From Amycolatopsis palatopharyngis (lineage in GTDB: Bacteria > Actinomycetota > Actinomycetes > Mycobacteriales > Pseudonocardiaceae): DNA of 64,000 nucleotides. Below, one piece after another: positions 1-64,000 of this stretch. Made by a program: the position numbers and the translations under genes. The stretch lies in NCBI RefSeq assembly GCF_003385185.1, contig NZ_PQHZ01000010.1:124001-188000 (forward strand), in the 5' to 3' direction. Numbering within the stretch: the stretch's first letter is position 1; the number at the start of each line of letters is the position of its first letter. The notes beneath the pieces were generated by a model. The model ran no database searches, was not told where the DNA came from, and saw only the letters and a program-made list of their open reading frames with translations.

Positions 1-627
1 GTCGCCGAGCCAAGTGGCCAGCGCGCCGACCTCGGGTAGGACCCGGGTCGTGTTGACCTGCCACAGCCCGGCGAAGCGCTCCACCTGCCGTGCCACATAG
101 CCGTCCGGGCGGCCGAACGCGGCGAGCTCGCCGTGGCGTACGTCGATGCTGTGCAGCCGCACCAGGGTGTCGACCAGGGCGTGGCCGGTGGCGGCTCGGT
201 CGGCTGTGGAGTCCAGTCGTGTCGGGACGGTGTCGGTGATGACGATGCCGTCGAGATTCTCCATCAGGTAGAACGGCACGCCGAGGACCGACTCGTCGGC
301 GCACACCGCGAGGACGCGGGGGACCGGCACGCCGGCAGGGTGGAGCAGTTGCTGGATGCGTGCCTCACGAACCATGTCGTGGGTGGAGCGTGGCAACGGG
401 GGCCGGGGCCCGCGCCGGAGTACGACCTCCTCCTTCCCGCGGCTGAGCCGGTAGGTGATGTTCGACTGGCCGTCGCCGATCCGTTCCCACGCCAGGGGTC
501 CGTGGCCGATGCCGTGGGTGTCGAGGAACGTGGTGACGCGGTCCAGCACCAGCAGCGGGGGGTTCGGCAGTGCAGCTGCGTCGGCGGCGGTCGCGACGAC
601 CTCGACGCCGTCCGGAATGCTCAGCAT
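1..627 (-). CDS. APH-family small-molecule kinase, LvaA-like (3' end outside window)
   Basis: This is the N-terminal 209 residues of an aminoglycoside-phosphotransferase-fold kinase of the type found beside, or fused to, acyl-CoA dehydrogenases (ACAD10/11, LvaA). Visible features are the glycine-poor loop region IGDGQSNITYRL (about residues 50-61), the kinase lysine region with VVLRRGPRPP, and YLMENLDG in the hinge. The catalytic loop lies beyond the window edge. The ATG at 627 overlaps the TGA of the upstream dehydrogenase by one base (TGATG), so the two are translationally coupled. Family knowledge suggests it phosphorylates a 4-hydroxyacyl-CoA for the neighbouring dehydrogenase. The substrate is inferred from operon content only. 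Confidence 0.8.
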   Translation of the reverse strand, partial: MLSIPDGVEVVATAADAAALPNPPLLVLDRVTTFLDTHGIGHGPLAWERIGDGQSNITYRLSRGKEEVVLRRGPRPPLPRSTHDMVREARIQQLLHPAGVPVPRVLAVCADESVLGVPFYLMENLDGIVITDTVPTRLDSTADRAATGHALVDTLVRLHSIDVRHGELAAFGRPDGYVARQVERFAGLWQVNTTRVLPEVGALATWLGD

Positions 628-1865
628 CAGTGTGCGATCCCGTCCCGCACCACGGCGTGGCCCTGACGAGGCTCGCCGCCCTCGACGGCCCTCCGGCGAG
701 CCGTGGAGGCACGGCGCGCGATCGCCCACTTGTGCGTCTCATTCGGACCGTCGTAGATGCGGAACGGGCGTACCTCGTTGAGGTATTGGGCCAGCGGCAG
801 GCCGTCCGACACGCCGTCGCCGCCACAGATCTGGACTGCGCGGTCGATCACCCGATGGATGGCGTCGGAGCAGTGCACCTTCGCCACCGACGACATGGCC
901 GAACCGGACCTGGGGTCGGTTTCCAGCAGCTGCGCGGTCTTACTGATGATCGCGTCGGAGGTCTCGATGTCGATCACGGACTCGGCGATCAGGTGCTGTG
1001 CCAGGCCAAGGTCCTTCATCGGGGCGCCGAACAGCTCGCGCTCCTGCGCGCGGTCCAGCGCGATGTCGAGGGACCGGCGTGCCAGCCCCAGCCACCGCAT
1101 GCAGTGCGTGAGCCGGGCCGGGCCGAGGCGGACCTGGGCGTACCGGAAGCCCTGCCCCACCTCACCGAGCACCGCGTCGTCGTCGACCTCGCAGCCCTCG
1201 AAGTACAGGTGCGGGTGGCCGCCGGCGATGGAGCGGTCCATGGTGTGAATCGGCTCGCCGAGCCGGACTCCGGGGCTTTCCATGTCTACCAAGAACATCG
1301 TGGCGCCGGCCGGTGCGTCACCGTCGGCTTCGGTATGTGCCATGACGATGCAGAAGGCGGCGCCGACCGCACCGCTGGTGAAGCGCTTGTGCCCATCGAT
1401 GATCCAGCGGCCGCTCCGACGGGTGGCGGTGGTCTGCAGCGCGGCCGGATCGGAGCCGGCGCCGGGGTGCGGCTCGGTCATCCCGAAGCAGGAGCGTGCC
1501 TCGCCTGCCGCCAGCGGGGCGAGGTAGCGGCGCTTCTGCTCCTCGGTGGCGACGAGGTTGAGCATGTGCATGTTGCCCTCGTCGGGGGCCATACAGTTGA
1601 GCACGCTCGGGCCGATGGGGGAGTATCCGGCCTCCTGGAACACCGGTGACCAGTGCTCGATCGGGAGCCCCTGCCCGCCGTACTCGCGGGGGACGTGCGG
1701 GGCGAAGACCTTGGCCTCCTTGGCCGCGGCCTGGAGCTTCTCGCGGGTCGCCTGGGGCAGCTGCTGCCCGGGCGCCGGCTCGTGGGCCATCACGGTGTCA
1801 CGGATGAACCGACGGGTGCGCAGTCGTAGGTCCGCCACCTCGGGTGGCAGGCGGTCCGGATTCAT
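627..1865 (-). CDS. acyl-CoA dehydrogenase family protein, ACAD11/LvaC-like
   Basis: A 412-residue flavoprotein of normal ACAD length. The middle domain contains CFGMTEPHPGAGSDP (about residues 138-152), and WIIDGHKRFTSGA follows. The C-terminal helical domain has QICGGDGVSDGLPL and the closing motif RIYDGPNETHKWAIARR. In that last motif an Asp stands where many ACADs carry their catalytic Glu, as is common in the ACAD10/11-type branch that sits with APH kinases. It lies 19 bp after the SDR gene and overlaps the APH gene by one base. In an lva-type pathway it would eliminate phosphate from 4-phosphoacyl-CoA and rehydrate the product rather than act as a simple oxidase. The ACAD family is certain; this particular role is inferred. 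Confidence 0.9.
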   Translation of the reverse strand: MNPDRLPPEVADLRLRTRRFIRDTVMAHEPAPGQQLPQATREKLQAAAKEAKVFAPHVPREYGGQGLPIEHWSPVFQEAGYSPIGPSVLNCMAPDEGNMHMLNLVATEEQKRRYLAPLAAGEARSCFGMTEPHPGAGSDPAALQTTATRRSGRWIIDGHKRFTSGAVGAAFCIVMAHTEADGDAPAGATMFLVDMESPGVRLGEPIHTMDRSIAGGHPHLYFEGCEVDDDAVLGEVGQGFRYAQVRLGPARLTHCMRWLGLARRSLDIALDRAQERELFGAPMKDLGLAQHLIAESVIDIETSDAIISKTAQLLETDPRSGSAMSSVAKVHCSDAIHRVIDRAVQICGGDGVSDGLPLAQYLNEVRPFRIYDGPNETHKWAIARRASTARRRAVEGGEPRQGHAVVRDGIAH

Positions 1866-1884
1866 GTGGTGTGTTTCCTCTCGA

Positions 1885-2658
1885 TCAGGCGGTGCCGCCG
1901 ACGGTCTGCAGCCCGCCGTCGACAGTGATGACGTGACCGGTCACCCAGGCCGCGTCATCGGAGGCGAGGTAGGTGACCGCTGCCGCGACGTCGTCGGGCT
2001 GGCCCAGCCTTTTCATCGGGTACATCGCGGCCGTCTCGGCCTCCTTGCCCTCGTAGAGCGCCTTGGCGAACTGCGTCTTCACCACGGCAGGGGCGACGGC
2101 GTTGACCCTGATGTTCGGGCCGAGCTCGGCGGCGAGGGTGCGAGTCAGGTGCGCGAGGGCGGCCTTGCTGACGCCGTACATGCCGATGCCTGGGGCAGGT
2201 GTCTCGCCGGTGACCGAGGACAGGTTCACCACGCTGCCGCGGTCGGCGAAGCCGGTCCCGGGACGTCGTACCGCCTCCTGCACCCAGGCCAGGGAGGTCA
2301 GTACGTTGACCTCCAGGATCTTGCGGGCGGCGGCGAGGTCGAGGTCGATCAGCGGCCCGTATGCCGGGTTGATGCCGGCGTTGTTGACCAGGATGTCGAG
2401 TCCGCCGAACTCCTCGACGACTCGGTCGAACACTTCCTGCCGATGCCCGGCGTCGTCGGCCTTGCCGGGCATGGTGACGACGCTGCCCTCGGGCATGGTG
2501 GCCGCGGCCTCGGCCAGCGGTTCGGCGTTACGGGCGGTGATGCAGACCCGGGCGCCCTCGCGCACGAGACGCTGCGCGATGGCCAGCCCGATCCCACGGC
2601 TGGCTCCGGTCACGATCGCGATCCGGCCCTCGAGCCGGTTCTGGACATGCTGATTCAC
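1885..2658 (-). CDS. short-chain dehydrogenase/reductase (FabG/LvaD-like)
   Basis: A 257-residue classical SDR. Residues 10-27 form the Rossmann NAD(P) site GRIAIVTGASRGIGLAI. NNAG follows near residue 90, the catalytic Ser-Tyr-Lys is seen as NLSSVTG and YGVSKAAL, and the family ending VTGHVITVDGGLQTVGG is intact. It probably interconverts a keto and a hydroxy acyl-CoA. The gene lies between the CoA ligase and the ACAD, with 51 bp to the ligase and 19 bp to the ACAD, so it is part of the same operon. By analogy with lvaD it would reduce the 4-ketoacyl-CoA. A general 3-ketoacyl reductase or alcohol dehydrogenase role cannot be excluded. Confidence 0.9.
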   Translation of the reverse strand: MNQHVQNRLEGRIAIVTGASRGIGLAIAQRLVREGARVCITARNAEPLAEAAATMPEGSVVTMPGKADDAGHRQEVFDRVVEEFGGLDILVNNAGINPAYGPLIDLDLAAARKILEVNVLTSLAWVQEAVRRPGTGFADRGSVVNLSSVTGETPAPGIGMYGVSKAALAHLTRTLAAELGPNIRVNAVAPAVVKTQFAKALYEGKEAETAAMYPMKRLGQPDDVAAAVTYLASDDAAWVTGHVITVDGGLQTVGGTA

Positions 2659-2709
2659 ACGGTGCCTTTCATGCAGCTTGCTGCTTGCCGGATCTGTTTG
2701 CGCGCGGAT

Positions 2710-4371
2710 TCAGCGGCCGGCATCGGCGGCGGCGCTTTCCCGCAGCACGTTGCGGCGGATCTTGCCGGTCTGGGTCTTGGGCAGTTCGGGGATGATGTGC
2801 ACGGTTCTTGGCGACTTGTAGGCCGCCAACCGCTCCCGGGTGAAGGTGATGAGTTCCTCGCCGGTCGCCTCGCTTCCGGCCGTGAGCGACACGTACGCGA
2901 CCACGCTCTCGCCGCGGTAGTCGTCCGGTTCGCCGACCACCGCGGCCTCGTGCACCGCTGGGTGCTCGTAGAGCGCGTCCTCCACCTCCCGGGGCCACAC
3001 CTTGTAGCCGGAGACGTTGATCTGGTCCTTGAGCCGGTCGACCAGGTAGACCCAGCCCTGCTCGTCGATGATCGCCCCGTCGCCGGTACGGAGTCGGCCG
3101 CCGGGCATCGTGGCGGATGTGGCCTCGGGCTTGTTCCAGTAGCCGGGCACCACCGCGGGGCCGCTCAGCTCGAGTTCGCCCTGCTCTCCCGGGGGCAGTG
3201 GGGTGCCACCGGCGTCGACGACCCGGGCGTTCAGGTTGGGCAGCGGAACCCCGATCGAGAGCGTCCCGCTGGGCTGGTGCACCGGGGCCCGCACTCCCGG
3301 CGGTACGGCGATCACCGCCGAGCTGGTCTCGGTCATGCCGTAACCGTTGTGGATGTAGACCCCGAACCGCTCCTCGAACCGGTCGACGGTGGCCGGCGGG
3401 ATCGGCGCCCCACCGGAATAGAGTGCCTTGGCCGAGGCGAAGTGCTCCCGAGTCGCGTGCGGTAGCTCGTAGAGGGCGTTGTATGCGGTGATGGAGCCGA
3501 TGGTGAAGGTCATCTCGTGCTCGGCGAACGCGTCCAGCGTCACCTCCGCCTGGAACCGATTGGCCAGTACCAGGGTCGTGTCGGCGAGCAGGGCGATGCT
3601 GGCGTTCACCACCACACCGGTGATGTGGAACAGGGGCGCCATGGCGAAGACCACGTCTCCCGGCTCCAACCCGATCCAGGCGCCGTAGGTGGAGGTCACC
3701 GCGAGCAGATTGCCGTGGGTGTTCATCGCACCCTTCGGCGGTCCGGTGGTGCCGGAGGTGTAGGCCAGCAGCGCGACGTCGTCGCGGGTGAGGTCGACCG
3801 CCGCCGGGCGAGAGCCGCGGAACCTGTTGACCAGTTCGACCAGGTCGCCCTGCCGGGCTGCCATCGAGCGCTCGGTTGTGGGGAAGATCCTTGGGTCGTT
3901 GCGGGTCTGGTAATCCAGCGCCGAGGTACTCACCAGCCAGCCGACGGTGCCCTCGGTGAGGGTCTGCGTGAGCTCTTCCACGTCGGTGTCGGCGCAGACC
4001 AGCCCGATGGCCCCGGAGTCGTCGACGAGGCGGCGCAGCTCCTGGCGCCGGTACATCGGGTTGAGGATCAGGGCGGTGGCGCCGAGCTTCCACAGGGCCA
4101 GCAGGACGATCGCGTACTGCGGAATGTTCTGCAGGTATATGCCGACGCGGTCACCCCTGCCGGCGCCAAGGGACTGCAGAGCGACCGCGAGCGCGTCGGA
4201 CTCCTCGTCGAGCTGTCGCGCGGTCAGCTCGCCGTCGAAGTAAGCCAGCGCGACGCTGTCCGGGTTCCGCTCGACCCGCGCATGCCAGGCATCGACCAGC
4301 GACGCGTGCCGGACCGGCATCCTGGCGTCGACATCCGGCGGGTACAGGGATGTCCACGACTTCGGCTCCAC
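2710..4371 (-). CDS. acyl-CoA synthetase (AMP-forming), first gene of the lva-like operon
   Basis: A 553-residue adenylate-forming ligase. The ATP-binding loop LAYTSGTTGPPKGAMNTHG (about residues 176-194), the adenine motif YGMTETSSA, the hinge RTGDGAIIDEQGWVYLVDR and the C-terminal lysine motif KTQTGKIRRNVLR are all intact. It activates a carboxylic acid to its CoA thioester. The GTG start at 4371 follows a purine-rich leader (gaggga, about 10 bases upstream), and the divergent promoter region with a palindrome lies immediately 5'. As the first gene in the operon it sets substrate entry, and the downstream kinase/ACAD/SDR set suggests a 4-keto or 4-hydroxy acid. Chain length cannot be read from the sequence. 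Confidence 0.92.
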   Translation of the reverse strand: MEPKSWTSLYPPDVDARMPVRHASLVDAWHARVERNPDSVALAYFDGELTARQLDEESDALAVALQSLGAGRGDRVGIYLQNIPQYAIVLLALWKLGATALILNPMYRRQELRRLVDDSGAIGLVCADTDVEELTQTLTEGTVGWLVSTSALDYQTRNDPRIFPTTERSMAARQGDLVELVNRFRGSRPAAVDLTRDDVALLAYTSGTTGPPKGAMNTHGNLLAVTSTYGAWIGLEPGDVVFAMAPLFHITGVVVNASIALLADTTLVLANRFQAEVTLDAFAEHEMTFTIGSITAYNALYELPHATREHFASAKALYSGGAPIPPATVDRFEERFGVYIHNGYGMTETSSAVIAVPPGVRAPVHQPSGTLSIGVPLPNLNARVVDAGGTPLPPGEQGELELSGPAVVPGYWNKPEATSATMPGGRLRTGDGAIIDEQGWVYLVDRLKDQINVSGYKVWPREVEDALYEHPAVHEAAVVGEPDDYRGESVVAYVSLTAGSEATGEELITFTRERLAAYKSPRTVHIIPELPKTQTGKIRRNVLRESAAADAGR

Positions 4372-4415
4372 GTCACAACTCCCTCTTGGTAGATCGACGG
4401 CACTTCACGCGACAG

Positions 4416-4433
4416 ACCGAGCGCTCGATCGGT
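4416..4433. promoter_or_regulatory. probable TetR operator between ligase and regulator genes
   Basis: An 18-base interrupted palindrome with arms ACCGA and TCGGT flanks a centre containing the perfect palindrome GAGCGCTC. It lies between the divergent ligase (start 4371) and TetR gene (start 4517). The position suits repression of both promoters. The site is seen directly; binding by the neighbouring regulator is inferred. Confidence 0.5.
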
Positions 4434-4516
4434 TGAGGCGTTACTGTTGACTACAGCACGAGGTCTGTCAAGGGGGTGGCCGCTTGGCGGGCATACTGGG
4501 GCGCCGATAGAAAGGG

Positions 4517-5152
4517 GTGGACACCATCGCAACTGAGACGCATAGCCGAGTTGACGCTGACTGGCGCGACTACTCGCAGAACGTCATGCCGCCGATCCTC
4601 GACGCCGCCCTCACCTGCTTCGTCGAGCACGGCTACCACGGCACCACGATCCGGACGGTCGCGGCCAGTGCGAATCTCTCCGTCCCAGGGCTGTACCACC
4701 ACTACCCCTCGAAGCAAGCACTCCTCGTCGCCATCGTCGACACGGCAATGGTCGATCTCTGGAGGCGGAGCTTGGCGGCGCTGGATGAGGCGGGAGAAGA
4801 CGCACGCCGCCGCCTCGACCTGCTCGTCGAATGTCTAGTGCTCTTCCATGCCCATCGGCGCGAACTGGCGTTCATCGCCTACAACGAAATCCGCAGCCTG
4901 CTCGGTGACGCGCGGGAAGCACACATCGCCGCCCGTGACCGCCAGCAGCGCCTGATGGACAACATCATTGACGCGGGTGTTGAGCAGACGCTGTTCTCCG
5001 CCCCCTTTCCCCGCGAGATCAGTCGCGCCGTGGTGACGATGTGCACCGGTGTTTCGCAGTGGTACCGACCTGGCGGGGAACTGACGCCTCATGAGCTCGC
5101 GGAGAAGTACCGGACGATGGTGAGGATGGCGGTCGGCGCGACCGAGCGGTAA
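4517..5152 (+). CDS. TetR/AcrR-family transcriptional regulator
   Basis: A 211-residue TetR protein. The N-terminal domain (about residues 22-70) reads ILDAALTCFVEHGYHGTTIR, then VAASANLSVPGLYHHYPSKQ, the standard helix-turn-helix with the YxHYxSK signature. The remainder is a helical ligand-binding domain. The start is GTG at 4517, preceded by AAAGGG. It is transcribed away from the ligase operon across a 145-bp gap holding a palindrome, so it probably represses that operon and itself. The ligand is likely an acyl-CoA of the pathway (inference). The next gene downstream is decayed, so it appears monocistronic. Confidence 0.9.
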   Translation: MDTIATETHSRVDADWRDYSQNVMPPILDAALTCFVEHGYHGTTIRTVAASANLSVPGLYHHYPSKQALLVAIVDTAMVDLWRRSLAALDEAGEDARRRLDLLVECLVLFHAHRRELAFIAYNEIRSLLGDAREAHIAARDRQQRLMDNIIDAGVEQTLFSAPFPREISRAVVTMCTGVSQWYRPGGELTPHELAEKYRTMVRMAVGATER

Positions 5153-5191
5153 GGGACGCGAGATAGTTGCCCGGTGGGAATTGACGCGTAG

Positions 5192-5396
5192 AAGGCATTC
5201 GCATTCCGTCGCAGCAACATGGAAGCGTTGAGTGCCGAACTCGTCGGGCGCCACTCGATATTTGACCCCGGGGCTGTCCTCGCCGTGTCACTTCCGCTGG
5301 CCGTGCTGGTGATCGGTGCGGAGAACGCGCAGGCAATGGGTGCGTTGATGTCAGCGGGCTTCCGGCCGCCCGCCAATGCCATGTCACTGGTCAGAG
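5192..5396 (+). pseudogene. fragment of a BenE-like (benzoate/H+ symporter) membrane protein
   Basis: An open frame from about 5192 to 5396 encodes a hydrophobic stretch with LAVSLPLAVLVIGAENAQAM followed by GFRPPANAMSLV, which resembles the helix-loop region of BenE-type benzoate transporters (ENAQ, GYRPPVNAM). Only about 65 residues remain, with no start of a full-length gene upstream and no membrane helices downstream. The neighbouring transposase scrap on the opposite strand suggests the gene was cut by an insertion. The family call rests on a short stretch. Confidence 0.4.
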
Positions 5397-5409
5397 CTCT
5401 ATTTCTCCG

Positions 5410-5580
5410 CGCTCGGTTTCGTCGAAGTATCGCGCCAGTATCGCGCTCGCCGGTCTCAGCTTGGGGCATCCAGTTCCGCAGACACGATTCGCTGATCCCG
5501 AGACGCTTCGCCAGCTCAACGACCGGTTTCTCACTCCCGGACATGAGCACCAGTTTGTCTGGGGATGGAGCTCCCTCGTC
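5410..5580 (-). pseudogene. IS3-type OrfA (helix-turn-helix) remnant
   Basis: On the minus strand the frame contains GSEKPVVELAKRLGISESCL followed by RNWMPQAE. This is the helix-turn-helix of IS3-family OrfA proteins (VAELARELGVSESTLRNWVKQA type). No DDE-domain OrfB adjoins it and the frame runs into the decayed BenE-like region, so this is a scar and not an active element. Confidence 0.5.
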
Positions 5581-5609
5581 TACTTTGTGGCGGCTCCAGT
5601 CCGTCGAGA

Positions 5610-7277
5610 TCACTCATTTATTGCGACGAGCACCCGTGTCACGGTCACCGCCGATACCAGCAACACGGCTGCTGGCGGCAGTGTCAGCCGCAGGACCCGC
5701 CCTACCTCCCTGCCCACGCCTACGGCGCTCAACCCCAACAGGATGACGACCGGGGCCAACGAGTTGCCGATGTTGCCGCCGGCAAGCTGACCGGCGAGCA
5801 GGTCTGTGGGTCGCTGGTCCAGTAGCTGAGCGACCTCTGCCTGCAATGCGCTGAACAGCGCGTTGGAGCTGGTCGTCGAGCCGGTGACGAAGGAGCCCAT
5901 CGCCCCGATCAGGGGCGCCACAAGCGGGTAACTGGAGCCTGCTACGTCGGCGATCCCTTGGGCCATCGTGCGCACCATGCCGGTATCCACGAGAACACCG
6001 GCCAGCGAGGTCAGGAGGATTACCGATGGTGCGGTCTTCCAGGTCTGGCGCAACGCACCACGCCAGACCGGTCGCCAAGTGCCTGCCCGCCACCGCCCTC
6101 GCGCCCACCACACCAGAACGCTCGCCAGGCAGGCGAGTAGCAGGAACGTTCCGGGGTGGCCCAGTACCGCAATCGGGCTATAAGTCGAGACCGCCTCGTT
6201 GCGCACCTGCGCACCACCGCCCGTGGCGGGGAAGGAGGGGCCGATCAGCAGATTCTCCTTGGCCCACGAGCGCAGAGCGGGAGGGAGGAACACCGTCAGG
6301 GCGATGACCGCCAGCAGGACGTACGGCACTGCGGCGTTGCCTGCGCGGGCACGGGTCTGATCGGCTCCCACGGTCTCCTGGACCTTCTCCTGTTCGCCTG
6401 AGCGCACGGTGTCCGGGAGTCCCGGTGCCACCAAAGTTGCTGTCTTCGGGTGGGGCAGCACGCGCACCAGCAGCACGGCGCCGATTCCGGCGGCGCCGGC
6501 ACACAGGGACGCGATCCCCGGCTCGAGCTGGGCCACGATCAGTTGCGCCATCGCCATGGTGGGGCCTGTGACCGCCAGCATCCAGGCGCCCTCCCGCAGC
6601 CCGCGCCACCCGTCATGCATGAGCGCGACGAGTACACCCGCGAGGATGCAGTTGACCCCCAGCACGATGGCACCCGAGGTGGCGAAAGCGGCGATACCGT
6701 TCGCGTCAAGTCCGGCGGTGAGAGCGCCCATATAGAAGGAGGAACCCATGGATCCGAAGCCGACGGCCCAGTGATAACCGATCAGCGACAGGGCCACGGC
6801 GCGGACCGGCCGGACTCCGATCGCCACCAGCAGTGGTGCCGCCACGGCGATTGGCGTGCCGAAGCCGGAGACACCCTGGATGAAGGACGGCAGGACCCAG
6901 GCCAGCAGCAGCACGGTGGCCGTTCTGGTGGGAAGCAGGGATGACAGAGCTCGCCCGAGCTCCTTCATGCCCATCCTGGCTGTCAGGTGGTGCATCAAGA
7001 GGGCGGGCCCGATGACGTAGAGGATCCAGACTCCTACCCAGGCGCCCTTGCCCAGCCCGACGGCGACGGTCTGCATGTCGGCGTCGAACACCAGCATCCC
7101 GACCACCAACGCTCCGGCCACGGTGAGCAGGGCGTTGACCAGTGTCGACCACCGGCCCCACAGAACCAGGGTCAGCAAGACCAGCACCGGGCTCGCTGCG
7201 AGCAGCCAGCGTCCGAGCGGGACGCCGGTTATCTCCTGCATGACTCCCTGCACAGGAACCGCCTCAATCCATGGCAT
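5610..7277 (-). CDS. lctP: L-lactate permease family transporter
   Basis: A polytopic membrane protein of 555 residues from the ATG at 7277. It has about 13 hydrophobic segments and matches LctP-family landmarks: VWILYVIGPALLMHHL, SGFGTPIAVAAPLLVAIG, SLIGYHWAVGFGSMGSSFYM, and near the C-terminus GAMGSFVTGSTTSSNALFSA followed by QLAGGNIGNSLAPVVI. The family imports lactate or glycolate by proton symport. An upstream GTG/ATG at 7343 would add 22 residues, but a GntR-type palindrome lies at 7289-7296, which argues for the 7277 start. It is divergent from the GntR gene, which probably regulates it. Confidence 0.88.
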   Translation of the reverse strand: MPWIEAVPVQGVMQEITGVPLGRWLLAASPVLVLLTLVLWGRWSTLVNALLTVAGALVVGMLVFDADMQTVAVGLGKGAWVGVWILYVIGPALLMHHLTARMGMKELGRALSSLLPTRTATVLLLAWVLPSFIQGVSGFGTPIAVAAPLLVAIGVRPVRAVALSLIGYHWAVGFGSMGSSFYMGALTAGLDANGIAAFATSGAIVLGVNCILAGVLVALMHDGWRGLREGAWMLAVTGPTMAMAQLIVAQLEPGIASLCAGAAGIGAVLLVRVLPHPKTATLVAPGLPDTVRSGEQEKVQETVGADQTRARAGNAAVPYVLLAVIALTVFLPPALRSWAKENLLIGPSFPATGGGAQVRNEAVSTYSPIAVLGHPGTFLLLACLASVLVWWARGRWRAGTWRPVWRGALRQTWKTAPSVILLTSLAGVLVDTGMVRTMAQGIADVAGSSYPLVAPLIGAMGSFVTGSTTSSNALFSALQAEVAQLLDQRPTDLLAGQLAGGNIGNSLAPVVILLGLSAVGVGREVGRVLRLTLPPAAVLLVSAVTVTRVLVAINE

Positions 7278-7288
7278 GGCTTGTCTTT

Positions 7289-7296
7289 CGTATACG
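7289..7296. promoter_or_regulatory. GntR-type operator core, CGTATACG
   Basis: A perfect 8-bp palindrome lies 12 bases upstream of the lctP start and 55 bases upstream of the divergent GntR start. Its GTATAC core is identical to the centre of the 16-bp palindrome in the tctC promoter (13092-13107). GntR/FCD proteins often bind such cores, so this is probably where the neighbouring regulator controls lctP and itself. Confidence 0.5.
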
Positions 7297-7350
7297 GTTT
7301 GGATGGGAGCAAAGGTTCTGGGCTCCAGGGCCAGAAGGAGCACGGACGAT

Positions 7351-8019
7351 ATGGGTAAGGGCGAGATGACGATCGGCGGCCGGCACCTGTCGCTGCGGGA
7401 TCAAGTGATGGTCGAGTTGAGAAGCCGAATCGTCAACGGCCACTACCCGCCAGGGGAGCGGCTCAGGGAGGAGCGTCTCGCAGACGACTTCGGCGTCTCG
7501 CGCAATCCGGTACGCGAAGCGCTACGTGTGGTCGAGGCCGAGGGATTCATCGAGATGCTTCCGCGGCGCGGAGCCATCGTGCGTACTCCTGACCTCGACT
7601 CGGTCCGGGACATGTTCATGGTGCGTGGCCGATTGGAGACTCTCGCCGCGCGGCTGGCCGCCGAGCGCGCCACACCGGACGATGTCGCCTCCCTGCGGGA
7701 GTTGCTCTCCCGTGCCCGCGAAGCCACCGATGCTGAGGACTTCGCGCAAGTTTCGGAACTGAACAGTGCGCTGCACCTGAGAGTGATCGAGATCAGCGGA
7801 AACAGGTGGTTGGCCTCAATCGCCACCTCTATGTACCTGCACGTGCAATGGGTGTTCCGTATCTCTGCCGCCGATCGCGCCCCCCACTCCTGGGCAGAGC
7901 ACACCCAGTTAGTTGACGCCATCGCTGCCGGTAATGCCGAAGAGGCCGAGGCGGCCGCGTGGAGACACGTGAACATGGCGGGTTCGGCCGCTTCGGAGAG
8001 TCTTCGCTCCTTCAAGTGA
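7351..8019 (+). CDS. GntR-family (FCD domain) transcriptional regulator
   Basis: A 222-residue regulator. The winged helix (about residues 12-80) includes LRDQVMVELRSRIVNGHYPP, GERLREERLADDFGVSRNPV and REALRVVEAEGFIEMLPRRG. The all-helical FCD ligand domain follows (about 95-215) with the metal-ligand type histidines in SALHLRVIEISGN and WAEHTQLVDAIAAGN. ATG 7351 is preceded by AGAAGGAG; an in-frame ATG at 7366 is the alternative. It is divergent from lctP and convergent with the gamma-glutamyltransferase gene. Shared GTATAC palindromes suggest it controls both lctP and the tctCBA operon. The effector is probably an organic acid imported by these systems (inference). Confidence 0.92.
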   Translation: MGKGEMTIGGRHLSLRDQVMVELRSRIVNGHYPPGERLREERLADDFGVSRNPVREALRVVEAEGFIEMLPRRGAIVRTPDLDSVRDMFMVRGRLETLAARLAAERATPDDVASLRELLSRAREATDAEDFAQVSELNSALHLRVIEISGNRWLASIATSMYLHVQWVFRISAADRAPHSWAEHTQLVDAIAAGNAEEAEAAAWRHVNMAGSAASESLRSFK

Positions 8020-8043
8020 GCGGCGCCGCCCAGCGCGGCACTT

Positions 8044-9834
8044 CTACCGACCGACCGCATAGCCCTGCATTCCGCGAGGGTTGGCCCCGGCCCACAGCGC
8101 GCCAGTGTCAGGGTCCCGCCTGACCGCGCACAGTCGGCCTAGGCTCCAGGGGCCCTGCACCTCGAGTTCGTGACCACGCGCGCCCAGGGCCTTCCTGCTC
8201 TCGACGGGTACCCGGTCCTCGGCCACGACCACTCCCGGCTCCGTCAGCCGTGGCCAGAAGGACCCCGGAAAGCTGGTGGTGTGGAACATCGGAGCGTCGA
8301 TGGCTTCCTGCAGGGACTGTCCGCCCGCCAGGACGCGCAGGAGGAAGACCAGTTGCCATTGGTCCTGCTGGTCTCCCCCGGGTGAGCCGCAGGCCATGAC
8401 CGGTACCCCGTCACGGTGAATCAGGGTGGGAGTCAGCGTGGTGCGGGGTCGCCGTCCCGGCGCGAGGGAAGACGCCAGGCCTTCCTCCAGCCAGAACATC
8501 TGCATTCGGCTGCCGAGGCAGAACCCGAGTTCGGGGATGGTGGGACTGCTTTGCAGCCACCCCCCGCTGGGCGTCGCTGAGATCATGTTGCCCCAGCGGT
8601 CGACGACATCGATGTGGCACGTGTCTCCGCGTGTGGTGCCCTCGCGTTGGACGGTGGGCTCTCCGGTGGTGGCGTCCCGGACCAGCGGGCCTCGCGCTGC
8701 GGGATCGGTGATGTACTTCGCGAGTCGCGGTTGGCGGCCGCCCGGGCTTCCGGGGCGTATCTCGTGGGACGCCTCGTGCCCGATCAGCGCCGCTCTCTCC
8801 GTTGCGTACTCCGGCGACAGGAGCGTGTTCAAGGGGGTGTCGTAACCGTCGCCGTACCACGCCTCTCGGTCGGCGAACGATAGTTTGATGCTCTCGACGA
8901 CGTGGTGGATGCCCTCCGCCGACGAAGGGTCAAGGGCCGACGGATCGCCGACGGCATCCAGTGTCGCAAGAGCTTGCAACAACGCCGGTCCCTGGCCCCA
9001 CGGGCCGGTCTTGGAGATGGTGTGGCCCTGCCAGTCCAGTGTGGCTGGCTCTTCCCAGCCGGCCTGCCACGCCGCCATGTCCGAGGCGGTGACCAGTCCC
9101 GCCTGCGGCTCACCGCCCCCGGTGGGCACGGGCCTGCGGAAGAAGGTGTCCACGGCCTCGGCGACGAACCCCTCCCGCCACGCGTGGCGCGCGCGGTCGA
9201 TCTGCACCTCGCGACTTCCTCCGCCGGCCTTGCTCTCGGTGACGAGACGCTCCAGGGTGTCGGCGTAGACAGGGTTACGAAAGAGCTCGTTGTCGCCTGG
9301 CGGTCGTCCGTCCTTGAGCCACAACCGCGCAGACGTGGGCCAGTCACGTTCGAAGAGCTCCTGGACCGATGCCACTGTGTTCCCCACTCGGGACACCAGA
9401 GGGTGGCCATGGCGCGCGTAGGAGATGGCCGGTTCCAGGACCTCCTCCAGAGTCCTTGTGCCCTCATCCCGCAGGAGCAGGAGCCAGGCGTCGACCGCAC
9501 CAGGCACGGCGGCGGCGAGAGGTCCCGAGGCGGGGATCTGCGTGATCCCCAAAGAGCGGAAATGCTCGATCGTGGCCGCAGCGGGGGCAACCCCTTGACC
9601 GCACAGCACCCTGGGGGCGGGATCGGCGGCGGTAGCGACGATCGCGGGAACCTCCCCACCGGGACCATTGAGGTGAGGCTCGACGAGGTGCAGCACGAAA
9701 CCCGCACACACGGCCCCGTCGAAGGCGTTCCCGCCCAGCTCCAACTGACCCATGGCGCTCTGCGACGCCAGCCAGTGCGTTGACGAGGCCATGCCGAAGG
9801 TTCCCTGCAGCGTCGGCCGGGTGGTGAAGGTCAT
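8044..9834 (-). CDS. gamma-glutamyltransferase family protein
   Basis: A 596-residue Ntn-hydrolase of the GGT family. The self-cleavage site and nucleophile lie at GDTCHIDVVD, with Thr405 as the probable N-terminal nucleophile of the small subunit. NMISATPSGGW and ACGSPGGDQQDQWQ follow; the second corresponds to the SPGGxxI oxyanion region. The N-terminal half has GGNAFDGAVCAGF and GPGGE. No signal peptide is visible, so it is probably cytosolic, unlike secreted GGTs. AGGAG precedes ATG 9834. It is last in the tctC-tctB-tctA run, with 79 bp to tctA. Placement with a tricarboxylate-type transporter suggests hydrolysis of an imported gamma-glutamyl or amide compound (inference). Confidence 0.88.
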   Translation of the reverse strand: MTFTTRPTLQGTFGMASSTHWLASQSAMGQLELGGNAFDGAVCAGFVLHLVEPHLNGPGGEVPAIVATAADPAPRVLCGQGVAPAAATIEHFRSLGITQIPASGPLAAAVPGAVDAWLLLLRDEGTRTLEEVLEPAISYARHGHPLVSRVGNTVASVQELFERDWPTSARLWLKDGRPPGDNELFRNPVYADTLERLVTESKAGGGSREVQIDRARHAWREGFVAEAVDTFFRRPVPTGGGEPQAGLVTASDMAAWQAGWEEPATLDWQGHTISKTGPWGQGPALLQALATLDAVGDPSALDPSSAEGIHHVVESIKLSFADREAWYGDGYDTPLNTLLSPEYATERAALIGHEASHEIRPGSPGGRQPRLAKYITDPAARGPLVRDATTGEPTVQREGTTRGDTCHIDVVDRWGNMISATPSGGWLQSSPTIPELGFCLGSRMQMFWLEEGLASSLAPGRRPRTTLTPTLIHRDGVPVMACGSPGGDQQDQWQLVFLLRVLAGGQSLQEAIDAPMFHTTSFPGSFWPRLTEPGVVVAEDRVPVESRKALGARGHELEVQGPWSLGRLCAVRRDPDTGALWAGANPRGMQGYAVGR

Positions 9835-9913
9835 GTATCGCTCCTCTTACTCCACTTGTCGCGGCCACGATCTGGATGTCCGCATGCGCACCAGCCGTGG
9901 TGAACGGCCCGTC

Positions 9914-11428
9914 TCACTCCTCCGTCCTGTCCGGTACTGGTGTTCTCCGCGCATCACGTGAGGACTTTGTCGCGGCATAGAGCCCGTAGGTCAGCGAGAT
10001 GGCAGCGAGGGCGACCAGCACGCCGGAGATGGGGCGGGTGAGGAACAGCAATAGGTTGCTATCGGTTGTGACGGCCTGCCGCAGGTTGGTCTCCAACATG
10101 GGGCCCAGGATGATGCCCAGGATGAAGGGCGCCAGGGAGAAGCCGTTCTCCTTCATCCAGTATCCGATCACGCCGAACAGCAGCAGCACCATGACGTCGA
10201 ATATGCGGTTGTTGATCGCAAAGCTCCCGACAGTGGAGAGAAGCAGGACTCCCGGGACGAGATGGTGCTGCGGAACGCGGTTCACCAGGAGGAACAGTCT
10301 GATGCCGTAGCTCTGGACGATGAGCATGAAGATGGCTGCGATGAAGAACGTGATGAAGATGCCATAGGCGAGGGTCGGTTGCGATGTGAGGAACATCGGC
10401 CCCGGTTGAATGCCGTGGATCAAAAGGGCGCCGAGTATCATCGCTGTCGTGGCATCCCCGGGGATGCCGAAAGCCATCGTGGGTACCAGAGCGCCCCCTA
10501 CGGATGAGTTGTTGGCCGCTTCGGACGCGATGACACCGTCCTGGATGCCGCTGCCGTACTTCCTCGGCGTGCGGGAGAACTTCTTGGCAATGTCGTAGCT
10601 CATCACGTTGGCGATGCTGCCGCCAGCTCCGGGCAAGATCCCGACGAACGTTCCCACCAGGCTGGAGCGCAGAAGATTCACACCGGATCGAACGAGACCT
10701 GCGGCGGCCTTGGTGATGGGGTAGGCGACGTTACGTTGGTGCATGTCGCTGGCTGGGGGTGGCCTCTTGACGTCACCGAGCAGCTGAGAGAACGCAAAGA
10801 GTCCGATCAGGACTGGAAGGAAGTTGAAGCCGCCCTGGAGCTCGACGAGGCCGAAGGTGAAGCGCTGGGTCCCCGTGAGCAGGTCGATCCCCACCAGCGC
10901 GAATGAGACACCGAGCCCCCCCGAGATGAGGCCCTTGAGGACTGATCCTCCACCGAGTCCGGCGATCGCGGTCAGTCCGAACAGCATCAGAGAGAACAGT
11001 TCCCAGGGGCCGAAGCTGGTCGCGAAGCTCGCCAGTGTTGGTGCGAGGAATATCAGGATGATCCCCGATATCAGTGAGCCGACGACGGACGCGAGCAGTC
11101 CTATCGCGAGAGCTTTTCCCGCTTCTCCTTTCCGTGCCATGGGGTAGCCGTCGAAGGTTGTCGCCATTGCGGACGGTGTCCCCGGTATGCCCAGGAGGAT
11201 GGAAGGAAGTAAGCCGCCGGAACTCCCGCCGACCATGACGCCGATCATGAGTGCGATGCCGTTGATCGGATCCATACCAAAACTGAATGGGAGGGTTAAC
11301 GCGACGCCCATCGTAATGGTGAACCCAGGGATACTCCCAATGATGATCCCAGCAATCACGCCGGCAAGCAGCAGGGCGAGCGTCTCGACATTGGCGACCG
11401 ATTGAAGGCTTATAAGAAGGTTATCCAC
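9914..11428 (-). CDS. tctA: tripartite tricarboxylate transporter large membrane subunit TctA
   Basis: A 504-residue membrane protein with about 11-12 helices. Signature segments are GIIIGSIPGFTITMGVALTL, MIGVMVGGSSGGLLPSILLG and IPGTPSAMATTFDGYPMARK, and a second copy of the motif reads GILPGAGGSIANVMSYDIAK, PRKYGSG and GIPGDATTAMILGAL. It is the permease of a binding-protein-dependent, ion-driven carrier. The GTG start at 11428 is preceded by AGAGG and lies 10 bp after tctB; an upstream start at 11494 would overlap tctB and is unlikely. Confidence 0.93.
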   Translation of the reverse strand: MDNLLISLQSVANVETLALLLAGVIAGIIIGSIPGFTITMGVALTLPFSFGMDPINGIALMIGVMVGGSSGGLLPSILLGIPGTPSAMATTFDGYPMARKGEAGKALAIGLLASVVGSLISGIILIFLAPTLASFATSFGPWELFSLMLFGLTAIAGLGGGSVLKGLISGGLGVSFALVGIDLLTGTQRFTFGLVELQGGFNFLPVLIGLFAFSQLLGDVKRPPPASDMHQRNVAYPITKAAAGLVRSGVNLLRSSLVGTFVGILPGAGGSIANVMSYDIAKKFSRTPRKYGSGIQDGVIASEAANNSSVGGALVPTMAFGIPGDATTAMILGALLIHGIQPGPMFLTSQPTLAYGIFITFFIAAIFMLIVQSYGIRLFLLVNRVPQHHLVPGVLLLSTVGSFAINNRIFDVMVLLLFGVIGYWMKENGFSLAPFILGIILGPMLETNLRQAVTTDSNLLLFLTRPISGVLVALAAISLTYGLYAATKSSRDARRTPVPDRTEE

Positions 11429-11438
11429 AATGTAACCT

Positions 11439-11924
11439 CTAGAAGAAGAGCCGACCGGGTGGGAGGAAGACGTACAGGACTTGCTGAAAGACAACGTAAA
11501 GCGCTGCCGTGAACAGGAGGTATCCCAGGATGACCGCCCACAGTCGCCGAGTCCTCTGCCTGGCCAAGAGGAAGTACACGGCCAAGAGGAAGAAAGGTGT
11601 CGACACCAGGTAGCCGAGGTAGTACAGGGCCGGGACGTACGCGCCGCACGCGAGGAAGATGTAGATGACCTTGCGGTTCTTCCGGTACAGCTCTCTCGGG
11701 GCGAGGGTTAGCCGTTCCCTCGGCTCCGTGATAATTCGTCGGACGCTGTCGACGAGGAGTACGAACCCGAGCAAAGCCAGCACAGGGACGACGATCTTGG
11801 GAAAGAACGCGGCCCCTGTCCGCCGCACACCTGGATCAGGGATCGTGTCGATGGAAAAGTACAGGACTGCCGAGAATGTGAGCACCACCAGGGCGTTGAC
11901 ACAGTCTCGTTTCGCGTTGATCAT
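11439..11924 (-). CDS. tctB: tripartite tricarboxylate transporter small membrane subunit TctB
   Basis: A 161-residue protein with four hydrophobic helices: about residues 8-28, 43-62, 89-108 and 115-155 in two close segments. DPGVRRTGAAFFPKIV between helices 1 and 2 matches the TctB PxxxGPxxFP region. It sits between tctC (21 bp) and tctA (10 bp) and is the small membrane partner of TctA. Confidence 0.9.
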   Translation of the reverse strand: MINAKRDCVNALVVLTFSAVLYFSIDTIPDPGVRRTGAAFFPKIVVPVLALLGFVLLVDSVRRIITEPRERLTLAPRELYRKNRKVIYIFLACGAYVPALYYLGYLVSTPFFLLAVYFLLARQRTRRLWAVILGYLLFTAALYVVFQQVLYVFLPPGRLFF

Positions 11925-11945
11925 GAGACGAGATCGCCCAGAAAC

Positions 11946-12950
11946 CTAAATCATACCTGCCTTCTTCATCGCAGACTCCATTTCCTTCGTGTTCTTCTGC
12001 AGGAAGCTGCGGTAGTCCTTGTGGCCCATGTAGTTGACTTCTGTTCCCAGATTGCGCAGCGTCGTGGCGAAGTCTTCGCTGCTGGCGACCTTTTCCATGG
12101 CCGTGCTTAGCTTTTCGACGATGGCATCCGGGGTGCCCTTGGGTGCGAACACGCCCCGGTTGGTCGCCGTCGAGACGTCAATCCCCTGCTCCTTCAGAGT
12201 CGGGACGTCCGGTACCGCATCGGAGCGCTCGTCACCGAAGTAACCCAAGAGCTTGAGTTTGCCCGCGTCGAGGTATTCCTTGCCTGCCACGACGGATACT
12301 CCGCCGAGATCGACGTGGCTGCCGGCCAGAGCCTGCATCCGTGCTGCTGTGTCCTGGTAGCCGACGATGTTGAACTGCACACCGGTGGCTGCCTGGATCA
12401 GGGCGGGTTCCAGTTCCGACGTGGAGCCGATGGAAGCACCGAAGGTAACCTTTCCGGGGTTGGTCTCGGCGTCCTTGATCATCTCTTCCATGCTGTTCCA
12501 TGGACTGTCTGCCGGTGTAGCTACGAAGTCGTACGTGGACGTCATGAGCGCCACTGGTTCGAAGTCGAAGTACCCGAAATCGGTCTGTCCAGTAAGGTTG
12601 GAGATGGCGATGGAGTCGTGGCCGGCCAGCAAAGTGTAGCCGTCGTTCTCTGCATTGAGGGCTTGTTGGGCCCCCACCGACCCGCCACCACCAGCGACGT
12701 TGCGGATAACAACGGACTGTCCGAGTTCTTCCGTGAGCCCTTCGCCAACCAGGCGGAAGATGGCGTCCGTGTCCCCGCCCGCAGACCAGGGGACGATCAA
12801 CTGGATGGCCTTCTGGGGATAGTCGCTGCCCTCCGCCCCGCCGGACGAGTTTGGAGAGGCACAGGCGCCGACAAACAACAGGAGGACTGAAAGGCAGATC
12901 AGGATGCGCTTGAAAGGCGCTCTTCTGGCACGCCGTTCGGGTGATTGCAT
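11946..12950 (-). CDS. tctC: tripartite tricarboxylate transporter substrate-binding lipoprotein TctC
   Basis: A 334-residue extracytoplasmic solute receptor (Bug/TctC family). From ATG 12950 (GAGGAG five bases upstream) a basic N-terminus and hydrophobic stretch lead to the lipobox VGAC, so Cys30 is the probable lipidated residue. Family landmarks are IQLIVPWSAGGDTDAIFRLV, VVIRNVAGGGGSVGAQ, VTFGASIGSTSELEP and VPTLKEQGID. It captures the substrate outside the membrane for TctAB. An in-frame GTG at 12956 is the alternative start. It is the first gene of the transporter operon, behind a promoter containing a GntR-type palindrome. Confidence 0.92.
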   Translation of the reverse strand: MQSPERRARRAPFKRILICLSVLLLFVGACASPNSSGGAEGSDYPQKAIQLIVPWSAGGDTDAIFRLVGEGLTEELGQSVVIRNVAGGGGSVGAQQALNAENDGYTLLAGHDSIAISNLTGQTDFGYFDFEPVALMTSTYDFVATPADSPWNSMEEMIKDAETNPGKVTFGASIGSTSELEPALIQAATGVQFNIVGYQDTAARMQALAGSHVDLGGVSVVAGKEYLDAGKLKLLGYFGDERSDAVPDVPTLKEQGIDVSTATNRGVFAPKGTPDAIVEKLSTAMEKVASSEDFATTLRNLGTEVNYMGHKDYRSFLQKNTKEMESAMKKAGMI

Positions 12951-13316
12951 ATCCACTCCTCGGTCTATGTGGCTGCTGCCGGTGGGCCATGTGTTGGGCG
13001 GGCGCGACTACGCCCTTGTTCCGGAAGGCATGTGCCTTGTGGTGGTGGACGTTTCGGTTCGGCGTCGAGTGTGCTGACAGCGCCCGAATGTATCCTGTAT
13101 ACAGGATTCGGTGCAAGGGTTCTGGCGGCGCAGCGGCCTCTACGCCGCCGGAGCACAAGTCAGCAGTCGCGAGTGCGTTGGGCGGGCTCGGTGCACTGGA
13201 CATCCAACCCACTCCCACCCCGATGAGGAGCTGGTAAGGATGGCGGTCGTCGCGGCGATCTTCGGCTGCACCGGCACAGCGCTGATCATCATCAGCGGAG
13301 CGGGCGAAGCGGGTCT
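12951..13316. other. tctC upstream region without a gene
   Basis: I see no convincing coding sequence here. Apart from the promoter and operator at 13087-13116, the long open frames crossing it on both strands resemble no family. The right end merges into a transposase fragment. Confidence 0.6.
13087..13116 (-). promoter_or_regulatory. tctC promoter with embedded GntR operator
   Basis: Read on the minus strand, TTGCAC (13116-13111) and TACATT (13092-13087) are separated by 18 bases, giving plausible -35 and -10 boxes. The spacer is almost filled by the perfect 16-bp palindrome ATCCTGTATACAGGAT (13092-13107). A repressor bound there would block RNA polymerase directly. It is about 135 bp upstream of tctC. 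Confidence 0.6.
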
Positions 13317-13586
13317 CACACCGCCTGGCTGCACTTCACCCCGACTTCCGGGTCGTGGCTCAAGCTGGTCGAGGTGTGGTTCGGCATCATCGAACGTCAG
13401 GCCATCCGCCGCGGTAGCTTCCGCTCGGTGCACGACCTCAACGCCAAGATCCGCGCCTTCATCAACCTCCGGAACAACCGCTGCCACCCCTTTATCTGGA
13501 CCAGAACCCCCGGCCAGAACCTCGCCAAAGCCAACCGTCAGACCACTTCAAACAACGGACCACTAGGTCGGCGAACATCGCCGTGA
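13317..13586 (+). pseudogene. IS630-family transposase, C-terminal fragment
   Basis: About 89 residues remain, beginning HTAWLHFTPTSGSWLKLVEV, then WFGIIERQAIRRGSFRSVHD and ending in a frame closed by TGA at 13584. These match the last DDE-domain block of IS630/Tc1-type transposases (HFTPxxxSWLNxVE, RGSFxSV, PFxWT). The N-terminal two thirds are missing, so it is inactive. Confidence 0.75.
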
Positions 13587-13634
13587 CGACAACCTTGGTA
13601 CTTCTCTCAGTAGCTACCGGCGGACTCCATCCGA

Positions 13635-13707
13635 CGAGGGGCTTCCCTCGTGAGTGGACAGACCGGTTCTAACCGGCCGCAACACTCACGACCCACTGGA
13701 GGGTCGT
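13635..13707. terminator. cluster of three hairpins downstream of the lipid kinase gene
   Basis: Three perfect inverted repeats lie in a row: CGAGGG/CCCTCG (13635-13650, 4-base loop), CCGGTT/AACCGG (13663-13676, 2-base spacer) and ACGACCC/GGGTCGT (13688-13707, 6-base loop). They lie just 3' of the minus-strand kinase gene and could terminate it, although no U-tract is evident. Confidence 0.4.
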
Positions 13708-13770
13708 CTGAGCGCTGAACCACCAGTAGCAGATGCTCACGTCCTAAGGAACGAGCACGGCAGGCGCCAC

Positions 13771-14688
13771 TCACATTCCCGTGCCGTCGACCCATGTCTG
13801 GGGCGCGACGACGTGCAGCGCGTTGCGCGCCAGCGCGAACACCTGCGGGGTCTGCGCGACCACTTCACCGTCGATGTTGATCGGGAGCTCGTCGTCGGTG
13901 TGCACCTCCACCCGCCTGGTCCGGATGTGCGTGACGTGCGCACTGTCGGCCTCGCTGCCGGAGCGCATTTCCCGCGCGATACTTGCCATCTGCAGTGGTC
14001 CGCCGTGCCGGATGACAGTGACGTCCAGCGCGTCGTCGTCAATACCCGCATCCGAGACTGCCTGCTGTCCCCCGCCGAAGTAGCGCCCGTTGGCGACGCT
14101 GACCTGCATCAGTCGCGGGAACTCGCACGGTTCGTGGTCCCCGTCGGGGAAGGTCAGCCGAGCCCGGAAAGGCTGGTGCCGCAGCAACGCTTTCACCGTC
14201 GCCGTCGGATAGGCGAGCGGGCGGAGGCGCCGCTTCAACCACGGTGACATGGCTTGTGCGACGTGCGCTCCCATGCCCACCGATGCCCTGTTGACGTAGT
14301 AGTTGTCGCCGCACAGCCCGAGGTCGACGTCGACCACGTGGCCGTCGGCGATCGTCCGGCACGCACCGTCGATGTCTGTCGGGATATGCATGGTGCGGGC
14401 GAAGTCGTTGGCCGTGCCCAGCGGTAGCAGGCCTATCGGGACCTCGCGGTGTGCGAGCACATCCACCGCGGCACTCACGGTGCCGTCTCCACCGCCGAGG
14501 ACCACCAGGTCGTGACCTGCGTCAATCGCACCGGACACCGTCTCGGGAAGCCGGGACGCATCGCTGAGCCTGTACACAGCGTGCAGCGGCACGCCAACGT
14601 CGCGCAACGTCTCGACAGCCACATCGCATGCCTTGAGCCCGGTGCGCGAACCCACGTTAACCACCAGCGCTGCCTTCTCGATTGAAAT
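13771..14688 (-). CDS. diacylglycerol/lipid kinase family protein (DagK/YegS)
   Basis: About 305 residues. The catalytic domain contains LVVLGGGDGTVSAAVDVLAH, the GGGDGT nucleotide motif, and IGLLPLGTANDFARTM. The C-terminal beta domain has RYFGGGQQAVSDAGIDDDAL and INIDGEVV. It phosphorylates a lipid alcohol at the membrane. The start is unusual. The frame offers GTG at 14664, but that removes half of the first beta strand. A strong SD-like GGAAGGGAG stands upstream of an in-frame ATT at 14688, giving an N-terminus ISIEKAALVVNVGSRTG that fits the family. I favour 14688. Its neighbours are transposase and helicase debris, so it is probably an isolated gene. Confidence 0.82.
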   Translation of the reverse strand: MSIEKAALVVNVGSRTGLKACDVAVETLRDVGVPLHAVYRLSDASRLPETVSGAIDAGHDLVVLGGGDGTVSAAVDVLAHREVPIGLLPLGTANDFARTMHIPTDIDGACRTIADGHVVDVDLGLCGDNYYVNRASVGMGAHVAQAMSPWLKRRLRPLAYPTATVKALLRHQPFRARLTFPDGDHEPCEFPRLMQVSVANGRYFGGGQQAVSDAGIDDDALDVTVIRHGGPLQMASIAREMRSGSEADSAHVTHIRTRRVEVHTDDELPINIDGEVVAQTPQVFALARNALHVVAPQTWVDGTGM

Positions 14689-14780
14689 GGCGAGCTCCCT
14701 TCCGTCAAGTCCACAGCCAGGCTACGTCGGCTGACCCCTGGGAGCCGAGATGGCTCCTGAGGACGCGCCTCAATCGATCA

Positions 14781-15580
14781 CTAAACGGTGCGTGCAGTCA
14801 CCGACCCAGCGGGCCGGTTCGCTGAGTACGGTGGTGACGCCGTTGAGGTCGGCGAGGCGGAGAGGGTGGCGACGGCGAGGCGGCGGGGGAGTGCTTCGTT
14901 GAATTTCAGGCCGTTGAGTGCGCGTTCGTCGATGTCGGGCAGGCTGAGCTGTGCGGCCGCGTCTGCGGTGACTGCGTGCCACATTTCCCTGGTCAAATCG
15001 CCGCGGAGGCGGATGGAGGCCTCGTCGACGCGCTGCTTCTCATCTGCCAGCGAACCCAGCGTGGCGGCAAGGGTCGCGTTCGCGCGGTAGCCGGCCCAGG
15101 TCCACCACCGGATGTCCCTGCCGCCGCGGGAGATCACCGTTCCGCCAGGGTGCGCGGTGACGCCGAGATCCTCGCGAACTCGGCGAGAACCCGTTGCGCG
15201 CGCTGGGTGAGCCGCACGGCTGGGTCCGTCCCGAGCAGCACATCGCGGGCGGCGCGGGCCAGCGCGAACCCCGCGCCACCGACACCGGGGGTGTGCCAGC
15301 GGGCCCGCCCGCCGCTGTCCGCGGCCTCGACGAAGCAGCGCCGGCGTTTCCAGTCGATCCAGGTCACCTTCCAGCTGCGTCCACCGAGCAGCAGCAGCCG
15401 GGGCCCGTCGACCTTCTCGGTGAGCGACGGGTCGGTGCGCCCGATCTCCCGCCGCCCGTCCAGCGCGGTGAATTGCGGTGGCGCGGTGAACACTGCCATC
15501 ATGTCCATGAAATGCCGCCGACCGAACCGGTGGCGTGGCTCCGGCGGCGGTGTCACCGGCTCGACGTAGCCGTTGTCTCA
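14781..15580 (-). pseudogene. C-terminal fragment of a DEAD/DEAH (Lhr-like) helicase, frameshifted
   Basis: Two minus-strand frames together give the C-terminal domain of a large DEAD/DEAH helicase. The first (15580 to about 15180) has RRHFMDMMAVFTAPPQFTAL, EKVDGPRLLLLGGRSWKVTW and IDWKRRRCFVEAADSGGRAR. The second (about 15175 to 14781) continues with VTAHPGGTVISRGGRDIRWW and TWAGYRANATLAATLGS. A frameshift joins them near 15180. The helicase motor is absent and the fragment begins after a stop near 15580, so it is a relic. Confidence 0.7.
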
Positions 15581-15590
15581 CAGGTGCAGC

Positions 15591-16037
15591 AGCCCGGCAG
15601 CCCACTGGGATCTTCCGGTCGACGCCGACGAGGCGCCATGGACGACGGCTGTCCGCGAAGTCCGCGAGGAACTCGGTATCGACCCGCCACCCGGGCGGCT
15701 TCTCGTGATCGATTACCTGCCCCGCGACGACCGGATGCCGGAAGGACTGGCGTTCATCTTCGATGGTGGGACGATCACCGACGCACAAGTAGACGACTTG
15801 TCCCTCACCGATCCGGAGAACTTGTCGGCCGGGCTGTTTTCGCTCGACGAAGCCGTCACGAAGGTGAAACCGTCGCTGACTCGGCGACTGGCGGTGGCGC
15901 TGGAGGTCGCCCAGGATGGCGGCCGGCGTCGTGTCGTGAACAGCTCGCTCCCGAGAGCGAGAAGAGCCGGATCATTATGGTGTGGAGCACGGGGCCGGCG
16001 GTCGGATTCCGGGAGCATTGCCAAGCCGAGGCACTGA
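15591..16037 (+). pseudogene. truncated Nudix hydrolase
   Basis: The frame contains AVREVREELGIDPPPGRLLV, the RExxEExG half of the Nudix box, and LAFIFDGGTITDAQ downstream. The N-terminus is replaced by sequence running into the helicase relic. The glycine that should precede the box is missing: WDLPVDADEAPW stands where families have LPGGxVDADE. The C-terminus after about 15930 no longer resembles the family. It is probably non-functional. Confidence 0.6.
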
Positions 16038-16374
16038 GTTTGTTGATCTGGTTGACCGGACGCGAGGGCTGACCAACGGAAGTTGCGGCAGCACCGCGTT
16101 GGCAGCCTTCCTACGCCTTCGGATCGTTCTGTCCCGCCGATCAGCTCGGGCTGCCTGGACGTTTGCGTACCGCTCACGGGTTGGACGTACTTGCGCACGT
16201 TGGGCAGCACCTGGGCTGCTCCTCCGACAGCGCCGGCACCGGGCGCGACAGCTGGTCTCGTTCAGCGCTCACAACTCGTGCCCCCGGTGCGGTTCGAACA
16301 GCATCCACACGAAACCAGGCACGTTGTGAGCTGCGGATTACTGGGCAAGCCACAGTAGCTCGGCGTCGTCGCAG

Positions 16375-16391
16375 GTAGGTTCGAACCCTGT
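16375..16391 (+). other. tRNA T-arm-like sequence next to repeat copy 1
   Basis: GTAGG TTCGAAC CCTGT can fold as a 5-bp stem with a standard TTCGAAC loop, followed by seven bases and CCCC, the layout of a tRNA 3' end. No complete tRNA could be folded upstream. It may be a leftover tRNA end from integration, or chance. Confidence 0.25.
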
Positions 16392-16400
16392 GGAGAGCCC

Positions 16401-16507
16401 CCAACAAGGCAATATACGAACCTAAACCTGCTGGTCAGCGGCCTGTCGGTCTCCGTGAAGCCCGCACACTCGAAGATTCGGCGTGATGGATACCGGCGGA
16501 CCCGGTG
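16401..16507 (+). repeat. dispersed repeat, copy 1 (left edge of radical SAM cassette)
   Basis: The first 41 bases (16401-16441) are identical to 22658-22698. The following 65 bases are related to copies 2 and 3 but differ mainly at third codon positions, so the block looks like a piece of coding sequence: NLNLLVSGLSVSVKPAHSK, then IRRDGYRRTR and a TGA at 16505. I do not recognise the peptide. Copies at 22658 and 47865 flank the neighbouring gene blocks. Confidence 0.7.
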
Positions 16508-16775
16508 ATCCGTAGCGGAGGGTAGTGGTAGCCGCCCTTGGTCGCCGGAGCCGTGCTGTCAACACGCGCCACGCGCTCCTTCGTCTGCCGGGTGCGAACG
16601 CACACTTATGCCGATGAGAGGGCGTTTCGCCATGCGAGAGATGATCAGTGATTTGTCTTTTGTGACGCGATTGTGGTCGGCGGAGGCGGACGAGGTGCGG
16701 AACGGTCTGAGCCGGCCACGAAGGGATTCTGCCACCGGCGCCACAAGGTCAGGCCAGACTCCGCGGGTCATCGTC

Positions 16776-16943
16776 TGAAGTTGAGCTCCAGCTCCTCGAT
16801 GTAGAGGTCGATGAACCCGATCGCCTCCCTGTACGCGGCTGAGTGCCCGGGAAGGGCCTTTCCAGGTGGTACCGTCCGGCAGCACGATCAGGGTGTCGGG
16901 TGCCTCGTCCGGTGAACACCGCGTTCGATGCCTGGTAGTTCAT
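16776..16943 (-). pseudogene. decayed C-terminus of an unidentified protein
   Basis: Two minus-strand frames share the character of one coding sequence. One carries VLPDGTTWKG and the other, after a shift near 16860, SAAYREAIGFIDLYIEELEL ending NFRR and stop. No upstream part was found. The family is not recognised. Confidence 0.35.
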
Positions 16944-17191
16944 TCCGAAGTATCCGGTGAAGGGACCTTGTCACCGACGTGGCGGCACCGGGCCGGAGAA
17001 CGACGATTTCGGTGCGACATGGCGCTTTGCAGCAAGAAACGGTACCTCTTCGAAGTCGTCTTGCCTCGGTCCTGGTTCAGCTCGACGGGTGCGTCGGACA
17101 AGCGGCTCGCGGCGGTGGCATCATGCTGTCGGTGAGGTGCAAGACTCGTCTGTCCGCAGCTGGTGTTCACCTGTTTGACCGTGTCTCCGGG

Positions 17192-18031
17192 ATGAACGTG
17201 CTGCTCGACGAGATGGCTGTTCCCGCTGAGCAGTTCTCCCGTGCTCCCCGGTACCTGTCCGTCGCGCTGACCAACGCCTGCGAGCTCCACTGTGCCTACT
17301 GCTACGCGCCCAAGCACGCCGCAGCGCTCGACATGGAGCGTGTAGTCGCGTGGTCGGCCGAACTCGATGCTGCCGGGTGCCTCGGTGTCGGCTTCGGAGG
17401 AGGGGAACCGACCGCATACCGAAGGTTCGCCCAGCTGTGTTCGGACATAGCCCAGTCCACGTCTATGGCGGTGACCTTCACGACCCATGGGCACCGGCTC
17501 ACACCCGAACTCGTCGAATCCCTGCGCGGGGCCGTGCACTTCGTCCGCCTGTCAGTCGACGGGGTCGGAGCCACCTACGAGCGGCTCCGCGGCCGACCGT
17601 TCGCGGCCGTGGTCCAGGCGGCGGCGTTGCTCGGCACCCTCGCCCCGTTCGGCATCAACGCCGTCATCAATGCCGACACGGTCAGCGAACTAGATGACCT
17701 CGCCGAGTTCGCCGACAAGGTCGGCGCGTCCGAACTCCTGCTTCTGCCGGAGCAGCCGACCGCGGCGACTCCCGGTATCAGCGACGCCGACGCTCAGCGC
17801 CTCGTCGAATGGGCCGCGATCCCCAGGAACAGGGTTCGGCTCGCCATCTCCCGTACTGGCCTCGAAGCTGCGCTGCCCACGGCGGAGGCCGTGCCAGGCG
17901 AGCGCCCTCTCGACGCGCACATGCACGTCGACGCGACTGGCGTCCTGCGCCCTCACGCCTACGCGCACACGGGATTGTCAGTCGGAAGTTCCATCATGGA
18001 AGCCGTGCAGGCGTTGAGGGAGGCACCATGA
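17192..18031 (+). CDS. radical SAM protein of a STAND-linked cassette
   Basis: A 279-residue radical SAM protein from ATG 17192, which places the cluster motif near residue 30 as usual. Cys30, Cys34 and Cys37 lie in TNACELHCAYCYAPKH and bind the 4Fe-4S/SAM centre. GFGGGEPT (about 67-74) is the SAM-binding glycine motif, and HFVRLSVDGVGATYERLRG follows. The C-terminus keeps the shape of a SPASM/twitch tail (VDATGVLRPHAYAHTG) but has His where the auxiliary-cluster Cys is expected. The motif spacing does not fit viperin (CxxxCxxCF). The 3' end overlaps the next gene by 4 bases. It may modify the small neighbour or make a signal for the NTPase (inference). In-frame starts at 16979 and 17123 are possible. 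Confidence 0.82.
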   Translation: MNVLLDEMAVPAEQFSRAPRYLSVALTNACELHCAYCYAPKHAAALDMERVVAWSAELDAAGCLGVGFGGGEPTAYRRFAQLCSDIAQSTSMAVTFTTHGHRLTPELVESLRGAVHFVRLSVDGVGATYERLRGRPFAAVVQAAALLGTLAPFGINAVINADTVSELDDLAEFADKVGASELLLLPEQPTAATPGISDADAQRLVEWAAIPRNRVRLAISRTGLEAALPTAEAVPGERPLDAHMHVDATGVLRPHAYAHTGLSVGSSIMEAVQALREAP

Positions 18032-18462
18032 GGATCTGGAACGGCTACGGCTCGGAGCATTCGATGGACCTGGTTCTGATCGGCCGGTTCCAGACGGTTA
18101 CCGGCGCGAAGGCAGCCGAGGAGCGCATCGAGGCTCTGCAGGCGCTCGCCGAGGCCGCGTGGTCCGACGACGACTGGCGGAGCCCCGATGAACGCATGCC
18201 TCCCGAACTCGGGCAAGCACTGCGCGAAATGAAGCTGTACGACATGGGGCGGCACGACGTCGACAACTACGCGCTTGATCACAGCGTCACCCGCACAGCG
18301 GAGACGGTCCGGATCTGGACCGACGAGTCCGACGTTCAGGGATTCCTGAAGGTGCTTCTCCACTACGGCGCGAGGGTCGAGGTCTTCTCCCGCCACGAAT
18401 GGGACGAGGACGCGATCACGCGGCCGGATGCGAGCAACCGGAGCGACGGTGGATCTGACTGA
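18028..18462 (+). CDS. small unknown protein between radical SAM and STAND genes
   Basis: A 144-residue soluble acidic protein starting MRIWNGYGSEHSMDLVLIGR, rich in Trp, Asp and Glu, with no membrane segment and no Cys pair. The N-terminal IWNxYGSEHSM stretch looks like a conserved family signature, possibly a DUF, but I cannot name a function. The ATG overlaps the radical SAM stop by 4 bases, and the end overlaps the STAND gene start (GTG 18449) by 14 bases, so all three should be made together. Candidate roles are a substrate of the radical SAM enzyme, a regulatory subunit, or a sensor that keeps the NTPase inactive. Confidence 0.75.
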   Translation: MRIWNGYGSEHSMDLVLIGRFQTVTGAKAAEERIEALQALAEAAWSDDDWRSPDERMPPELGQALREMKLYDMGRHDVDNYALDHSVTRTAETVRIWTDESDVQGFLKVLLHYGARVEVFSRHEWDEDAITRPDASNRSDGGSD

Positions 18463-21400
18463 TCTGGCACGCCTGCCCGGCGCCGCCGACCAGAACTTTG
18501 AAGCGCTCACGCGGGCCATCGTGTCCCGCCGCTACGGCGCGCTGGGCACGATGCGGGAGCGCCGGAACCAGCCCGGCGTCGAGTTCTACCTGCGTGTAGA
18601 CCACGCCGGTGCCCTGGGCGATCCCGGCCGGGTATGGGGTTGGTCGTGCAAGTGGTTCATCCTCGACAGCAAGAACCGCCTCACCATGGACCAGCGTGAT
18701 CAGATCGAGGACTCGCTCTCCAAGGCAATCAAGCACGTCGCCGGCCTGACCGACTTCGTGCTCTGCCTTCCACAGCGGCCCGCGAAGAACGACGAGGAGT
18801 GGATCGACGGACTCGGTGGGCAGGGCGTCAGCGTCAAACTCTGGTCCACCGAGAACTACGACGCACAACTCGCCGGACACGATGAACTCCGCTCCACCTT
18901 CTTCGGCGAACTAGCCCTCACCGCAGACGTACTGGCGCAAGCCCACAAGCGATCTGTTGCGCCCGTCGAGGCCCGGTGGACGCCACGGTTGCACACCTCC
19001 CACCACGTGGAGCACCGCATCGACCGGGCCTTGCTACGCCCGGCGTCATTCGAGTGGCTGGAGCAGCGCACAGACGACATCGCAACCCGGATCCAGGCAC
19101 TGCGCGCAGCCCTCGACGGCCTCGACACCACCTTCCGCCAAGGCGCCGTCGAGATCGCCGACGACCTGGACCGGTTCGTCGACGACCTGCGGGAGATCCT
19201 CGACGCCGGGAGGAGCCTCCGGCCCTGGGAGGTCCGCGAGCGCCTGGCCGCACAGCGGCCACCCGCAACCTCTCCCAGCACGCTGCGACGCCTGGTGCTC
19301 AAACTGAGGCAGCGTCGCCTGCCCGAGGCGCTGCTCGTCACCGGCCTTGGCGCGGAGATCCGCGACATCGTCCAGTGGCTGCACAACACGCGGGCGGACA
19401 CCAAAGCCCCCCTGCTCGCCGTCATCGCCGCCGCGGGACAGGGCAAGACGCACCTCGCCGCGCAGATGACCTCACCTAACGGCCAGCCCACGGCAGGAGT
19501 CTTCATCCAGGGCGGGAATCTGCGCGCTGGCAAGACCCTCGACGACCTCGCGCGACGGATCCCCGGACTGAAGGTCGACCACTTCGAAGACCTCCTGGAA
19601 GCGCTCAACTCAGCCGGCAACCGCGCCGGCTGCCAGATCCCGTTGATCATCGACGGCCTGAACGAAGCCGAGCGGCCCTCCGAATGGAGGCCACTGCTCG
19701 CGGGGTTGGCACCGGTCCTGGACGGCTACCCTCACGTGGCGGTGATCGTCACCCTCCGCGAACCACTCGCCGACCAGGCCCTCCCCAAGGGCACGGTGCG
19801 CCTGGAACTGGAGTGGCAGCGCGCGGAAGTCGACGACATCCTCCGCGTCTACTTCAGCCACTACCTGATCAACCCTGCCGAGGCCTGGCTGCCGATCGAA
19901 GAGTTCCACAACCCGCTGTTCGTGCGCATGTACTGCGAGGCCGCGAACCATGACCGCCGAGCGCCGGTGGGCGTGGAAGCGCTGCCTCATTCCCTCATCG
20001 GCGTCTTCGAACTGTACCGCGAGGGCGTGGTCGAACGGCTGGCCGAGGACCCGGCCCGCATCCCGGTGCCAGCCGACCAGATCCAGCACCGCCTCGCCGC
20101 TCTGGCGAGACACCTGTGGACACACAACGTCCGTCGGCTTCCCTTCGATGAAGCGCGACGAATCCTCGACACCGACCAGCCGAATTGGGACGAAAGTCTG
20201 CTCCGGCGGCTCGTAGAGGAAGGAGTGATCTTCCGCGAGGAGATCCAGGGTTCCGACGACACTGAGTGCGGCTTCATCTTTGACCGCCTTGCTGGATACT
20301 TGATCGCCGACGCGATTCTGGTACGCATTCCCCCCGCGGAAGTCAACGAGCGGCTCGCGGAGGCGGCTCTCTGGCAGTCCCTCCTGGGCAACCAAGCGCA
20401 CCCCCTCGGCGAGGACATCCTCATCGGTCTCATCTCGTTGCTGCCACGCCGCTTCACCCGGCGCCACCTGTGGCGTGTCGCCCCGGATGAGCACCGTTCG
20501 TTTGTGCTCACCCAGGAACTCAACACCGAGTCGGACTTCCTCGACAACGAGACCGTCGACGAGCTCGCAACCGCGCTCATTACCGCGCAGCCCAGCAAGA
20601 GGAAGGGACGACCAGCATTCGGCCGTCTGTGGGAGATCCGCAGGTCCGCCCCCCACCCCCTGAATGCCGTATTCCTCGACCGCGTCCTGCGCCAGCTGTC
20701 CCTACCCGAACGTGACCTGCGCTGGACCGAATGGGCTCGAGGTCAGGCTCCAGATCGGCTCACAGCAGACCTGGAACGAGCGATCCACAGGTGGTCGGGA
20801 AGCAGCAATCGCGCCCAGGGCGACGACCTGGACGCGCAGGCCATCGCCTGGCTGCTGACTTCCACGGACTTGAGCATGCGGGACCTGGCGACGAAGGCCC
20901 TCCAGCGCTACGGCCAGCCAGAACCCAAGCGGCTGTTCGACCTCGCCGCCCGGATGCTCGACGTCGACGACCCCTACGTCGTCGAACGCATCGTCGCCGC
21001 AGCGTTCGGGGCCGCTAGTACCCACCAGATGCCTGATCCTGGCGGACCGCTCGAACGCGCCCTGCGGGACTGGCTGGTGCAGTTGCGCGACCGCTTCCTG
21101 GACGGCGGGACCACGCCCATCTCGCACGAGCAACTGCGCGGCTACGTACGGGCGACCTTTGAATTCGCTGGCACTCTCCATCCTGCCGCCGTCCCTGACG
21201 GTGTCGATGCCTTTGCGCCGAGGTTCGCCGCCGTGGCGCCCGCTGAGGTGATGGAGGACGACGACCCCAACGCCGACGAATGCGACCGCACCTTCGGCTT
21301 CGACTTCGAGAACTACATCATCGGAGCCGCCATCAACGGCAGGGCCAACTACGACTTCAACCAACCCGACTACCGCAGGGCCCGCGCCGAGGTCATGGCT

Positions 21401-22438
21401 CGCGTCTGGGAACTGGGCTGGCGCGAGAAGAATTTCGGCAGCGTCGATCAATCCATTGCCGCGAGCGCTGAGCGGCCTTACAGCACCAAAAGGAGGGTAG
21501 AGCGGTACGGCAAGAAGTACGGCTGGATCGCCTACCACGAAATGGTTGGCCGCCTCGTTGACGTCGGCCGCGCACCAGCCCCCTTCGGGGACGCAGAACG
21601 CTTGATGCCAGACATCGACCCGACCTTCCCCGCCAGCCCCCCGGTAGCACCCATGTCCTTACCGCTGTGGGCGCCCATGGAGCCGACCGACGACCAGACC
21701 TGGCTTGCCTCGGGGACGGTGGCTGTCCCGGACTATCTGTGGTCACCCGAGGAGATCCACGGAGTGGACGGCGGCTGGCTTCTGGTCGAGGGATACCTGG
21801 ACCACCGCCACGACGGGCGGACGGTGTTCGGGTTCTTCCGCACCCTCCTGCTGAAGCCGGAGGACGTGGAACCCGCTCGGCAGCTCGCCAGCGAGCGCCA
21901 GTATCCGGGAAACGACTTCTTTCCTCGGCTGCCGATGGTCCGCGACGTGCTGGCCGCTGAGATGCCTTGGAGCCCCCGGTTCGAGCTGACGTTCGACGAC
22001 GATGCCCCGGGCGCCTTCCCACACCGAGCGCTGCGTGGCGACTGGCAGGACGACGGCATCGGGTTCGACCAGGTCGCCGTGGACTTCTCCCCCGACAGCA
22101 CTTCGGAGATCGGGCTCGGCGGGGGCTACGACGTGCCGTCGTTCGAGTTCGCCGCCCGGTTCGGCCTGCGCCAATTGCCCGGCACCGTGGACCTCGTGGG
22201 CCTGGACGGCCGACGTGCCTCCGCAGTCTTCCGCGCGGACAAGCCTTGGCGCGGCCACCTGCTCTACCTGCGCCGCGATCTCGTCGAGAGCTTCGTCGGT
22301 GATCGCCGGATCATGCAAGTGGTCTGGGGCGAGCGAGGGGTTGCCGCCGACTGGCACTCTGTTCCTTCCTGGATGCGCGCGTTACACCGCAGCTACGCCC
22401 ACGTATGGCGGCACATCCGAATGCTTGGGGCGGATTAG
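18449..22438 (+). CDS. nuclease-STAND NTPase (Avs-like anti-phage protein)
   Basis: About 1,329 residues from GTG 18449, preceded by GGAG; ATG 18428 is possible but lacks an SD. An N-terminal Mrr/PD-(D/E)XK-like domain is suggested by GVEFYLRVDHAGALGD then VWGWSCKWFIL (about 45-75). A linker leads to a P-loop NTPase with Walker A AAAGQGKTHLAAQ (about 327-339) and Walker B-like PLIIDGLNEAERP (about 398-410), typical of STAND/NACHT-type Avs proteins. The remaining 800 residues are helical-repeat-like and probably sense a phage product. Known Avs proteins oligomerise on phage terminase or portal and degrade DNA. The presence of a radical SAM partner is the unusual part. Confidence 0.82.
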   Translation: MDLTDLARLPGAADQNFEALTRAIVSRRYGALGTMRERRNQPGVEFYLRVDHAGALGDPGRVWGWSCKWFILDSKNRLTMDQRDQIEDSLSKAIKHVAGLTDFVLCLPQRPAKNDEEWIDGLGGQGVSVKLWSTENYDAQLAGHDELRSTFFGELALTADVLAQAHKRSVAPVEARWTPRLHTSHHVEHRIDRALLRPASFEWLEQRTDDIATRIQALRAALDGLDTTFRQGAVEIADDLDRFVDDLREILDAGRSLRPWEVRERLAAQRPPATSPSTLRRLVLKLRQRRLPEALLVTGLGAEIRDIVQWLHNTRADTKAPLLAVIAAAGQGKTHLAAQMTSPNGQPTAGVFIQGGNLRAGKTLDDLARRIPGLKVDHFEDLLEALNSAGNRAGCQIPLIIDGLNEAERPSEWRPLLAGLAPVLDGYPHVAVIVTLREPLADQALPKGTVRLELEWQRAEVDDILRVYFSHYLINPAEAWLPIEEFHNPLFVRMYCEAANHDRRAPVGVEALPHSLIGVFELYREGVVERLAEDPARIPVPADQIQHRLAALARHLWTHNVRRLPFDEARRILDTDQPNWDESLLRRLVEEGVIFREEIQGSDDTECGFIFDRLAGYLIADAILVRIPPAEVNERLAEAALWQSLLGNQAHPLGEDILIGLISLLPRRFTRRHLWRVAPDEHRSFVLTQELNTESDFLDNETVDELATALITAQPSKRKGRPAFGRLWEIRRSAPHPLNAVFLDRVLRQLSLPERDLRWTEWARGQAPDRLTADLERAIHRWSGSSNRAQGDDLDAQAIAWLLTSTDLSMRDLATKALQRYGQPEPKRLFDLAARMLDVDDPYVVERIVAAAFGAASTHQMPDPGGPLERALRDWLVQLRDRFLDGGTTPISHEQLRGYVRATFEFAGTLHPAAVPDGVDAFAPRFAAVAPAEVMEDDDPNADECDRTFGFDFENYIIGAAINGRANYDFNQPDYRRARAEVMARVWELGWREKNFGSVDQSIAASAERPYSTKRRVERYGKKYGWIAYHEMVGRLVDVGRAPAPFGDAERLMPDIDPTFPASPPVAPMSLPLWAPMEPTDDQTWLASGTVAVPDYLWSPEEIHGVDGGWLLVEGYLDHRHDGRTVFGFFRTLLLKPEDVEPARQLASERQYPGNDFFPRLPMVRDVLAAEMPWSPRFELTFDDDAPGAFPHRALRGDWQDDGIGFDQVAVDFSPDSTSEIGLGGGYDVPSFEFAARFGLRQLPGTVDLVGLDGRRASAVFRADKPWRGHLLYLRRDLVESFVGDRRIMQVVWGERGVAADWHSVPSWMRALHRSYAHVWRHIRMLGAD

Positions 22439-23048
22439 CGCTGTGCAGTGAGCCGCCCCGGAGGTTCTGGATAGCGAGACGTACGCTCATGCCGCTGGCA
22501 GCGCGCGACGAGCGCGACCTGGATCGACCTTGGCGGGCAGTCGGCTGTGTACGGGCCCGACTGTCGACACTCCGAGTGACGAGACAACGATCCGATTACC
22601 GTTTCCGTTCGACGGGCAAAATCCCGAATGGGTTCGGATATTGCCTGGATTGCGCATCCAACAAGGCAATATACGAACCTAAACCTGCTGGTCAGCGGTT
22701 TACCGGTGTCGGTGAAACCCGCCCACGCCAAGGTTCGGCGGGATGGCTACCGGCAATCTCGGCAAGGGTCAGGAACTGACTACTCTCCGCTCAACGGCGC
22801 GCGCCGGTCGAACGGTCGGTCGTGACACTGCGCCCCTCGTGGATCGTCGGCGTTTGATCCGAGCATCGAACCGTTACGCGTGCAGTGCCGCATGGTGTCC
22901 GGAGAGGTTCGCTGACGACGGCGACACCGGAGCCTGGCTCATCGCTCGGGGTCCTTGGCCCGCGCCTCGTCGTCGGCCAGCGTGAACGTGGTGGAGAGGT
23001 ACTCGGTGAGCGCGAGCTTGGCATCCTCGGCCACGAGCGACGGATACA
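22439..23048. other. intergenic region with repeat copy 2
   Basis: No gene is supported in these 610 bases. They hold the second copy of the dispersed repeat (22658-22763). Short frames on both strands show no family resemblance. The STAND gene (plus) and the helicase-nuclease gene (minus) converge on it. Confidence 0.6.
22658..22763 (+). repeat. dispersed repeat, copy 2 (boundary of two defence blocks)
   Basis: The 41-base core 22658-22698 is identical to copy 1. The next 65 bases encode NLNLLVSGLPVSVKPAHAK then VRRDGYRQSR, with mostly synonymous changes from copy 1 (for example GGC/GGT, CTG/TTA, AAG/AAA, GGA/GGC). No stop follows at the same place as in copies 1 and 3. It separates the radical SAM-STAND cassette from the condensin/SbcCD block. 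Confidence 0.7.
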
Positions 23049-26000
23049 TCACCCACCCCCAATGCGGCGGCGCTTCGGCCGGCGCGGACCAGCGGAGAGG
23101 AAAGACTCGGCGAGCGCGCGCCATCCCGGAACATCCACGCCGCTCCGATCGTCCGTCCACACCAAACTGCCATTCTCACCGCCACCTTCCTGCAGTGGCA
23201 GGATTCCCTGCCCGGCATACCACGCCTTCTTCTTCTCCCAGCCGTGGCGGTACTTGGGGTCATGCAGGAGGCCGAGGTGCTCCCAGTAGACCGTGCGGCC
23301 GTCAGGTGCCTCGATGGTGAAGTCAGGCAGCCGGACCCGCCCGTCCGAGCCGGTGAGGCGTTTCTCGTAAAACCACGAGCTGCGGGCGAGCTCATTCAGG
23401 ATCTCCGCAATGATCACCTCATTTTTCGACCGCACCAGGACCCCGTTGCTGGTCAGGTGCACCAGGCTGGCGTCGAGTATGCCGAGGTCGTGGCCGTCCG
23501 GACTGACCGCCGGGCGCGGGTCGGCCGGGCGGACCAGGTCGGTGAACCGGCGGGCGGTGTCCGATCCAGTCGCGCGGGTAAGCATGATCAGATCGTCGAG
23601 CGGGCCTTCGTGGCATAGCACAATCCGGTCGGTCTGCCTGGTCAGCGCGGTGTAGAGCAGTTCCCTGGACAGCGCACGGGTGCCGGAGGGGACGACCAGG
23701 AAGACCCTGCCGAACTCGCTGCCCTGTGCCTTGTGCACGGTCAGCGCCCAGGCCAGCTCCACGCTGGCATCGTCGTCGCTGACCGCGTTGTTCATGGTTA
23801 TCCGCGTGCCCGGCTGGGTGGAGAACTCGACCTGCGTTTCCCATGGCGCTTTCTTGCCCTTGCCGGCGAGTTGACCGATGACCACACCGATCTCACCGTT
23901 GGCGACATAGCTCCTAGTCCTGCCCTGCTGGCCGGGTGCCCAGGATTTCAGCATCTGGTTGGCCAGGTTGACCACCTTGTCGCCTAGCACGATTTGCTCG
24001 CTACCAAGCGGTTTCGGCACGGACCGGTACCGGCTGGTGGCCTTCTTCAGCTCGAATTCCCGGTGTGTGAGCTTGAGGTGGCGGTTGAGCTGCACGGTGC
24101 CGTGTGCCCGGCCGCGCACCGGAGAGAGAATTTGCCAGTTCTCGCATTTCCCTGGCGCTTCCCGGTAGCTGACCCATTTGTCGACGGTCGCGCCGTAGGA
24201 CCTGGCGAAGCTGCGGCCCTCATCATCGGTCACCACATCAAGTTCGTCGCGCAGTACGTCGTCCATCACATTGGCGATTGTGCGGCCCTGCCATGGCACG
24301 GCGGCCAGGGTAGGCATCGTGATGCCGCCGCGCAGGCGGTCCCACACTTCTTCCTCGCCGTCCGAGATCTCGTCGCCGCTGAACCACTGAGCCAGCATCA
24401 GGTCGTCGCGTACATCTCCCCGCTGCCGATTGAGCACGGTCAGCTCCCCCCAGCCGGGTGCGACGCGCGGCCAGGAACCGTCGTGGTCCACGCGAGCGGC
24501 GCGTTCCAAATCCACGAATGGACGGCCGGCGCCGATCGGCGGCAACTGGCGCGGGTCACCGACTAGGACGAGTCGGTCCGGCGGGTGCAGCGCGTCGAGC
24601 AACGCGTCGAGCATGTCCTCGGTCAGCATGGACGCCTCATCCACGATGACCGTACCGACCCTGGGTGCCTTTCGCGCGTCGTCACCGAGAGCGAGGTATC
24701 GGCCGGTCTCCCCATCGTAGCGTTTGGTCCTGCCGAGGAAGCTGGCAAGTGTCTGGGCCGGGCTCTTGGCTTTCTTGGTCAACTGGACGGCCGCCTTGCC
24801 GGTTGGCGCGAGCAGTAGCACACCCTTCCGCTGGATTTCCGGCCGTTTGACCAACGCCTCGACGAGTGTCGTTTTCCCAGTGCCTGCGCGGCCATTCAGC
24901 AGCGTGACCCGGGAGGCATACATTTCCGCCAGCGCGGCGCGCTTTTCTTCCCTGGCTCGCTGTTCCTGATGGTCGTCGGCGTGGATCGGGCCGAGAATCT
25001 CGTCGATTCCCGCTGACAAGTCACTCGGTACATTGTGTCGGCCCAACTTGTGCAGGTAGTCAAGGAACTCGGTGATACTGAAACCTCGGATGATGGCGGA
25101 CCGCAGCTTGTAGGCAGGGCTGCTATCCGCGAGCGTCGTTCGCGCGAGCGGAGCCTTGTCCGGGTCCGGGTCGTTGTCGAGGTCGTCCGGCGCCAGGCCC
25201 AGGCCGGTCAGCACGGTCGGAGTGAGGTCGAACGGCTGGGCGACCGCCAGCCCGCGCACCCGCTCGATCGCCTGCGATACCGGTAGCAGCGTATGCCCGT
25301 CCGCTTCCGCGGCGGCAATCACCCAGGTCAGCGCGGCCTCGATCCGTCGGGGGTCGATGACGTCGGCGAACGACTCGTCGATCGGCAGCGGGTGGCGGGC
25401 GGCCAGCGCCGGTTCCGGGAAACAGCCCCGGTCAACGACAGTGAACGGGATCGGCGCCGCACCATCCACCGTGGACGTGACGAGGAGGTACGGGTTGCGC
25501 AGCAGGTCGGTGTACTCGATCGGGATGGCGGTCGTCCGGTCAATGACGCGCCCGACCTCATCCTTGGTCAGCTCGAACCGGGCGAGCAGCCGCAGCAGCC
25601 GCTTGGTTTTCGCGTCGAGCGAGCGCCAGATCCGCCGACGCGGCTCGGTGGCCAAGTACCGCACGATGTCCGGCGCCGGCCGGTCTTCGAGGGCGGCCAC
25701 CAACACGTCCCACGGGTCGCCGCCGTCCGGTGTGGCCCCAGCGATGGTATGCGCGGCGAACGTCGGGTGCGCCCAGCCGAGTTGCGGTAGCACGGCAGGC
25801 AGGCCGGGCGAAGGACCGCGGCGTCGCCAGGTGAGACCGAGCTGAGTGTCGAGCCATGTGACGGCGGACGCCGGCACGTTGACACCGAGTTCGACGGCGG
25901 CGTCTGCGGCCCGGCGGAGCTCGAGCAACGCCGCCACCGCGATGTCGTCCGAGACGTGCTCGGTGACGTACGAGAATTCGCGGTGCTGTTCCGGCGCAAC

Positions 26001-26795
26001 CGGCAGCGCCGTCGACACGTCGGTGCCCGTCTCGGCGAGCGCAGCGAGTTCCTGGAGTGGAAGCAGGATGCCGTCCGTGCCGTCCGGACGCAGCGTGTGG
26101 CTCAGCGCGGTCTCCCACATGTGGTTGGGGAACGCGGTGTTGCCGGGCCAGCGGCCAGGCAACCGGAGATCGGCGACGGTCGCCGCGCCAACGAGTATTT
26201 TGCCTGCGTCCTCGAACGGGGAATGCTTGAGGTAGAAGAAGACCAGCGACTGCCCTTTATGGACATCGCGGAAGAACTCGGTCATCGCGGCCTGCTGGTT
26301 GTCCCCATGCAGCACCCACGGCGGCTCGAAGCCCAGCGCTTCGATGGCCTCCTGCTCGGCGTCCGCGCTGTAGTCGTCAACCTTGAAGTACGGCAGCACG
26401 CCTTCGTTCAGGTTCGCTCGGTGCAGCCAGAAGTACGGCGACACCGCAACCGACCACGGCGGCACGTGGATTGCTTTCTCCTCGATGCCTTGCAGCGCTG
26501 ACGTCCACCGGTACGGATGCTTCTTGGTGACGAGTTGAGCGTGCGCGCTGAGGAACGTACTCCGCTCGGCGACGCACGGCACGCTGTCCGCAGGCAAGTC
26601 GGCGATCGGTATTCCGGCGTTAGCGACCTCGAATTCGTCCCGCCGGTTCTCTCCGATGTTCTTCAGTAGCAGGCACGAACTGTTACCCAGCGGATCGCGG
26701 CAGACCGACCCGTCCCAGCCGTTGTCATGCCACGGTACTCGCACGGAGAGATGCTGCACATAGACCACGCTGTCCTCCTTACTCTGCAGGTCCAA
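23049..26795 (-). CDS. RecD-like SF1 helicase fused to a C-terminal nuclease domain
   Basis: 1,248 residues. The first 600 match nothing I recognise. An SF1 helicase follows: Walker A LLNGRAGTGKTTLVEAL (about 630-646), VIVDEASMLTEDMLDAL (Walker B), LVLVGDPRQLPPIG, LNRQRGD, and ELAWALTVHKAQGSEFGRVF with YTALTRQTDRIVL, the RecD/UvrD C-terminal motifs. The last 120 residues look like a PD-(D/E)XK nuclease: SKNEVIIAEILNELA, then RLPDFTIEAPDGRTVYWEHLG, where Glu, Asp and Glu could bind metal but the usual Lys is replaced. It lies 102 bp after the Toprim gene and is the last gene of the minus-strand block. It probably unwinds and cuts DNA ends for the condensin-like system (inference). Confidence 0.85.
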   Translation of the reverse strand: MDLQSKEDSVVYVQHLSVRVPWHDNGWDGSVCRDPLGNSSCLLLKNIGENRRDEFEVANAGIPIADLPADSVPCVAERSTFLSAHAQLVTKKHPYRWTSALQGIEEKAIHVPPWSVAVSPYFWLHRANLNEGVLPYFKVDDYSADAEQEAIEALGFEPPWVLHGDNQQAAMTEFFRDVHKGQSLVFFYLKHSPFEDAGKILVGAATVADLRLPGRWPGNTAFPNHMWETALSHTLRPDGTDGILLPLQELAALAETGTDVSTALPVAPEQHREFSYVTEHVSDDIAVAALLELRRAADAAVELGVNVPASAVTWLDTQLGLTWRRRGPSPGLPAVLPQLGWAHPTFAAHTIAGATPDGGDPWDVLVAALEDRPAPDIVRYLATEPRRRIWRSLDAKTKRLLRLLARFELTKDEVGRVIDRTTAIPIEYTDLLRNPYLLVTSTVDGAAPIPFTVVDRGCFPEPALAARHPLPIDESFADVIDPRRIEAALTWVIAAAEADGHTLLPVSQAIERVRGLAVAQPFDLTPTVLTGLGLAPDDLDNDPDPDKAPLARTTLADSSPAYKLRSAIIRGFSITEFLDYLHKLGRHNVPSDLSAGIDEILGPIHADDHQEQRAREEKRAALAEMYASRVTLLNGRAGTGKTTLVEALVKRPEIQRKGVLLLAPTGKAAVQLTKKAKSPAQTLASFLGRTKRYDGETGRYLALGDDARKAPRVGTVIVDEASMLTEDMLDALLDALHPPDRLVLVGDPRQLPPIGAGRPFVDLERAARVDHDGSWPRVAPGWGELTVLNRQRGDVRDDLMLAQWFSGDEISDGEEEVWDRLRGGITMPTLAAVPWQGRTIANVMDDVLRDELDVVTDDEGRSFARSYGATVDKWVSYREAPGKCENWQILSPVRGRAHGTVQLNRHLKLTHREFELKKATSRYRSVPKPLGSEQIVLGDKVVNLANQMLKSWAPGQQGRTRSYVANGEIGVVIGQLAGKGKKAPWETQVEFSTQPGTRITMNNAVSDDDASVELAWALTVHKAQGSEFGRVFLVVPSGTRALSRELLYTALTRQTDRIVLCHEGPLDDLIMLTRATGSDTARRFTDLVRPADPRPAVSPDGHDLGILDASLVHLTSNGVLVRSKNEVIIAEILNELARSSWFYEKRLTGSDGRVRLPDFTIEAPDGRTVYWEHLGLLHDPKYRHGWEKKKAWYAGQGILPLQEGGGENGSLVWTDDRSGVDVPGWRALAESFLSAGPRRPKRRRIGGG

Positions 26796-26897
26796 CTCGC
26801 GAGTGTTCAGCCTATTCCGGGGAAGGCGTTCGTTGGTGGATGCTGTCCGAACCTCTCTGGTGTGGCCTCGAGGTCAACCGCGCGGACGTGTGCGGAC

Positions 26898-28157
26898 CTA
26901 CAGGAGCGGCTGCAGGGTGGCGCGTGCTGGGGCTTCTTGCTCGACGGCGTACCCGCGTGCGAGGCAACTGCGCGCGAAATCTCCCACCGCGTCGGTGCGT
27001 TCCGCCGTTGTGGCGATTCGGTCGCGGGTCAGGGTGCTGAAGGGTTCGCCCTGATCGTGCTCACCCGCGCCGATGTCGACGATTACGCGGCGGGTGTCCG
27101 GCGGGAGATGGTCGTGGATTCGTGCCGCGATGCGGATTCCGCCGAGGTCGGCATCGGGACAGATCACAATGTCGTTGACGCCGATGGCGGCTTGGTTGAT
27201 CAGGTCGAGGAGCGGGTCTGGTGGCTGGCCGTGGCACCAGATCACGGCGGTGTCGGGGTGGGTGTCGCAGATGGTTTCGGCTGCCTGCCGGTTTTCGATG
27301 ATCAGCAGGACGCGGGTGCCTCGGGCGACCTCGAGGGTGATGGTGCGGTGGGCGGGTAGTCGGATGTCGTGTGGGCCTGGCCATCCGGTCCAGTCCAGGG
27401 TTCGTCCGTTGTGGTGGGCGCGGATTGGGCCGCCGAGGCCGATGTAGGGGTTGCGGTTGACGCCGAGCAGGACGAGCGCCTCGGCCTCGAAGCCGGCGTC
27501 GGTGAGAAGCCGGGGCAGGTCTTCGCGGGCCTTGGTGTTCTTGGCGTGGTGCTGTACGAACGCCCGTGGTCCGTCGTAGCTGCGGTCGGCGACGAGGTCT
27601 TCGGCGGCGCGAACAAGCCATACGAGCCGGGGGTCTGTGGTGGGCGCGGTCAAGGCTGCAGCGACCCCTGGCCATTCACCGATGAGGAGGTCGCGGAGTT
27701 CTCCAGCACGGTCGAGCAGCTCTTGTCGGGCGGCCTGTCGTGTTTGCTTCCCGGTGGCGTGATGATCGGCAAGGTCAGGGTGGGGGTTCCAGCCTCGGGG
27801 CGGATGGCAGATCGTGCCTGCGCGGTAGTCGTGCTCCAGGGCCACGCATCCGGCACGGGCCAAGCCGAGCGCCACGTCGCTGGCGCGATCGTGGAGTTTG
27901 GTCGTGATGGTGTTCCATCGGCGAGGTGCGCTCGTGGCCCAGTTCCAGTCTGCGTCGCTGACGAGTCCGGCTGGCCGCTGTGGTGCACTGGGCGGATGCG
28001 CACGCAGGTGTACTCGCCGGACTTTGGGGCGGCCGGCTCGGTCGTGGTCGAAGGTGCCGTCGGCGTGTGTTGGTTGTGCGTAGGCACGGAGTCCGTCGGG
28101 CACGCCGGGGTGCCCGGGCATCGGGAATTCCCCTGTTGCACGGGATGGTTCGGTCAC
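26898..28157 (-). CDS. jetD: JetD-like Toprim nuclease of a Wadjet-related system
   Basis: 419 residues. The C-terminal Toprim domain has RVLLIIENRQAAETIC, with the conserved Glu near residue 286, and IVICPDADLGGIRIAARIHD, the DxD near 333. That is the arrangement of JetD/topoisomerase-VI-like subunits that cut plasmid DNA in Wadjet. The N-terminal 200 residues should carry the winged-helix/arm part but are not recognisable by eye. The start overlaps the SMC gene stop by 4 bases. With the SMC and winged-helix genes this makes a nuclease-armed condensin. The exact Jet subtype (DUF2220 or DUF2399) cannot be fixed from sequence reading alone. Confidence 0.72.
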   Translation of the reverse strand: MTEPSRATGEFPMPGHPGVPDGLRAYAQPTHADGTFDHDRAGRPKVRRVHLRAHPPSAPQRPAGLVSDADWNWATSAPRRWNTITTKLHDRASDVALGLARAGCVALEHDYRAGTICHPPRGWNPHPDLADHHATGKQTRQAARQELLDRAGELRDLLIGEWPGVAAALTAPTTDPRLVWLVRAAEDLVADRSYDGPRAFVQHHAKNTKAREDLPRLLTDAGFEAEALVLLGVNRNPYIGLGGPIRAHHNGRTLDWTGWPGPHDIRLPAHRTITLEVARGTRVLLIIENRQAAETICDTHPDTAVIWCHGQPPDPLLDLINQAAIGVNDIVICPDADLGGIRIAARIHDHLPPDTRRVIVDIGAGEHDQGEPFSTLTRDRIATTAERTDAVGDFARSCLARGYAVEQEAPARATLQPLL

Positions 28158-31100
28158 GCCACGTCCTCATCGGAGTCGTCGTCATCGGCGATGCCGATGA
28201 CGGGTCGGTAGGAAGCCAGCCACTCCTGCAGTAGTTCGACGCGGGCACGGTTGGCTTCGTCTCCGACGATCACGGGCGCCTCGTTGTACGCCATGCTGTC
28301 GGAGCGGCGGCGGAGTTTGATGTAGAGCCCGGATGCTTCGATGGCGTAGCGCTCCATGTCGTCTTGCAGGGCACCGATAACGGTGATGTTGCGGTCCTTA
28401 CCGATTTGCTCGAAAAGCGCGACCGCCTCACGACGATGTTGCTTGCCGAGGTTGCGGCCGAGTTCATCGAGAACGAGCAGCAAGGGCCGGCTGCCTCCCC
28501 CAGCGAGTGCAGCGGCGCAGACCAACTTGACGGCCTTCTCGTCCATTTGGGCAGTGTTGCTGCGAAGGTTGTAGCCCGACATGCGTTGTCCCTCGGCGCG
28601 CCGCCATTTGGGTGTGACGGTCCACCGCCACGGCCGATCGGGTTCTGAGGGCGGCTCGGGTTCCGGGTAGTCCAAGCCCGCCCCGTAGCCGCCGTACCGC
28701 TCGTCGAGGCGGTCGAATTCCTCGCTGACTTTCTTGAGCTTCGCCTTGATCCCCAAGGCGAGCGAAGCTCGGTGTGCCCGGGAGGTCTGCTCGGCCTCGC
28801 TCAAGCCTTGCCGGGCCGCCTCGAGGTCGCTGGTTCGCTGCGCACGCTGGGCAGTGATTTGCTGCTGCTGGTAAAGGTCGTGCTTTTCGGTCTGAGTCAG
28901 GTGGGTGCGCAGCGCACGGATGAGGGCGGGAACCAGCGAGATTCGAGTGTCCAGGCCGCCGCGTTGCCAGCGTTGTTCGATCAGAAGTTCCCGGATCTCC
29001 GCGGGCATCTCGTCGTGTGGTGTGCCCTCGGGGAAACAGCGTCGGACGACCTCGTTGACCTGATAGCACGCTTCTTCGTTCCACGCCGCGGTAGTGCGGG
29101 CCTGCTGCTCAGCGTCCAAGGCCAGCAGGAACCGTTGCGCCGACTGGGGCGAGTCACCCCAGGTTGCCTCCCGACCGGGCAGGTCCAGGGCCAGTCTCTC
29201 GTTAGTGAGCTTCGTCTTGGTCTTGTCTTGTTCGGCCAACTCGCCCTCAAGGCGCCGTTTGGCACCGCGCAGGTTCGCGATCCGCTCCTCGCGTGCGCGC
29301 CCCGCACCCAGCGCGTCGGTGTAAGCGACGCGGGCGGCCTCCAGCGTCGGCTTCAGCGCCTCGCGTCGTTCCTCGCGCTTTTGGTTGGCAGCCCGTAACT
29401 CGGACATCTTCAGTTCGGTCGCCTGCGCCTCCTCGCCAGCCACGGCGGCTTCGGTGCGGGTTGTTGCCCGGGACAACGTGTGTCGAGCTGCGGCGAGGCG
29501 CTTCTCGGCTTCGGTGAGAAGGTCGACCTTCGCGCGGTGTTCGGCGCGGGCGGCGGCGATGCGTGCGGCTCGTCCGGTGAGCGGTTCGCCAAAGTCGCCC
29601 AGCACAATCACTCCGGCGGCCACGTCGACCTCCGCAGGGCCGGTACCAGCGCGATCGGCGATCGCGGTCAAGAACGTGGTGAGGTCGAACCTTGCGTCGG
29701 CGCTCGCGGGCAGGCTGGTGCCGGAGGCGGGCGCGTGAGTCCGGGGTGGGTCAGCGATGACCAGCGTTGCCCCTGGCCGCCCCGCCAGCTTTTCCTGGGC
29801 TTGCTCAGCATGCGTGCGCGATACCACGACAGCGCCGCGATAGGGCACGAGGCGGGGTTCCCAGCTGCGTCGCTGGTCGTGGTTGAGCTGGACGACATCC
29901 AACAACGCCGCAGCGGGGATGCCCTCCTCGCGCAGCGTCTGTAGCTCATCGGTGGCGACGTCGTCGCCGGATTCGGCGGCGGCCAGCAGCGCGTTTGCTT
30001 GTTTCTCGGCTTCTTCAGCGACGCCCTTGGCCCCGAGCGCCTGCTCCACGGCCGTGCGCGCAGCAATCTCCTCAGCATGGGCGGTTTCGACGCTGCGTCC
30101 GTCGGCACCGCGTGCCTTGTCCGACAGTGTCCGATGTTTGGTGGCCAGGTCTTCCAGGTTCTGGGCGGCGACCTGATGTTCGGTGTCCAGGCGCTGGTCT
30201 CGCCCGCTGAGTTCCTTCCAGCGCCCTTCGACCTCGCGGAAGTTCCGGTTGAACTCCTCGTCATCGGTCAGCCCGGAAAGGTCGTCCTCCAAGGTGTCCA
30301 ACTGGGACTGCAGTTCTTTGGCGCGAGTGTCGAGCGCGCCAAGCTCTTGGCGGATCTCTTCGGTGCGGGTGACCCCGTCGAGGAAGCGTCGGGCGCAGCG
30401 GGCCTGCCACGACGCGTTCGCGCTGCCCAGCAGGTGCCGAGCTTCGACGCGCTGGGCGATGCCAGCTTCGACGATCGCCATTTCGTGTTCCCAGCTATCG
30501 AGATCTTCTTTCGCATCGCGAACGTTGGTGCGGTGGGTGTGTTCGGCGGATCGGAGGGCTTGCTCTTGTTCGAGTTCGCGATCCAGCCCGGTCAGCGTGG
30601 CGATGGCGTCGAAGATCCTTCGGGGGTCCAGGTCATTGAGGGGTTGGGCGAGCAGGTTGGCCGCCGGACTGGAACGGACCGAGGTCGATAGAAAGGACAC
30701 GCAGCGCACGTGGCTGCCGTAGAGGACGGAGGTGAGCCGATTCGCGTGGAAGTCGGTGCGGCCGTTGCTTTTCGGGAGGGCGTCCCACAGTGCATCGACT
30801 CCCGCGGCACGTTCGGACTCGGTCGCGCCGTAGGGGACATAGAGCCCTTCGTGCCACCGGAGGTGCACGTGCGATGCTTTGCGGTTGATCCTCAGCCACA
30901 CGGTCAGGGCGCTGGCCGACAGCTCGTCGACCGTGTCGGCGCGGGGGTCAGCGAACACGCCGATCACATACCCCCAGTCGACGTTGGACCAGCGGCCTTC
31001 TTGCGCGGCAAGTTCGGCGGTGAACAGCAGCTCCGCCGCCCCGGCAGCGCCACTGGCCAGCCGCCATTGCTCATCGGCGTGCAGCAGGCTCACCGCGGCG

Positions 31101-31303
31101 ATCAGTGAGGATTTCCCGGCGCCGTTGGAGTCTTTCGGGCCTTGGCCCGCGACCGTGACCAGCCCCTGACTGACCATCGGTACCGGGTGCGTGGACAACC
31201 GGGAGATGTTGACGACCTGGACGCCGACCAGCACCCGCTCGCCGACAACGTCGAACGGCCCGGAATCGCCGCTCGCGGCAGGCCAGGTTCGGGCTGTGTT
31301 CAC
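28154..31303 (-). CDS. jetC: SMC-like ATPase of a Wadjet/MksB-type condensin
   Basis: 1,049 residues. The N-terminal ATPase half has LVTVAGQGPKDSNGAGKSSL (about 48-67, Walker A). Long charged coiled coils run from about 280 to 460 and 590 to 870. They are split by a compact hinge-like region (about 470-580) containing LVPYRGAVVVSRTHAEQAQE. The C-terminal half carries RPLLLVLDELGRNLGKQHRR (Walker B, about 940-960). The Walker A loop GPKDSNGAGKSS is longer than that of standard SMC or TIGR02680 proteins, so it is a divergent branch. Both ends overlap neighbours by 4 bases. It is expected to form a DNA-loop-extruding motor that detects small circular DNA (family knowledge). Confidence 0.82.
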   Translation of the reverse strand: MNTARTWPAASGDSGPFDVVGERVLVGVQVVNISRLSTHPVPMVSQGLVTVAGQGPKDSNGAGKSSLIAAVSLLHADEQWRLASGAAGAAELLFTAELAAQEGRWSNVDWGYVIGVFADPRADTVDELSASALTVWLRINRKASHVHLRWHEGLYVPYGATESERAAGVDALWDALPKSNGRTDFHANRLTSVLYGSHVRCVSFLSTSVRSSPAANLLAQPLNDLDPRRIFDAIATLTGLDRELEQEQALRSAEHTHRTNVRDAKEDLDSWEHEMAIVEAGIAQRVEARHLLGSANASWQARCARRFLDGVTRTEEIRQELGALDTRAKELQSQLDTLEDDLSGLTDDEEFNRNFREVEGRWKELSGRDQRLDTEHQVAAQNLEDLATKHRTLSDKARGADGRSVETAHAEEIAARTAVEQALGAKGVAEEAEKQANALLAAAESGDDVATDELQTLREEGIPAAALLDVVQLNHDQRRSWEPRLVPYRGAVVVSRTHAEQAQEKLAGRPGATLVIADPPRTHAPASGTSLPASADARFDLTTFLTAIADRAGTGPAEVDVAAGVIVLGDFGEPLTGRAARIAAARAEHRAKVDLLTEAEKRLAAARHTLSRATTRTEAAVAGEEAQATELKMSELRAANQKREERREALKPTLEAARVAYTDALGAGRAREERIANLRGAKRRLEGELAEQDKTKTKLTNERLALDLPGREATWGDSPQSAQRFLLALDAEQQARTTAAWNEEACYQVNEVVRRCFPEGTPHDEMPAEIRELLIEQRWQRGGLDTRISLVPALIRALRTHLTQTEKHDLYQQQQITAQRAQRTSDLEAARQGLSEAEQTSRAHRASLALGIKAKLKKVSEEFDRLDERYGGYGAGLDYPEPEPPSEPDRPWRWTVTPKWRRAEGQRMSGYNLRSNTAQMDEKAVKLVCAAALAGGGSRPLLLVLDELGRNLGKQHRREAVALFEQIGKDRNITVIGALQDDMERYAIEASGLYIKLRRRSDSMAYNEAPVIVGDEANRARVELLQEWLASYRPVIGIADDDDSDEDVA

Positions 31304-31971
31304 TGTTCTCCTCGGGGGTGTGTGCGGCGTGCTCGTATCGCGGCGGCCAGGGGGCTGTTGGGGGCGGCGGCCAGAATCAGCTCTTGCTGCAACACTCGGC
31401 GCGTGAGCGGTGTCAGCCGGTGCAGTTGGGGACCGGGCACGTAGGCGGTCCCGCCGATGGAGGCTCGGCCACGAGTCGGCGCGAGCTGCACGAGTCCGGC
31501 GGCACGCAGCCTCTGCAGTGCGGCCCGGACATCGCCTTTACCTGGCTGCGCGTAGCGAAGCAGCTCGTCGGCCGACGTCGGTTGCGCGGAGGTCCAAGAG
31601 TCGCCGGACAGTAGTCCCTGGCTACGGGGAATCGCAACCGAGTGGATCAACACCAGCACAAGCACGGCCCGATCGATGACCGGGAGTCCGTTCCAACCTG
31701 CAGCGGTCAGTTCGGCCGCGATGTCGTCGCGGTACCCCGACGTCCACTGCGCGCCGCCCACCGGGACCAGAGTCCGTCCGACTTGGTGGAGCAGCCGCTG
31801 CAGGTCTCGGCGTAGCGTGGCATCCCGCAACGCCAGCATCTGCACCTCGGGCACCGGGTGGGCGCCGTATTCGACGGCGGCGAATGCGGCGAGGACTTCG
31901 TCGCGGTGCTGTTCGCTTAACTCGGCGAGGATCGGCTCGAATACCGGATGCGCCGCGTTCGCGCTGATCAT
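31300..31971 (-). CDS. winged-helix (KITE/JetB-like) subunit 1
   Basis: 223 residues. A central and C-terminal winged-helix pattern is visible: TSADELLRYAQPGKGDVRAA followed by LQRLRAAGLVQLAP. LLHQVGRTLVPVGG and WNGLPVIDRAVLVLVLIHSV precede it. Size and position directly before the SMC gene match JetB/MksE, the KITE subunit bridging kleisin and SMC heads. ATGA overlaps join it to the genes on both sides. A second, different winged-helix protein precedes it, which is not usual for Wadjet. Confidence 0.65.
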   Translation of the reverse strand: MISANAAHPVFEPILAELSEQHRDEVLAAFAAVEYGAHPVPEVQMLALRDATLRRDLQRLLHQVGRTLVPVGGAQWTSGYRDDIAAELTAAGWNGLPVIDRAVLVLVLIHSVAIPRSQGLLSGDSWTSAQPTSADELLRYAQPGKGDVRAALQRLRAAGLVQLAPTRGRASIGGTAYVPGPQLHRLTPLTRRVLQQELILAAAPNSPLAAAIRARRTHPRGEQ

Positions 31972-32519
31972 CGCGGCCCTTCCTCATCGGCGCGGCCGAC
32001 GTCGGCGGCGGAGGGCAACATCCGCCACAGCTCGCGCAGGGCGCTCAGCTCGGCGGATCCCCATGCCGCGACTCGCGGACCGAGCCGTACTGTCTGGCCG
32101 GGCTCGTCCCACAGCAGCCAGGCGGCGCCAGCCAGGCGCCGGATCGCCGCGAGCAAGGCCCGGTTGGAGGCGGCCTTGTCCCGGTTGGTGATCTCCCCGA
32201 ACACCGCTGCCACCTCATCCTTGGACGCGGGCACGCCTGGCCACATCGGTCCGGTCGGTTCCGCCCAGCAGCACCGCAGGCACGCGGCGAGCACACGAGC
32301 GGTGTCGTTGGGTTGTTCGACGGCAAGCGCTGGCAGCCCCAGCTCTTCCGACACGCTGTGTCGCGCGCCCTCGGGAACCACTGCCAGCAGCCACACCGCC
32401 GTGACTTCGGGCTCGACCAGGCGAAGCATTCCCGCTGGGAAGGCGCTGCTCGGTTCCACGCGCTGCGGGCCAGCGGCGCGGACGCGCGCCCACCACAGTG
32501 CCGTTTCCGCCTCGTTCAC
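31968..32519 (-). CDS. extra winged-helix-like subunit 2 of the condensin operon
   Basis: 183 residues from GTG 32519, which overlaps the upstream TGA (GTGA). The C-terminal half has a winged-helix look: SKDEVAAVFGEITNRDKAAS, NRALLAAIRRLAGAAWLLWD and QTVRLGPRVAAWGSAELSAL. I do not recognise a named family. Four-gene Wadjet operons have one KITE gene. Here this gene and the next one make two non-identical winged-helix subunits, reminiscent of Nse1/Nse3 in Smc5/6 (inference). A start at 32615 inside the upstream gene is open but has no SD advantage. Confidence 0.6.
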   Translation of the reverse strand: MNEAETALWWARVRAAGPQRVEPSSAFPAGMLRLVEPEVTAVWLLAVVPEGARHSVSEELGLPALAVEQPNDTARVLAACLRCCWAEPTGPMWPGVPASKDEVAAVFGEITNRDKAASNRALLAAIRRLAGAAWLLWDEPGQTVRLGPRVAAWGSAELSALRELWRMLPSAADVGRADEEGPR

Positions 32520-33793
32520 CCTGCGTCTCCCCACACCCGGCTGCCGCGCCGGAAGCGACCATCCGAGGTCCAGGACGGGCTGGCGGCGACCTCGATACGC
32601 ACGCCGTCTCGCCACACGAGCTCGTAGTCGAGGTCAGGGTGGTGATGGATGGCGGTGACCTCGGCGAGCACGCGACGTGCCGACATCCAGTCACCGGCGT
32701 CATCCAGCACCTCGACAACGCTCACAGAGTCCGAGTCCGCCAGCAGCCGCTCCGCGATGGCCCTGAGTTCCTCAACGTCATCGGCGATACCAGTATCGGC
32801 CTCTGGCTCAGGCTCGGCATCGTCCGAGCGAGGAGGCGGAACCCGTGCGGTGGTGACCTGGCGTCCCGCCTCCACTGCCTCGATCAACGCTTGCGGGGAG
32901 AACCACGGCGCAGGCGCGTCGAAGACGAACCGGTCAAGCACCGCGGCCAGCACCGCCGGGCTCGACTCGCGGCCGAAGGTGCGCCATGCCTCCACGGGTA
33001 GTAGTCCCAACGCGCGAGTCGTGCCAGCCTGTGCGATCAGGCGGCCCGCCGCGGCGTCGATCGCGTCCGCGTAGGCGGCGAGCGCGGTCCGTAGCTCCGC
33101 GCAGTCGCGATCGAGTCCGGGCCATCTGCTCAGCACAACAGCATGGACGTCCTTGGCCTGGTCAATCAGCGACTCGTTACCCCACAGGAGCTGGGCGTTG
33201 TCGCCAAGCGTCTCGGCTGTGCTGCCCGCCGCCAGGATGGCCAGTTCATTGCCCAGCAACCGGAACACCTTCGTCAACCGACGCACCGAGGCCACGCCGT
33301 CGGCGGATGTGGCGTTGGCGCTCTTGACGTTCAACTGCTCCAGGGTCAGCAGCTGGTGCAGTTCCGACTGGCCGCCCTGCTCGGCCATGCGCCGCAAGAA
33401 CAACAGCATCACGTAGGGCGCGAATGCCGCCCGGTGGTAGCGCTCATTCGGTCGGTCAACGACCTTGCTAATCGCGCCATACTCACGCAGAACCTCGAAC
33501 CGCCGCCCCACGATCTGGGCATCCCATTGTCGGCACGCGGCGACCGCCTGTTCCACAGTCAGCCCCTCGCTGCCCGCCTCCGCGAAGGATTCCAAGATCG
33601 CTTCATCGACATCGATCGTGGTCGGATCTACGATCATCGCCCCTGCCTCGCGGGCAAGCACCGCGAAGACCTGGCGATAGACCCGCAGCACCGCGGCCTC
33701 ACCGGCCAGATCATCCAGGGTCAGCTCTGGCAGGTTGGTCAACGCGATCACTCCTGTCTCCAGGCGGGCACGGACATCACTCCGCTCGCGCAT
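32516..33793 (-). CDS. JetA/kleisin-like first subunit of the condensin operon
   Basis: 425 residues from ATG 33793 (MRERSDVRARLETGVIALTN). The open frame extends to 33943 but without a ribosome-binding site or conserved look. The N-terminal part includes a winged-helix-like stretch, GLTVEQAVAACRQWDAQIVG then RRFEVLREYGAISKVV (about 110-150). A helical middle follows, then an acidic linker (about 320-340) and a C-terminal domain with EVLDDAGDWMSARRVLAEVT. Size and place at the head of the operon suit the kleisin JetA/MksF. There is no sequence motif that proves it. A 273-bp gap upstream to sbcC probably holds the operon promoter. Confidence 0.6.
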   Translation of the reverse strand: MRERSDVRARLETGVIALTNLPELTLDDLAGEAAVLRVYRQVFAVLAREAGAMIVDPTTIDVDEAILESFAEAGSEGLTVEQAVAACRQWDAQIVGRRFEVLREYGAISKVVDRPNERYHRAAFAPYVMLLFLRRMAEQGGQSELHQLLTLEQLNVKSANATSADGVASVRRLTKVFRLLGNELAILAAGSTAETLGDNAQLLWGNESLIDQAKDVHAVVLSRWPGLDRDCAELRTALAAYADAIDAAAGRLIAQAGTTRALGLLPVEAWRTFGRESSPAVLAAVLDRFVFDAPAPWFSPQALIEAVEAGRQVTTARVPPPRSDDAEPEPEADTGIADDVEELRAIAERLLADSDSVSVVEVLDDAGDWMSARRVLAEVTAIHHHPDLDYELVWRDGVRIEVAASPSWTSDGRFRRGSRVWGDAG

Positions 33794-34066
33794 CCGAAGC
33801 GGGGGTGCGGCATCCCAGTTCGGCACAAGCTCGCTGTCTCGCGATCGACTGTAGGCAGGTATCCTGACAATCCGACGATGAGAACAAACGTTCGAGTAAC
33901 CGCACGTCGCAGAGCCATGAGGCCATTCGAGTTGTGCATCCACCTCCCGCTACTCCAATACGGTTGGTCACTGGGCTGCGTAATGGTGAAATCCAGCCCG
34001 ATTCCTGTACGTCATCGGCCTGCCTGCCACCAAGCTCCACCGAACGGGTTCCATCGCTGCTCGCGG

Positions 34067-37000
34067 CTAGGTGAGCAGCCCCGCCGTCAGTTCGTCGGTG
34101 ACGACCTGGTCACGCTCAGACGGGGTCAGCCAGCGTGCCTGGCTGCCGCCCAAGGACCGGGTAACCATGAGGACGTTGTCGAAGTTCTCGGCGACGTCAC
34201 GCATGTGGCTGATCACGGCGACCAACCGGCCACCGTCGGCTTGGCGGGTGAGTGCTTCGAGGGCGTCGCCGAGGATGTTGGTGTCCAGGGAACCGAATCC
34301 TTCGTCGAGGAACAGGGCTTCGACTCGTCCGCCACCCCGAGAGGTGAGTTCCACCAGGGCCAAGGCCAGAGCCAGGCTCGCCAGGAACGTCTCGCCTCCC
34401 GAGAGGGTCTTCACGTCGCGAGGCTGCCCCGTATGACCGTCGACGATGCGGAAATCGTCGGAGAACGCGAACCGATCCTTGGTCATCGACTGAAGCAACT
34501 CCGACGCTATGCCCAGGAGTGCTCGTTGGCGGCGCTTGACGACCGCGGCCAGGAACTTGCCGTCGGCGAGAAGGCTGCCGAGCTCGCGGAGGCTATCGAC
34601 CATGGGTTTGGCGGCAGAGATGCGGGTGTCCAGTTCGGCGCAGAGGGGCTGTTGGGCGATCGCCTTGTCGCGGTCGCGCTCGGCCACGCGTGCGTCGGCC
34701 CTGGCCTCGGTCAACAGCGTGGCCAGCGTGTCGTCGTCGGCGATGTCGGCCGAGGCGAGCGCTGTGGCGGCGTCAGATTGTGCTGTCGCGGCAAGGCCGT
34801 CTTGTATGGATGCTTCGCGCAGACAGTGTTGGTTGATCGCCTCCACGGCCGCCAGCACGTCACGTGCCCATTCCGCGTCCTCGGCGATGGTCGAGGGTGT
34901 CGGGCGTTCCTGCGCCGCTGGAAGTCCGGTCAGCTGTGCCGCGGCGAGGGACTGGTCGGCCAGGGCTTGGATGCGCTGGCTCAGTTGTGTCGCGGGTTGC
35001 TCGACGGTGGTCCGGTGCTGACGGCCGAGTCGTTCCTTCTCACCGCGCAACAGCTTGATCTGTTTGTGAGCGGCGTCGAGCTGAACAGTGACGTCCTCCA
35101 GTTCTGCCTGGCGCTGCTGGGCTTTTTCCTTGCTGCGGTCGATGGCCGCGGTGGTCAGTTCAGTGTGGACCCGGTAGGGCTCGGGTAGTGTGTCGTGCGC
35201 CTTCGTGATCTTCTCTTGTCGCCGCGAAAGAGCTCGCTGTGCTTTGGCCAGAGCGGCCTCGCGGTCGGCGAGTGCGCGCTCGGCGTGGCGCAGATCGGCG
35301 ATCTCATTTGTCATGGCGTCGTGCGCCGTCTTTGCCTCTGCGGCGGCTGTTTCCTTGGCAGTGGCAGTTTGGCCCACGGCCTCGTGCACGGCGGTCAGGA
35401 TCGCTTCGTCGTCCTGGTCGAGATTCACGTCACCGAGCACTGCGAAGATGGCCTGATAAGCCTCGCCGCGTTCGGAAAGCGCCGTGTCGAGGGCCTTGAT
35501 CGCCTCGTCGACGTTGGTCTGCGCGGTCTTGCGTGACTCTTTCGCCTCGGCGAGCTTGGTTGCCGATGTCTTGGCGTGTTTCTGTGCGCTGGTCCGCGCG
35601 GTCGTGGCTTGTTTCGTCTCGGCGGTGGTGGGCGCGGTGAAGTCGTCGGGAAGGGGGCGAACACAGATGGGGCACGGTTCTCCGGGGTGACTGGCGGATG
35701 CTGCATGGGCAGCCGCGTTTGCACGGTGCACGGCCTCAAGCCGCGCCGTTGCCTTGTCGAAATCTTCGTCCGCTTGCGCGACGACCCGCTGTGCTTCGGC
35801 GACCTCGTTTGTGCGCTTGTTCAGCTCCTCCCGATGCGTGTTTACCGTTTCGGACGCGGTGGATGCGGCTTTGACAGCACGCCTGGCTTCAGTAAGCAGG
35901 GCACGACACTGTTCGAGCTTTTCTGTCGCGTCAGTGTGCGCGGTCTCCGCGATGCCCGCGTTGGTTTGAGCCAGCTCGGCCTGGGCGATGAGCTCAGCCT
36001 GACCGCTTCTGCGGTCATTCAGGACAGCGCGCTCGGCGTCGATGGTCGCGCGTTCTTCGGCGTGGTCACGTTGCTCGTCGTCGATTCCCGGAATCTGGTC
36101 TAGCAACGACTCAAGTGTGGCCAATGCCGTTGCGACCCCAGTGATTCCCGTTCCCGCGGCATCTGCGGTGGCGAGGACCGCCTTGAGATCGGCCTCGTCG
36201 GAATCGGCCTGGTCGAGTTGACTGTCCACGGCGTTGATGTCGTCGGTGAGTTGGATGTCGAGTTCGATCAAGCGACCGTACTGCTCGTCGATGTCTTCTG
36301 GAATCTTCGCTGTCAGCTGTTGCGCCGCAGTCCGATGGTCGCTTGCCCGACCTTCGGCATCGTCGTGGGCATTGCGAGCCTTGGCGATCACCTCCTTGAG
36401 GCGATCCAGCTTCTGGACTTGCTCCTGTGCCACCGACAGCCGCTCGCCAGCGTCCACGATGGTAGCCGCCGGGTCAGGCAGCAACGACGCACGACGCAGT
36501 TCCACTTCGTGCAGCAGCGGCTGAAGACGATCGTGCAATCCGTTGGTGTGTCGGCGAACCTCAGCGATCTGGTCGAGCCCGAGGACGTTCTTCAGTATGG
36601 CCGTGCGGTCCGCTTCCCGCGTCTGCAGAAGTTCTTGGAACCGTCCCTGGGGCAGGACCACCGCTTTGAGGAAGGCGGCGTAGTCAAGCCCGATGAGCTT
36701 GCGGATGGCGTCGTCGACCGAGCGGGAGTTGTCGAGGACAGAGTTGTCGTCCAGACCTTCGAGCCGATGCGTCGACGGGGGGTAGTTGCTGGCGGAGGTC
36801 GTCCGAGTGACCCGCCAGGTCTTGCCCCTGGCTTGGAAGGTCAGCTCGACGCGCAGGGTTCCGTCTCCACCGTCGGCGATCAGCCTCTTTCCGCCTCGGG
36901 CGTCCCAGGTGCAGCCTCCGTAGAGCGCAAAACACAGCGCCTCCAGGAGCGAGGACTTTCCGGCGCCGGTGTCCCCGACGACCGCCATCAGGTCCACGTC

Positions 37001-37069
37001 GGTGAAGTTGATTTCCTGCTCGGCGAGGTAGGAGCGCAGTCCGGTGAACTTCAGGGTCAGGGGCCTCAC
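34067..37069 (-). CDS. sbcC: SbcC-like exonuclease ATPase subunit (Rad50 family)
   Basis: 1,000 residues from GTG 37069, which overlaps the sbcD stop (GTGA). The ATPase halves have LMAVVGDTGAGKSSLLEALC (about 28-47) and, at the C-terminus, DVKTLSGGETFLASLALALA and VEALFLDEGFGSLD. Between them are long coiled coils broken by a zinc hook, GEPCPICVRPLP (about residue 466). This is the complete SbcC/Rad50 layout. With SbcD it opens hairpins and cuts protein-blocked DNA ends. The long open frame upstream of 37069 is spurious, as it overlaps sbcD. A house-keeping sbcCD elsewhere in the genome is not excluded; this copy lies inside a defence block. Confidence 0.93.
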   Translation of the reverse strand: MRPLTLKFTGLRSYLAEQEINFTDVDLMAVVGDTGAGKSSLLEALCFALYGGCTWDARGGKRLIADGGDGTLRVELTFQARGKTWRVTRTTSASNYPPSTHRLEGLDDNSVLDNSRSVDDAIRKLIGLDYAAFLKAVVLPQGRFQELLQTREADRTAILKNVLGLDQIAEVRRHTNGLHDRLQPLLHEVELRRASLLPDPAATIVDAGERLSVAQEQVQKLDRLKEVIAKARNAHDDAEGRASDHRTAAQQLTAKIPEDIDEQYGRLIELDIQLTDDINAVDSQLDQADSDEADLKAVLATADAAGTGITGVATALATLESLLDQIPGIDDEQRDHAEERATIDAERAVLNDRRSGQAELIAQAELAQTNAGIAETAHTDATEKLEQCRALLTEARRAVKAASTASETVNTHREELNKRTNEVAEAQRVVAQADEDFDKATARLEAVHRANAAAHAASASHPGEPCPICVRPLPDDFTAPTTAETKQATTARTSAQKHAKTSATKLAEAKESRKTAQTNVDEAIKALDTALSERGEAYQAIFAVLGDVNLDQDDEAILTAVHEAVGQTATAKETAAAEAKTAHDAMTNEIADLRHAERALADREAALAKAQRALSRRQEKITKAHDTLPEPYRVHTELTTAAIDRSKEKAQQRQAELEDVTVQLDAAHKQIKLLRGEKERLGRQHRTTVEQPATQLSQRIQALADQSLAAAQLTGLPAAQERPTPSTIAEDAEWARDVLAAVEAINQHCLREASIQDGLAATAQSDAATALASADIADDDTLATLLTEARADARVAERDRDKAIAQQPLCAELDTRISAAKPMVDSLRELGSLLADGKFLAAVVKRRQRALLGIASELLQSMTKDRFAFSDDFRIVDGHTGQPRDVKTLSGGETFLASLALALALVELTSRGGGRVEALFLDEGFGSLDTNILGDALEALTRQADGGRLVAVISHMRDVAENFDNVLMVTRSLGGSQARWLTPSERDQVVTDELTAGLLT

Positions 37070-38331
37070 CGTGACACCTCCGCGGCAACCGGAGCTCGGT
37101 CGGATTCCAGCGGGTCGGTGAGCAGCGATTCCTCTGGCATCACAGCGGGTTGTTGTTCTTCCACCGCTGTCAGCACCCTCGCGAATGTCGCCATGACGCG
37201 GTCGGCCGCGACCGTGGTGGTGCCCTGGTCTGCCAGGTAGTCGCGGAAGAGTTGACGCAGGTTGGGTTCGACGTCGGCGGCGACCGCGTCTTGGGTGAGG
37301 ACCTCCAGTTTCTGATCCGCGCATACCTCGTTGACCTGGAGGACGACGGCGTCTGGCAGAAGGTCGTCGACCAGCTCGGACAGGGCTGGGTGGTGCGTTT
37401 GTGTGTGCACGGTGACCTGGCACAGGTCCCGTCCGACCGACGGTGCGAGTACACGCAGATCGTCCAGGGTGCCCTCAAGCCGCCGCAGTTGCCGGCCACC
37501 GCTCAACCCGACGATGTCGATGTTGGCCTTCTGGCCGGGCCGGAGGTCGGCGAGGACGACGCTCTTGCGTTCCCCGGCTTCGCCGAAGTCGAGCTGGATC
37601 GGAGATCCGGCGTACCGGCCGGGAACCTGGGTGCCGGGCAACTTCTGGGGCTGATGGATATGGCCGAAGGCCGCGTAGTTGACCGCGGGCAGGTCCTCGG
37701 CGTTGGTGGCGTAGTAGTCCGAGGCGTGCACCGGGCGTTCGCTTCCGGCGAAGTTGGCGCCGCCGACGTGCAGATGCGCGGCGAACATCGCGATGTCACG
37801 GCGGTCGTCGAAGTCGCGCAGCAACTCTGCGGCCAGCATCCGCTCCATCCTGCCGATGCGTTCGGCATAAGCGGCGCGCCAGTGGTGGGGGTCGTCGAAA
37901 GCGTCGATGGCCCGGTTGGAATGCACGAACGGCAGAACCGCGAGGCGCAGCACGGTGTCGTCGGCTCCGTGGAATCGGAGGATCCCGCCCTGGTCGGGAT
38001 CGCGGGGTTTGTCGATGAAATGAATCCCGCTGTCGGGGCCAAGGAGTTGCGCGAAAAGCTGAAACAGCAGCGGCGAGTCATGGTTGCCGCACACGACGAC
38101 CACGGGCGCGACGGCCGCAAGCTCCTTGAGCACTGTGGTGGCTTTGCTCATGTCTGGATAGGACGGCCGGGCGTGGTCGAAGAGATCGCCTGAGTGCACG
38201 ATCAGTTCCGGCTTTTCGCTGCGGGCCACGGCGATGATCTCGGTCAGAACAGTATCGTGGTCAACGGAGCGGGGTTCGTTGTAGGTGACCCGACCGAGGT
38301 GCCAGTCGGATACGTGGAGAACTCTCATCAT
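37066..38331 (-). CDS. sbcD: SbcD-like nuclease (Mre11 family)
   Basis: 421 residues with the calcineurin-like metallophosphoesterase motifs in order: LHVSDWHLGR (about 5-14), ELIVHSGDLFDHARPSY, VVVCGNHDSPLL, IAMFAAHLHVGG and YAAFGHIHQPQKLPG. The C-terminal capping domain has about 150 residues. It is the Mn-dependent nuclease partner of SbcC. GTGA overlap with sbcC shows coupling. Upstream, 133 bp separate it from the SF1 helicase gene on the same strand. Confidence 0.94.
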   Translation of the reverse strand: MMRVLHVSDWHLGRVTYNEPRSVDHDTVLTEIIAVARSEKPELIVHSGDLFDHARPSYPDMSKATTVLKELAAVAPVVVVCGNHDSPLLFQLFAQLLGPDSGIHFIDKPRDPDQGGILRFHGADDTVLRLAVLPFVHSNRAIDAFDDPHHWRAAYAERIGRMERMLAAELLRDFDDRRDIAMFAAHLHVGGANFAGSERPVHASDYYATNAEDLPAVNYAAFGHIHQPQKLPGTQVPGRYAGSPIQLDFGEAGERKSVVLADLRPGQKANIDIVGLSGGRQLRRLEGTLDDLRVLAPSVGRDLCQVTVHTQTHHPALSELVDDLLPDAVVLQVNEVCADQKLEVLTQDAVAADVEPNLRQLFRDYLADQGTTTVAADRVMATFARVLTAVEEQQPAVMPEESLLTDPLESDRAPVAAEVSR

Positions 38332-38464
38332 TCCTCTCAGAGTCGACTAGCGGCAGGACCACCATGACGTCAACGGGCGGGCGTGTTCACCGGGGTAGCT
38401 GGGATTTCAAGGTCCGCTGGCATTCACCGGATGCGTTCGAAGGTGCGGACGATGGGCCGTGTCT

Positions 38465-39781
38465 CTATGCCGCCGCTACTCGATGTGCGCGCAGATGCGC
38501 GAGCATTGCTTGGTTGGCCTCCCAACCGTCGGGGAATTTCGCTGGAACGCCCAGGTGCATGGGTTCGCTGGGCGGGTGCGCGTCGAGCAGGTCCTGGATG
38601 CCGGCTCTGGCCACGACTATGCAGGCGTGCCGATGTCGGGAGGTCAGGACGCACAGGCGGCCTGATTCGAGGTGGAATGCGGTCGCATCGCGCCGCCCTG
38701 ACAGCGGGTGCAGCACCAGAACCAGGTCATATTCACTGCCCTGCAGGCGATTGGCCGTGTCAACCTTGATCGCCTGGCCTCCGCGCTCGTGCAGGGTGTG
38801 CCGTATCGCCGCGACCTGATCGCGGTGGGCGGCCCCGATCGCGATACGCCCGGCTGTGACAGGGATGCCGTCCGGGCTGCGCTCGGAGTGAGCCGTGGCC
38901 CCGCGTTGGATCACCCGCAGGGCCAGATCGGTGATCGCGTAAACCGCCTGGGTGTCGGTGCGGAGGGTGTGCCGGGCGGGTAGCTCGTGTAGTGCCCAAC
39001 CGGTCCGGGCGGCAATCTCCAACGTGTCGTCGATGGGGCCGCCGAATCCTCGGGTTTGGTACGCCAGCTGTCGTTGATCGGCCGTGGTGGCGGAACGGAA
39101 GCCGGTGAACGGGTAGAACGCCTCTGACACCGGTGGCGCTGCCGACGCGGCCAGACGCCAGGACAGGGGCAGCTGGTGTACGGGCAGGTCGGGGTTGTTG
39201 CGGAGCATCGCGGCGACCGCGCTCTGCATGGGATCCCAGGTCAACCCGGTCCACCGGTCGACCTCGACGGTCGAGAACGGGTCCAGCTGACCGGGGTCTC
39301 CGACGAACAAGGCGTGCTCGAACCGCGCGGCGACGCGCAGGAGCATGTCCGAGCGCATCTGGTACGCCTCATCGATGATCGCCCACGGCCACGGGCCGTC
39401 CGCGACATGCACCCATTTCGCTGCCGTGCCGATGGTGATCTGCGGGGCGTGAAGGTCCTGGACTCGGTCGGCGACGCTGACATTGGGGTGGGTGACGCGG
39501 GTCGTCGGGACGTAGCCGTGCGCGGACAGCCTGCCGACGCGCACCGTGGGAGCCTCACGTGACATCCGGTCGACCAGGTCGTCGACTTGCTCGTTGGTCT
39601 GGGCGATGACCATCACCGGCTCGCCCCCGTGCGCGATCTGCGTCGCGGCCCTGACCACGAGGGTTGACTTGCCCGCGCCGGGCGGGGAGTCCACGACGAC
39701 GCCGAGGTGGCCGCGGGTGGTGAAGTCGGCTAATGCGGCGGTGATGACCCGTTCAACCTCGGCGGTGGCGTCGGCGGTCAC
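38465..39781 (-). CDS. SF1 DNA helicase/AAA ATPase
   Basis: 438 residues from GTG 39781 (GGAG five bases upstream, overlapping the previous stop by 4). Walker A is VVVDSPPGAGKSTLVVRA (about 28-45), motif II PWAIIDEAYQM (about 135), motif III FVGDPGQLDPF, and motifs V-VI VDTANRLQGSEYDLVLVLHP and LCVLTSRHRHACIVV. The protein is a minimal SF1 helicase with little outside the two motor domains. Last of a four-gene overlapping set, it probably works with the PD-(D/E)XK protein two genes upstream in an AddAB-like manner (inference). Confidence 0.85.
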   Translation of the reverse strand: MTADATAEVERVITAALADFTTRGHLGVVVDSPPGAGKSTLVVRAATQIAHGGEPVMVIAQTNEQVDDLVDRMSREAPTVRVGRLSAHGYVPTTRVTHPNVSVADRVQDLHAPQITIGTAAKWVHVADGPWPWAIIDEAYQMRSDMLLRVAARFEHALFVGDPGQLDPFSTVEVDRWTGLTWDPMQSAVAAMLRNNPDLPVHQLPLSWRLAASAAPPVSEAFYPFTGFRSATTADQRQLAYQTRGFGGPIDDTLEIAARTGWALHELPARHTLRTDTQAVYAITDLALRVIQRGATAHSERSPDGIPVTAGRIAIGAAHRDQVAAIRHTLHERGGQAIKVDTANRLQGSEYDLVLVLHPLSGRRDATAFHLESGRLCVLTSRHRHACIVVARAGIQDLLDAHPPSEPMHLGVPAKFPDGWEANQAMLAHLRAHRVAAA

Positions 39782-41277
39782 GACCACTCCTCCTTTGCGT
39801 CGTCACTGGTCGGGGTCGGTTGGACGGGCGGGCCGCCGTGGGTCCATGGTGTGTTCTCCCGAGCGGGGAAGGTGCCGCGTGGTTGGTAGGAGTCGGTGAG
39901 GGTGCTGAAGCACACCCGGTCCCCGACCGTCGGCATGGTCCCTGCCGGTGCTGTTCTGCCGCGCCCCATGCCGCCGGCGAGTTCCAGCGTGATCTCCAGG
40001 CCGACCGGTATCTCGGCTATCGCGACGATCTCGGCTCGCTGCCGTGGTCGCGCTTGGTCGCTCACGATGGCGTCGCCGGGGACCAGCCGCACGGGATCCG
40101 GAGTTGACACGGTGATCAAGGGGCGGAGCACCGCGCTGCGGCCGGTGCCGACCCGTCGGTTCGGCACCGCCGAGGTGACCGTTCCCGCGAAGGCGTCACC
40201 GGCGAGCCGGTATTCCGCCATGACCAGCGGGTCATCGAAAGCCCGTTGCGCGTCGTAATCGGCCTGGTGCCGTTCAAGCTCGTTGAGCCGCCTCGCCGCG
40301 GCCACCGCACTGTCCCGCTTGGGCTGCGGGTAGCCGCCGTTCGTGAGGTAGGTGTGGAACTGAAGATAGGCGTCCTTGTCCTGGTCCCAGCGGGTCGCGA
40401 CATGGTCTCCCGGCGGCAGTGCCCCGAGCCGGTCGACCGCTTGCCACATCAGGTGCCAGGTGGGCTCGAGCTGGCCGCGCAGCGCGGCCTCGAGCCTGGT
40501 CATGGCGCGTTGCTGCCGTTCCGGGTCACCGGATGCGCGGTCATATTCGGTGATCCCCGGCTCGAGCACCTCCCGGTCGAAGGTCGGGTCGGTGGCCGGT
40601 CCGGCGGGCGGGCACACCAAAGGATCCTCCGCCGCGAGCGCGGTCTGCGCTCCGTCCGAACCCGGCGGCGGCGCGATCCAGCCCAGCAGGGAGGCGAGGT
40701 TGCCGTCTTCGATCGTGCTTTGCCCGGTGGCCCAGTTCCGGGCCAGGGCGTCCGTGGCGGCCATCAACAGCGACGAACCGGGGTGCTCCGCTCGCTCCGT
40801 CAGAAATGTGAGCCACTTGCCCAACGTGGGCACGGAGACCTCGACCGCGTACGGGCCGGTCGTGGAGCGAAACCGGGTGGAACGCCCGAACAACCGGAGA
40901 AAGTCGATACCCGCGCGGTTGGGCACCCATACCTGCGGCGCGTCGGCGATACGAGGCTTGGCCACTCCGCCGGGCTGGCTGACGACCTCCGTCGTGCTGG
41001 CGAAGGTCGCCACATAGTGCAGCAGGACCAACGCCAACGAGTGCGCGAACTCGAAACGCTGCCCGCGGTTGCGGGGCTGCGGAACGATCAGCAGTCGGGG
41101 CGTGTCACGGTCCCTGCCGACCATGGCGGCCAGGGGCGCGTTCGCCTCGCCAGCCATCGCCAGCGGCACACACACCAGCGGCCGTGCGCTGACGTGGACG
41201 TGGCGGACGGTGGTGATCGGCTGGGCGCAGCCGCGCTGGACCGCGTGTGCCCTCGCCAACGAAGTAAGCGTGCTCAT
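39778..41277 (-). CDS. unknown protein coupled to helicase and nuclease genes
   Basis: 499 residues from ATG 41277, in an ATGA overlap with the upstream gene; its own stop overlaps the helicase start. No P-loop, nuclease or DNA-binding motif is evident. The N-terminal half contains FEFAHSLALVLLHYVATFAS and WVPNRAGIDFLRLFGRSTRF. The middle is helical with many Trp and Arg. The C-terminal 120 residues look like small beta barrels (LVPGDAIVSD, IPVGLEITLELAG, VGDRVCFSTL). A role as scaffold or DNA-recognition subunit is possible. I do not recognise the family. Confidence 0.75.
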   Translation of the reverse strand: MSTLTSLARAHAVQRGCAQPITTVRHVHVSARPLVCVPLAMAGEANAPLAAMVGRDRDTPRLLIVPQPRNRGQRFEFAHSLALVLLHYVATFASTTEVVSQPGGVAKPRIADAPQVWVPNRAGIDFLRLFGRSTRFRSTTGPYAVEVSVPTLGKWLTFLTERAEHPGSSLLMAATDALARNWATGQSTIEDGNLASLLGWIAPPPGSDGAQTALAAEDPLVCPPAGPATDPTFDREVLEPGITEYDRASGDPERQQRAMTRLEAALRGQLEPTWHLMWQAVDRLGALPPGDHVATRWDQDKDAYLQFHTYLTNGGYPQPKRDSAVAAARRLNELERHQADYDAQRAFDDPLVMAEYRLAGDAFAGTVTSAVPNRRVGTGRSAVLRPLITVSTPDPVRLVPGDAIVSDQARPRQRAEIVAIAEIPVGLEITLELAGGMGRGRTAPAGTMPTVGDRVCFSTLTDSYQPRGTFPARENTPWTHGGPPVQPTPTSDDAKEEWS

Positions 41278-42401
41278 GCCGCACCACCAAGACATTCGCG
41301 GCGCAAATGCTCGGCCATCCGCAACACATGAGCCGCCTCTCGCTCATGCTCGTCAGGCGCAAGTGCATCCGTGGCCAACCCGATCGCCGCGGCGACGGTA
41401 TCGATCCCACCCAGGTTTTCCTGGACGGACCTCCCGAGCGCGGCGGTGTGTCCGCGAGCGCCAGCCCGGCAGAAGTAGGCCATCTCGCAGGTATCCAGAC
41501 ACTCTGGCGCATAACGCGCCTCGATCTGGTCCAACGCCGCACACAGTTCGTCAACCGACCGCGTCGCCTCGCCCTCCTCGTCACGCAGCAAGTCCAGGGT
41601 CAAGCCGACAGGCAGCGTCGCGACGAGGGTGCCAACGTCGGCCAGCCGGGCGAGTTGACGCCGTACCACGGTCAGCTGCTTGCGCACGTCGATCAGCGCG
41701 GCGGTCGGCCGGTTGGAGAAATCCTCGGGGCACACCAGGAACACCTCGTGCGAGACCAGGGCCGGGTCGACCCCGAGCTGCTCCAAGAGCTGGCGCATCG
41801 CCAGGACGTACACGGCGGACTGGATTGCCGCCGCGCCCACCTTGTGGGAATCGGCCCGGCGATCGATCACCGGGAAGGACTTGATCTCCACGACATGGAA
41901 GCGGTCCCGCAGCCGAAACGCGACGAGATCGGGCTCCAGGTACACCTCTCGGCCGCCGATGTTCATGCGCAGCAACGGGTGATCGAATAGGGTGCCGGCG
42001 TCCTGGTCGGAGCGGGCGGCGTGCGCCAACAGCTGGCGGGATCGCCGGTAGCGCGCTTCGAGCGTCTCGTGTCCGGCCACGCTGTTGAGGTCGTCGTAGG
42101 ACACCTCGGGAAGCGGCAGGTCGAGGTGCTTCCGCAGCAGTCGCAGCAATTCGGCGCAGCCGTTGGCCTTGACCTGTGCCTCGAAGGCGTTACCTCGGGC
42201 GATGGCGAAGCTGGACATGCCGAACGCGGCGGGATAGCCGATGTGCTCGGCCAGTGCCTGTTTGTCGATGGAGGCTGCGTCGAGAACGCTCCTGCGGGCG
42301 CAGCCGGGATTGCTGGTTAACGCGGCGATCGTCCGGGCATTGTGCTTCTTCGGCTCAGCCGACCCGCGGATGGCGTTCAGACGGGTGTCGGTGTTGGTCA
42401 A
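41274..42401 (-). CDS. PD-(D/E)XK nuclease with probable Fe-S staple (Cas4/AddB-like)
   Basis: 375 residues. The nuclease core shows EVYLEPDLVAFRLRD then FHVVEIKSF (about 150-173), a standard D...ExK active site, with QSAVYVLAMRQLLEQLG following as the conserved Q-x3-Y helix. One Cys near the N-terminus (Cys34, NPGCARRSVL) and a C-terminal CLDTCEMAYFC cluster (about 298-309) match the Fe-S staple of Cas4, Dna2 and AddB. Such proteins are 5'-3' or 3'-5' single-strand exonucleases. It lies in the four-gene overlapping set with an SF1 helicase, suggesting an end-resection machine. Confidence 0.82.
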   Translation of the reverse strand: MTNTDTRLNAIRGSAEPKKHNARTIAALTSNPGCARRSVLDAASIDKQALAEHIGYPAAFGMSSFAIARGNAFEAQVKANGCAELLRLLRKHLDLPLPEVSYDDLNSVAGHETLEARYRRSRQLLAHAARSDQDAGTLFDHPLLRMNIGGREVYLEPDLVAFRLRDRFHVVEIKSFPVIDRRADSHKVGAAAIQSAVYVLAMRQLLEQLGVDPALVSHEVFLVCPEDFSNRPTAALIDVRKQLTVVRRQLARLADVGTLVATLPVGLTLDLLRDEEGEATRSVDELCAALDQIEARYAPECLDTCEMAYFCRAGARGHTAALGRSVQENLGGIDTVAAAIGLATDALAPDEHEREAAHVLRMAEHLRRECLGGAA

Positions 42402-42443
42402 CTATCTCTTCCTTCGCGGGGGAAGCGCGGGCAGGAAGTCCGC

Positions 42444-43241
42444 TCAGTTTTTGGTAGTGGCGCGCGATACGACCTTCAGGGCCGAGCCGAACAGCTGATG
42501 GATCTCATCGAGTTGTGTCCGGGCTCGGGTGGCTGCCACCTCGCGGTGTGCTTGGTCGGCTTCATGGTGTATCGCTAGTTCTGCTCGCGCCGCATCAGCG
42601 ACCCTCGCTGGCTTGATCGCATCGAACGACTCGGCGGCACCGGGAATGTTCGTGGCGAACCGCCACAACAAACTCAATGCGGGCAACGGCGGCTCGCTCA
42701 TCCTGTCAACCTGTTCCGACAGTCCGATGGCTGCGAGGAGGAAGTCGACGCGCGCGCTGAGCGGGCCGATGACTCTGCGAGGCATGGGCCAGGTCGAGAC
42801 CGCTAGCAGCCCACGGGCAGGCACCAGCCGATCCGCGGTCAACGCGCTGCACAAGTAGTACGGGCGGGCGTGCGGCGACGATCGGAACGAGCGTTCCTCG
42901 TCCCGCCGCAGGCTGGTCAACCGCGCCCCGGCCATCTCGCCCCCGAAGAACGCGCTGTGCACGGCGACGATCAGTTTGGGCGCGGACGGCACGCCGAGCA
43001 GGGTGAGTGCCCGGTGAACCTGGTCGCGGATCGGCAGCAGAGACCCCGCAGGTCGAACCGGGTCCGGCTCGGGCGTGGGCGTGGTCATGGCCGCGAGGGC
43101 TTCGTCCCAAGTGCGTTCCGCGCGGCGCAGGCCGGCCCGCAGTTCGCGCGCTCGCGCGGGGTCGCCGGACATGGCCGCCCGGCGCACCTCAGTCCGTAGA
43201 CCGTCGATGCGACGCTCGAGTTCCTCTAGGGGCTCCGCCAT
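42444..43241 (-). CDS. unknown coiled-coil-start protein, first gene of the helicase-nuclease set
   Basis: 265 residues from ATG 43241 (MAEPLEELERRIDGLRTEVR), beginning with an amphipathic helix of about 55 residues that is probably a coiled coil. The rest has no catalytic motif I can identify. LIVAVHSAFFGGEMAGARLT and ARPYYLCSALTADRLVPARG are the most distinctive segments. It is separated from the nuclease gene by 42 bp. Three CAGTA repeats lie immediately upstream in the divergent promoter region, so this gene's promoter is probably a control point for the whole block. The open frame upstream to 43286 runs through those repeats. Confidence 0.7.
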   Translation of the reverse strand: MAEPLEELERRIDGLRTEVRRAAMSGDPARARELRAGLRRAERTWDEALAAMTTPTPEPDPVRPAGSLLPIRDQVHRALTLLGVPSAPKLIVAVHSAFFGGEMAGARLTSLRRDEERSFRSSPHARPYYLCSALTADRLVPARGLLAVSTWPMPRRVIGPLSARVDFLLAAIGLSEQVDRMSEPPLPALSLLWRFATNIPGAAESFDAIKPARVADAARAELAIHHEADQAHREVAATRARTQLDEIHQLFGSALKVVSRATTKN

Positions 43242-43249
43242 GGACAAGA

Positions 43250-43279
43250 CAGTACCAGAGTTCCAGTATTCTCCAGTAA
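43250..43279. promoter_or_regulatory. three CAGTA repeats in a divergent promoter region
   Basis: CAGTA occurs at 43250, and CCAGTA at about 43263 and 43273, the last two one helical turn apart. They lie between the minus-strand block (start 43241) and the plus-strand small gene (start 43301). Evenly spaced direct repeats of this kind are usual operator sites. No regulator is identified. Confidence 0.4.
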
Positions 43280-43300
43280 CTACCACTCTTTTGGGAGTGT

Positions 43301-43690
43301 TTGCAGGTCAAGGCACCTGCAGTGCCCAGTCCTGCGGGTGCCGCACCCGGAGGTGGCCTCGGCGCGGCCGAGCCCACTGGAATACTGCGGCGGGTGACCG
43401 GCGCCCAGATTCCGAAGCCGGCCATGCCGTGGTTGCCACCGACTGGCAGCGTGACCCAGGAGGCGCTGCGCGCGCTCGACCGGCCGCTGCGGGCCTGGCC
43501 AGACGGCGAGTTCGACGTCGAGGAGTGCTATGCGGGCTTTCCTTCAAACGAGATCAGCACCCTCGAACGCGAGGTCCGCAAGCTCGGCACGCGCCCGACC
43601 TGGCGGATGGAACGCGTGTGGTTCCCCGACTGCGAACAGTCGGCGGAGGAAACCGCCACGTACGAGGCAGCGTGCCGGGACGATCAGTGA
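43301..43690 (+). CDS. small hypothetical protein opposite the nuclease block
   Basis: 129 residues from TTG 43301 (GGGAG seven bases upstream). The first 40 residues are low-complexity Ala/Pro/Gly. The rest has PWLPPTGSVTQEALRALDRP, FDVEECYAGFPSNEISTLER and WRMERVWFPDCEQSAEETAT. No family is recognised. It is transcribed away from the twelve-gene block across a short region with direct repeats and ends 19 bp before a perfect hairpin. It may encode a regulator or antitoxin-like protein, but there is no motif to support this. Confidence 0.5.
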   Translation: MQVKAPAVPSPAGAAPGGGLGAAEPTGILRRVTGAQIPKPAMPWLPPTGSVTQEALRALDRPLRAWPDGEFDVEECYAGFPSNEISTLEREVRKLGTRPTWRMERVWFPDCEQSAEETATYEAACRDDQ

Positions 43691-43946
43691 CGGGTGCTCG
43701 CTGACTCTGTGCGGGTGCTGGGCGAGAAACACCCGCACACCGCCCTTGCAGCTAAAGCGCCAGAAATCTGGCGGACTGAAGAACCAGATCTGACACAAAA
43801 GGATTTTTCGGAGTTCTGAATCGAGACGAGAGCCTCCAGGCTTCGGGGTCATTGCGCAATCCGCACCGACCCAGAAGGCTCTTCCGTACATCAAGATCAT
43901 ACGTCAGTTTCACGCCGCGGCCACCTCTATGGTCAGTACACCTAGC
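43691..43946. other. short intergenic region after the small gene
   Basis: These 256 bases hold the terminator hairpin at 43709-43738. A lower-GC stretch near 43790-43850 (AAAAGGATTTTTCGGAG and flanks) resembles neither strand's neighbours in codon use. No gene is supported. Confidence 0.5.
43709..43738 (+). terminator. hairpin terminator after the small gene
   Basis: A perfect 9-bp stem GTGCGGGTG/CACCCGCAC with a 12-base loop lies 19 bp after the TGA of the small plus-strand gene. No strong U-tract follows. Confidence 0.55.
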
Positions 43947-46232
43947 TCAAGAGGACGGCGGGGTCGGTTCCTCGAGCCGGGCGAACAATGCTTCGATTGC
44001 TGCTTGCTCCGCGGCGGGAGACATGCTTGGCGAATCTCGCACGGGTTCGTTGTCGTTCGGCTTGTCTGCGTCTTGCGATCGATGAGCGATTTCTACCGCG
44101 GCGCTGTCGTACAGGTCGTCATGTGCTGGTCTCCAGGAACCCATGGATTTCGCCGATGACCGTATATTGTCGAGTTCGTCGACGTCATCGATGTCGCTTG
44201 GGTCGACGAGCTGTTGTGTAACCCACTCTTCGCAGTCGGAGACGAGGCGGTGATTCGCCTGCGGCGGAAACGCCTCGGGAGCGAGGGTTCGCAGCCGTGC
44301 CAGCTGCGACCAGGCATAGCTGTACTCGGCCTTGCCGAGTCCGTCGCGCGCGGCCTCAATGACGGTGGGCGGCACCGGGTATCCCGCCTTGCGGAGTCCG
44401 CTGATCAACGCAACTGGTCTGCCGGGATCGCTCACGTGGTGCAGCCATTCTTCAGCCGTGGCCTGAAGCTTCTCCTCGAACCAGGAGCTGAGTGCGTCGC
44501 CTTTACCTGCAGAGAGCAGGCCGTGCACAAACCGGAGCCGGTCTTCGCGGTGACGCCCTTGCCGCATAACGATAGTAGTGTTCGTGCCGCCGATCCGTAC
44601 GTCGTGCCATGCGGGGTTATCGCTATCGAAGCATCTTTGCACGTTGGCGATCAGCGCTGTGCGCACTTGGCTGTTCACCTGGCCGGCTGGTTCGAGCCGT
44701 CGGTATAGCCACCTCAACTGCTCGAAGAACGCGGCACCGTTGATCGCTGTCAGCACCTCATCGGGATTGCTAATAAGCCATGCCGCGACGAAGTCCTGCA
44801 CCGACGGGTTAGAGACGTTGATGAACGTGTGCTCAGATTGTTCTGTGCTGCACAGGAATGAGTCATCCAGCACCTGCAGCGCTGACCGGAAGTCGTTTCT
44901 GGTCGGCGTCCTGCCCTGCCTGCTGAGCAGGAACTCGAACGCTCGCCGCGCGTCGTCGACGACCATCTCGCCGCCGGTGATGGCTACTGCGATGAGCAAC
45001 GCACGGCAGTGCTCGTCTAACTGCCGCTCAAACGCCCGCTTCCAGATCCGATCGGGGGTGTCGAAGACTCCAATAGCGAAGTCGAGGTAGTCAGTCCGCG
45101 CCTCAGCGTCGAGGGCCGGCGAGGTCAGCCCCGTGATGTACTCGATCAGTCGAGGATTGAAGTTCGGGTGGTCGACGATCTTCAAGTACGCCTTGTTTTG
45201 CAGCAGCGCTCGGCGACCGGTCGCCTCAACTTGCTCGGAGTGCCAGATATGATTGTAAAAGATCCGGGCGCGATCGAAGCGAGTGTACGTCGACAGTTCG
45301 AGTAGAAACCGGCGCAGTGGCAGGCCAGCTCGTTCCAGCTCCTCGTACCACGACGCTGCCTGCTGGAGGATATGCTCGCGAGTGGTAAGCACCAGCAGGT
45401 TGTTGCCACTGTTCGCGCATCGCCGCATGAACGAAGTGAGCCGCTTGTCCTCATTTTTCGCCAGGCGATCCTGCAGAAACGTACTGCCGAGGAAGTCGTC
45501 GTAGTAGTAGGCGCGGGCCTCGTGATCATTGACGATCTCGAATGCTTCCTCGATGTCGGAGGACACCTCCACCGGCTGATAGCCGTCCACGGCGGCGTCG
45601 GCGAGCAGCATTCGTGCCAGCGTGGTCTTACCGATCCCAGGCGGCCCGGAGATGACCAGCACCCGCTCCGCTCGCAGTCGCTTTCGGGCTTCCCAGAAGG
45701 CTTGGTTCTCGACGTAGCGGGGCAGCCAGGCCTTGATCTCCGCGTGCAATTGGCGGCTGCGAGTCCAGGTCGCGGCGTGGAGCCGCTCGTCGAGCTGTGC
45801 CGCGCTGGACAGCCACAATTTGACGTGCGCCCGCTCAACTTCGGGGTGGCGATTGAGCAGGCCCTCAAGGTCGTCAGCGCCGACGACCTGATCGTCATTG
45901 CTTATCCACGGCGCCAAGATCGTGGCCAGTTCCGTCTTGCGCCGCGGCGTTAGTGACTGACTGGTCACGAACCGGTACCGCCAGGGGCCGGGAGTAAGTG
46001 CGGTGAGTCGCGTGGCCTCGGCCGAGGCGGCCGATTTCAGGTGGGCGTAAGTGGACCTGAGCATGTGCTTGCACTGGATGATGTCCGGGCCCTCTGGTGT
46101 AAGCCGGCGTACGTCGACACCCTGGTCCGCGCCGCGCGCAAACGCCTCGTACACGACCCCGTACTCGGCGCCCATGAGATCGGCAACGAGCAGTTCGAAG
46201 TCGTGATCGGACAGCATGTCGTAGTTGCGCAC
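43947..46232 (-). CDS. Mrr-like nuclease fused to a STAND NTPase
   Basis: 761 residues. The N-terminal domain (1-110) is a restriction-endonuclease fold with MLSDHDFELLVADLMGAEYG, ARGADQGVDVRRLTPEGPDI and IQCKHML, giving the D...QxK active site of Mrr-type enzymes. The P-loop domain has VLVISGPPGIGKTTLARML (about 192-210), a Walker B-like ARAYYYDDFLG (about 240) and NNLLVLTTREHILQQA, which place it with nSTAND3-type NTPases. The C-terminal half is helical and probably the sensor. Single-gene systems of this build are regarded as abortive or DNA-degrading phage defence. It stands alone on its strand, upstream of decayed defence genes. Confidence 0.85.
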   Translation of the reverse strand: MRNYDMLSDHDFELLVADLMGAEYGVVYEAFARGADQGVDVRRLTPEGPDIIQCKHMLRSTYAHLKSAASAEATRLTALTPGPWRYRFVTSQSLTPRRKTELATILAPWISNDDQVVGADDLEGLLNRHPEVERAHVKLWLSSAAQLDERLHAATWTRSRQLHAEIKAWLPRYVENQAFWEARKRLRAERVLVISGPPGIGKTTLARMLLADAAVDGYQPVEVSSDIEEAFEIVNDHEARAYYYDDFLGSTFLQDRLAKNEDKRLTSFMRRCANSGNNLLVLTTREHILQQAASWYEELERAGLPLRRFLLELSTYTRFDRARIFYNHIWHSEQVEATGRRALLQNKAYLKIVDHPNFNPRLIEYITGLTSPALDAEARTDYLDFAIGVFDTPDRIWKRAFERQLDEHCRALLIAVAITGGEMVVDDARRAFEFLLSRQGRTPTRNDFRSALQVLDDSFLCSTEQSEHTFINVSNPSVQDFVAAWLISNPDEVLTAINGAAFFEQLRWLYRRLEPAGQVNSQVRTALIANVQRCFDSDNPAWHDVRIGGTNTTIVMRQGRHREDRLRFVHGLLSAGKGDALSSWFEEKLQATAEEWLHHVSDPGRPVALISGLRKAGYPVPPTVIEAARDGLGKAEYSYAWSQLARLRTLAPEAFPPQANHRLVSDCEEWVTQQLVDPSDIDDVDELDNIRSSAKSMGSWRPAHDDLYDSAAVEIAHRSQDADKPNDNEPVRDSPSMSPAAEQAAIEALFARLEEPTPPSS

Positions 46233-46589
46233 GAGACGAGCTTGCCAGCATGGTCGGCCGTGGGCCAGAAAGGGCCAGTTGGCGACCCGTACCGTCTACT
46301 GCCTCCTGGCGGCCGAATCGCGCTCGCCGCCAAACCCGGTGCCAAAGGCCATGCTGCCTACGGACTGCAAGGTCAGCTCGGCCAGGCGGGCTTCATCCGG
46401 ACTGTGAGTGGGCAACGCGCAGCGTTTGGCGTGGCAACGACGAGGAGCCTCTTGGTGTCGTGCTGCAGGGGTGCCGCGGCTGCAGCATCGGTGGCGTTGG
46501 GCCCCCCGTCCGTGTGCGTGTCCTGTGCAGCTCTCATCAGTTTCGTCGTCGCTGCGCAGCGCGACGAGGCTCGGTTACCGCCGGAGGTT
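46233..46589. other. region without recognisable gene
   Basis: Open frames cross it on both strands, but none resembles a known family or has a start with an SD. It lies between the STAND gene and the HsdR relic and is probably degraded sequence. Confidence 0.5.
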
Positions 46590-46800
46590 GCCGAGCATCT
46601 GTATAGCGGTGCAGCACCCTGCCCGGGTCAGTCTCTTCGCCGAAGAGTGCGAAGGTGTCAGTGGCGAGGTTCCTGACGGGGGTGCCGGTCATGCCGATGA
46701 ACTTTCCGTGCGGCAACGCTGCGCGCATCTGCCCGGCCAGGGACTTCGCCTTGGCGGACTGGGTGCGGTGTACCTCGTCGACCAGCACGATGATGTTGCC
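46590..46800 (-). pseudogene. type I restriction HsdR helicase fragment
   Basis: About 70 residues remain: NIIVLVDEVHRTQSAKAKSL, AALPHGKFIGMTGTPVRN and TDTFALFGEETDPGRVLHRY. These are HsdR motif II (DEVH), motif III (TGTP) and the following FGExxxPxxxxY block. No nuclease domain, Walker A, HsdM or HsdS is present nearby. Confidence 0.8.
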
Positions 46801-46870
46801 CCGGGTCGAAAGATTCTCGCCGGCGTGGGCGCCGTTGTTGTGCCTCAACCTTGCGCAGGACACCCCCGTC

Positions 46871-47440
46871 ATGCCTGTCGCGGGGTACCTCGTCGAGCCT
46901 GGCCGTTCTGTGGCCATCTATCAGGAGTCGATCCCCACCACGTTCCTCGGTCCCGAGGGCGACTACGAGGTTCCTTTGCTCGGACCCTTGTGTGTGGACG
47001 AGGATCAGGCGGGTTGGTTGCCCGGTTTCCTCTCGGCGCTGGCTGGCAAGCTAGAAAGCGTGGACCGCCGCTACGGTGATGACGAGGGCGAGCATGCGCC
47101 TACAACCAGTTGCGGGGCAGGTTCCTCGACACCTGCACAAAGATCGCTTTCGACGCCGAGGTCAACATCGGGCAGGATCCTGGCGGTGTGGCTTTCAACT
47201 ACGTCGTGGCGTTGGAGCGGCTGGTGTCGGCGAAAGGCGACCGCGGCGACCTCAAAGGTCGCACCCTCAGCGGACTGCCGTGCTGGTTGGCCGTAACGAC
47301 GCTGAGCGCCTGAAGATTTACAACCACGTCGACATGGCCTACAAGGTGCGCAGCGCGGTGGCTCACGGTAGCGATGTCAAGAAGGACCAGCTCACGCCCA
47401 TCATCACCCACCTGCGGGCCATCGTCCGCCGCACCCTCGT
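46871..47440 (+). pseudogene. HEPN-domain (ApeA-like) protein, two frameshifts
   Basis: Three plus-strand frames join into one protein. The first (46871 to about 47094) has SIPTTFLGPEGDYEVPLLGP and WLPGFLSALAGKLESVDRRY. The second (about 47097-47260) has NQLRGRFLDTCTKIAFDAEV and FNYVVALERLVSAKGD. The third (about 47270-47440) has NDAERLKIYNHVDMAYKVRS followed by AVAHGSDVKKDQL. RSAVAH is the RxxxxH RNase motif of HEPN domains. Shifts near 47095 and 47265 make it a pseudogene unless they are sequencing errors. Confidence 0.6.
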
Positions 47441-47459
47441 CAGGACCAGTCCGGAGCCC

Positions 47460-47757
47460 CGGACGTCTCGCGAGCGATGTCGCGCACGAGGTGGCGCACC
47501 GCCTGCTCGAGCACCAGCTGTCGGAAGTTCGTGAGATCGAGGGCATCCCGTTTCGCACCTGCCAGCCCGACGAAGAGGAGCAGGCTACCGCATTCGGTGG
47601 AACCCTTCTGCTCCCTCGTCCATTGCTCACCGCCGCCGCATATACAAAGGGTGGAGCCCTGACGAGATCGCCAAGCGGTACAACGTTACCCAGGAGATGG
47701 CCAGGTATCGCTATGACTCCACCGGCGTTGCCCGGCAGATCAGAGTGAAAACAGGCT
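47460..47757 (+). pseudogene. ImmA/IrrE metallopeptidase fragment, frameshifted
   Basis: The frame has LASDVAHEVAHRLLEHQLSE, whose HExxH is the zinc site of ImmA/IrrE peptidases, and EEEQATAFGGTLLLPRPLL, its third-ligand region. After a shift near 47645 it continues as GWSPDEIAKRYNVTQEMARY with the usual C-terminal helix, ending at TGA 47757. The N-terminus is missing. It is another decayed defence or mobile-element gene. Confidence 0.7.
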
Positions 47758-47772
47758 GACTCGGTGCTTCTG

Positions 47773-47808
47773 CAGACTGATCACCGAGTGTGTTCGGTGA
47801 TCAGTCTG
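47773..47808. terminator. 15-bp perfect hairpin after the ImmA relic
   Basis: CAGACTGATCACCGA pairs perfectly with TCGGTGATCAGTCTG across the six-base loop GTGTGT. It lies 16 bp past the ImmA stop. It could terminate from either side and survives although the upstream gene is broken. Confidence 0.6.
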
Positions 47809-47864
47809 ACCGGTCCGCTACAGCGGGACACGATCTCCAGCACTCCTGGTTGAGCGGTGCGAGG

Positions 47865-47949
47865 ACCTAAACCTGCTTGTCAGCGGCATAACAGTGTCCG
47901 CGAGACCGTCCACGCGAAGATTCGAAGGGGCTACCGCCGTACTCGGTGA
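47865..47949 (+). repeat. dispersed repeat, copy 3
   Basis: A diverged copy of the repeat at 16401 and 22658. The first 22 bases match with one third-position change. The remainder matches after one-base and three-base gaps, giving NLNLLVSGITVSARPSH, then AKIRRGYRRTR and a stop, the same ending as copy 1. It sits at the left edge of the unknown-gene and type III restriction block. Confidence 0.55.
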
Positions 47950-48078
47950 TGCTGCTGCGGAACGTAGTGGTCATGGAATTGCTCGGCGACGGTGAGGAGC
48001 GGAACCGCGGTTTGGTGCGTCTCCGCTCCTCACGGTCCCGGATGGACTGGCAAACGGCGATCATCCCGAGCGGTTGGG

Positions 48079-49080
48079 TCATTCCGTGTCGTTGTAGCGC
48101 TTCGTCACGACGAAGGCCGTGTTGGCCAATGTCTCGCCGACCGGGGTTTGCGCCCATGCCGCCAGTTGCTCCTGGCTCGTGGTGAGCTTCAGCAGTGCGA
48201 CGATGTCGGTTGCGTCTGGCCGCTCGGCAAGTACGCAGCGGATGACCGGCTCGCCATGTGAGTCCGTGGGGTAGCCCTCCTCGTCCCTTTCGTCTGCCTC
48301 CCATCGGTCAATTGCCACACCCCACTGCACGCGGTTGTAGTCGCCGCTGGGCAGGGGAGCCTCTATGTTCAGGAAGAAGCCGTCAGGGTCCTCCGGCTCC
48401 GCGGTGATTGACAGATCGTCCAGCTGGAGTCGGGTGTCGCCAGTGCTGAGTTGCGCGTCGGCGTCGAGTAGTAGCCGCAGATCGACGATTGCGTCGTGGA
48501 GTTCTTGGCCGGTGGCGTCTGCTTCGAGCCGGTCCAGGAGGTCGCGGTCCCGGCGGCCGAGCCCGAACCACCCACCGTCGAACGCGACGAACGGGTCTTC
48601 GAAGTCCCAGGTACGTCGAGTTTCGTCGTCTGGAACTTCAACCCCCTCCGCATATTCGGCAAGCGCGGCGCGGAGCCAACGAGCCTCGGATTCCAGTTCC
48701 GCGTCTATTGCAGTGCGGATCGGTGCCGGTACCGACACTGTCGCATCGTAAAGGTCTGTCAACGCCTCGTGGAGCAGCCACATCACCTGCTCGTACCACA
48801 GGCTGTGCGTGCCTTCGAGCAGGCCGGCGCGTGCATCAAGGTCGGTCAGCGCCGCGAGGTGCCCCTCCGGGTAGTGATTGAAGCCGCGGCCGCGCATGTC
48901 GTACACGCTCACCGGAATCGACGCGCACGCTGAGATCCGGTTCAGGGCGTCAACGAGCGGTGTCGCCGTCATGGCGGAATCAACACTGGTAACGGTTGAA
49001 GACACCACGCCGCCCGGTGCGCGGTAGCTGGCCAGGATCTGAACCTTTCCCCGCTGGGGATGCTGGGAGTAGATCGTCAT
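48079..49080 (-). CDS. unknown protein upstream of repeat copy 3
   Basis: 333 residues from ATG 49080, preceded by GAAGGG. It is acidic and rich in Asp and Glu, with no membrane segment. Distinctive segments are MTIYSQHPQRGKVQILASYR, SLWYEQVMWLLHEALTDLYD and RVQWGVAIDRWEADERDEEG. A long central helical part and a C-terminal beta-rich part are likely. I do not recognise the family. It is on the same strand as the type III restriction genes but separated from them by 435 bp with a strong hairpin, so it is a separate unit. Its place among defence blocks makes a defence or anti-plasmid role possible but unproven. Confidence 0.7.
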   Translation of the reverse strand: MTIYSQHPQRGKVQILASYRAPGGVVSSTVTSVDSAMTATPLVDALNRISACASIPVSVYDMRGRGFNHYPEGHLAALTDLDARAGLLEGTHSLWYEQVMWLLHEALTDLYDATVSVPAPIRTAIDAELESEARWLRAALAEYAEGVEVPDDETRRTWDFEDPFVAFDGGWFGLGRRDRDLLDRLEADATGQELHDAIVDLRLLLDADAQLSTGDTRLQLDDLSITAEPEDPDGFFLNIEAPLPSGDYNRVQWGVAIDRWEADERDEEGYPTDSHGEPVIRCVLAERPDATDIVALLKLTTSQEQLAAWAQTPVGETLANTAFVVTKRYNDTE

Positions 49081-49515
49081 CGCCAATGCGCCCTTCCGAT
49101 CAACGTGCCCGCTGGACACGTTGATCTGGGATAAGAGAGGAACGAGAACACGACGGTGGCGCGGGCGCGATCCCACGCTCCATGCCGCAGAGTGGAAGTC
49201 GGCGGTGGTTCAGGCGCAATCCCGAACTCCTTGCCTACGCAAGACGCTACCCGAACCGCGGATACCCGGCAACTACTCGCGGTGACTCAGTGACGTGCAT
49301 ACCTCGGGCCTATCCGACAGAGTCGAGCCGAGGTTATGAACGGGGAACTGAAGCCCAGTCGACCTGCCGTCCTCGCTTATCGGCGCGAACACACTGCCCT
49401 CCTGCTGATGAGCGTTAGCAGGAGGGCAGTTCCCGCCGAGGGCACCTGCCCAGCAGCGACGACGCTCACGATCATCGCCGATTCCGGCGGCCCAACGGCA
49501 ACCCGCGCTAAGCCC
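49081..49515. other. intergenic region with terminator
   Basis: No gene is supported in 435 bases. A strong hairpin (49393-49430) lies 86 bp after the stop of the restriction gene, and the region next to 49080 should hold the promoter of the unknown gene. Confidence 0.6.
49393..49430. terminator. 14-bp perfect hairpin after the type III restriction gene
   Basis: ACTGCCCTCCTGCT pairs perfectly with AGCAGGAGGGCAGT over a 10-base loop. The stem is symmetrical and works in both directions. It probably ends the mod-res transcript. Confidence 0.7.
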
Positions 49516-52026
49516 TTACCGTGCGCCGAAGGCCTTCATCTGGTTCCAGTCAAGTCCGGCGTCGTTGACGTCATCTTCGGTTAGGAGGATGTAGTGCCAT
49601 TTGTCGTTGACCTTGCCGCTGTTGTTGACTGTGTTGGCCCAGGTCTTGGCTGCCTTCGCCTTGGCCCGGACGTCTTCGGCGTGGGCTTCCTTGTTCATTT
49701 TGGTCTCGATGAGCCAGCACGTCCGTTGCCCGTTGACCTCCTCGATTGCGACGAGGTCGGGGTTGTACTCGCGGCCCTCCTGCGTCCACGTGATCGGCAG
49801 GTCGTTGATGTGGAGACGTGCCCACACGATGACGTTGGGGGACTCGTCGAGCGCCTGTGCGGCCTTGTACTCAGGCGAAGTGTCGAACCAGGCGTACTCG
49901 TAGAGGCACTTCGTCCAACCGTTGTAGGCGACCGACTTCGAGTGCGGCTCGGAGTGCCCGCCTAGGTGCTCCTTGGTGGTCTGGCGTTCCTTCTGCAACC
50001 TCTGGAACTTCACCTCATCGGAGAACACAACATCCTGGTTGGCGACTCTCTTCAGTTGGTCCGTGACGAGGGTGGTGAGCCTGCGGGCGGCGCGCTCCCA
50101 GAACGCGGACAGGTGCTTTTGTGCGTCGGTTCCCATACCGTCAATGAGCAGATCGGCGAGGCGTTGTGCCGCGCGCGCCTCTCCTGCTTCCGGGCGGACG
50201 CTGGGGGCGCGCATGACGGCTTTCACGAGGCCAGCGCGAGAGTCTTCGAGTGGGATGTCAAGGGCAAGGGCTTCGACCTTCGCCGCGGCTTGTACGCCGC
50301 GGACTATTCCGCCTTCGTCAGGTCGCAGCAGCGTCCGGCGCAATTCGGTGTCGGCTTCGGTCGTGAGGGCCTTTCCGAGCGCGGTGAACGGGGCGTCGTC
50401 GTGGATCTGGTTGAGGGATACCACTGCTTTGGAGGCGACCTTCTGCGTGTACGGAATTGCGATCTCAGCGCGGTCCAGAAGCGGGTAGTGCTTCCGCACG
50501 CTGGACTCGGTCTCCTCTGCCGCGTCCTTGGCCTTCCCGAGCAGGCCCTCCAAGTCGACGATTCCACCCGCGGGCCCTGGCTCCACAGAGAGTGAACTGG
50601 AGGTCACTGGACCGGTCTGCTCGTCGGCGGGCGGCGTAGCGCCTGCGGTGGTGTTGATTGGGGGGAGGACATCGGCCGTGTCATTGACGATCTTTCGGCG
50701 AGCGACCAGCTTGCCCTCTGCGGTGCGGCGGATCTCGGCGAGTACCGCGTGGTCAATGAACTTCTCGTTCAGCGCTTGCCGCTTGGCCAGCAGGGCCTCG
50801 TATCGTTCGTGAGCGAGCACCTCGACAGTGTCGAGCATCTCGACTCCGGTGTACTCCCCGAACGGGAGTCGCATACCGCGTCCGAGGGTCTGCTCGGTGA
50901 GCACGGATGACACGCTGGCGCGCATGGAGGCGATGACGTAGACGTTCTTGACGTCCCAGCCTTCTTTCAGCATGCCCACGCTGATGATGACGCGCACGGG
51001 GGACTGCGGGTCCTCCACGTCCTCCAGCGCGGCCAGTGCCGCTTCTTTCTCGTCACCCTTCAGGTTTGAGTGGACGACCAGCGTGCGACCGATCCAAGCG
51101 CCGTTGTCGAACGCTTCGCTGTCGAACAGCTCCTGGTAACGGTCCGCTTCGGCCGTGTCTTGAGCGATGACGAGCATGACCGGGTTGATGCGCGAGATGC
51201 CTTCTTCGTCGCACCGGGCGTAGGTAAGGCGCTCCTTATAGCGGAGCAGCGTGACCCCGTCGAGGAGTTTGGTGTGATCGTCGTTCCGGTCGTCCTTGCG
51301 CGCGACGAGGACGGGCGTCTTGACGAGTTGGTCCTTGATCGCGCGAGCCAAGGGGTAGCGGTAGACGACGAGGTTCTCGTCTGCCTTCGCAGGAGTTGCC
51401 GTCAGGCCGACAACGAGTTCGGGCAGCAGGTCGGTGATGGTCTTCGAGAACGCTGCGCCGCGGTAGCAGTGGTGCTCGTCGGCGAGGATGACCAGGTCGT
51501 CGAGGCAGCTGAGCCAGTCGAACAAGGAGCCGCCGAGCCACTCCTGGTACTCGTGAGTGGCACGCCCTTCACCTGTCTTCGAAGTGAGGGCGTGGACAGT
51601 GAAGATGAACAGTTTCGGTCGGCTGCTGTCCTCCATCACCTTGCGCGTTGCCGGGCTTTTGAAGTTGTCGGCCGTGATCACGAACGGCTCAGATTCCATC
51701 GCGTCGGTCAGTGACTTGCGGTGGCCTGGGCTGAAATTTTTGATGCTCTTGTCCCGGATCGTGCGGCCGGGGGCAAGGAGCAAAAAGTTGCGGGCGGGGT
51801 TCGTCAGGCCAGCGAAGTACTCGATGAGTCCGGCCATGACGTAGGTCTTGCCGACCCCGGTGGCCGAATCGACAACGCACTCGAACGGGGCCGCGTTCGC
51901 TTCGACGTCGAAGTGCATCGAGGTCATCGCTGCGACGCTCTCGACTGCTGTGCGGTTGGGCATGCGCAGCTCGAGTCTGTGGGCAATCTCGGAGACGAGG
52001 TCGTCGTTGATGTGGATGTCGCTCAT
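49516..52026 (-). CDS. res: type III restriction enzyme Res subunit
   Basis: 836 residues. The SF2 helicase has Walker A VVDSATGVGKTYVMAGLIEY (about 51-70), motif II LVILADEHHCYRG (about 182), motif III LVVGLTATPAK, and the later motif VTEQTLGRGMRLPFG-type segment LTEQTLGRGMRLPFG. The C-terminal PD-(D/E)XK nuclease shows YNPDLVAIEEVNGQR then TCWLIETKMNKEA (about 755-780), the D...ExK site. Res forms a complex with Mod and cuts unmodified DNA after ATP-driven movement or sliding. It overlaps mod by 4 bases (ATGA). Confidence 0.93.
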   Translation of the reverse strand: MSDIHINDDLVSEIAHRLELRMPNRTAVESVAAMTSMHFDVEANAAPFECVVDSATGVGKTYVMAGLIEYFAGLTNPARNFLLLAPGRTIRDKSIKNFSPGHRKSLTDAMESEPFVITADNFKSPATRKVMEDSSRPKLFIFTVHALTSKTGEGRATHEYQEWLGGSLFDWLSCLDDLVILADEHHCYRGAAFSKTITDLLPELVVGLTATPAKADENLVVYRYPLARAIKDQLVKTPVLVARKDDRNDDHTKLLDGVTLLRYKERLTYARCDEEGISRINPVMLVIAQDTAEADRYQELFDSEAFDNGAWIGRTLVVHSNLKGDEKEAALAALEDVEDPQSPVRVIISVGMLKEGWDVKNVYVIASMRASVSSVLTEQTLGRGMRLPFGEYTGVEMLDTVEVLAHERYEALLAKRQALNEKFIDHAVLAEIRRTAEGKLVARRKIVNDTADVLPPINTTAGATPPADEQTGPVTSSSLSVEPGPAGGIVDLEGLLGKAKDAAEETESSVRKHYPLLDRAEIAIPYTQKVASKAVVSLNQIHDDAPFTALGKALTTEADTELRRTLLRPDEGGIVRGVQAAAKVEALALDIPLEDSRAGLVKAVMRAPSVRPEAGEARAAQRLADLLIDGMGTDAQKHLSAFWERAARRLTTLVTDQLKRVANQDVVFSDEVKFQRLQKERQTTKEHLGGHSEPHSKSVAYNGWTKCLYEYAWFDTSPEYKAAQALDESPNVIVWARLHINDLPITWTQEGREYNPDLVAIEEVNGQRTCWLIETKMNKEAHAEDVRAKAKAAKTWANTVNNSGKVNDKWHYILLTEDDVNDAGLDWNQMKAFGAR

Positions 52027-54032
52027 GAGTCTGCTCCCTCCGGTTCCTGCGTACGGCGTTTGAACGGAGACGTCTTGGCCGCACGCCGCCGGTAGGTGTC
52101 GAGCACGGCCTCGGGGATCTTCGTCAACCGTGATCCCTTGCGGGCCTTACGAAGCGCCTCTTCGGCATCCGGGTCGATCTGGGTCGCCCAAATTTCAACG
52201 ATCTGCTTCTCGGGAAGTTGGTCAAGGATCGCCGCCACTGTGCCGTGCCCGACAAGGCCGTCCAGGGTTACGTAGCGCACCTGACCGCGCCTGGCGGCGA
52301 AGATGCCATCAGGCCGGTAGCGAACGCCGAGCTGGGCGCACATTGCTTGCGCGAGGTCGCCTTGGGTGGCCCACTCAGCGAGGACGACGATGTCGCCGAT
52401 GCTCTCGAACATTGACGGGCCGACTTCGAGATGCGAGAACCCACCACCGCCGTGCCAGAGGGTCGTGGTCTGGTTCTTGGTCTTCGTGGCGTTCCGGAGC
52501 GCCTTTATCGCGTCCTTGTCGACGTCGACACCTTTCACGATCTTCTTCAGCAACCGGTTGAACTCCTGCGCCTCCTCGGGCGTCACATCGTCCGGCAGGT
52601 CCGCGTCTGCGACACGCTCCGTCGACGTCGTAACCCCGCCCGGTTCGTCGCCTTTCACTACCCGCGCTAGCCGTGGTTTCGTGTAGGTAGCCACCGTGGC
52701 TGTGAGAAGTTCGGCGGTTACCCAGCGGCGCCCCATCTTGTGTGCAACCGCCGCGGTTGTTCCAGACCCGCCGTAACAGTCGAGCACAATGTCGCCGGGG
52801 TTCGAGCCGATGTGAATGACCCGCTGCAGCAGTTCCTCTGGCTTCGGGGTGGCAAAGGCGTGGAGGTTCGGGAACAGATCGCGGATCTGGTTCTTACCCC
52901 GCAAGGACCCGCCGACGTCTGTTGCGAACCACAGTGTCTCCGGCACACGCCCTTCATCAGCCAGATGTTTCTTGCGCTGGATGCGTTCCTTGTCAAGGTC
53001 CAGGAAGACCAACTCAGGCCAAGTTCCCGCTTCGTACCTGGCGCGTGCTGCTTTGGCCGCGTCTTCCAACGGCTCCGCAAGCATGATGGCCGGGACACCC
53101 GGCTTGACCCGCTCGGGAGTGGTGCCGCAGATGGTGGCTCGGCGTTCCTCATCGCCAATGTCACGCAGTTCGTACTCGGCGTACTCGTTCATCTGCTCAA
53201 GGAACCAAGACTGCGCCTTGCCCCAGCATCGTCCGGGAGTCGGGTACATCAGCCCGCCGGTGACCGGGTGCTGGATCGCGTAGACCATCGGGTGGTTGGT
53301 AGCAGCCTTCCCCGCCGTTGCGTCGCCGTCGCGCCACGGCACCGGGTCTCCATCTCGGGAGCGATAGCGGGATGTGTTCGAGGAGGCGAGCCGCTTCATC
53401 CGGTTTGGGGCCCAGTGATCGGTCTTGCGGTACACCAACAAGCTGTCATGGGAGGCTGAGAAGCCCGTGGTGTCGTTTCGTGGCGATGTAGCCTTCTGCC
53501 ACACGACCTCCGCGAGGAAGTTCTCGGCACCGAGTTCTTCGTCCATCACCGAACGGCACCGGTGCACCTCCGCGTCGTCGAGGTGCACCCACACCGAGCC
53601 ATCGTCAGACAGAAGCGGTTTGATCTGCCTCAAGCGGTCGCGGAGCATCGTGAGCCAGATCGAGTGCTCGATGTTGTCGTCGTAGTTGGTGAATGTCTTC
53701 CCCGTGTTGAACGGAGGGTCGATGTACACCAACTTCACCTTGCCGAGGTAGTGCTCGGCGTACTCGGGCACCTTCCTCAGGACGTCCAGAACATGCATGG
53801 CATCGCCCGTGATGAGGAGGTTCTCGGTTGTGGGCTCAGGTAGCCCATCAGGCCAATCTTCGTGGGTCGGCGCGTCGATGCGCTCAACCTCATGCAGGAG
53901 ACGAACCTCAGAGACGCGGTAGTCAGCTCGATCGACGAACGTGTAGTCGTACTTGCCGTCCCCCGTGGACAGGAGCGCCTTGTCCTTGTTCGTCCAGGTG
54001 AGTTCGAGCCCTCCGCTGTACCCCGCCGCCAT
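52023..54032 (-). CDS. mod: type III restriction-modification methyltransferase Mod
   Basis: 669 residues. The catalytic motif IV KLVYIDPPFNTGKTFTNYDD (about 95-115) comes before the SAM-binding motif IVLDCYGGSGTTAAVAHKMG (about 415-434), the beta-class order expected of Mod. The region between (about 180-400) is the target-recognition domain, which includes ISD-like GKNQIRDLFP and TPKPEELL before motif I. It probably makes N6-methyladenine on one strand. It is first in the operon and overlaps res by 4 bases. Confidence 0.93.
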   Translation of the reverse strand: MAAGYSGGLELTWTNKDKALLSTGDGKYDYTFVDRADYRVSEVRLLHEVERIDAPTHEDWPDGLPEPTTENLLITGDAMHVLDVLRKVPEYAEHYLGKVKLVYIDPPFNTGKTFTNYDDNIEHSIWLTMLRDRLRQIKPLLSDDGSVWVHLDDAEVHRCRSVMDEELGAENFLAEVVWQKATSPRNDTTGFSASHDSLLVYRKTDHWAPNRMKRLASSNTSRYRSRDGDPVPWRDGDATAGKAATNHPMVYAIQHPVTGGLMYPTPGRCWGKAQSWFLEQMNEYAEYELRDIGDEERRATICGTTPERVKPGVPAIMLAEPLEDAAKAARARYEAGTWPELVFLDLDKERIQRKKHLADEGRVPETLWFATDVGGSLRGKNQIRDLFPNLHAFATPKPEELLQRVIHIGSNPGDIVLDCYGGSGTTAAVAHKMGRRWVTAELLTATVATYTKPRLARVVKGDEPGGVTTSTERVADADLPDDVTPEEAQEFNRLLKKIVKGVDVDKDAIKALRNATKTKNQTTTLWHGGGGFSHLEVGPSMFESIGDIVVLAEWATQGDLAQAMCAQLGVRYRPDGIFAARRGQVRYVTLDGLVGHGTVAAILDQLPEKQIVEIWATQIDPDAEEALRKARKGSRLTKIPEAVLDTYRRRAAKTSPFKRRTQEPEGADS

Positions 54033-54466
54033 GCAACATCCCGTCTGTTACGTCCTTAGCCTGCTGGCACCAATCGTGTCCGAACAGCCGAGCGCTTGTC
54101 TGGGAGACAGCCCGACTGATCCGAGATCAGCCGAAGTATTGTTACGTAGTCACCCGCCCCGGTGGCCACCCGCACCAACGAGTGGTCGACCTGCTGCTCA
54201 GCGAGGGACTTCTCGAGCAGTGGGCGGTGATCGGCGAAGTCGAGTGTGCGCATTGGCATCTCCGCGACCTCGGGATGCCAGGCCACGGGAGCGGTCAGGT
54301 GGCGCGAGGAGCCATGCGCGGGCCACACGACCCGGATGTCATGCCCTTTCATGTCCCGTGGACAGTTGCATTCTGCGGCTGAGTGCTACGGCGAGACCGG
54401 ATCAAAGAACGGCGCCACCGGCCCTACGCAACTACTGCCTGTGGGCAAGACGGTCAGTCTGGCTGT
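54033..54466. other. intergenic region between mod and the deaminase gene
   Basis: 434 bases with no convincing gene. A 98-codon minus-strand frame (54056-54352) and a 66-codon plus-strand frame (54182-54379) overlap each other. Neither shows a recognisable family or a clear SD. Confidence 0.5.
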
Positions 54467-54937
54467 TCAGGACAGGGGTGGTGCGTGCCAGTAGCTGTGC
54501 AGCAGTGCGTCGCACTCTTCGCGGAGTACCTCGGGGATGACTTCGACGAAGTGGTTGAGGCGCCGGTCTCGGACGACGTCCCACATGGAACAGATGGCCC
54601 CGTTGGAGTCATCCCATGAGCCGATGACGAGTGTAGGGATTCGTGCCAGGCTGATCGCGCCAGCGCACATGGTGCACGGCTCGAGGGTGGTGACAAGGAT
54701 GCATCCGTGCATCCGCCAGGTACGGAGCTTCGCGCCTGCTGCACGAAGCACCGTCATTTCCGCGTGGGCGGTGGGGTCGTACGTGCTCGCTCTGTCGTGA
54801 TGCGCGGCAGCGACCTCGTTGCCGTCGGCGTCGTATAGCACCGCGCCGGCGGGCAGGTCGCCTGCTCCGGGGTCGTGCAGTTCGCGCGCGACGGTGAGCG
54901 CTCGTCGCATGTGCGGTTCGAAGCGTGTTCCTAGCAC
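54467..54937 (-). CDS. nucleoside/tRNA deaminase family protein (TadA/guanine deaminase-like)
   Basis: 156 residues from GTG 54937 (VLGTRFEPHMRRALTVAREL). The zinc site is complete: TAHAEMTVLRAAG (HAE, about residue 60) and TTLEPCTMCAGAISLARIP (PCxxC, about 89-92). The rest of the fold matches cytidine-deaminase-like proteins acting on tRNA adenosine, cytosine or guanine. The open frame extends to 55096, but the extra 53 residues are low-complexity. ATG 54910 is also possible. It is divergent from the argS operon across 147 bp, so it could share its control, though this is not shown. Confidence 0.85.
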   Translation of the reverse strand: MLGTRFEPHMRRALTVARELHDPGAGDLPAGAVLYDADGNEVAAAHHDRASTYDPTAHAEMTVLRAAGAKLRTWRMHGCILVTTLEPCTMCAGAISLARIPTLVIGSWDDSNGAICSMWDVVRDRRLNHFVEVIPEVLREECDALLHSYWHAPPLS

Positions 54938-55084
54938 CTGGTTATCTTCGCTGGTCGCCTGTCGGCAGCATCGGGCGGGTCTGTGCGGGGAGGCCGGGGA
55001 GGCACTGACCCGGCGGTTAGGTGGGTCCGGCACACTGTGAGCAGGTCTGATATCGGTTCTCGAGCTTCGTTGAAGGGTTGCGGC

Positions 55085-56860
55085 GTGGTGGAGCAAGTGC
55101 GCTCATTGGTCTCTGAGGTGGAGCAGGCGGTGTCTGCGGCGATGGCCGCGGTGCTGCCTGCGGAACTTGCTGAGCAGGACCCCTTGGTGCGCCGATCCGA
55201 CCATGCGGACTTTCAGTCGAACGTTGCGCTCGCCCTCGCCAAGAAGGCACGTGAAAAGCCTCGCGACCTGGCGGAGAGGCTGCAGCCGCACCTTGCAGCA
55301 GTGCCCTGGATCACCGGCGTTGAGTTGTCCGGGCCGGGATTTCTCAACATCACGGTGGCGGATAGGGCGATCATCAGGCAGCTGACGCAGCGTGCCGAGC
55401 AGCCGAGGCTGGGGGTGGCGGAGAGCCAGAGTGGTCAGGTAGTCGTTGTCGACTATTCGGCACCCAACATCGCCAAGGAGATGCACGTCGGGCACTTGCG
55501 GACGACGCTGATCGGCGATGCTCTCGTTCGTGTCCTGGGCTTTCTTGGGGCTGAGGTCATCCGGCAGAACCATGTCGGCGACTGGGGCACGCAGTTCGGG
55601 ATGCTGATTCAGTACATCGTCGAGCACCCGGAGGCGAGCTGGCGGAATACCGAGGTCGGCCAGGTCGGGCACGAGGACGCCACGTCGGCCTTGGACGCGC
55701 TCTATCGCGCTGCCCGAGCCGAGTTCGACGCCGATGCCGCGTTCAAGGAGCGTGCGCAGCGCCGGGTGGTGGCCCTGCAGTCCGGCGACGAGGAGACGGT
55801 TGAGGCGTGGCGCGAGATCGTCAACGAGTCGGAGATCGCCTTCCAGCGGATCTATGACCGGCTCGGGGTGCTGCTCAACCACGACGACCTGGCAGGTGAA
55901 TCTCGATACAACGCGCTCCTCGGGGACGTCGTCGAGGAACTGCGCCGCAAGGGCATCGTCGAGGAAAGCCAGGGCGCTCTGGTCGTCTTCTTCGACGACA
56001 TCCAGGGACCAGAAGGCGACCGTGTTCCACTGTTGGTTCGCAAGCGCGACGGCGGCTATGGCTACGGTGCCACGGACCTGGCCACGATCCGGTACCGGCT
56101 ACAGGAGCTGAAGGCGACCCGTGCGCTGTATGTGGTGGATGCCCGCCAGGCGCAGCACTTCGACATGGTGTTCCGGGTGGCTCGGCGGGCCGGGTGGCTG
56201 ACCGATCAAGACGTGGTGCACGTGCAGTTCGGCACGGTGTTGGGTAGTGACGGCAAGCCGTTCAAGACCCGCGCGGGTGGCACGGTCAAGCTCGCCGACT
56301 TGCTCGATGATGCGCTCCGGCGGGCACGGGAGATCGTCGCGGAGAAGGAGCCCGACCTCGCCGCCACTGAGCTTGACGAGATCGCCGAGCCGGCAAGCGT
56401 CGGCGCGGTGAAGTACGCCGAACTATCGAGCGTGCGAACGAAGGACTACTCGTTCGACGTCGACCGCATGGTCTCCTTCAACGGTGCCACCGGTGTCTAT
56501 CTCCAGTACATGCACACCCGGATCAAGTCGATTCAGCGTAGGGCGGCCGAGGCCGGGGTTGGCGAAGCGCGGTTCGCGTCCGACCTCGCGCTGCAGTCGC
56601 AGGAGCGGGCACTGTCGTTGCTGCTCGACGAATTCAACGCGACGTGCAAGGTCGTCGCGGACACGCTTGAGCCGCACCGCCTCGCGGGCTACCTGTACGG
56701 GCTCGCGCGTGCGTTCTCCGAGTTCTACGAGGCGTGCCCGGTACTGAAGGCCGAGAACGACGACATCCTTGCGAATCGGCTGGCATTGTGTGCGTTGACG
56801 GCACGAACGCTGGCTCAGGGGCTGGAGTTGCTCGGGATCGCGGCGCCGGAAAAAATGTAG
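55085..56860 (+). CDS. argS: arginyl-tRNA synthetase, first gene of a biosynthesis-like operon
   Basis: 591 residues from GTG 55085. All ArgRS parts are present: the N-terminal tRNA-binding domain, with DHADFQSNVALALAKKAREK (about 38-57); the class I catalytic domain with VVDYSAPNIAKEMHVGHLRT, whose HVGH is the HIGH motif (about 130); NHVGDWGTQFGMLIQYIVEH; the KMSKS-like GSDGKPFKTRAG (about 388-399); and the DALR anticodon domain ending LGIAAPEKM. It charges tRNA-Arg. Its neighbours are not the usual house-keeping ones (lysA/hom), so this is probably a second, cluster-specific copy: a resistant ArgRS or a supplier of Arg-tRNA (inference). Confidence 0.93.
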   Translation: MVEQVRSLVSEVEQAVSAAMAAVLPAELAEQDPLVRRSDHADFQSNVALALAKKAREKPRDLAERLQPHLAAVPWITGVELSGPGFLNITVADRAIIRQLTQRAEQPRLGVAESQSGQVVVVDYSAPNIAKEMHVGHLRTTLIGDALVRVLGFLGAEVIRQNHVGDWGTQFGMLIQYIVEHPEASWRNTEVGQVGHEDATSALDALYRAARAEFDADAAFKERAQRRVVALQSGDEETVEAWREIVNESEIAFQRIYDRLGVLLNHDDLAGESRYNALLGDVVEELRRKGIVEESQGALVVFFDDIQGPEGDRVPLLVRKRDGGYGYGATDLATIRYRLQELKATRALYVVDARQAQHFDMVFRVARRAGWLTDQDVVHVQFGTVLGSDGKPFKTRAGGTVKLADLLDDALRRAREIVAEKEPDLAATELDEIAEPASVGAVKYAELSSVRTKDYSFDVDRMVSFNGATGVYLQYMHTRIKSIQRRAAEAGVGEARFASDLALQSQERALSLLLDEFNATCKVVADTLEPHRLAGYLYGLARAFSEFYEACPVLKAENDDILANRLALCALTARTLAQGLELLGIAAPEKM

Positions 56861-56956
56861 TGTCGCGGGCTGTGACGCCTGCTTCACTCGATTGGCCGCA
56901 TTGATCACGTCGTTACGCTCAGTCTGAGGGACATCCACGGCTGGGGGTTGTGACAC

Positions 56957-58129
56957 GTGAGTGTGTACGGCAAGCAGTTGCTGGCAGCGGTGGCCGAGCG
57001 TGTCCGTGCACAGCGCGAGACGTTGCTGGATGCATTGGTAGGCGTCGAGACCTACCGCACAGCACGCACAGAGCTGGACTGGACGCTCGCAGCCTTGGAG
57101 GCCGACGAGCGGCGTACCGACTGGCTCGATTCTCGTGATCCGGTCGGTACGGTGTACGCCTCGACGCCGGCGACCATGCCGATGTACTCGTTCGTGCTGT
57201 TCGCTCTGTCTCCCGCCGTGGTGGGCAACCGGGTGATCACGAGGGCAGCGTCGGCGAGTCGACACTGTGCGCAGTTGATGGGCGACATCGTTACCGATGC
57301 GGGCGCGGACGTTGTGATGACGGCCGCGCCGTGGTCGGAGTTCTCCGCACGGGCGTGCACTGAGGCCGACGGCGTGGTGTTCGCCGGTAGCGCGGAGCAC
57401 ATCCAGCTACTGGACGAACGGCTGCCCGCGCAGACGCAGTTCATTGGCCAGGGACCTGGGGTGAGCGCCACCGTTGTCACCACGGACGCCGATCTGCAAC
57501 AAGCAGCAGAGACGGTGATCGCGACGAGGCTGTTCAACAGTGCACAGGACTGCCTGGCGACCGAACGCGTCTACGTCGCGGACTCCGTGTACGACGCCTT
57601 CGTCGAGGCCCTGATAGGGCAAGCCGATGCGATCACCGTGGGGGATAACGAAGAACCCGAGACCGACCTTGGGCCGCTGCTGATCCCCGATGCAGCGAAG
57701 CCCTGGTATTCGCAGCTGTCCGATCTCGGAAGCGTGATCCGGAAGGGACGTCAACTTGACGACGGCCTCTACGATCTGGCGATCCTCGAGGCCGAGGCGG
57801 ACGCACCGGTGGTGCTCGAAGAGACGTTCTGTCCCGTGCTCCCGATCGTCCGGTACTCGAACACACGTCAGCTACAGCAGATGCTCTCAGCCGGTCGGTT
57901 CGCGCTCAGCATGACGATCTTCGGAGATTCGCAACGAACGGGCACCGCCGATTTCGCACACGTCGCCGTCAATCAGGCCATCTACGACTTCGAAGACGCC
58001 TGGTCACCGTTCGGCGGCTACCGGCACACCACTCTCGTGCGCGGCGCCCATAATCGGCGGAGTGGCCCTGTTCTCATCCCCTACGAACTCAGTCGCCCGC
58101 GGCCGGGTGATGGTGCGGAGACGACGTGA
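56957..58129 (+). CDS. shortened aldehyde dehydrogenase family protein
   Basis: 390 residues from GTG 56957, about 90 shorter than usual. The catalytic Cys sits in LFNSAQDCLATERVYVADSV (about residue 197), with VVLEETFCPVLPIVRYSN and MTIFGDSQ further on as in ALDHs. The general-base region, normally ELGGK, reads FIGQGPGVSATVVTTDADLQ and has no Glu in place, and the N-terminal part of the NAD domain is reduced. It may act as an acyl-enzyme former or a degenerate dehydrogenase. GTGA overlap couples it to the next gene; 96 bp separate it from argS. Confidence 0.8.
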   Translation: MSVYGKQLLAAVAERVRAQRETLLDALVGVETYRTARTELDWTLAALEADERRTDWLDSRDPVGTVYASTPATMPMYSFVLFALSPAVVGNRVITRAASASRHCAQLMGDIVTDAGADVVMTAAPWSEFSARACTEADGVVFAGSAEHIQLLDERLPAQTQFIGQGPGVSATVVTTDADLQQAAETVIATRLFNSAQDCLATERVYVADSVYDAFVEALIGQADAITVGDNEEPETDLGPLLIPDAAKPWYSQLSDLGSVIRKGRQLDDGLYDLAILEAEADAPVVLEETFCPVLPIVRYSNTRQLQQMLSAGRFALSMTIFGDSQRTGTADFAHVAVNQAIYDFEDAWSPFGGYRHTTLVRGAHNRRSGPVLIPYELSRPRPGDGAETT

Positions 58130-59118
58130 GCACAGCCCCCGCTACTGATCGCGTCCCACCCCTGTATCGGAGCCGGAGCTTGTTGAACCAGTGGCGCGAC
58201 GTACGCACCACGGTTGTCTCAAGTCCCAGTGCTCTCCGAGTTGCGCATTCAGCAGAACTCGACCTCACCGGCTTCCAGCACGTTGCCGCGTCGAACCTCG
58301 TCCAAGCCCGCCTTCGAGACACCCGCCGCGTCGTTGCCCTGGGATCCGGGACGACCATCGACGCAGCGATGTTTGCAGCTCACAGCGCTGGGCTGCCCGT
58401 GCTGGTCATCCCGACCGTGCTGTCGACGGACGCGCCATTCAGCACCGTCACGGCGACCCGAGACCACGGAACCGTGGTCTATCACGAGACCGGTGCGGCA
58501 GATGCCGTTCTGCTCGACGACCGGGTACTGCTGGCGAGCGACTGGCACTTGCACCACAACGGCCTCGGTGACCTGCTGGCGATCGAATCGGCCGGCCACG
58601 ACTGGCAGCGACGCCATCCCGGAAAGCAAGCAGGTATCGCGGCCGCGGCTCGAGCACTGGTCGACACCGCGACTGACGAGCCCGAGGCGTGGATACACCC
58701 CTCATCGCCACGATTGGAGCTGCTGGCCGAACTGTTGGCGACGAAGGTGCATCTCGGTTTACTCGCCGGACATCCCGGCTTCGAGGAAGGCACCGAGCAC
58801 TACCTGGCCTACTTCCTCGAGCCCTATCTTGTCAGTCCCGCATGGCACGGCGAGCTGCTGTTCGCCTGTCTACTGGTCAGCGCACACCTACAGGAGTGGC
58901 CGGTCGAGCGCTACGACTGTGTCAGCGCACTGGCCGCCCGCCTACCGCAGATACGCTCACCTCGATCGCTGGTCTCGGCGGACAAGATGCGTGAATTGTT
59001 GCCCCGGTTTCCCGACTACTGCAGGCGACACTCAACGGACAACACCATCGCCTGTGACCAGGAACCGACACAAGCTCGAATCCGAGCAGCAGTGGCCGAC
59101 TGGGAGCGTGGCTGGTGA
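58126..59118 (+). CDS. iron/zinc-containing polyol dehydrogenase, GldA-like
   Basis: 330 residues. The nucleotide site is VVALGSGTTIDAAMFAAHSA then GLPVLVIPTVLSTDAPFSTV, the pattern of glycerol dehydrogenase (GGGKTxDxAK, PTIASTDAPCS). Metal ligands appear kept: Asp in HHNGLGDLLAIESA, His in GTEHYLAYF and His in SPAWHGELLFACLL. It probably oxidises or reduces a small hydroxy-ketone or polyol. GTGA overlaps join it to both neighbours. Its pairing with an aldehyde dehydrogenase-like protein suggests consecutive steps on one small substrate. Confidence 0.8.
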   Translation: MSTAPATDRVPPLYRSRSLLNQWRDVRTTVVSSPSALRVAHSAELDLTGFQHVAASNLVQARLRDTRRVVALGSGTTIDAAMFAAHSAGLPVLVIPTVLSTDAPFSTVTATRDHGTVVYHETGAADAVLLDDRVLLASDWHLHHNGLGDLLAIESAGHDWQRRHPGKQAGIAAAARALVDTATDEPEAWIHPSSPRLELLAELLATKVHLGLLAGHPGFEEGTEHYLAYFLEPYLVSPAWHGELLFACLLVSAHLQEWPVERYDCVSALAARLPQIRSPRSLVSADKMRELLPRFPDYCRRHSTDNTIACDQEPTQARIRAAVADWERGW

Positions 59119-60617
59119 GCGTCAGCGCCCGCGACCACTCGATCGCGATCAACCCCCTTCTGCAATCCGTACTGCCTCGCGATCACCGCGGCCCGGTCTA
59201 TTGGGACGCCAACGGCATTTATGGGTCCTCGCAGAGTGGCACTGCTCTGAAACGCCTCGCTTCGGCTGGAACTATCAGCCGGTGGGCCCGTTGCCACTCG
59301 GTGTCAGATCTGGTGAAGCCGTGGTCTCAGTACCTGCAAGATCAGTCAATCCTTGTCGAGCACACCAGCGTCAACCCGGTCCACCCGCTACACGCAGGCT
59401 CACTCAGAGGATCGCTGATCGGCGGCTTCCTCGTGAGGCTTCTTCGTTCAGCCGGTGCACGAGTGTCCTCGCGCTACTTCGTCAACGATCACGGCCGCCA
59501 AACACGCTTGCTCACGTGGATCCTCCAGCGAACAGATATGACCCTGCTGCCGACGCACCTCCGCTTTGACCACGCGGCCGCCGTGCTCTACGCCCTGGTC
59601 AACATGTTCCAAGCCAACCGCCACCAGGACATCGAACGACTCCGCCAGCGCCACCCCTGGCTAGAGAAAGTCGTCTCCCTGAGCAATGACGACCACACGC
59701 ATCTCATGACGAGCCTCCGCGCTCGAGAACCCCTACCGCAGACGTTCTGGCACCAGCGCATCCTCCGTGCCGCGCTCTCCGACCTCCGGACAATCCGCGC
59801 AGCTGTCGACCAAGTCGAATACGAAAGCACGCTACCCGCGGATGCCACGGTTCTCACCGAACTCGCCAGCCACAACGACGTCACCGTCGTCAACGGAACT
59901 CTCTGCCTGCGTCGTCACCAAGGGCTGATTCCGCTGACGCGCGCCGACGGGAGCTGGCTGTACTTCACCCGCGACGTACTCAACACGCGCAGACAGTTGG
60001 CCCAGGCCGACCGCGTCATCCATGTCGTTGGGGACGACCAAGCGCTGCTGCAGTGGGCGCTCCAAGACCTCTTCCCTCCACATACGCTCGACTACGTCGG
60101 ATTCGGCGTCGTCACCAATCAGGGACGCAAGTTTTCGGCGCGACAGAACCGTTTACTCACCATCACCGACATCCTCGAGAAACATGGCACACAAGGGCTG
60201 TGGCAACTTGCGTTCGCCTTGACGATACGGCGAAGACAAACTCCCATCGACCTGCCAGACGTGACGAGCGCAGGACTGCTACCGCTGATCATTCAGGCAC
60301 GCCGCACCGCTGAGAACGGCCATGGCGTCAGCCGCCGCAGTCAGACCAGCGACGACGAGGCCTGGCCCGTACTGTGCTTACTTCTTCGCACTCCCGCGAC
60401 GCTGCTGCGCAGTCTTCAAGAACGGTCGCCCCACCCGGTGACACAGCTCTTGCTGCACGTATCCCGAGCATATTTGCGCGCAGCTCACCAACACCGCGTC
60501 ACGCCTCGGATACAGACCTACTTCCTTGAGATCCAACACATGCTCGCTGATCTACACGGCCTGCCACTTCAGATTCTTGCGGGTCAGGACAAACAGGTTG
60601 AGGAGAGCCCTGCGTGA
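59115..60617 (+). CDS. degenerate arginyl-tRNA synthetase paralogue
   Basis: 500 residues related to the ArgRS catalytic core. LVEHTSVNPVHPLHAGSLRG then SLIGGFLVRLLRSAGARVSS lines up with the HIGH region of ArgRS, but the second His of HIGH is Ser (HAGS). YFVNDHGRQTRLL and VGFGVVTNQGRKFSARQNRL match the NDxGxQ and KMSKS regions. The N-terminal tRNA domain is replaced by about 60 unrelated residues and the DALR domain is reduced. It may form an aminoacyl-adenylate or a ligated small molecule rather than aminoacyl-tRNA, or bind tRNA without catalysis. GTGA overlaps on both sides place it firmly in the operon. Confidence 0.78.
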   Translation: MSVSARDHSIAINPLLQSVLPRDHRGPVYWDANGIYGSSQSGTALKRLASAGTISRWARCHSVSDLVKPWSQYLQDQSILVEHTSVNPVHPLHAGSLRGSLIGGFLVRLLRSAGARVSSRYFVNDHGRQTRLLTWILQRTDMTLLPTHLRFDHAAAVLYALVNMFQANRHQDIERLRQRHPWLEKVVSLSNDDHTHLMTSLRAREPLPQTFWHQRILRAALSDLRTIRAAVDQVEYESTLPADATVLTELASHNDVTVVNGTLCLRRHQGLIPLTRADGSWLYFTRDVLNTRRQLAQADRVIHVVGDDQALLQWALQDLFPPHTLDYVGFGVVTNQGRKFSARQNRLLTITDILEKHGTQGLWQLAFALTIRRRQTPIDLPDVTSAGLLPLIIQARRTAENGHGVSRRSQTSDDEAWPVLCLLLRTPATLLRSLQERSPHPVTQLLLHVSRAYLRAAHQHRVTPRIQTYFLEIQHMLADLHGLPLQILAGQDKQVEESPA

Positions 60618-61534
60618 GCACCCAGGAGTTCAATGCCGGATATCGGTACTCGGAGATCTATGAAGAAGTCCTCCCACCCCACTACTACGGAGGCAAGGAA
60701 GACCTCGACCTCGTCCGCGACTACCTCAGCACACATCTTGGGCCACCACCCGACGCCGGAAAACACGAGGTCCTCGAACTCGGCTGTGGCCCAGGACGCC
60801 TGACGAGCCTGTTAGCACCGTATGCGGCAAGACTGCTCGCAACTGACAAGAGCGAAGGCATGATCTCGGCGGTCCGCCAGCGCTTCGCCGACATCACCAC
60901 CCGCTGCACAGACACCGAATCCGTCGTCCATGCCCTGCACAGGGAGGGGCGGAGCAACAGCTTCGACCTCATCGGCGCGTTTTGGTCCATGAGCTACCCA
61001 CTACTCGAGTGCTTCGAGGAAACCACCGCGGACGGCGTAGTCAGCACAACTGACCCCGAACAAGGGCGCACCCGAGCTCGGTCCCTACTCCAGCACCTGG
61101 TTGACCTCCTAGCCCCCGGCGGCCACATGATCATGCTCTTCTTCGACGCCAACACCGAGGAACAGCGCCTGGTCACCAACCTATGGGAACGCATCGCCCC
61201 CTTTCCCGGAACCGGCCGCGACTACACCTGGAACCTGCTCCACGACGCACTCATCGATGCCGACATCGACGATCGTGGAACCTTTCATCACGCACGTCTC
61301 CCCGGCGTCGCAGTACTGAGATCCACCACCGCCGCCCAAGACTGGTTCTTGACCGGACACCTCAACAACTACGCCAAACTATGCAACGACCCCCGAGTCC
61401 ACAGCGCCATCGATGCCTTCGTCCACAAGCACCTTCGTCCCGACGGCACCGTTCACATCCCCAGCGCCGTACACTTCGTCGACTTCCACGCTGACACCAA
61501 CCCAAGCCGCCACCTACCCACTGCTGATTCTTGA
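60614..61534 (+). CDS. SAM-dependent methyltransferase
   Basis: 306 residues. Class I motif I is EVLELGCGPGRLTSLLAPYA (about 50-69), then LLATDKSEGMISAVRQRF (motif II acidic residue) and FDLIGAFWSMSYPLLECFEE; GGHMIMLFFDANTEEQRLV corresponds to the motif III strand. The last 100 residues are a family-specific cap. The start overlaps the previous stop (GTGA). It probably methylates a pathway intermediate; the acceptor is unknown. Confidence 0.85.
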   Translation: MSTQEFNAGYRYSEIYEEVLPPHYYGGKEDLDLVRDYLSTHLGPPPDAGKHEVLELGCGPGRLTSLLAPYAARLLATDKSEGMISAVRQRFADITTRCTDTESVVHALHREGRSNSFDLIGAFWSMSYPLLECFEETTADGVVSTTDPEQGRTRARSLLQHLVDLLAPGGHMIMLFFDANTEEQRLVTNLWERIAPFPGTGRDYTWNLLHDALIDADIDDRGTFHHARLPGVAVLRSTTAAQDWFLTGHLNNYAKLCNDPRVHSAIDAFVHKHLRPDGTVHIPSAVHFVDFHADTNPSRHLPTADS

Positions 61535-61542
61535 GAAGAAGA

Positions 61543-62274
61543 ATGATCATCAAGCCAGTTCTTGGTGAAGCTACCTCCGGCGTCGAAGCCATCTTCGGTG
61601 CCATGGCCTTGTTCTCCTGCGTCACGGGCAGCAGCGCCGACTCGTTGTCAGAATCGCCCCGCTCCGATATCGACCTCGTCGTCGTTCTTCACGACCACGT
61701 CGATCTCCACAGCGCCCTCAGCGCCCGCGCGGAATTCACCCGCTTCTATATAGGGCTCCATCGTGACTACGGGTATACCCCTGACCTTAAGTGGCCCGGC
61801 GAAGTCCTGTATCGACGTGATCTCGACAATGCACTGCGCGGCGCAACCTTCGCACGGGCCGCGCGGCCGGACGCAGTGCCGCCCCTATGCACACATGACC
61901 AGCCGTACCGCTACTGGGTCAGCATGATCGCCACCGGAATCCCACTTACCGGAACCGAACCATTCACCTCCTACGCACAGGCTTGCGCAATACTCCTCGC
62001 GAAGCACGCCACAGCCGCGCTCGCCAACGAAACCTATGAGCCTCGCCAATATTGGGCGGAAAGCTGGCACCTGCCCATACCCTGCGAGGCCAGTCGAACC
62101 TGGCGCATCGCCAGACACACCCAGGCTAAACAAAGAGCAGCATTGGCTCAATCGGCGCCGCGCCCGTACCAGTCAGCTGCGTCGCCAGGACTCGAGCGCT
62201 ACGCAGACTACTGGTCACGAATCGCGCAATACGCCAACCACTCGTGTTCGCAGTCAGCTCCAAATCCCAGGTAG
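61543..62274 (+). CDS. nucleotidyltransferase-fold protein
   Basis: 243 residues from ATG 61543, preceded by AGAAG. TTG 61531, overlapping the previous stop, is the alternative. The Pol-beta-type site is TGSSADSLSESPRSDIDLVV: Gly-Ser, then Asp-x-Asp. It is followed by a helical C-terminal domain with YWVSMIATGIPLTGTEPF and ACAILLAKHATAALANETY, as in antibiotic or small-molecule adenylyltransferases. It is last in the operon, 183 bp before a hairpin terminator. It could nucleotidylate the product for self-protection or as a biosynthetic step (inference). Confidence 0.72.
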   Translation: MIIKPVLGEATSGVEAIFGAMALFSCVTGSSADSLSESPRSDIDLVVVLHDHVDLHSALSARAEFTRFYIGLHRDYGYTPDLKWPGEVLYRRDLDNALRGATFARAARPDAVPPLCTHDQPYRYWVSMIATGIPLTGTEPFTSYAQACAILLAKHATAALANETYEPRQYWAESWHLPIPCEASRTWRIARHTQAKQRAALAQSAPRPYQSAASPGLERYADYWSRIAQYANHSCSQSAPNPR

Positions 62275-62329
62275 TCTCGGCTTGGCGCCAGAGTGCGACG
62301 GCAAAACCGCTCTCGGCGAAGTGTTCGCT

Positions 62330-62415
62330 GACTCCTGCAGGAGTCAACTGCCACCTGTTCTGCCTGCGCATGTCGTATTCCGGCAAGGCGGTGCACCGGA
62401 CCGTTGATCGCATTC
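62330..62415 (+). pseudogene. IS21/Mu-type transposase scrap
   Basis: The plus frame gives CHLFCLRMSYSGKAVHRTVD, which matches the LRMSYSGKAVHR block of IS21-type (IstA) transposases. Only about 25 residues remain. Confidence 0.5.
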
Positions 62416-62457
62416 GTGCCGTGTCGTCCGTGGCGTTGGTGGCTTAGCCGGGGAAAG

Positions 62458-62489
62458 CTCCGTCCTCAAACGTAATCGCCAGGACGGAG
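62458..62489 (+). terminator. terminator of the argS-led operon
   Basis: CTCCGTCCT pairs perfectly with AGGACGGAG over a 14-base loop, followed by GTTTAGG. It lies 183 bp after the nucleotidyltransferase stop and before the convergent kinase gene. Confidence 0.55.
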
Positions 62490-62631
62490 GTTTAGGTGGA
62501 GCAGGACTCAGGAGTCGAGGACCTGAGTGATCCGGGCGGGCTGTTTGTAGCGCGGGCCGGTGCTGTCCGGGCGAACAGCGACGCGAGCTTGCCCTCAACC
62601 AGAATCCGAGAACAAGTTCAAGCAGCGCGCA

Positions 62632-63528
62632 TCAAACGCCCTCCAAAACACGATCAAGTGCCGCCCGGCCTGCAGGTCCCCAGTTCGGCTTGCCGCCGGG
62701 AAGGCCCCGATCTCCGTTCTGTCCCATGAGCATCAGGAAGAGGCACTTCATAGCGGCCAGCCCGCGGGCTCGCCGGATCGCCTCCTCGTCTGCATGCGCG
62801 TACATGTCGAAGAACCGTGAGACCGTGCCCGCAGGTAGCAGCAACCATGCGGCGGCGAGGTCCCACGCCGGATCGCCGGCGAACATGTCACCGAAATCGA
62901 CGATGCCCGAGAGCGTTCCGTCCGAGACGACGACGTTCGCAGGATGGAGGTCGCCGTGCACCCAAACCGGCGGGCCCTCCCACGCGTGGGCCGCAACGGC
63001 GTCGTCCCAGACGGCCCGGACGTCGGCAGCGATGTCGTCGGGGGCAACGGCCTGGAAGAAGTTCTCGAAGCCGTCCGTGCAGTTCCTGGGATGGGCACCG
63101 CGGTCTGTAGCGATTGGCGCCTCGGCGGGTGCCTCCACATGGAGCGCCCGGAGGAAGCCCGCCAGCGTGTCGGCCGCGTGGGCGCCGCGGCTGATCGAAC
63201 CGTAATCCAGCGGCTCGCCGGGAACCCAGGTCATCACGGTCCAGTGCTTGGGGAAGCGCTCGGACGGTTCGCCGAACCGCACCGGGGTCGGCACCGGGAG
63301 CGGCAGACGCGGGGCCAACACGGGTAGCCAGCGCCGCTCCTTGAGCTGGAGCTCCGGGGTGGGGTCCATGCGCTGCATGCGCACGGCCAACTCGTCCCCG
63401 AGGCGCCACATGTGGTTGCCCCAGCCGCCCGCCACCTCGCGGATGGCCAGCCCTGCAAGGTCTGGATGTTGCTCTTGCAGCAGATCGCGAACCAGGTCTG
63501 CGGTGATCTCGATCTCGATGTCGGCCAT
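62632..63528 (-). CDS. aminoglycoside phosphotransferase (APH) family protein
   Basis: 298 residues, complete. REVAGGWGNHMWRLGDELAV holds the nucleotide-binding strands, VWVHGDLHPANVVVSDGTL (about 193-211) is the catalytic HGDLHxxN loop, and LSGIVDFGDMFAGDPAWDLA is the metal-binding DFG-like motif. APH-family kinases phosphorylate aminoglycosides, macrolides or small metabolites. It is convergent with the argS-led operon and separated by a terminator, so a self-resistance role for that cluster is possible but unproven. ATG 63528 has no strong SD. It is not closely similar to the APH-like protein at the left end, which is of the ACAD-linked type. Confidence 0.85.
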   Translation of the reverse strand: MADIEIEITADLVRDLLQEQHPDLAGLAIREVAGGWGNHMWRLGDELAVRMQRMDPTPELQLKERRWLPVLAPRLPLPVPTPVRFGEPSERFPKHWTVMTWVPGEPLDYGSISRGAHAADTLAGFLRALHVEAPAEAPIATDRGAHPRNCTDGFENFFQAVAPDDIAADVRAVWDDAVAAHAWEGPPVWVHGDLHPANVVVSDGTLSGIVDFGDMFAGDPAWDLAAAWLLLPAGTVSRFFDMYAHADEEAIRRARGLAAMKCLFLMLMGQNGDRGLPGGKPNWGPAGRAALDRVLEGV

Positions 63529-63817
63529 GCGAAGTCACAGTACCGAGGCGGCAGGCGGAGCGGCTCTCGGTCCCCGGAACATCTCGCAGTGGTTCCGCTG
63601 ACATCACCGATTCGTTGCAGAGAGCTGCAGATCAAAAGTTTGGGATGCGCCGGTCCCAAAGTTCAGAAAAGACTGCGTTCGCTGTCCGATGTTGCGGACG
63701 TCGCCGAGTCAGGTTCCCCGGCTGCTGGAGATCGAACGCAACACGCACGAACGGCTCTGCGAAGCACACCGGGTGGATTGGCTCGGTGGGGCTGCTGAAT
63801 GATTCTGTGACAGCGGT
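63529..63817. other. intergenic region next to an insertion sequence
   Basis: No gene is supported. The right end, near 63790-63815 (GAATGATTCTGTGACAG), lies just after the transposase stop and probably contains the terminal inverted repeat of that IS. The other end lies outside the window, so this cannot be confirmed. Confidence 0.4.
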
Positions 63818-64000
63818 TTAGGCCGCGGTTGTGGCGGCCTGGCTCATGATGGTTTCGTACTCGATGGGGGTCAAACGGCCGAGTCGGGCTTGGCGGCGTC
63901 GGCGGTGGTAGGTGCGCTCGATCCAGGTCACGATCGCGATCCGGAGTTCTTCCCGGGTGTCCCAGCGGCGGCGATCGAGTACGTTGCGCTGGAGGAGGCT
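63818..64000 (-). CDS. IS3-family transposase OrfB, C-terminal end (5' part outside window)
   Basis: The last 60 residues of the protein read SLLQRNVLDRRRWDTREELR, then IAIVTWIERTYHRRRRQARL, then GRLTPIEYETIMSQAATTAA and a TAA at 63818. This is the end of the DDE domain of IS3-type OrfB, where the W-E...T(Y/W)HRRRR and LTPxEYE motifs are typical. The gene continues beyond the window; whether it is intact cannot be seen. Confidence 0.88.
   Translation of the reverse strand, partial: SLLQRNVLDRRRWDTREELRIAIVTWIERTYHRRRRQARLGRLTPIEYETIMSQAATTAA

What the first reader, a model, noticed from the sequence alone, without database searches (positions are those of the whole stretch)
23049..43241. Twelve-gene, one-strand supercluster joining condensin, SbcCD, helicases and nucleases
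Seen: twelve minus-strand genes with almost no gaps. They encode a coiled-coil protein, a PD-(D/E)XK Fe-S nuclease, an unknown 499-residue protein, an SF1 helicase, SbcD, SbcC, a kleisin-like protein, two winged-helix proteins, an SMC, a Toprim nuclease and a RecD-like helicase-nuclease. Known: Wadjet uses SMC, kleisin, KITE and Toprim to cut small circular DNA; SbcCD processes ends; AddAB-like pairs resect. Inference: this is one integrated machine that cuts foreign circles and then degrades them. I know of no described system with this content.
Basis: partly seen in the sequence, partly recalled or inferred. Interest (0 to 1): 0.85.

Follow-up and report, generated by a model that had tools for sequence, protein, structure and literature searches.

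The report
Plasmid-cutting SMC complex with end-resection cassette
A soil bacterium carries, side by side, what looks like a new kind of DNA-ring-cutting SMC complex and a six-gene set resembling the eukaryotic Mre11-Rad50/Dna2 machine that chews DNA ends; the same end-chewing set often sits next to ring-cutters of every known type in related bacteria, which suggests that the two work together.

Summary
The twelve-gene minus-strand array is real. It holds three units. (1) A-F: coiled-coil protein, Fe-S PD-(D/E)XK nuclease (B), beta-barrel/stalk protein (C), SF1B helicase core (D), SbcD, SbcC. B-C-D have the parts of Dna2, in Dna2's order, split over three genes; one relative has C and D fused. 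(2) G-K: kleisin-like, two small KITE-like, SMC and JetD-like Toprim genes with 4-bp overlaps; Wadjet-like, but outside types I-III. (3) L: candidate defence helicase PDC-S68, without the others in 5 of 5 other class genomes.

A-F was found in 24 other loci. Of 23 with usable flanks, 15 have a Wadjet nearby: type I (5), II (5), III (3), G-K type (2), against 2 of 80 loci that have C but no SbcD. Wadjet types are scattered over the SbcD tree; sister cassettes carry different Wadjets in the same slot. The mechanism (Wadjet makes ends, A-F processes them) is inferred. Seven searches of the held papers showed no description.

The parts
42444..43286 (-). A: 280-aa protein with N-terminal coiled coil (by eye; ATG at 43241 also possible); no family
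   Evidence: found ahead of B-C-D in most loci
41274..42401 (-). B: Fe-S PD-(D/E)XK nuclease of the RecB/Cas4/AddB/Dna2 kind
   Evidence: PDDEXK_1 E 1.4e-3; kept in at least 95% of 25 sequences: C34, C301-x3-C305-x5-C311, G70, E74, E156-P-D158, E172-x-K174, Q194-x3-Y198
39778..41295 (-). C: 505-aa protein; C-terminal part = stalk plus beta-barrel as in Upf1/Dna2-like helicases, N-terminal part resembles a DNA-polymerase exonuclease-region fold
   Evidence: AlphaFold2 pLDDT 88.7; Foldseek/VIA-align hits to IGHMBP2, SETX, Sen1, Dna2; fused to D in G533
38465..39787 (-). D: SF1B (Upf1-like) helicase core without its own barrel/stalk
   Evidence: AAA_11/AAA_12, IGHMBP2 in PDB 7.7e-6, helicase motifs kept in at least 95% of 24 sequences from residue 31 on
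37066..38331 (-). E: SbcD (Mre11-like) of a clade tied to A-D
   Evidence: TIGR00619 over cut-off; 17 of 17 other genomes with a hit at E <= 1e-70 have A-D beside it, G559 only A-C before its contig ends
34067..37069 (-). F: SbcC (Rad50-like), GTG start at 37069, 4-bp overlap with E
   Evidence: TIGR00618 3e-56, below cut-off; start; zinc-hook CPIC, LSGGE and Walker B seen in the sequence
32516..33751 (-). G: kleisin-like protein (411 aa from GTG 33751)
   Evidence: alignment A3; weak AF2 model (pLDDT 58) whose best Foldseek hit is a MukBEF chain (E 5e-3)
31968..32519 (-). H: first small KITE-like protein (183 aa); KITE by size and place only
   Evidence: present between G and I in 20 of 20 complete G-H-I-J loci
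31300..31971 (-). I: second small KITE-like protein (223 aa); KITE by size and place only
   Evidence: Pfam GntR 0.054 only
28154..31303 (-). J: SMC-type coiled-coil ATPase, divergent from JetC types I-III
   Evidence: invariant GPKDSNGAGKSS and LDELGRNLGK; no JetC model match at E 0.1; hhalign to type I JetC 30% probability
26898..28157 (-). K: JetD-like Toprim nuclease, 4-bp overlap with J
   Evidence: PF09983 23.0 bits, PADLOC JetD1 1.9e-7; relatives in the same slot in G429 and G355
23049..26795 (-). L: RecD2-like helicase, candidate defence protein PDC-S68; probably an independent neighbour

Best explanation
A-K is an extended Wadjet. G-K is a five-gene Wadjet-like SMC complex (kleisin, two different KITE-like subunits, SMC, Toprim nuclease) that recognises and cuts small circular DNA. 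A-F is an accessory DNA-end-processing cassette: E-F (Mre11-Rad50 type) captures and opens ends, and B-C-D, a Dna2-like nuclease-helicase split over three subunits (with A as partner), unwinds and degrades the strand. Wadjet turns a circle into a linear molecule with ends; the cassette attacks free ends, whether made by Wadjet or brought in by linear invaders that Wadjet cannot see. L is a separate neighbour. Shown: gene content, the recurrent A-F unit, its excess beside Wadjets of all types, the Dna2-like parts list and one C-D fusion. Inferred: that B-C-D assemble, that A-F acts after the cut, that G-K cuts circles, and the two-KITE architecture.
For: 24 other A-F loci; 15 of 23 usable ones have a Wadjet nearby: type I L077, L078, L083, G398, G570; II G101, G249, G492, G339, L152; III G243, G437, G390; G-K type G429, G355. 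Control: 2 of 80 loci with C but no SbcD. JetA follows D on the same strand with type I in three loci (L077, L078, G398) and type II in three (G249, G492, G339); sister SbcDs G339 and L078 carry different Wadjets. Wadjet labels are scattered on the SbcD tree (16 changes for all labels, shuffled mean 17.9). 17 of 17 other genomes with this SbcD at E <= 1e-70 have A-D beside it. Order nuclease - barrel/stalk - helicase is Dna2's (PMC4716839, passages); C's barrel/stalk matches IGHMBP2 Z 9.1, SETX 8.5, Sen1 8.2, Dna2 7.5. C and D are one 933-residue frame in G533, 1 of 118 stretches with both.
Against: 8 of 23 A-F loci show no Wadjet, one of them sits beside Shango genes; most loci with C lack SbcCD. 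Wadjets are common in actinobacteria (42%) and favour Streptomyces chromosome ends (PMC10482375, passages), where several A-F loci also lie, so part of the excess may be shared location. Controls had 10-kb flanks and come mostly from other genera. No expression or interaction data. Foldseek E-values for C stay above 0.001, and unrelated barrels follow at Z 6-7. Linear ends escape Wadjet itself, so a hand-off must be indirect. Kleisin and KITE calls are weak.
Confidence: 0.58

Rival explanations
1. Complementary but unlinked weapons: A-F is an anti-linear-DNA defence of its own (DNA-end sensing by Mre11-Rad50, degradation by the Dna2-like trio) that travels with Wadjet because the two cover linear and circular invaders; no hand-off between them.
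For: Linear plasmids evade Wadjet (PMC10586767, passages); 8 of 23 A-F loci show no Wadjet and one lies beside Shango; types I-III and G-K are exchangeable beside it.
Against: Wadjet is the neighbour seen again and again, other systems singly (other systems were not searched for systematically); the slot after D held by two Wadjet types suggests co-expression.
Confidence: 0.3
2. Insurance: A-F repairs host chromosome breaks or protects linear replicon ends when Wadjet misfires, rather than destroying invaders.
For: The set A-D without SbcCD lies among ordinary chromosomal genes shared between related genomes, as a repair system might; several A-F loci lie near contig or plasmid ends, in G429 and G355 near both ends of a single-contig chromosome.
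Against: A-F itself is rare (11 of 256 genomes of one genus) and its neighbours are often defence genes; the window locus is not known to be near an end.
Confidence: 0.15
3. A defence island: independent systems (A-F, G-K, L) that happen to be stacked on one strand.
For: The window also holds Avs2-like, viperin-like and nSTAND3/PDC-S73 genes and a type III restriction system; modules occur apart; A-L as a whole seen once.
Against: 15 of 23 against 2 of 80; the G-K type recurs near A-F in G429 and G355.
Confidence: 0.22

Closest known systems
Wadjet / JetABCD (MksBEFG, EptABCD)
   Same: SMC ATPase, kleisin-like and small partner genes plus a JetD-like Toprim gene in one tightly overlapping operon
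   Different: two different small KITE-like genes instead of one; G, H, I match no Jet model and J none convincingly; accessory A-F cassette beside it
Dna2 nuclease-helicase (eukaryotes)
   Same: Fe-S PD-(D/E)XK nuclease, beta-barrel on a stalk, SF1B helicase core, in that order
   Different: three separate proteins here (C and D fused in one relative, G533); C has an extra exonuclease-fold-like N-terminal part; Dna2's OB domain was not looked for
SbcCD / Mre11-Rad50
   Same: E and F keep the phosphoesterase, Walker, signature and zinc-hook motifs (seen in the sequence, motifs recalled)
   Different: a distinct clade found beside A-D in 17 of 17 other genomes with a strong hit
PDC-S68 (PADLOC candidate)
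   Same: L matches along its whole length (1356 bits)
   Different: nothing notable
AddAB / AdnAB / RecBCD
   Same: nuclease plus helicase that resects ends
   Different: D is closest to Upf1-like SF1B helicases, not the UvrD-like kind; only one helicase; the nuclease is a separate protein

Membership tests
Wadjet | SMC ATPase subunit (JetC) | tested here: inconclusive
   Walker A and B invariant in 10 J sequences, but no JetC model hit at E 0.1 for the window's J, hhalign 30% to type I JetC; J of G429 gives JetC3 1.2e-4
Wadjet | kleisin subunit (JetA) | tested here: inconclusive
   No Jet model, hhalign 0.1%; low-confidence model matches a MukBEF chain best by Foldseek (E 5e-3), MukF Z 9-10 level with designed helical proteins
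Wadjet | KITE subunit (JetB) | tested here: inconclusive
   Two small proteins H and I in this place; no Jet model match and no convincing PDB match
Wadjet | JetD-like Toprim nuclease in the operon | tested here: met
   JetD_C 23.0 bits over cut-off 22, JetD1 1.9e-7; partner genes in G429 and G355 JetD1 8.7e-16 and 5.9e-17; 4-bp overlap J/K
Wadjet | ATP-dependent cleavage of small circular DNA | not testable with these tools
   needs biochemistry or transformation assays
Dna2 | Fe-S PD-(D/E)XK nuclease | tested here: met
   B: four cysteines and nuclease motifs kept in at least 95% of 25 sequences
Dna2 | beta-barrel on stalk next to an SF1B helicase core | tested here: met
   C 316-474 matches IGHMBP2, SETX, Sen1 and Dna2 at Z 7.5-9.1; D core matches IGHMBP2 7.7e-6; C-D fused in G533. 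Moderate evidence: Foldseek E above 0.001
Dna2 | all in one polypeptide | tested here: not met
   B, C and D are separate genes in the window; of 118 stretches with C and D only G533 has them in one frame, and no B-C fusion was seen
Dna2 | 5'-3' helicase and ssDNA nuclease activity | not testable with these tools
   -
SbcCD | Mre11-type phosphoesterase and Rad50-type ATPase with zinc hook | tested here: met
   TIGR00619 over cut-off; TIGR00618 3e-56 though under its cut-off; CPIC hook, LSGGE in sequence
PDC-S68 | full-length match to PADLOC model | tested here: met
   PDLC05065 1356 bits, residues 11-1232

The most novel reading that the evidence does not exclude
A-F is a general Wadjet partner: a bacterial Mre11-Rad50 plus trans-split Dna2 resectosome into which Wadjets of types I, II, III and a new two-KITE type plug as exchangeable sensor-cutters, so that sensing, cutting and degrading of foreign DNA form one pathway that mirrors eukaryotic end resection.
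Probability: 0.4. Interest if true: 0.9.

Novelty: new variant of a known kind. Interest (0 to 1): 0.8.

Why it matters
The passages I read do not say what becomes of DNA after Wadjet cuts it. A dedicated end-processing cassette linked to every Wadjet type would make that directly testable, would give a bacterial model with the parts of the Mre11-Rad50/Dna2 resection pathway, and adds a Wadjet-like core with two small partner genes. The nuclease-free G-J set, complete in 20 genomes of two families, may be an undescribed chromosomal condensin.

Tried and rejected
Rejected: AddAB/RecBCD-like pair (D is Upf1-like). L as part of the machine (none of the other eleven beside it in G252, G219, G132, G276, G214). 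G-K as a plain type I-III Wadjet. K as a fixed partner of G-J: absent beside G-J in the 20 complete loci of f21 and f18, and JetD_C was found in only 2 of 14 f21 genomes, elsewhere on the genome. F as Lamassu LmuB (8e-18, weaker than SbcC 3e-56). The N-terminal part of C as an active exonuclease: not tested; I saw no DxE in the aligned strand by eye.

Led nowhere: PDB profile searches with J, G, H, I and C; K in plasmids and J of G429 in plasmids: no match; L in plasmids gave 284 records, 5 of them covering 80% or more, the listed rest partial helicase matches. JetD of L078 was found in 9 plasmid records, of which only 2 (L077, L078) are among the 3 records with C: many Wadjets do without A-F. 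Structure of G too weak to settle the kleisin. VIA-align lists for G hold designed helical proteins with equal Z, so MukF is not secured. Papers: searches listed nothing that I recognised as A-F, split B-C-D or a two-KITE Wadjet; I saw listings and starts of abstracts for these, and passages only of PMC10586767, PMC4716839, PMC10482375 and PMC12904381. Supplements were not read; most subscription-journal papers are not in the library.

Weaknesses: Wadjet detection in the 80 controls was by tblastn with type I-III and G-K queries at 1e-6, the type III queries being a partial JetC and a JetD only, so remote Wadjets may be missed on both sides. Wadjet types rest on PADLOC for G101, G249, G243 and one gene of L152, on similarity to these or to L078 for the others, and on annotated names (type recalled) for L077 and L078. 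G559 was left out of the ratio (4.3-kb contig); G395 and L110 end soon after SbcC and were kept as misses. L077 and L078 are close relatives, so events are fewer than loci. L152 and L159 carry SbcD of another clade; without them it is 14 of 21. Fifteen further SbcD hits between 1e-40 and 1e-70 were not read for A-D. (no J in ten genomes) has no positive control of its own; the same query found 24 genomes. The shuffle test asks only whether labels cluster. The 11-of-23 count was made by hand.
Full report
Observation. Twelve minus-strand ORFs fill 23049-43286. Families: L RecD2-like/PDC-S68, K JetD-like Toprim, J SMC-like, E SbcD, F SbcC, D SF1 helicase, B PDDEXK_1 (weak); A, C, G, H, I without a convincing family. 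Start-site inspection gives four blocks: A-B-C-D; E-F; G-H-I-J-K with 4-bp overlaps at every junction; L. The window is a defence island: Avs2-like, viperin-like and BrxH-like genes, an nSTAND3 protein (PDC-S73) and a type III restriction-modification pair flank the array.

G-J on their own. A search of 296 genomes of the class with J found 24, the window's included. Around 20 of them G-H-I-J is complete and in order: 14 genomes of one family (f21) and 6 of another (f18, Streptosporangiaceae by contig matches), with no hit to K, L or A-D in the stretches read; in 5 of the 6 f18 loci an opposite-strand SbcCD lies several kb away. In f21 the flanks are ordinary chromosomal genes shared between genomes. 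JetD_C was found in 2 of those 14 f21 genomes, elsewhere on the genome. So G-J can live without a nuclease beside it. K beside J was seen in the window, as a remnant in G122, and in G429 and G355 (below).

A-D and A-F. C was found in 48 of 296 class genomes, the window's included. A scan of named genome contigs with C kept the best 80 of 346 loci; most have B, C and usually A and D with no SbcCD. Seven have SbcD-SbcC directly after D, five of them of the window's clade. Two Streptomyces plasmids have sbcCD divergent from A-D, with annotated Wadjet genes after D. SbcD hits at E <= 1e-70 came from 17 genomes other than the window's (one search used the SbcD of G101), and in 17 of 17 A-D lies beside it, G559 only as far as C where its contig ends. 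None of ten genomes tested that hold C has J.

The Wadjet link. Reading the flanks of the 24 A-F loci: 15 of 23 with usable sequence have a Wadjet nearby. Type I: L077, L078, L083, G398, G570. Type II: G101 (JetA2 3e-166, JetB2 9e-105, JetC2 0, JetD2 9e-118), G249, G492, G339, L152. Type III: G243 (JetC3 4e-175, JetD3 3e-104), G437, G390. G-K type: G429 and G355, where G-H-I-J lies on the other side of a three-gene insert from SbcC (about 4 kb) and the gene overlapping J is a JetD relative (8.7e-16, 5.9e-17) that resembles K (4e-6 and 9e-5 in a six-sequence comparison). Eight have none found: L081, L082 (Shango genes instead), L092, L110, G533, G410, G395, L159. Control: of 80 distinct loci with C but no SbcD, 2 (L090, L155) show a Jet hit. 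Fisher p is about 1e-10, or 4e-7 if only hits within 10 kb of C count, 11 of 23. On the SbcD tree the labels are scattered (16 changes, shuffled mean 17.9, as low in 23 of 200); the SbcDs of G339 and L078, 92% identical, are followed, behind the same D, by type II and type I. The Wadjet is therefore exchanged while the pairing stays. Caveat: Wadjets occur in 42% of actinobacterial genomes and favour Streptomyces chromosome ends (PMC10482375, passages), and several A-F loci lie near ends.

What B-C-D is. C gave a confident model (pLDDT 88.7). Residues 316-474 match the stalk and barrel of IGHMBP2 (Z 9.1, 128 residues, 4.5 A), SETX (8.5), Sen1 (8.2) and Dna2 (7.5, 97 residues, 2.5 A); residues 29-300 resemble DNA polymerase chains (Z 9.2, 188 residues), which from memory is the exonuclease region. 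Foldseek E-values stay above 0.001 and unrelated barrels follow at Z 6-7, so this is moderate evidence; but eight of the ten rows at ranks 2-11 are IGHMBP2, SETX, Sen1 or Dna2. D holds the helicase motifs from residue 31 on and has no barrel of its own; B holds the Fe-S cysteines and nuclease motifs. In G533 C and D are one 933-residue frame, the only such case among 118 stretches with both, which ties barrel and core together. Dna2 is built as nuclease, barrel on a two-helix stalk, helicase (PMC4716839, passages): the gene order B, C, D. I infer a trans-split Dna2-like enzyme beside an Mre11-Rad50 pair.

What G is. The G model is weak (58); Foldseek ranks a MukBEF chain first (E 5e-3, none under 0.001) with four more MukF or MukBEF chains in the top eleven; VIA-align gives MukF Z 9-10, level with designed helical proteins. 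Kleisin is likely, not shown. H and I are taken as KITE-like from size and place.

Mechanism. Wadjet cuts circles but not linear DNA, and linear plasmids escape it (PMC10586767, passages). Enzymes of the A-F kinds act on DNA ends (established for Mre11-Rad50 and Dna2). I propose that A-F processes ends made by the linked Wadjet or brought in by linear invaders. Which of the two dominates is open.

Noticed in passing
window 14781-22438 and 43947-54032: Defence island: Avs2-like (18428-22438 +), viperin-like (16979-18031 +), BrxH-like fragment (14781-15788 -), nSTAND3/PDC-S73 (43947-46232 -), type III R-M (49516-54032 -).
   Followed up: partly
L002-L020, L028-L069: G-H-I-J without nuclease in 20 complete loci of two actinomycete families, in f21 in a shared chromosomal setting: a possible undescribed housekeeping condensin with two small partner genes.
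   Followed up: partly
L268:13429-16230: Natural fusion of C and D in one 933-residue frame in G533.
   Followed up: partly
G429 and G355 (L272-L275): SbcD of the A-F cassette occurs near both ends of the single 8.5- and 10.7-Mb contigs, as if in terminal inverted repeats.
   Followed up: no
L269, L270, L273, L275: Four A-F loci (G533, G410, G429, G355) share, next to sbcC, a three-gene set that looks like a Tn5053-type transposase, AAA partner and a third gene (label recalled, no call).
   Followed up: no
L082:4364-7949: Shango SngB and SngC lie directly ahead of A-F in Amycolatopsis pretoriensis, same strand.
   Followed up: partly
L077:208-2251: sbcC and sbcD of the WAC00288 plasmid are broken while A-D and the Wadjet look intact.
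   Followed up: no
L235:14434-17550: A Cas3-like protein (Cas3e 3e-162) lies downstream of the A-F/type II Wadjet locus of G249.
   Followed up: no
L086, L087, L088, L146: In some loci C and D are separated by 1-7 kb of other sequence.
   Followed up: no
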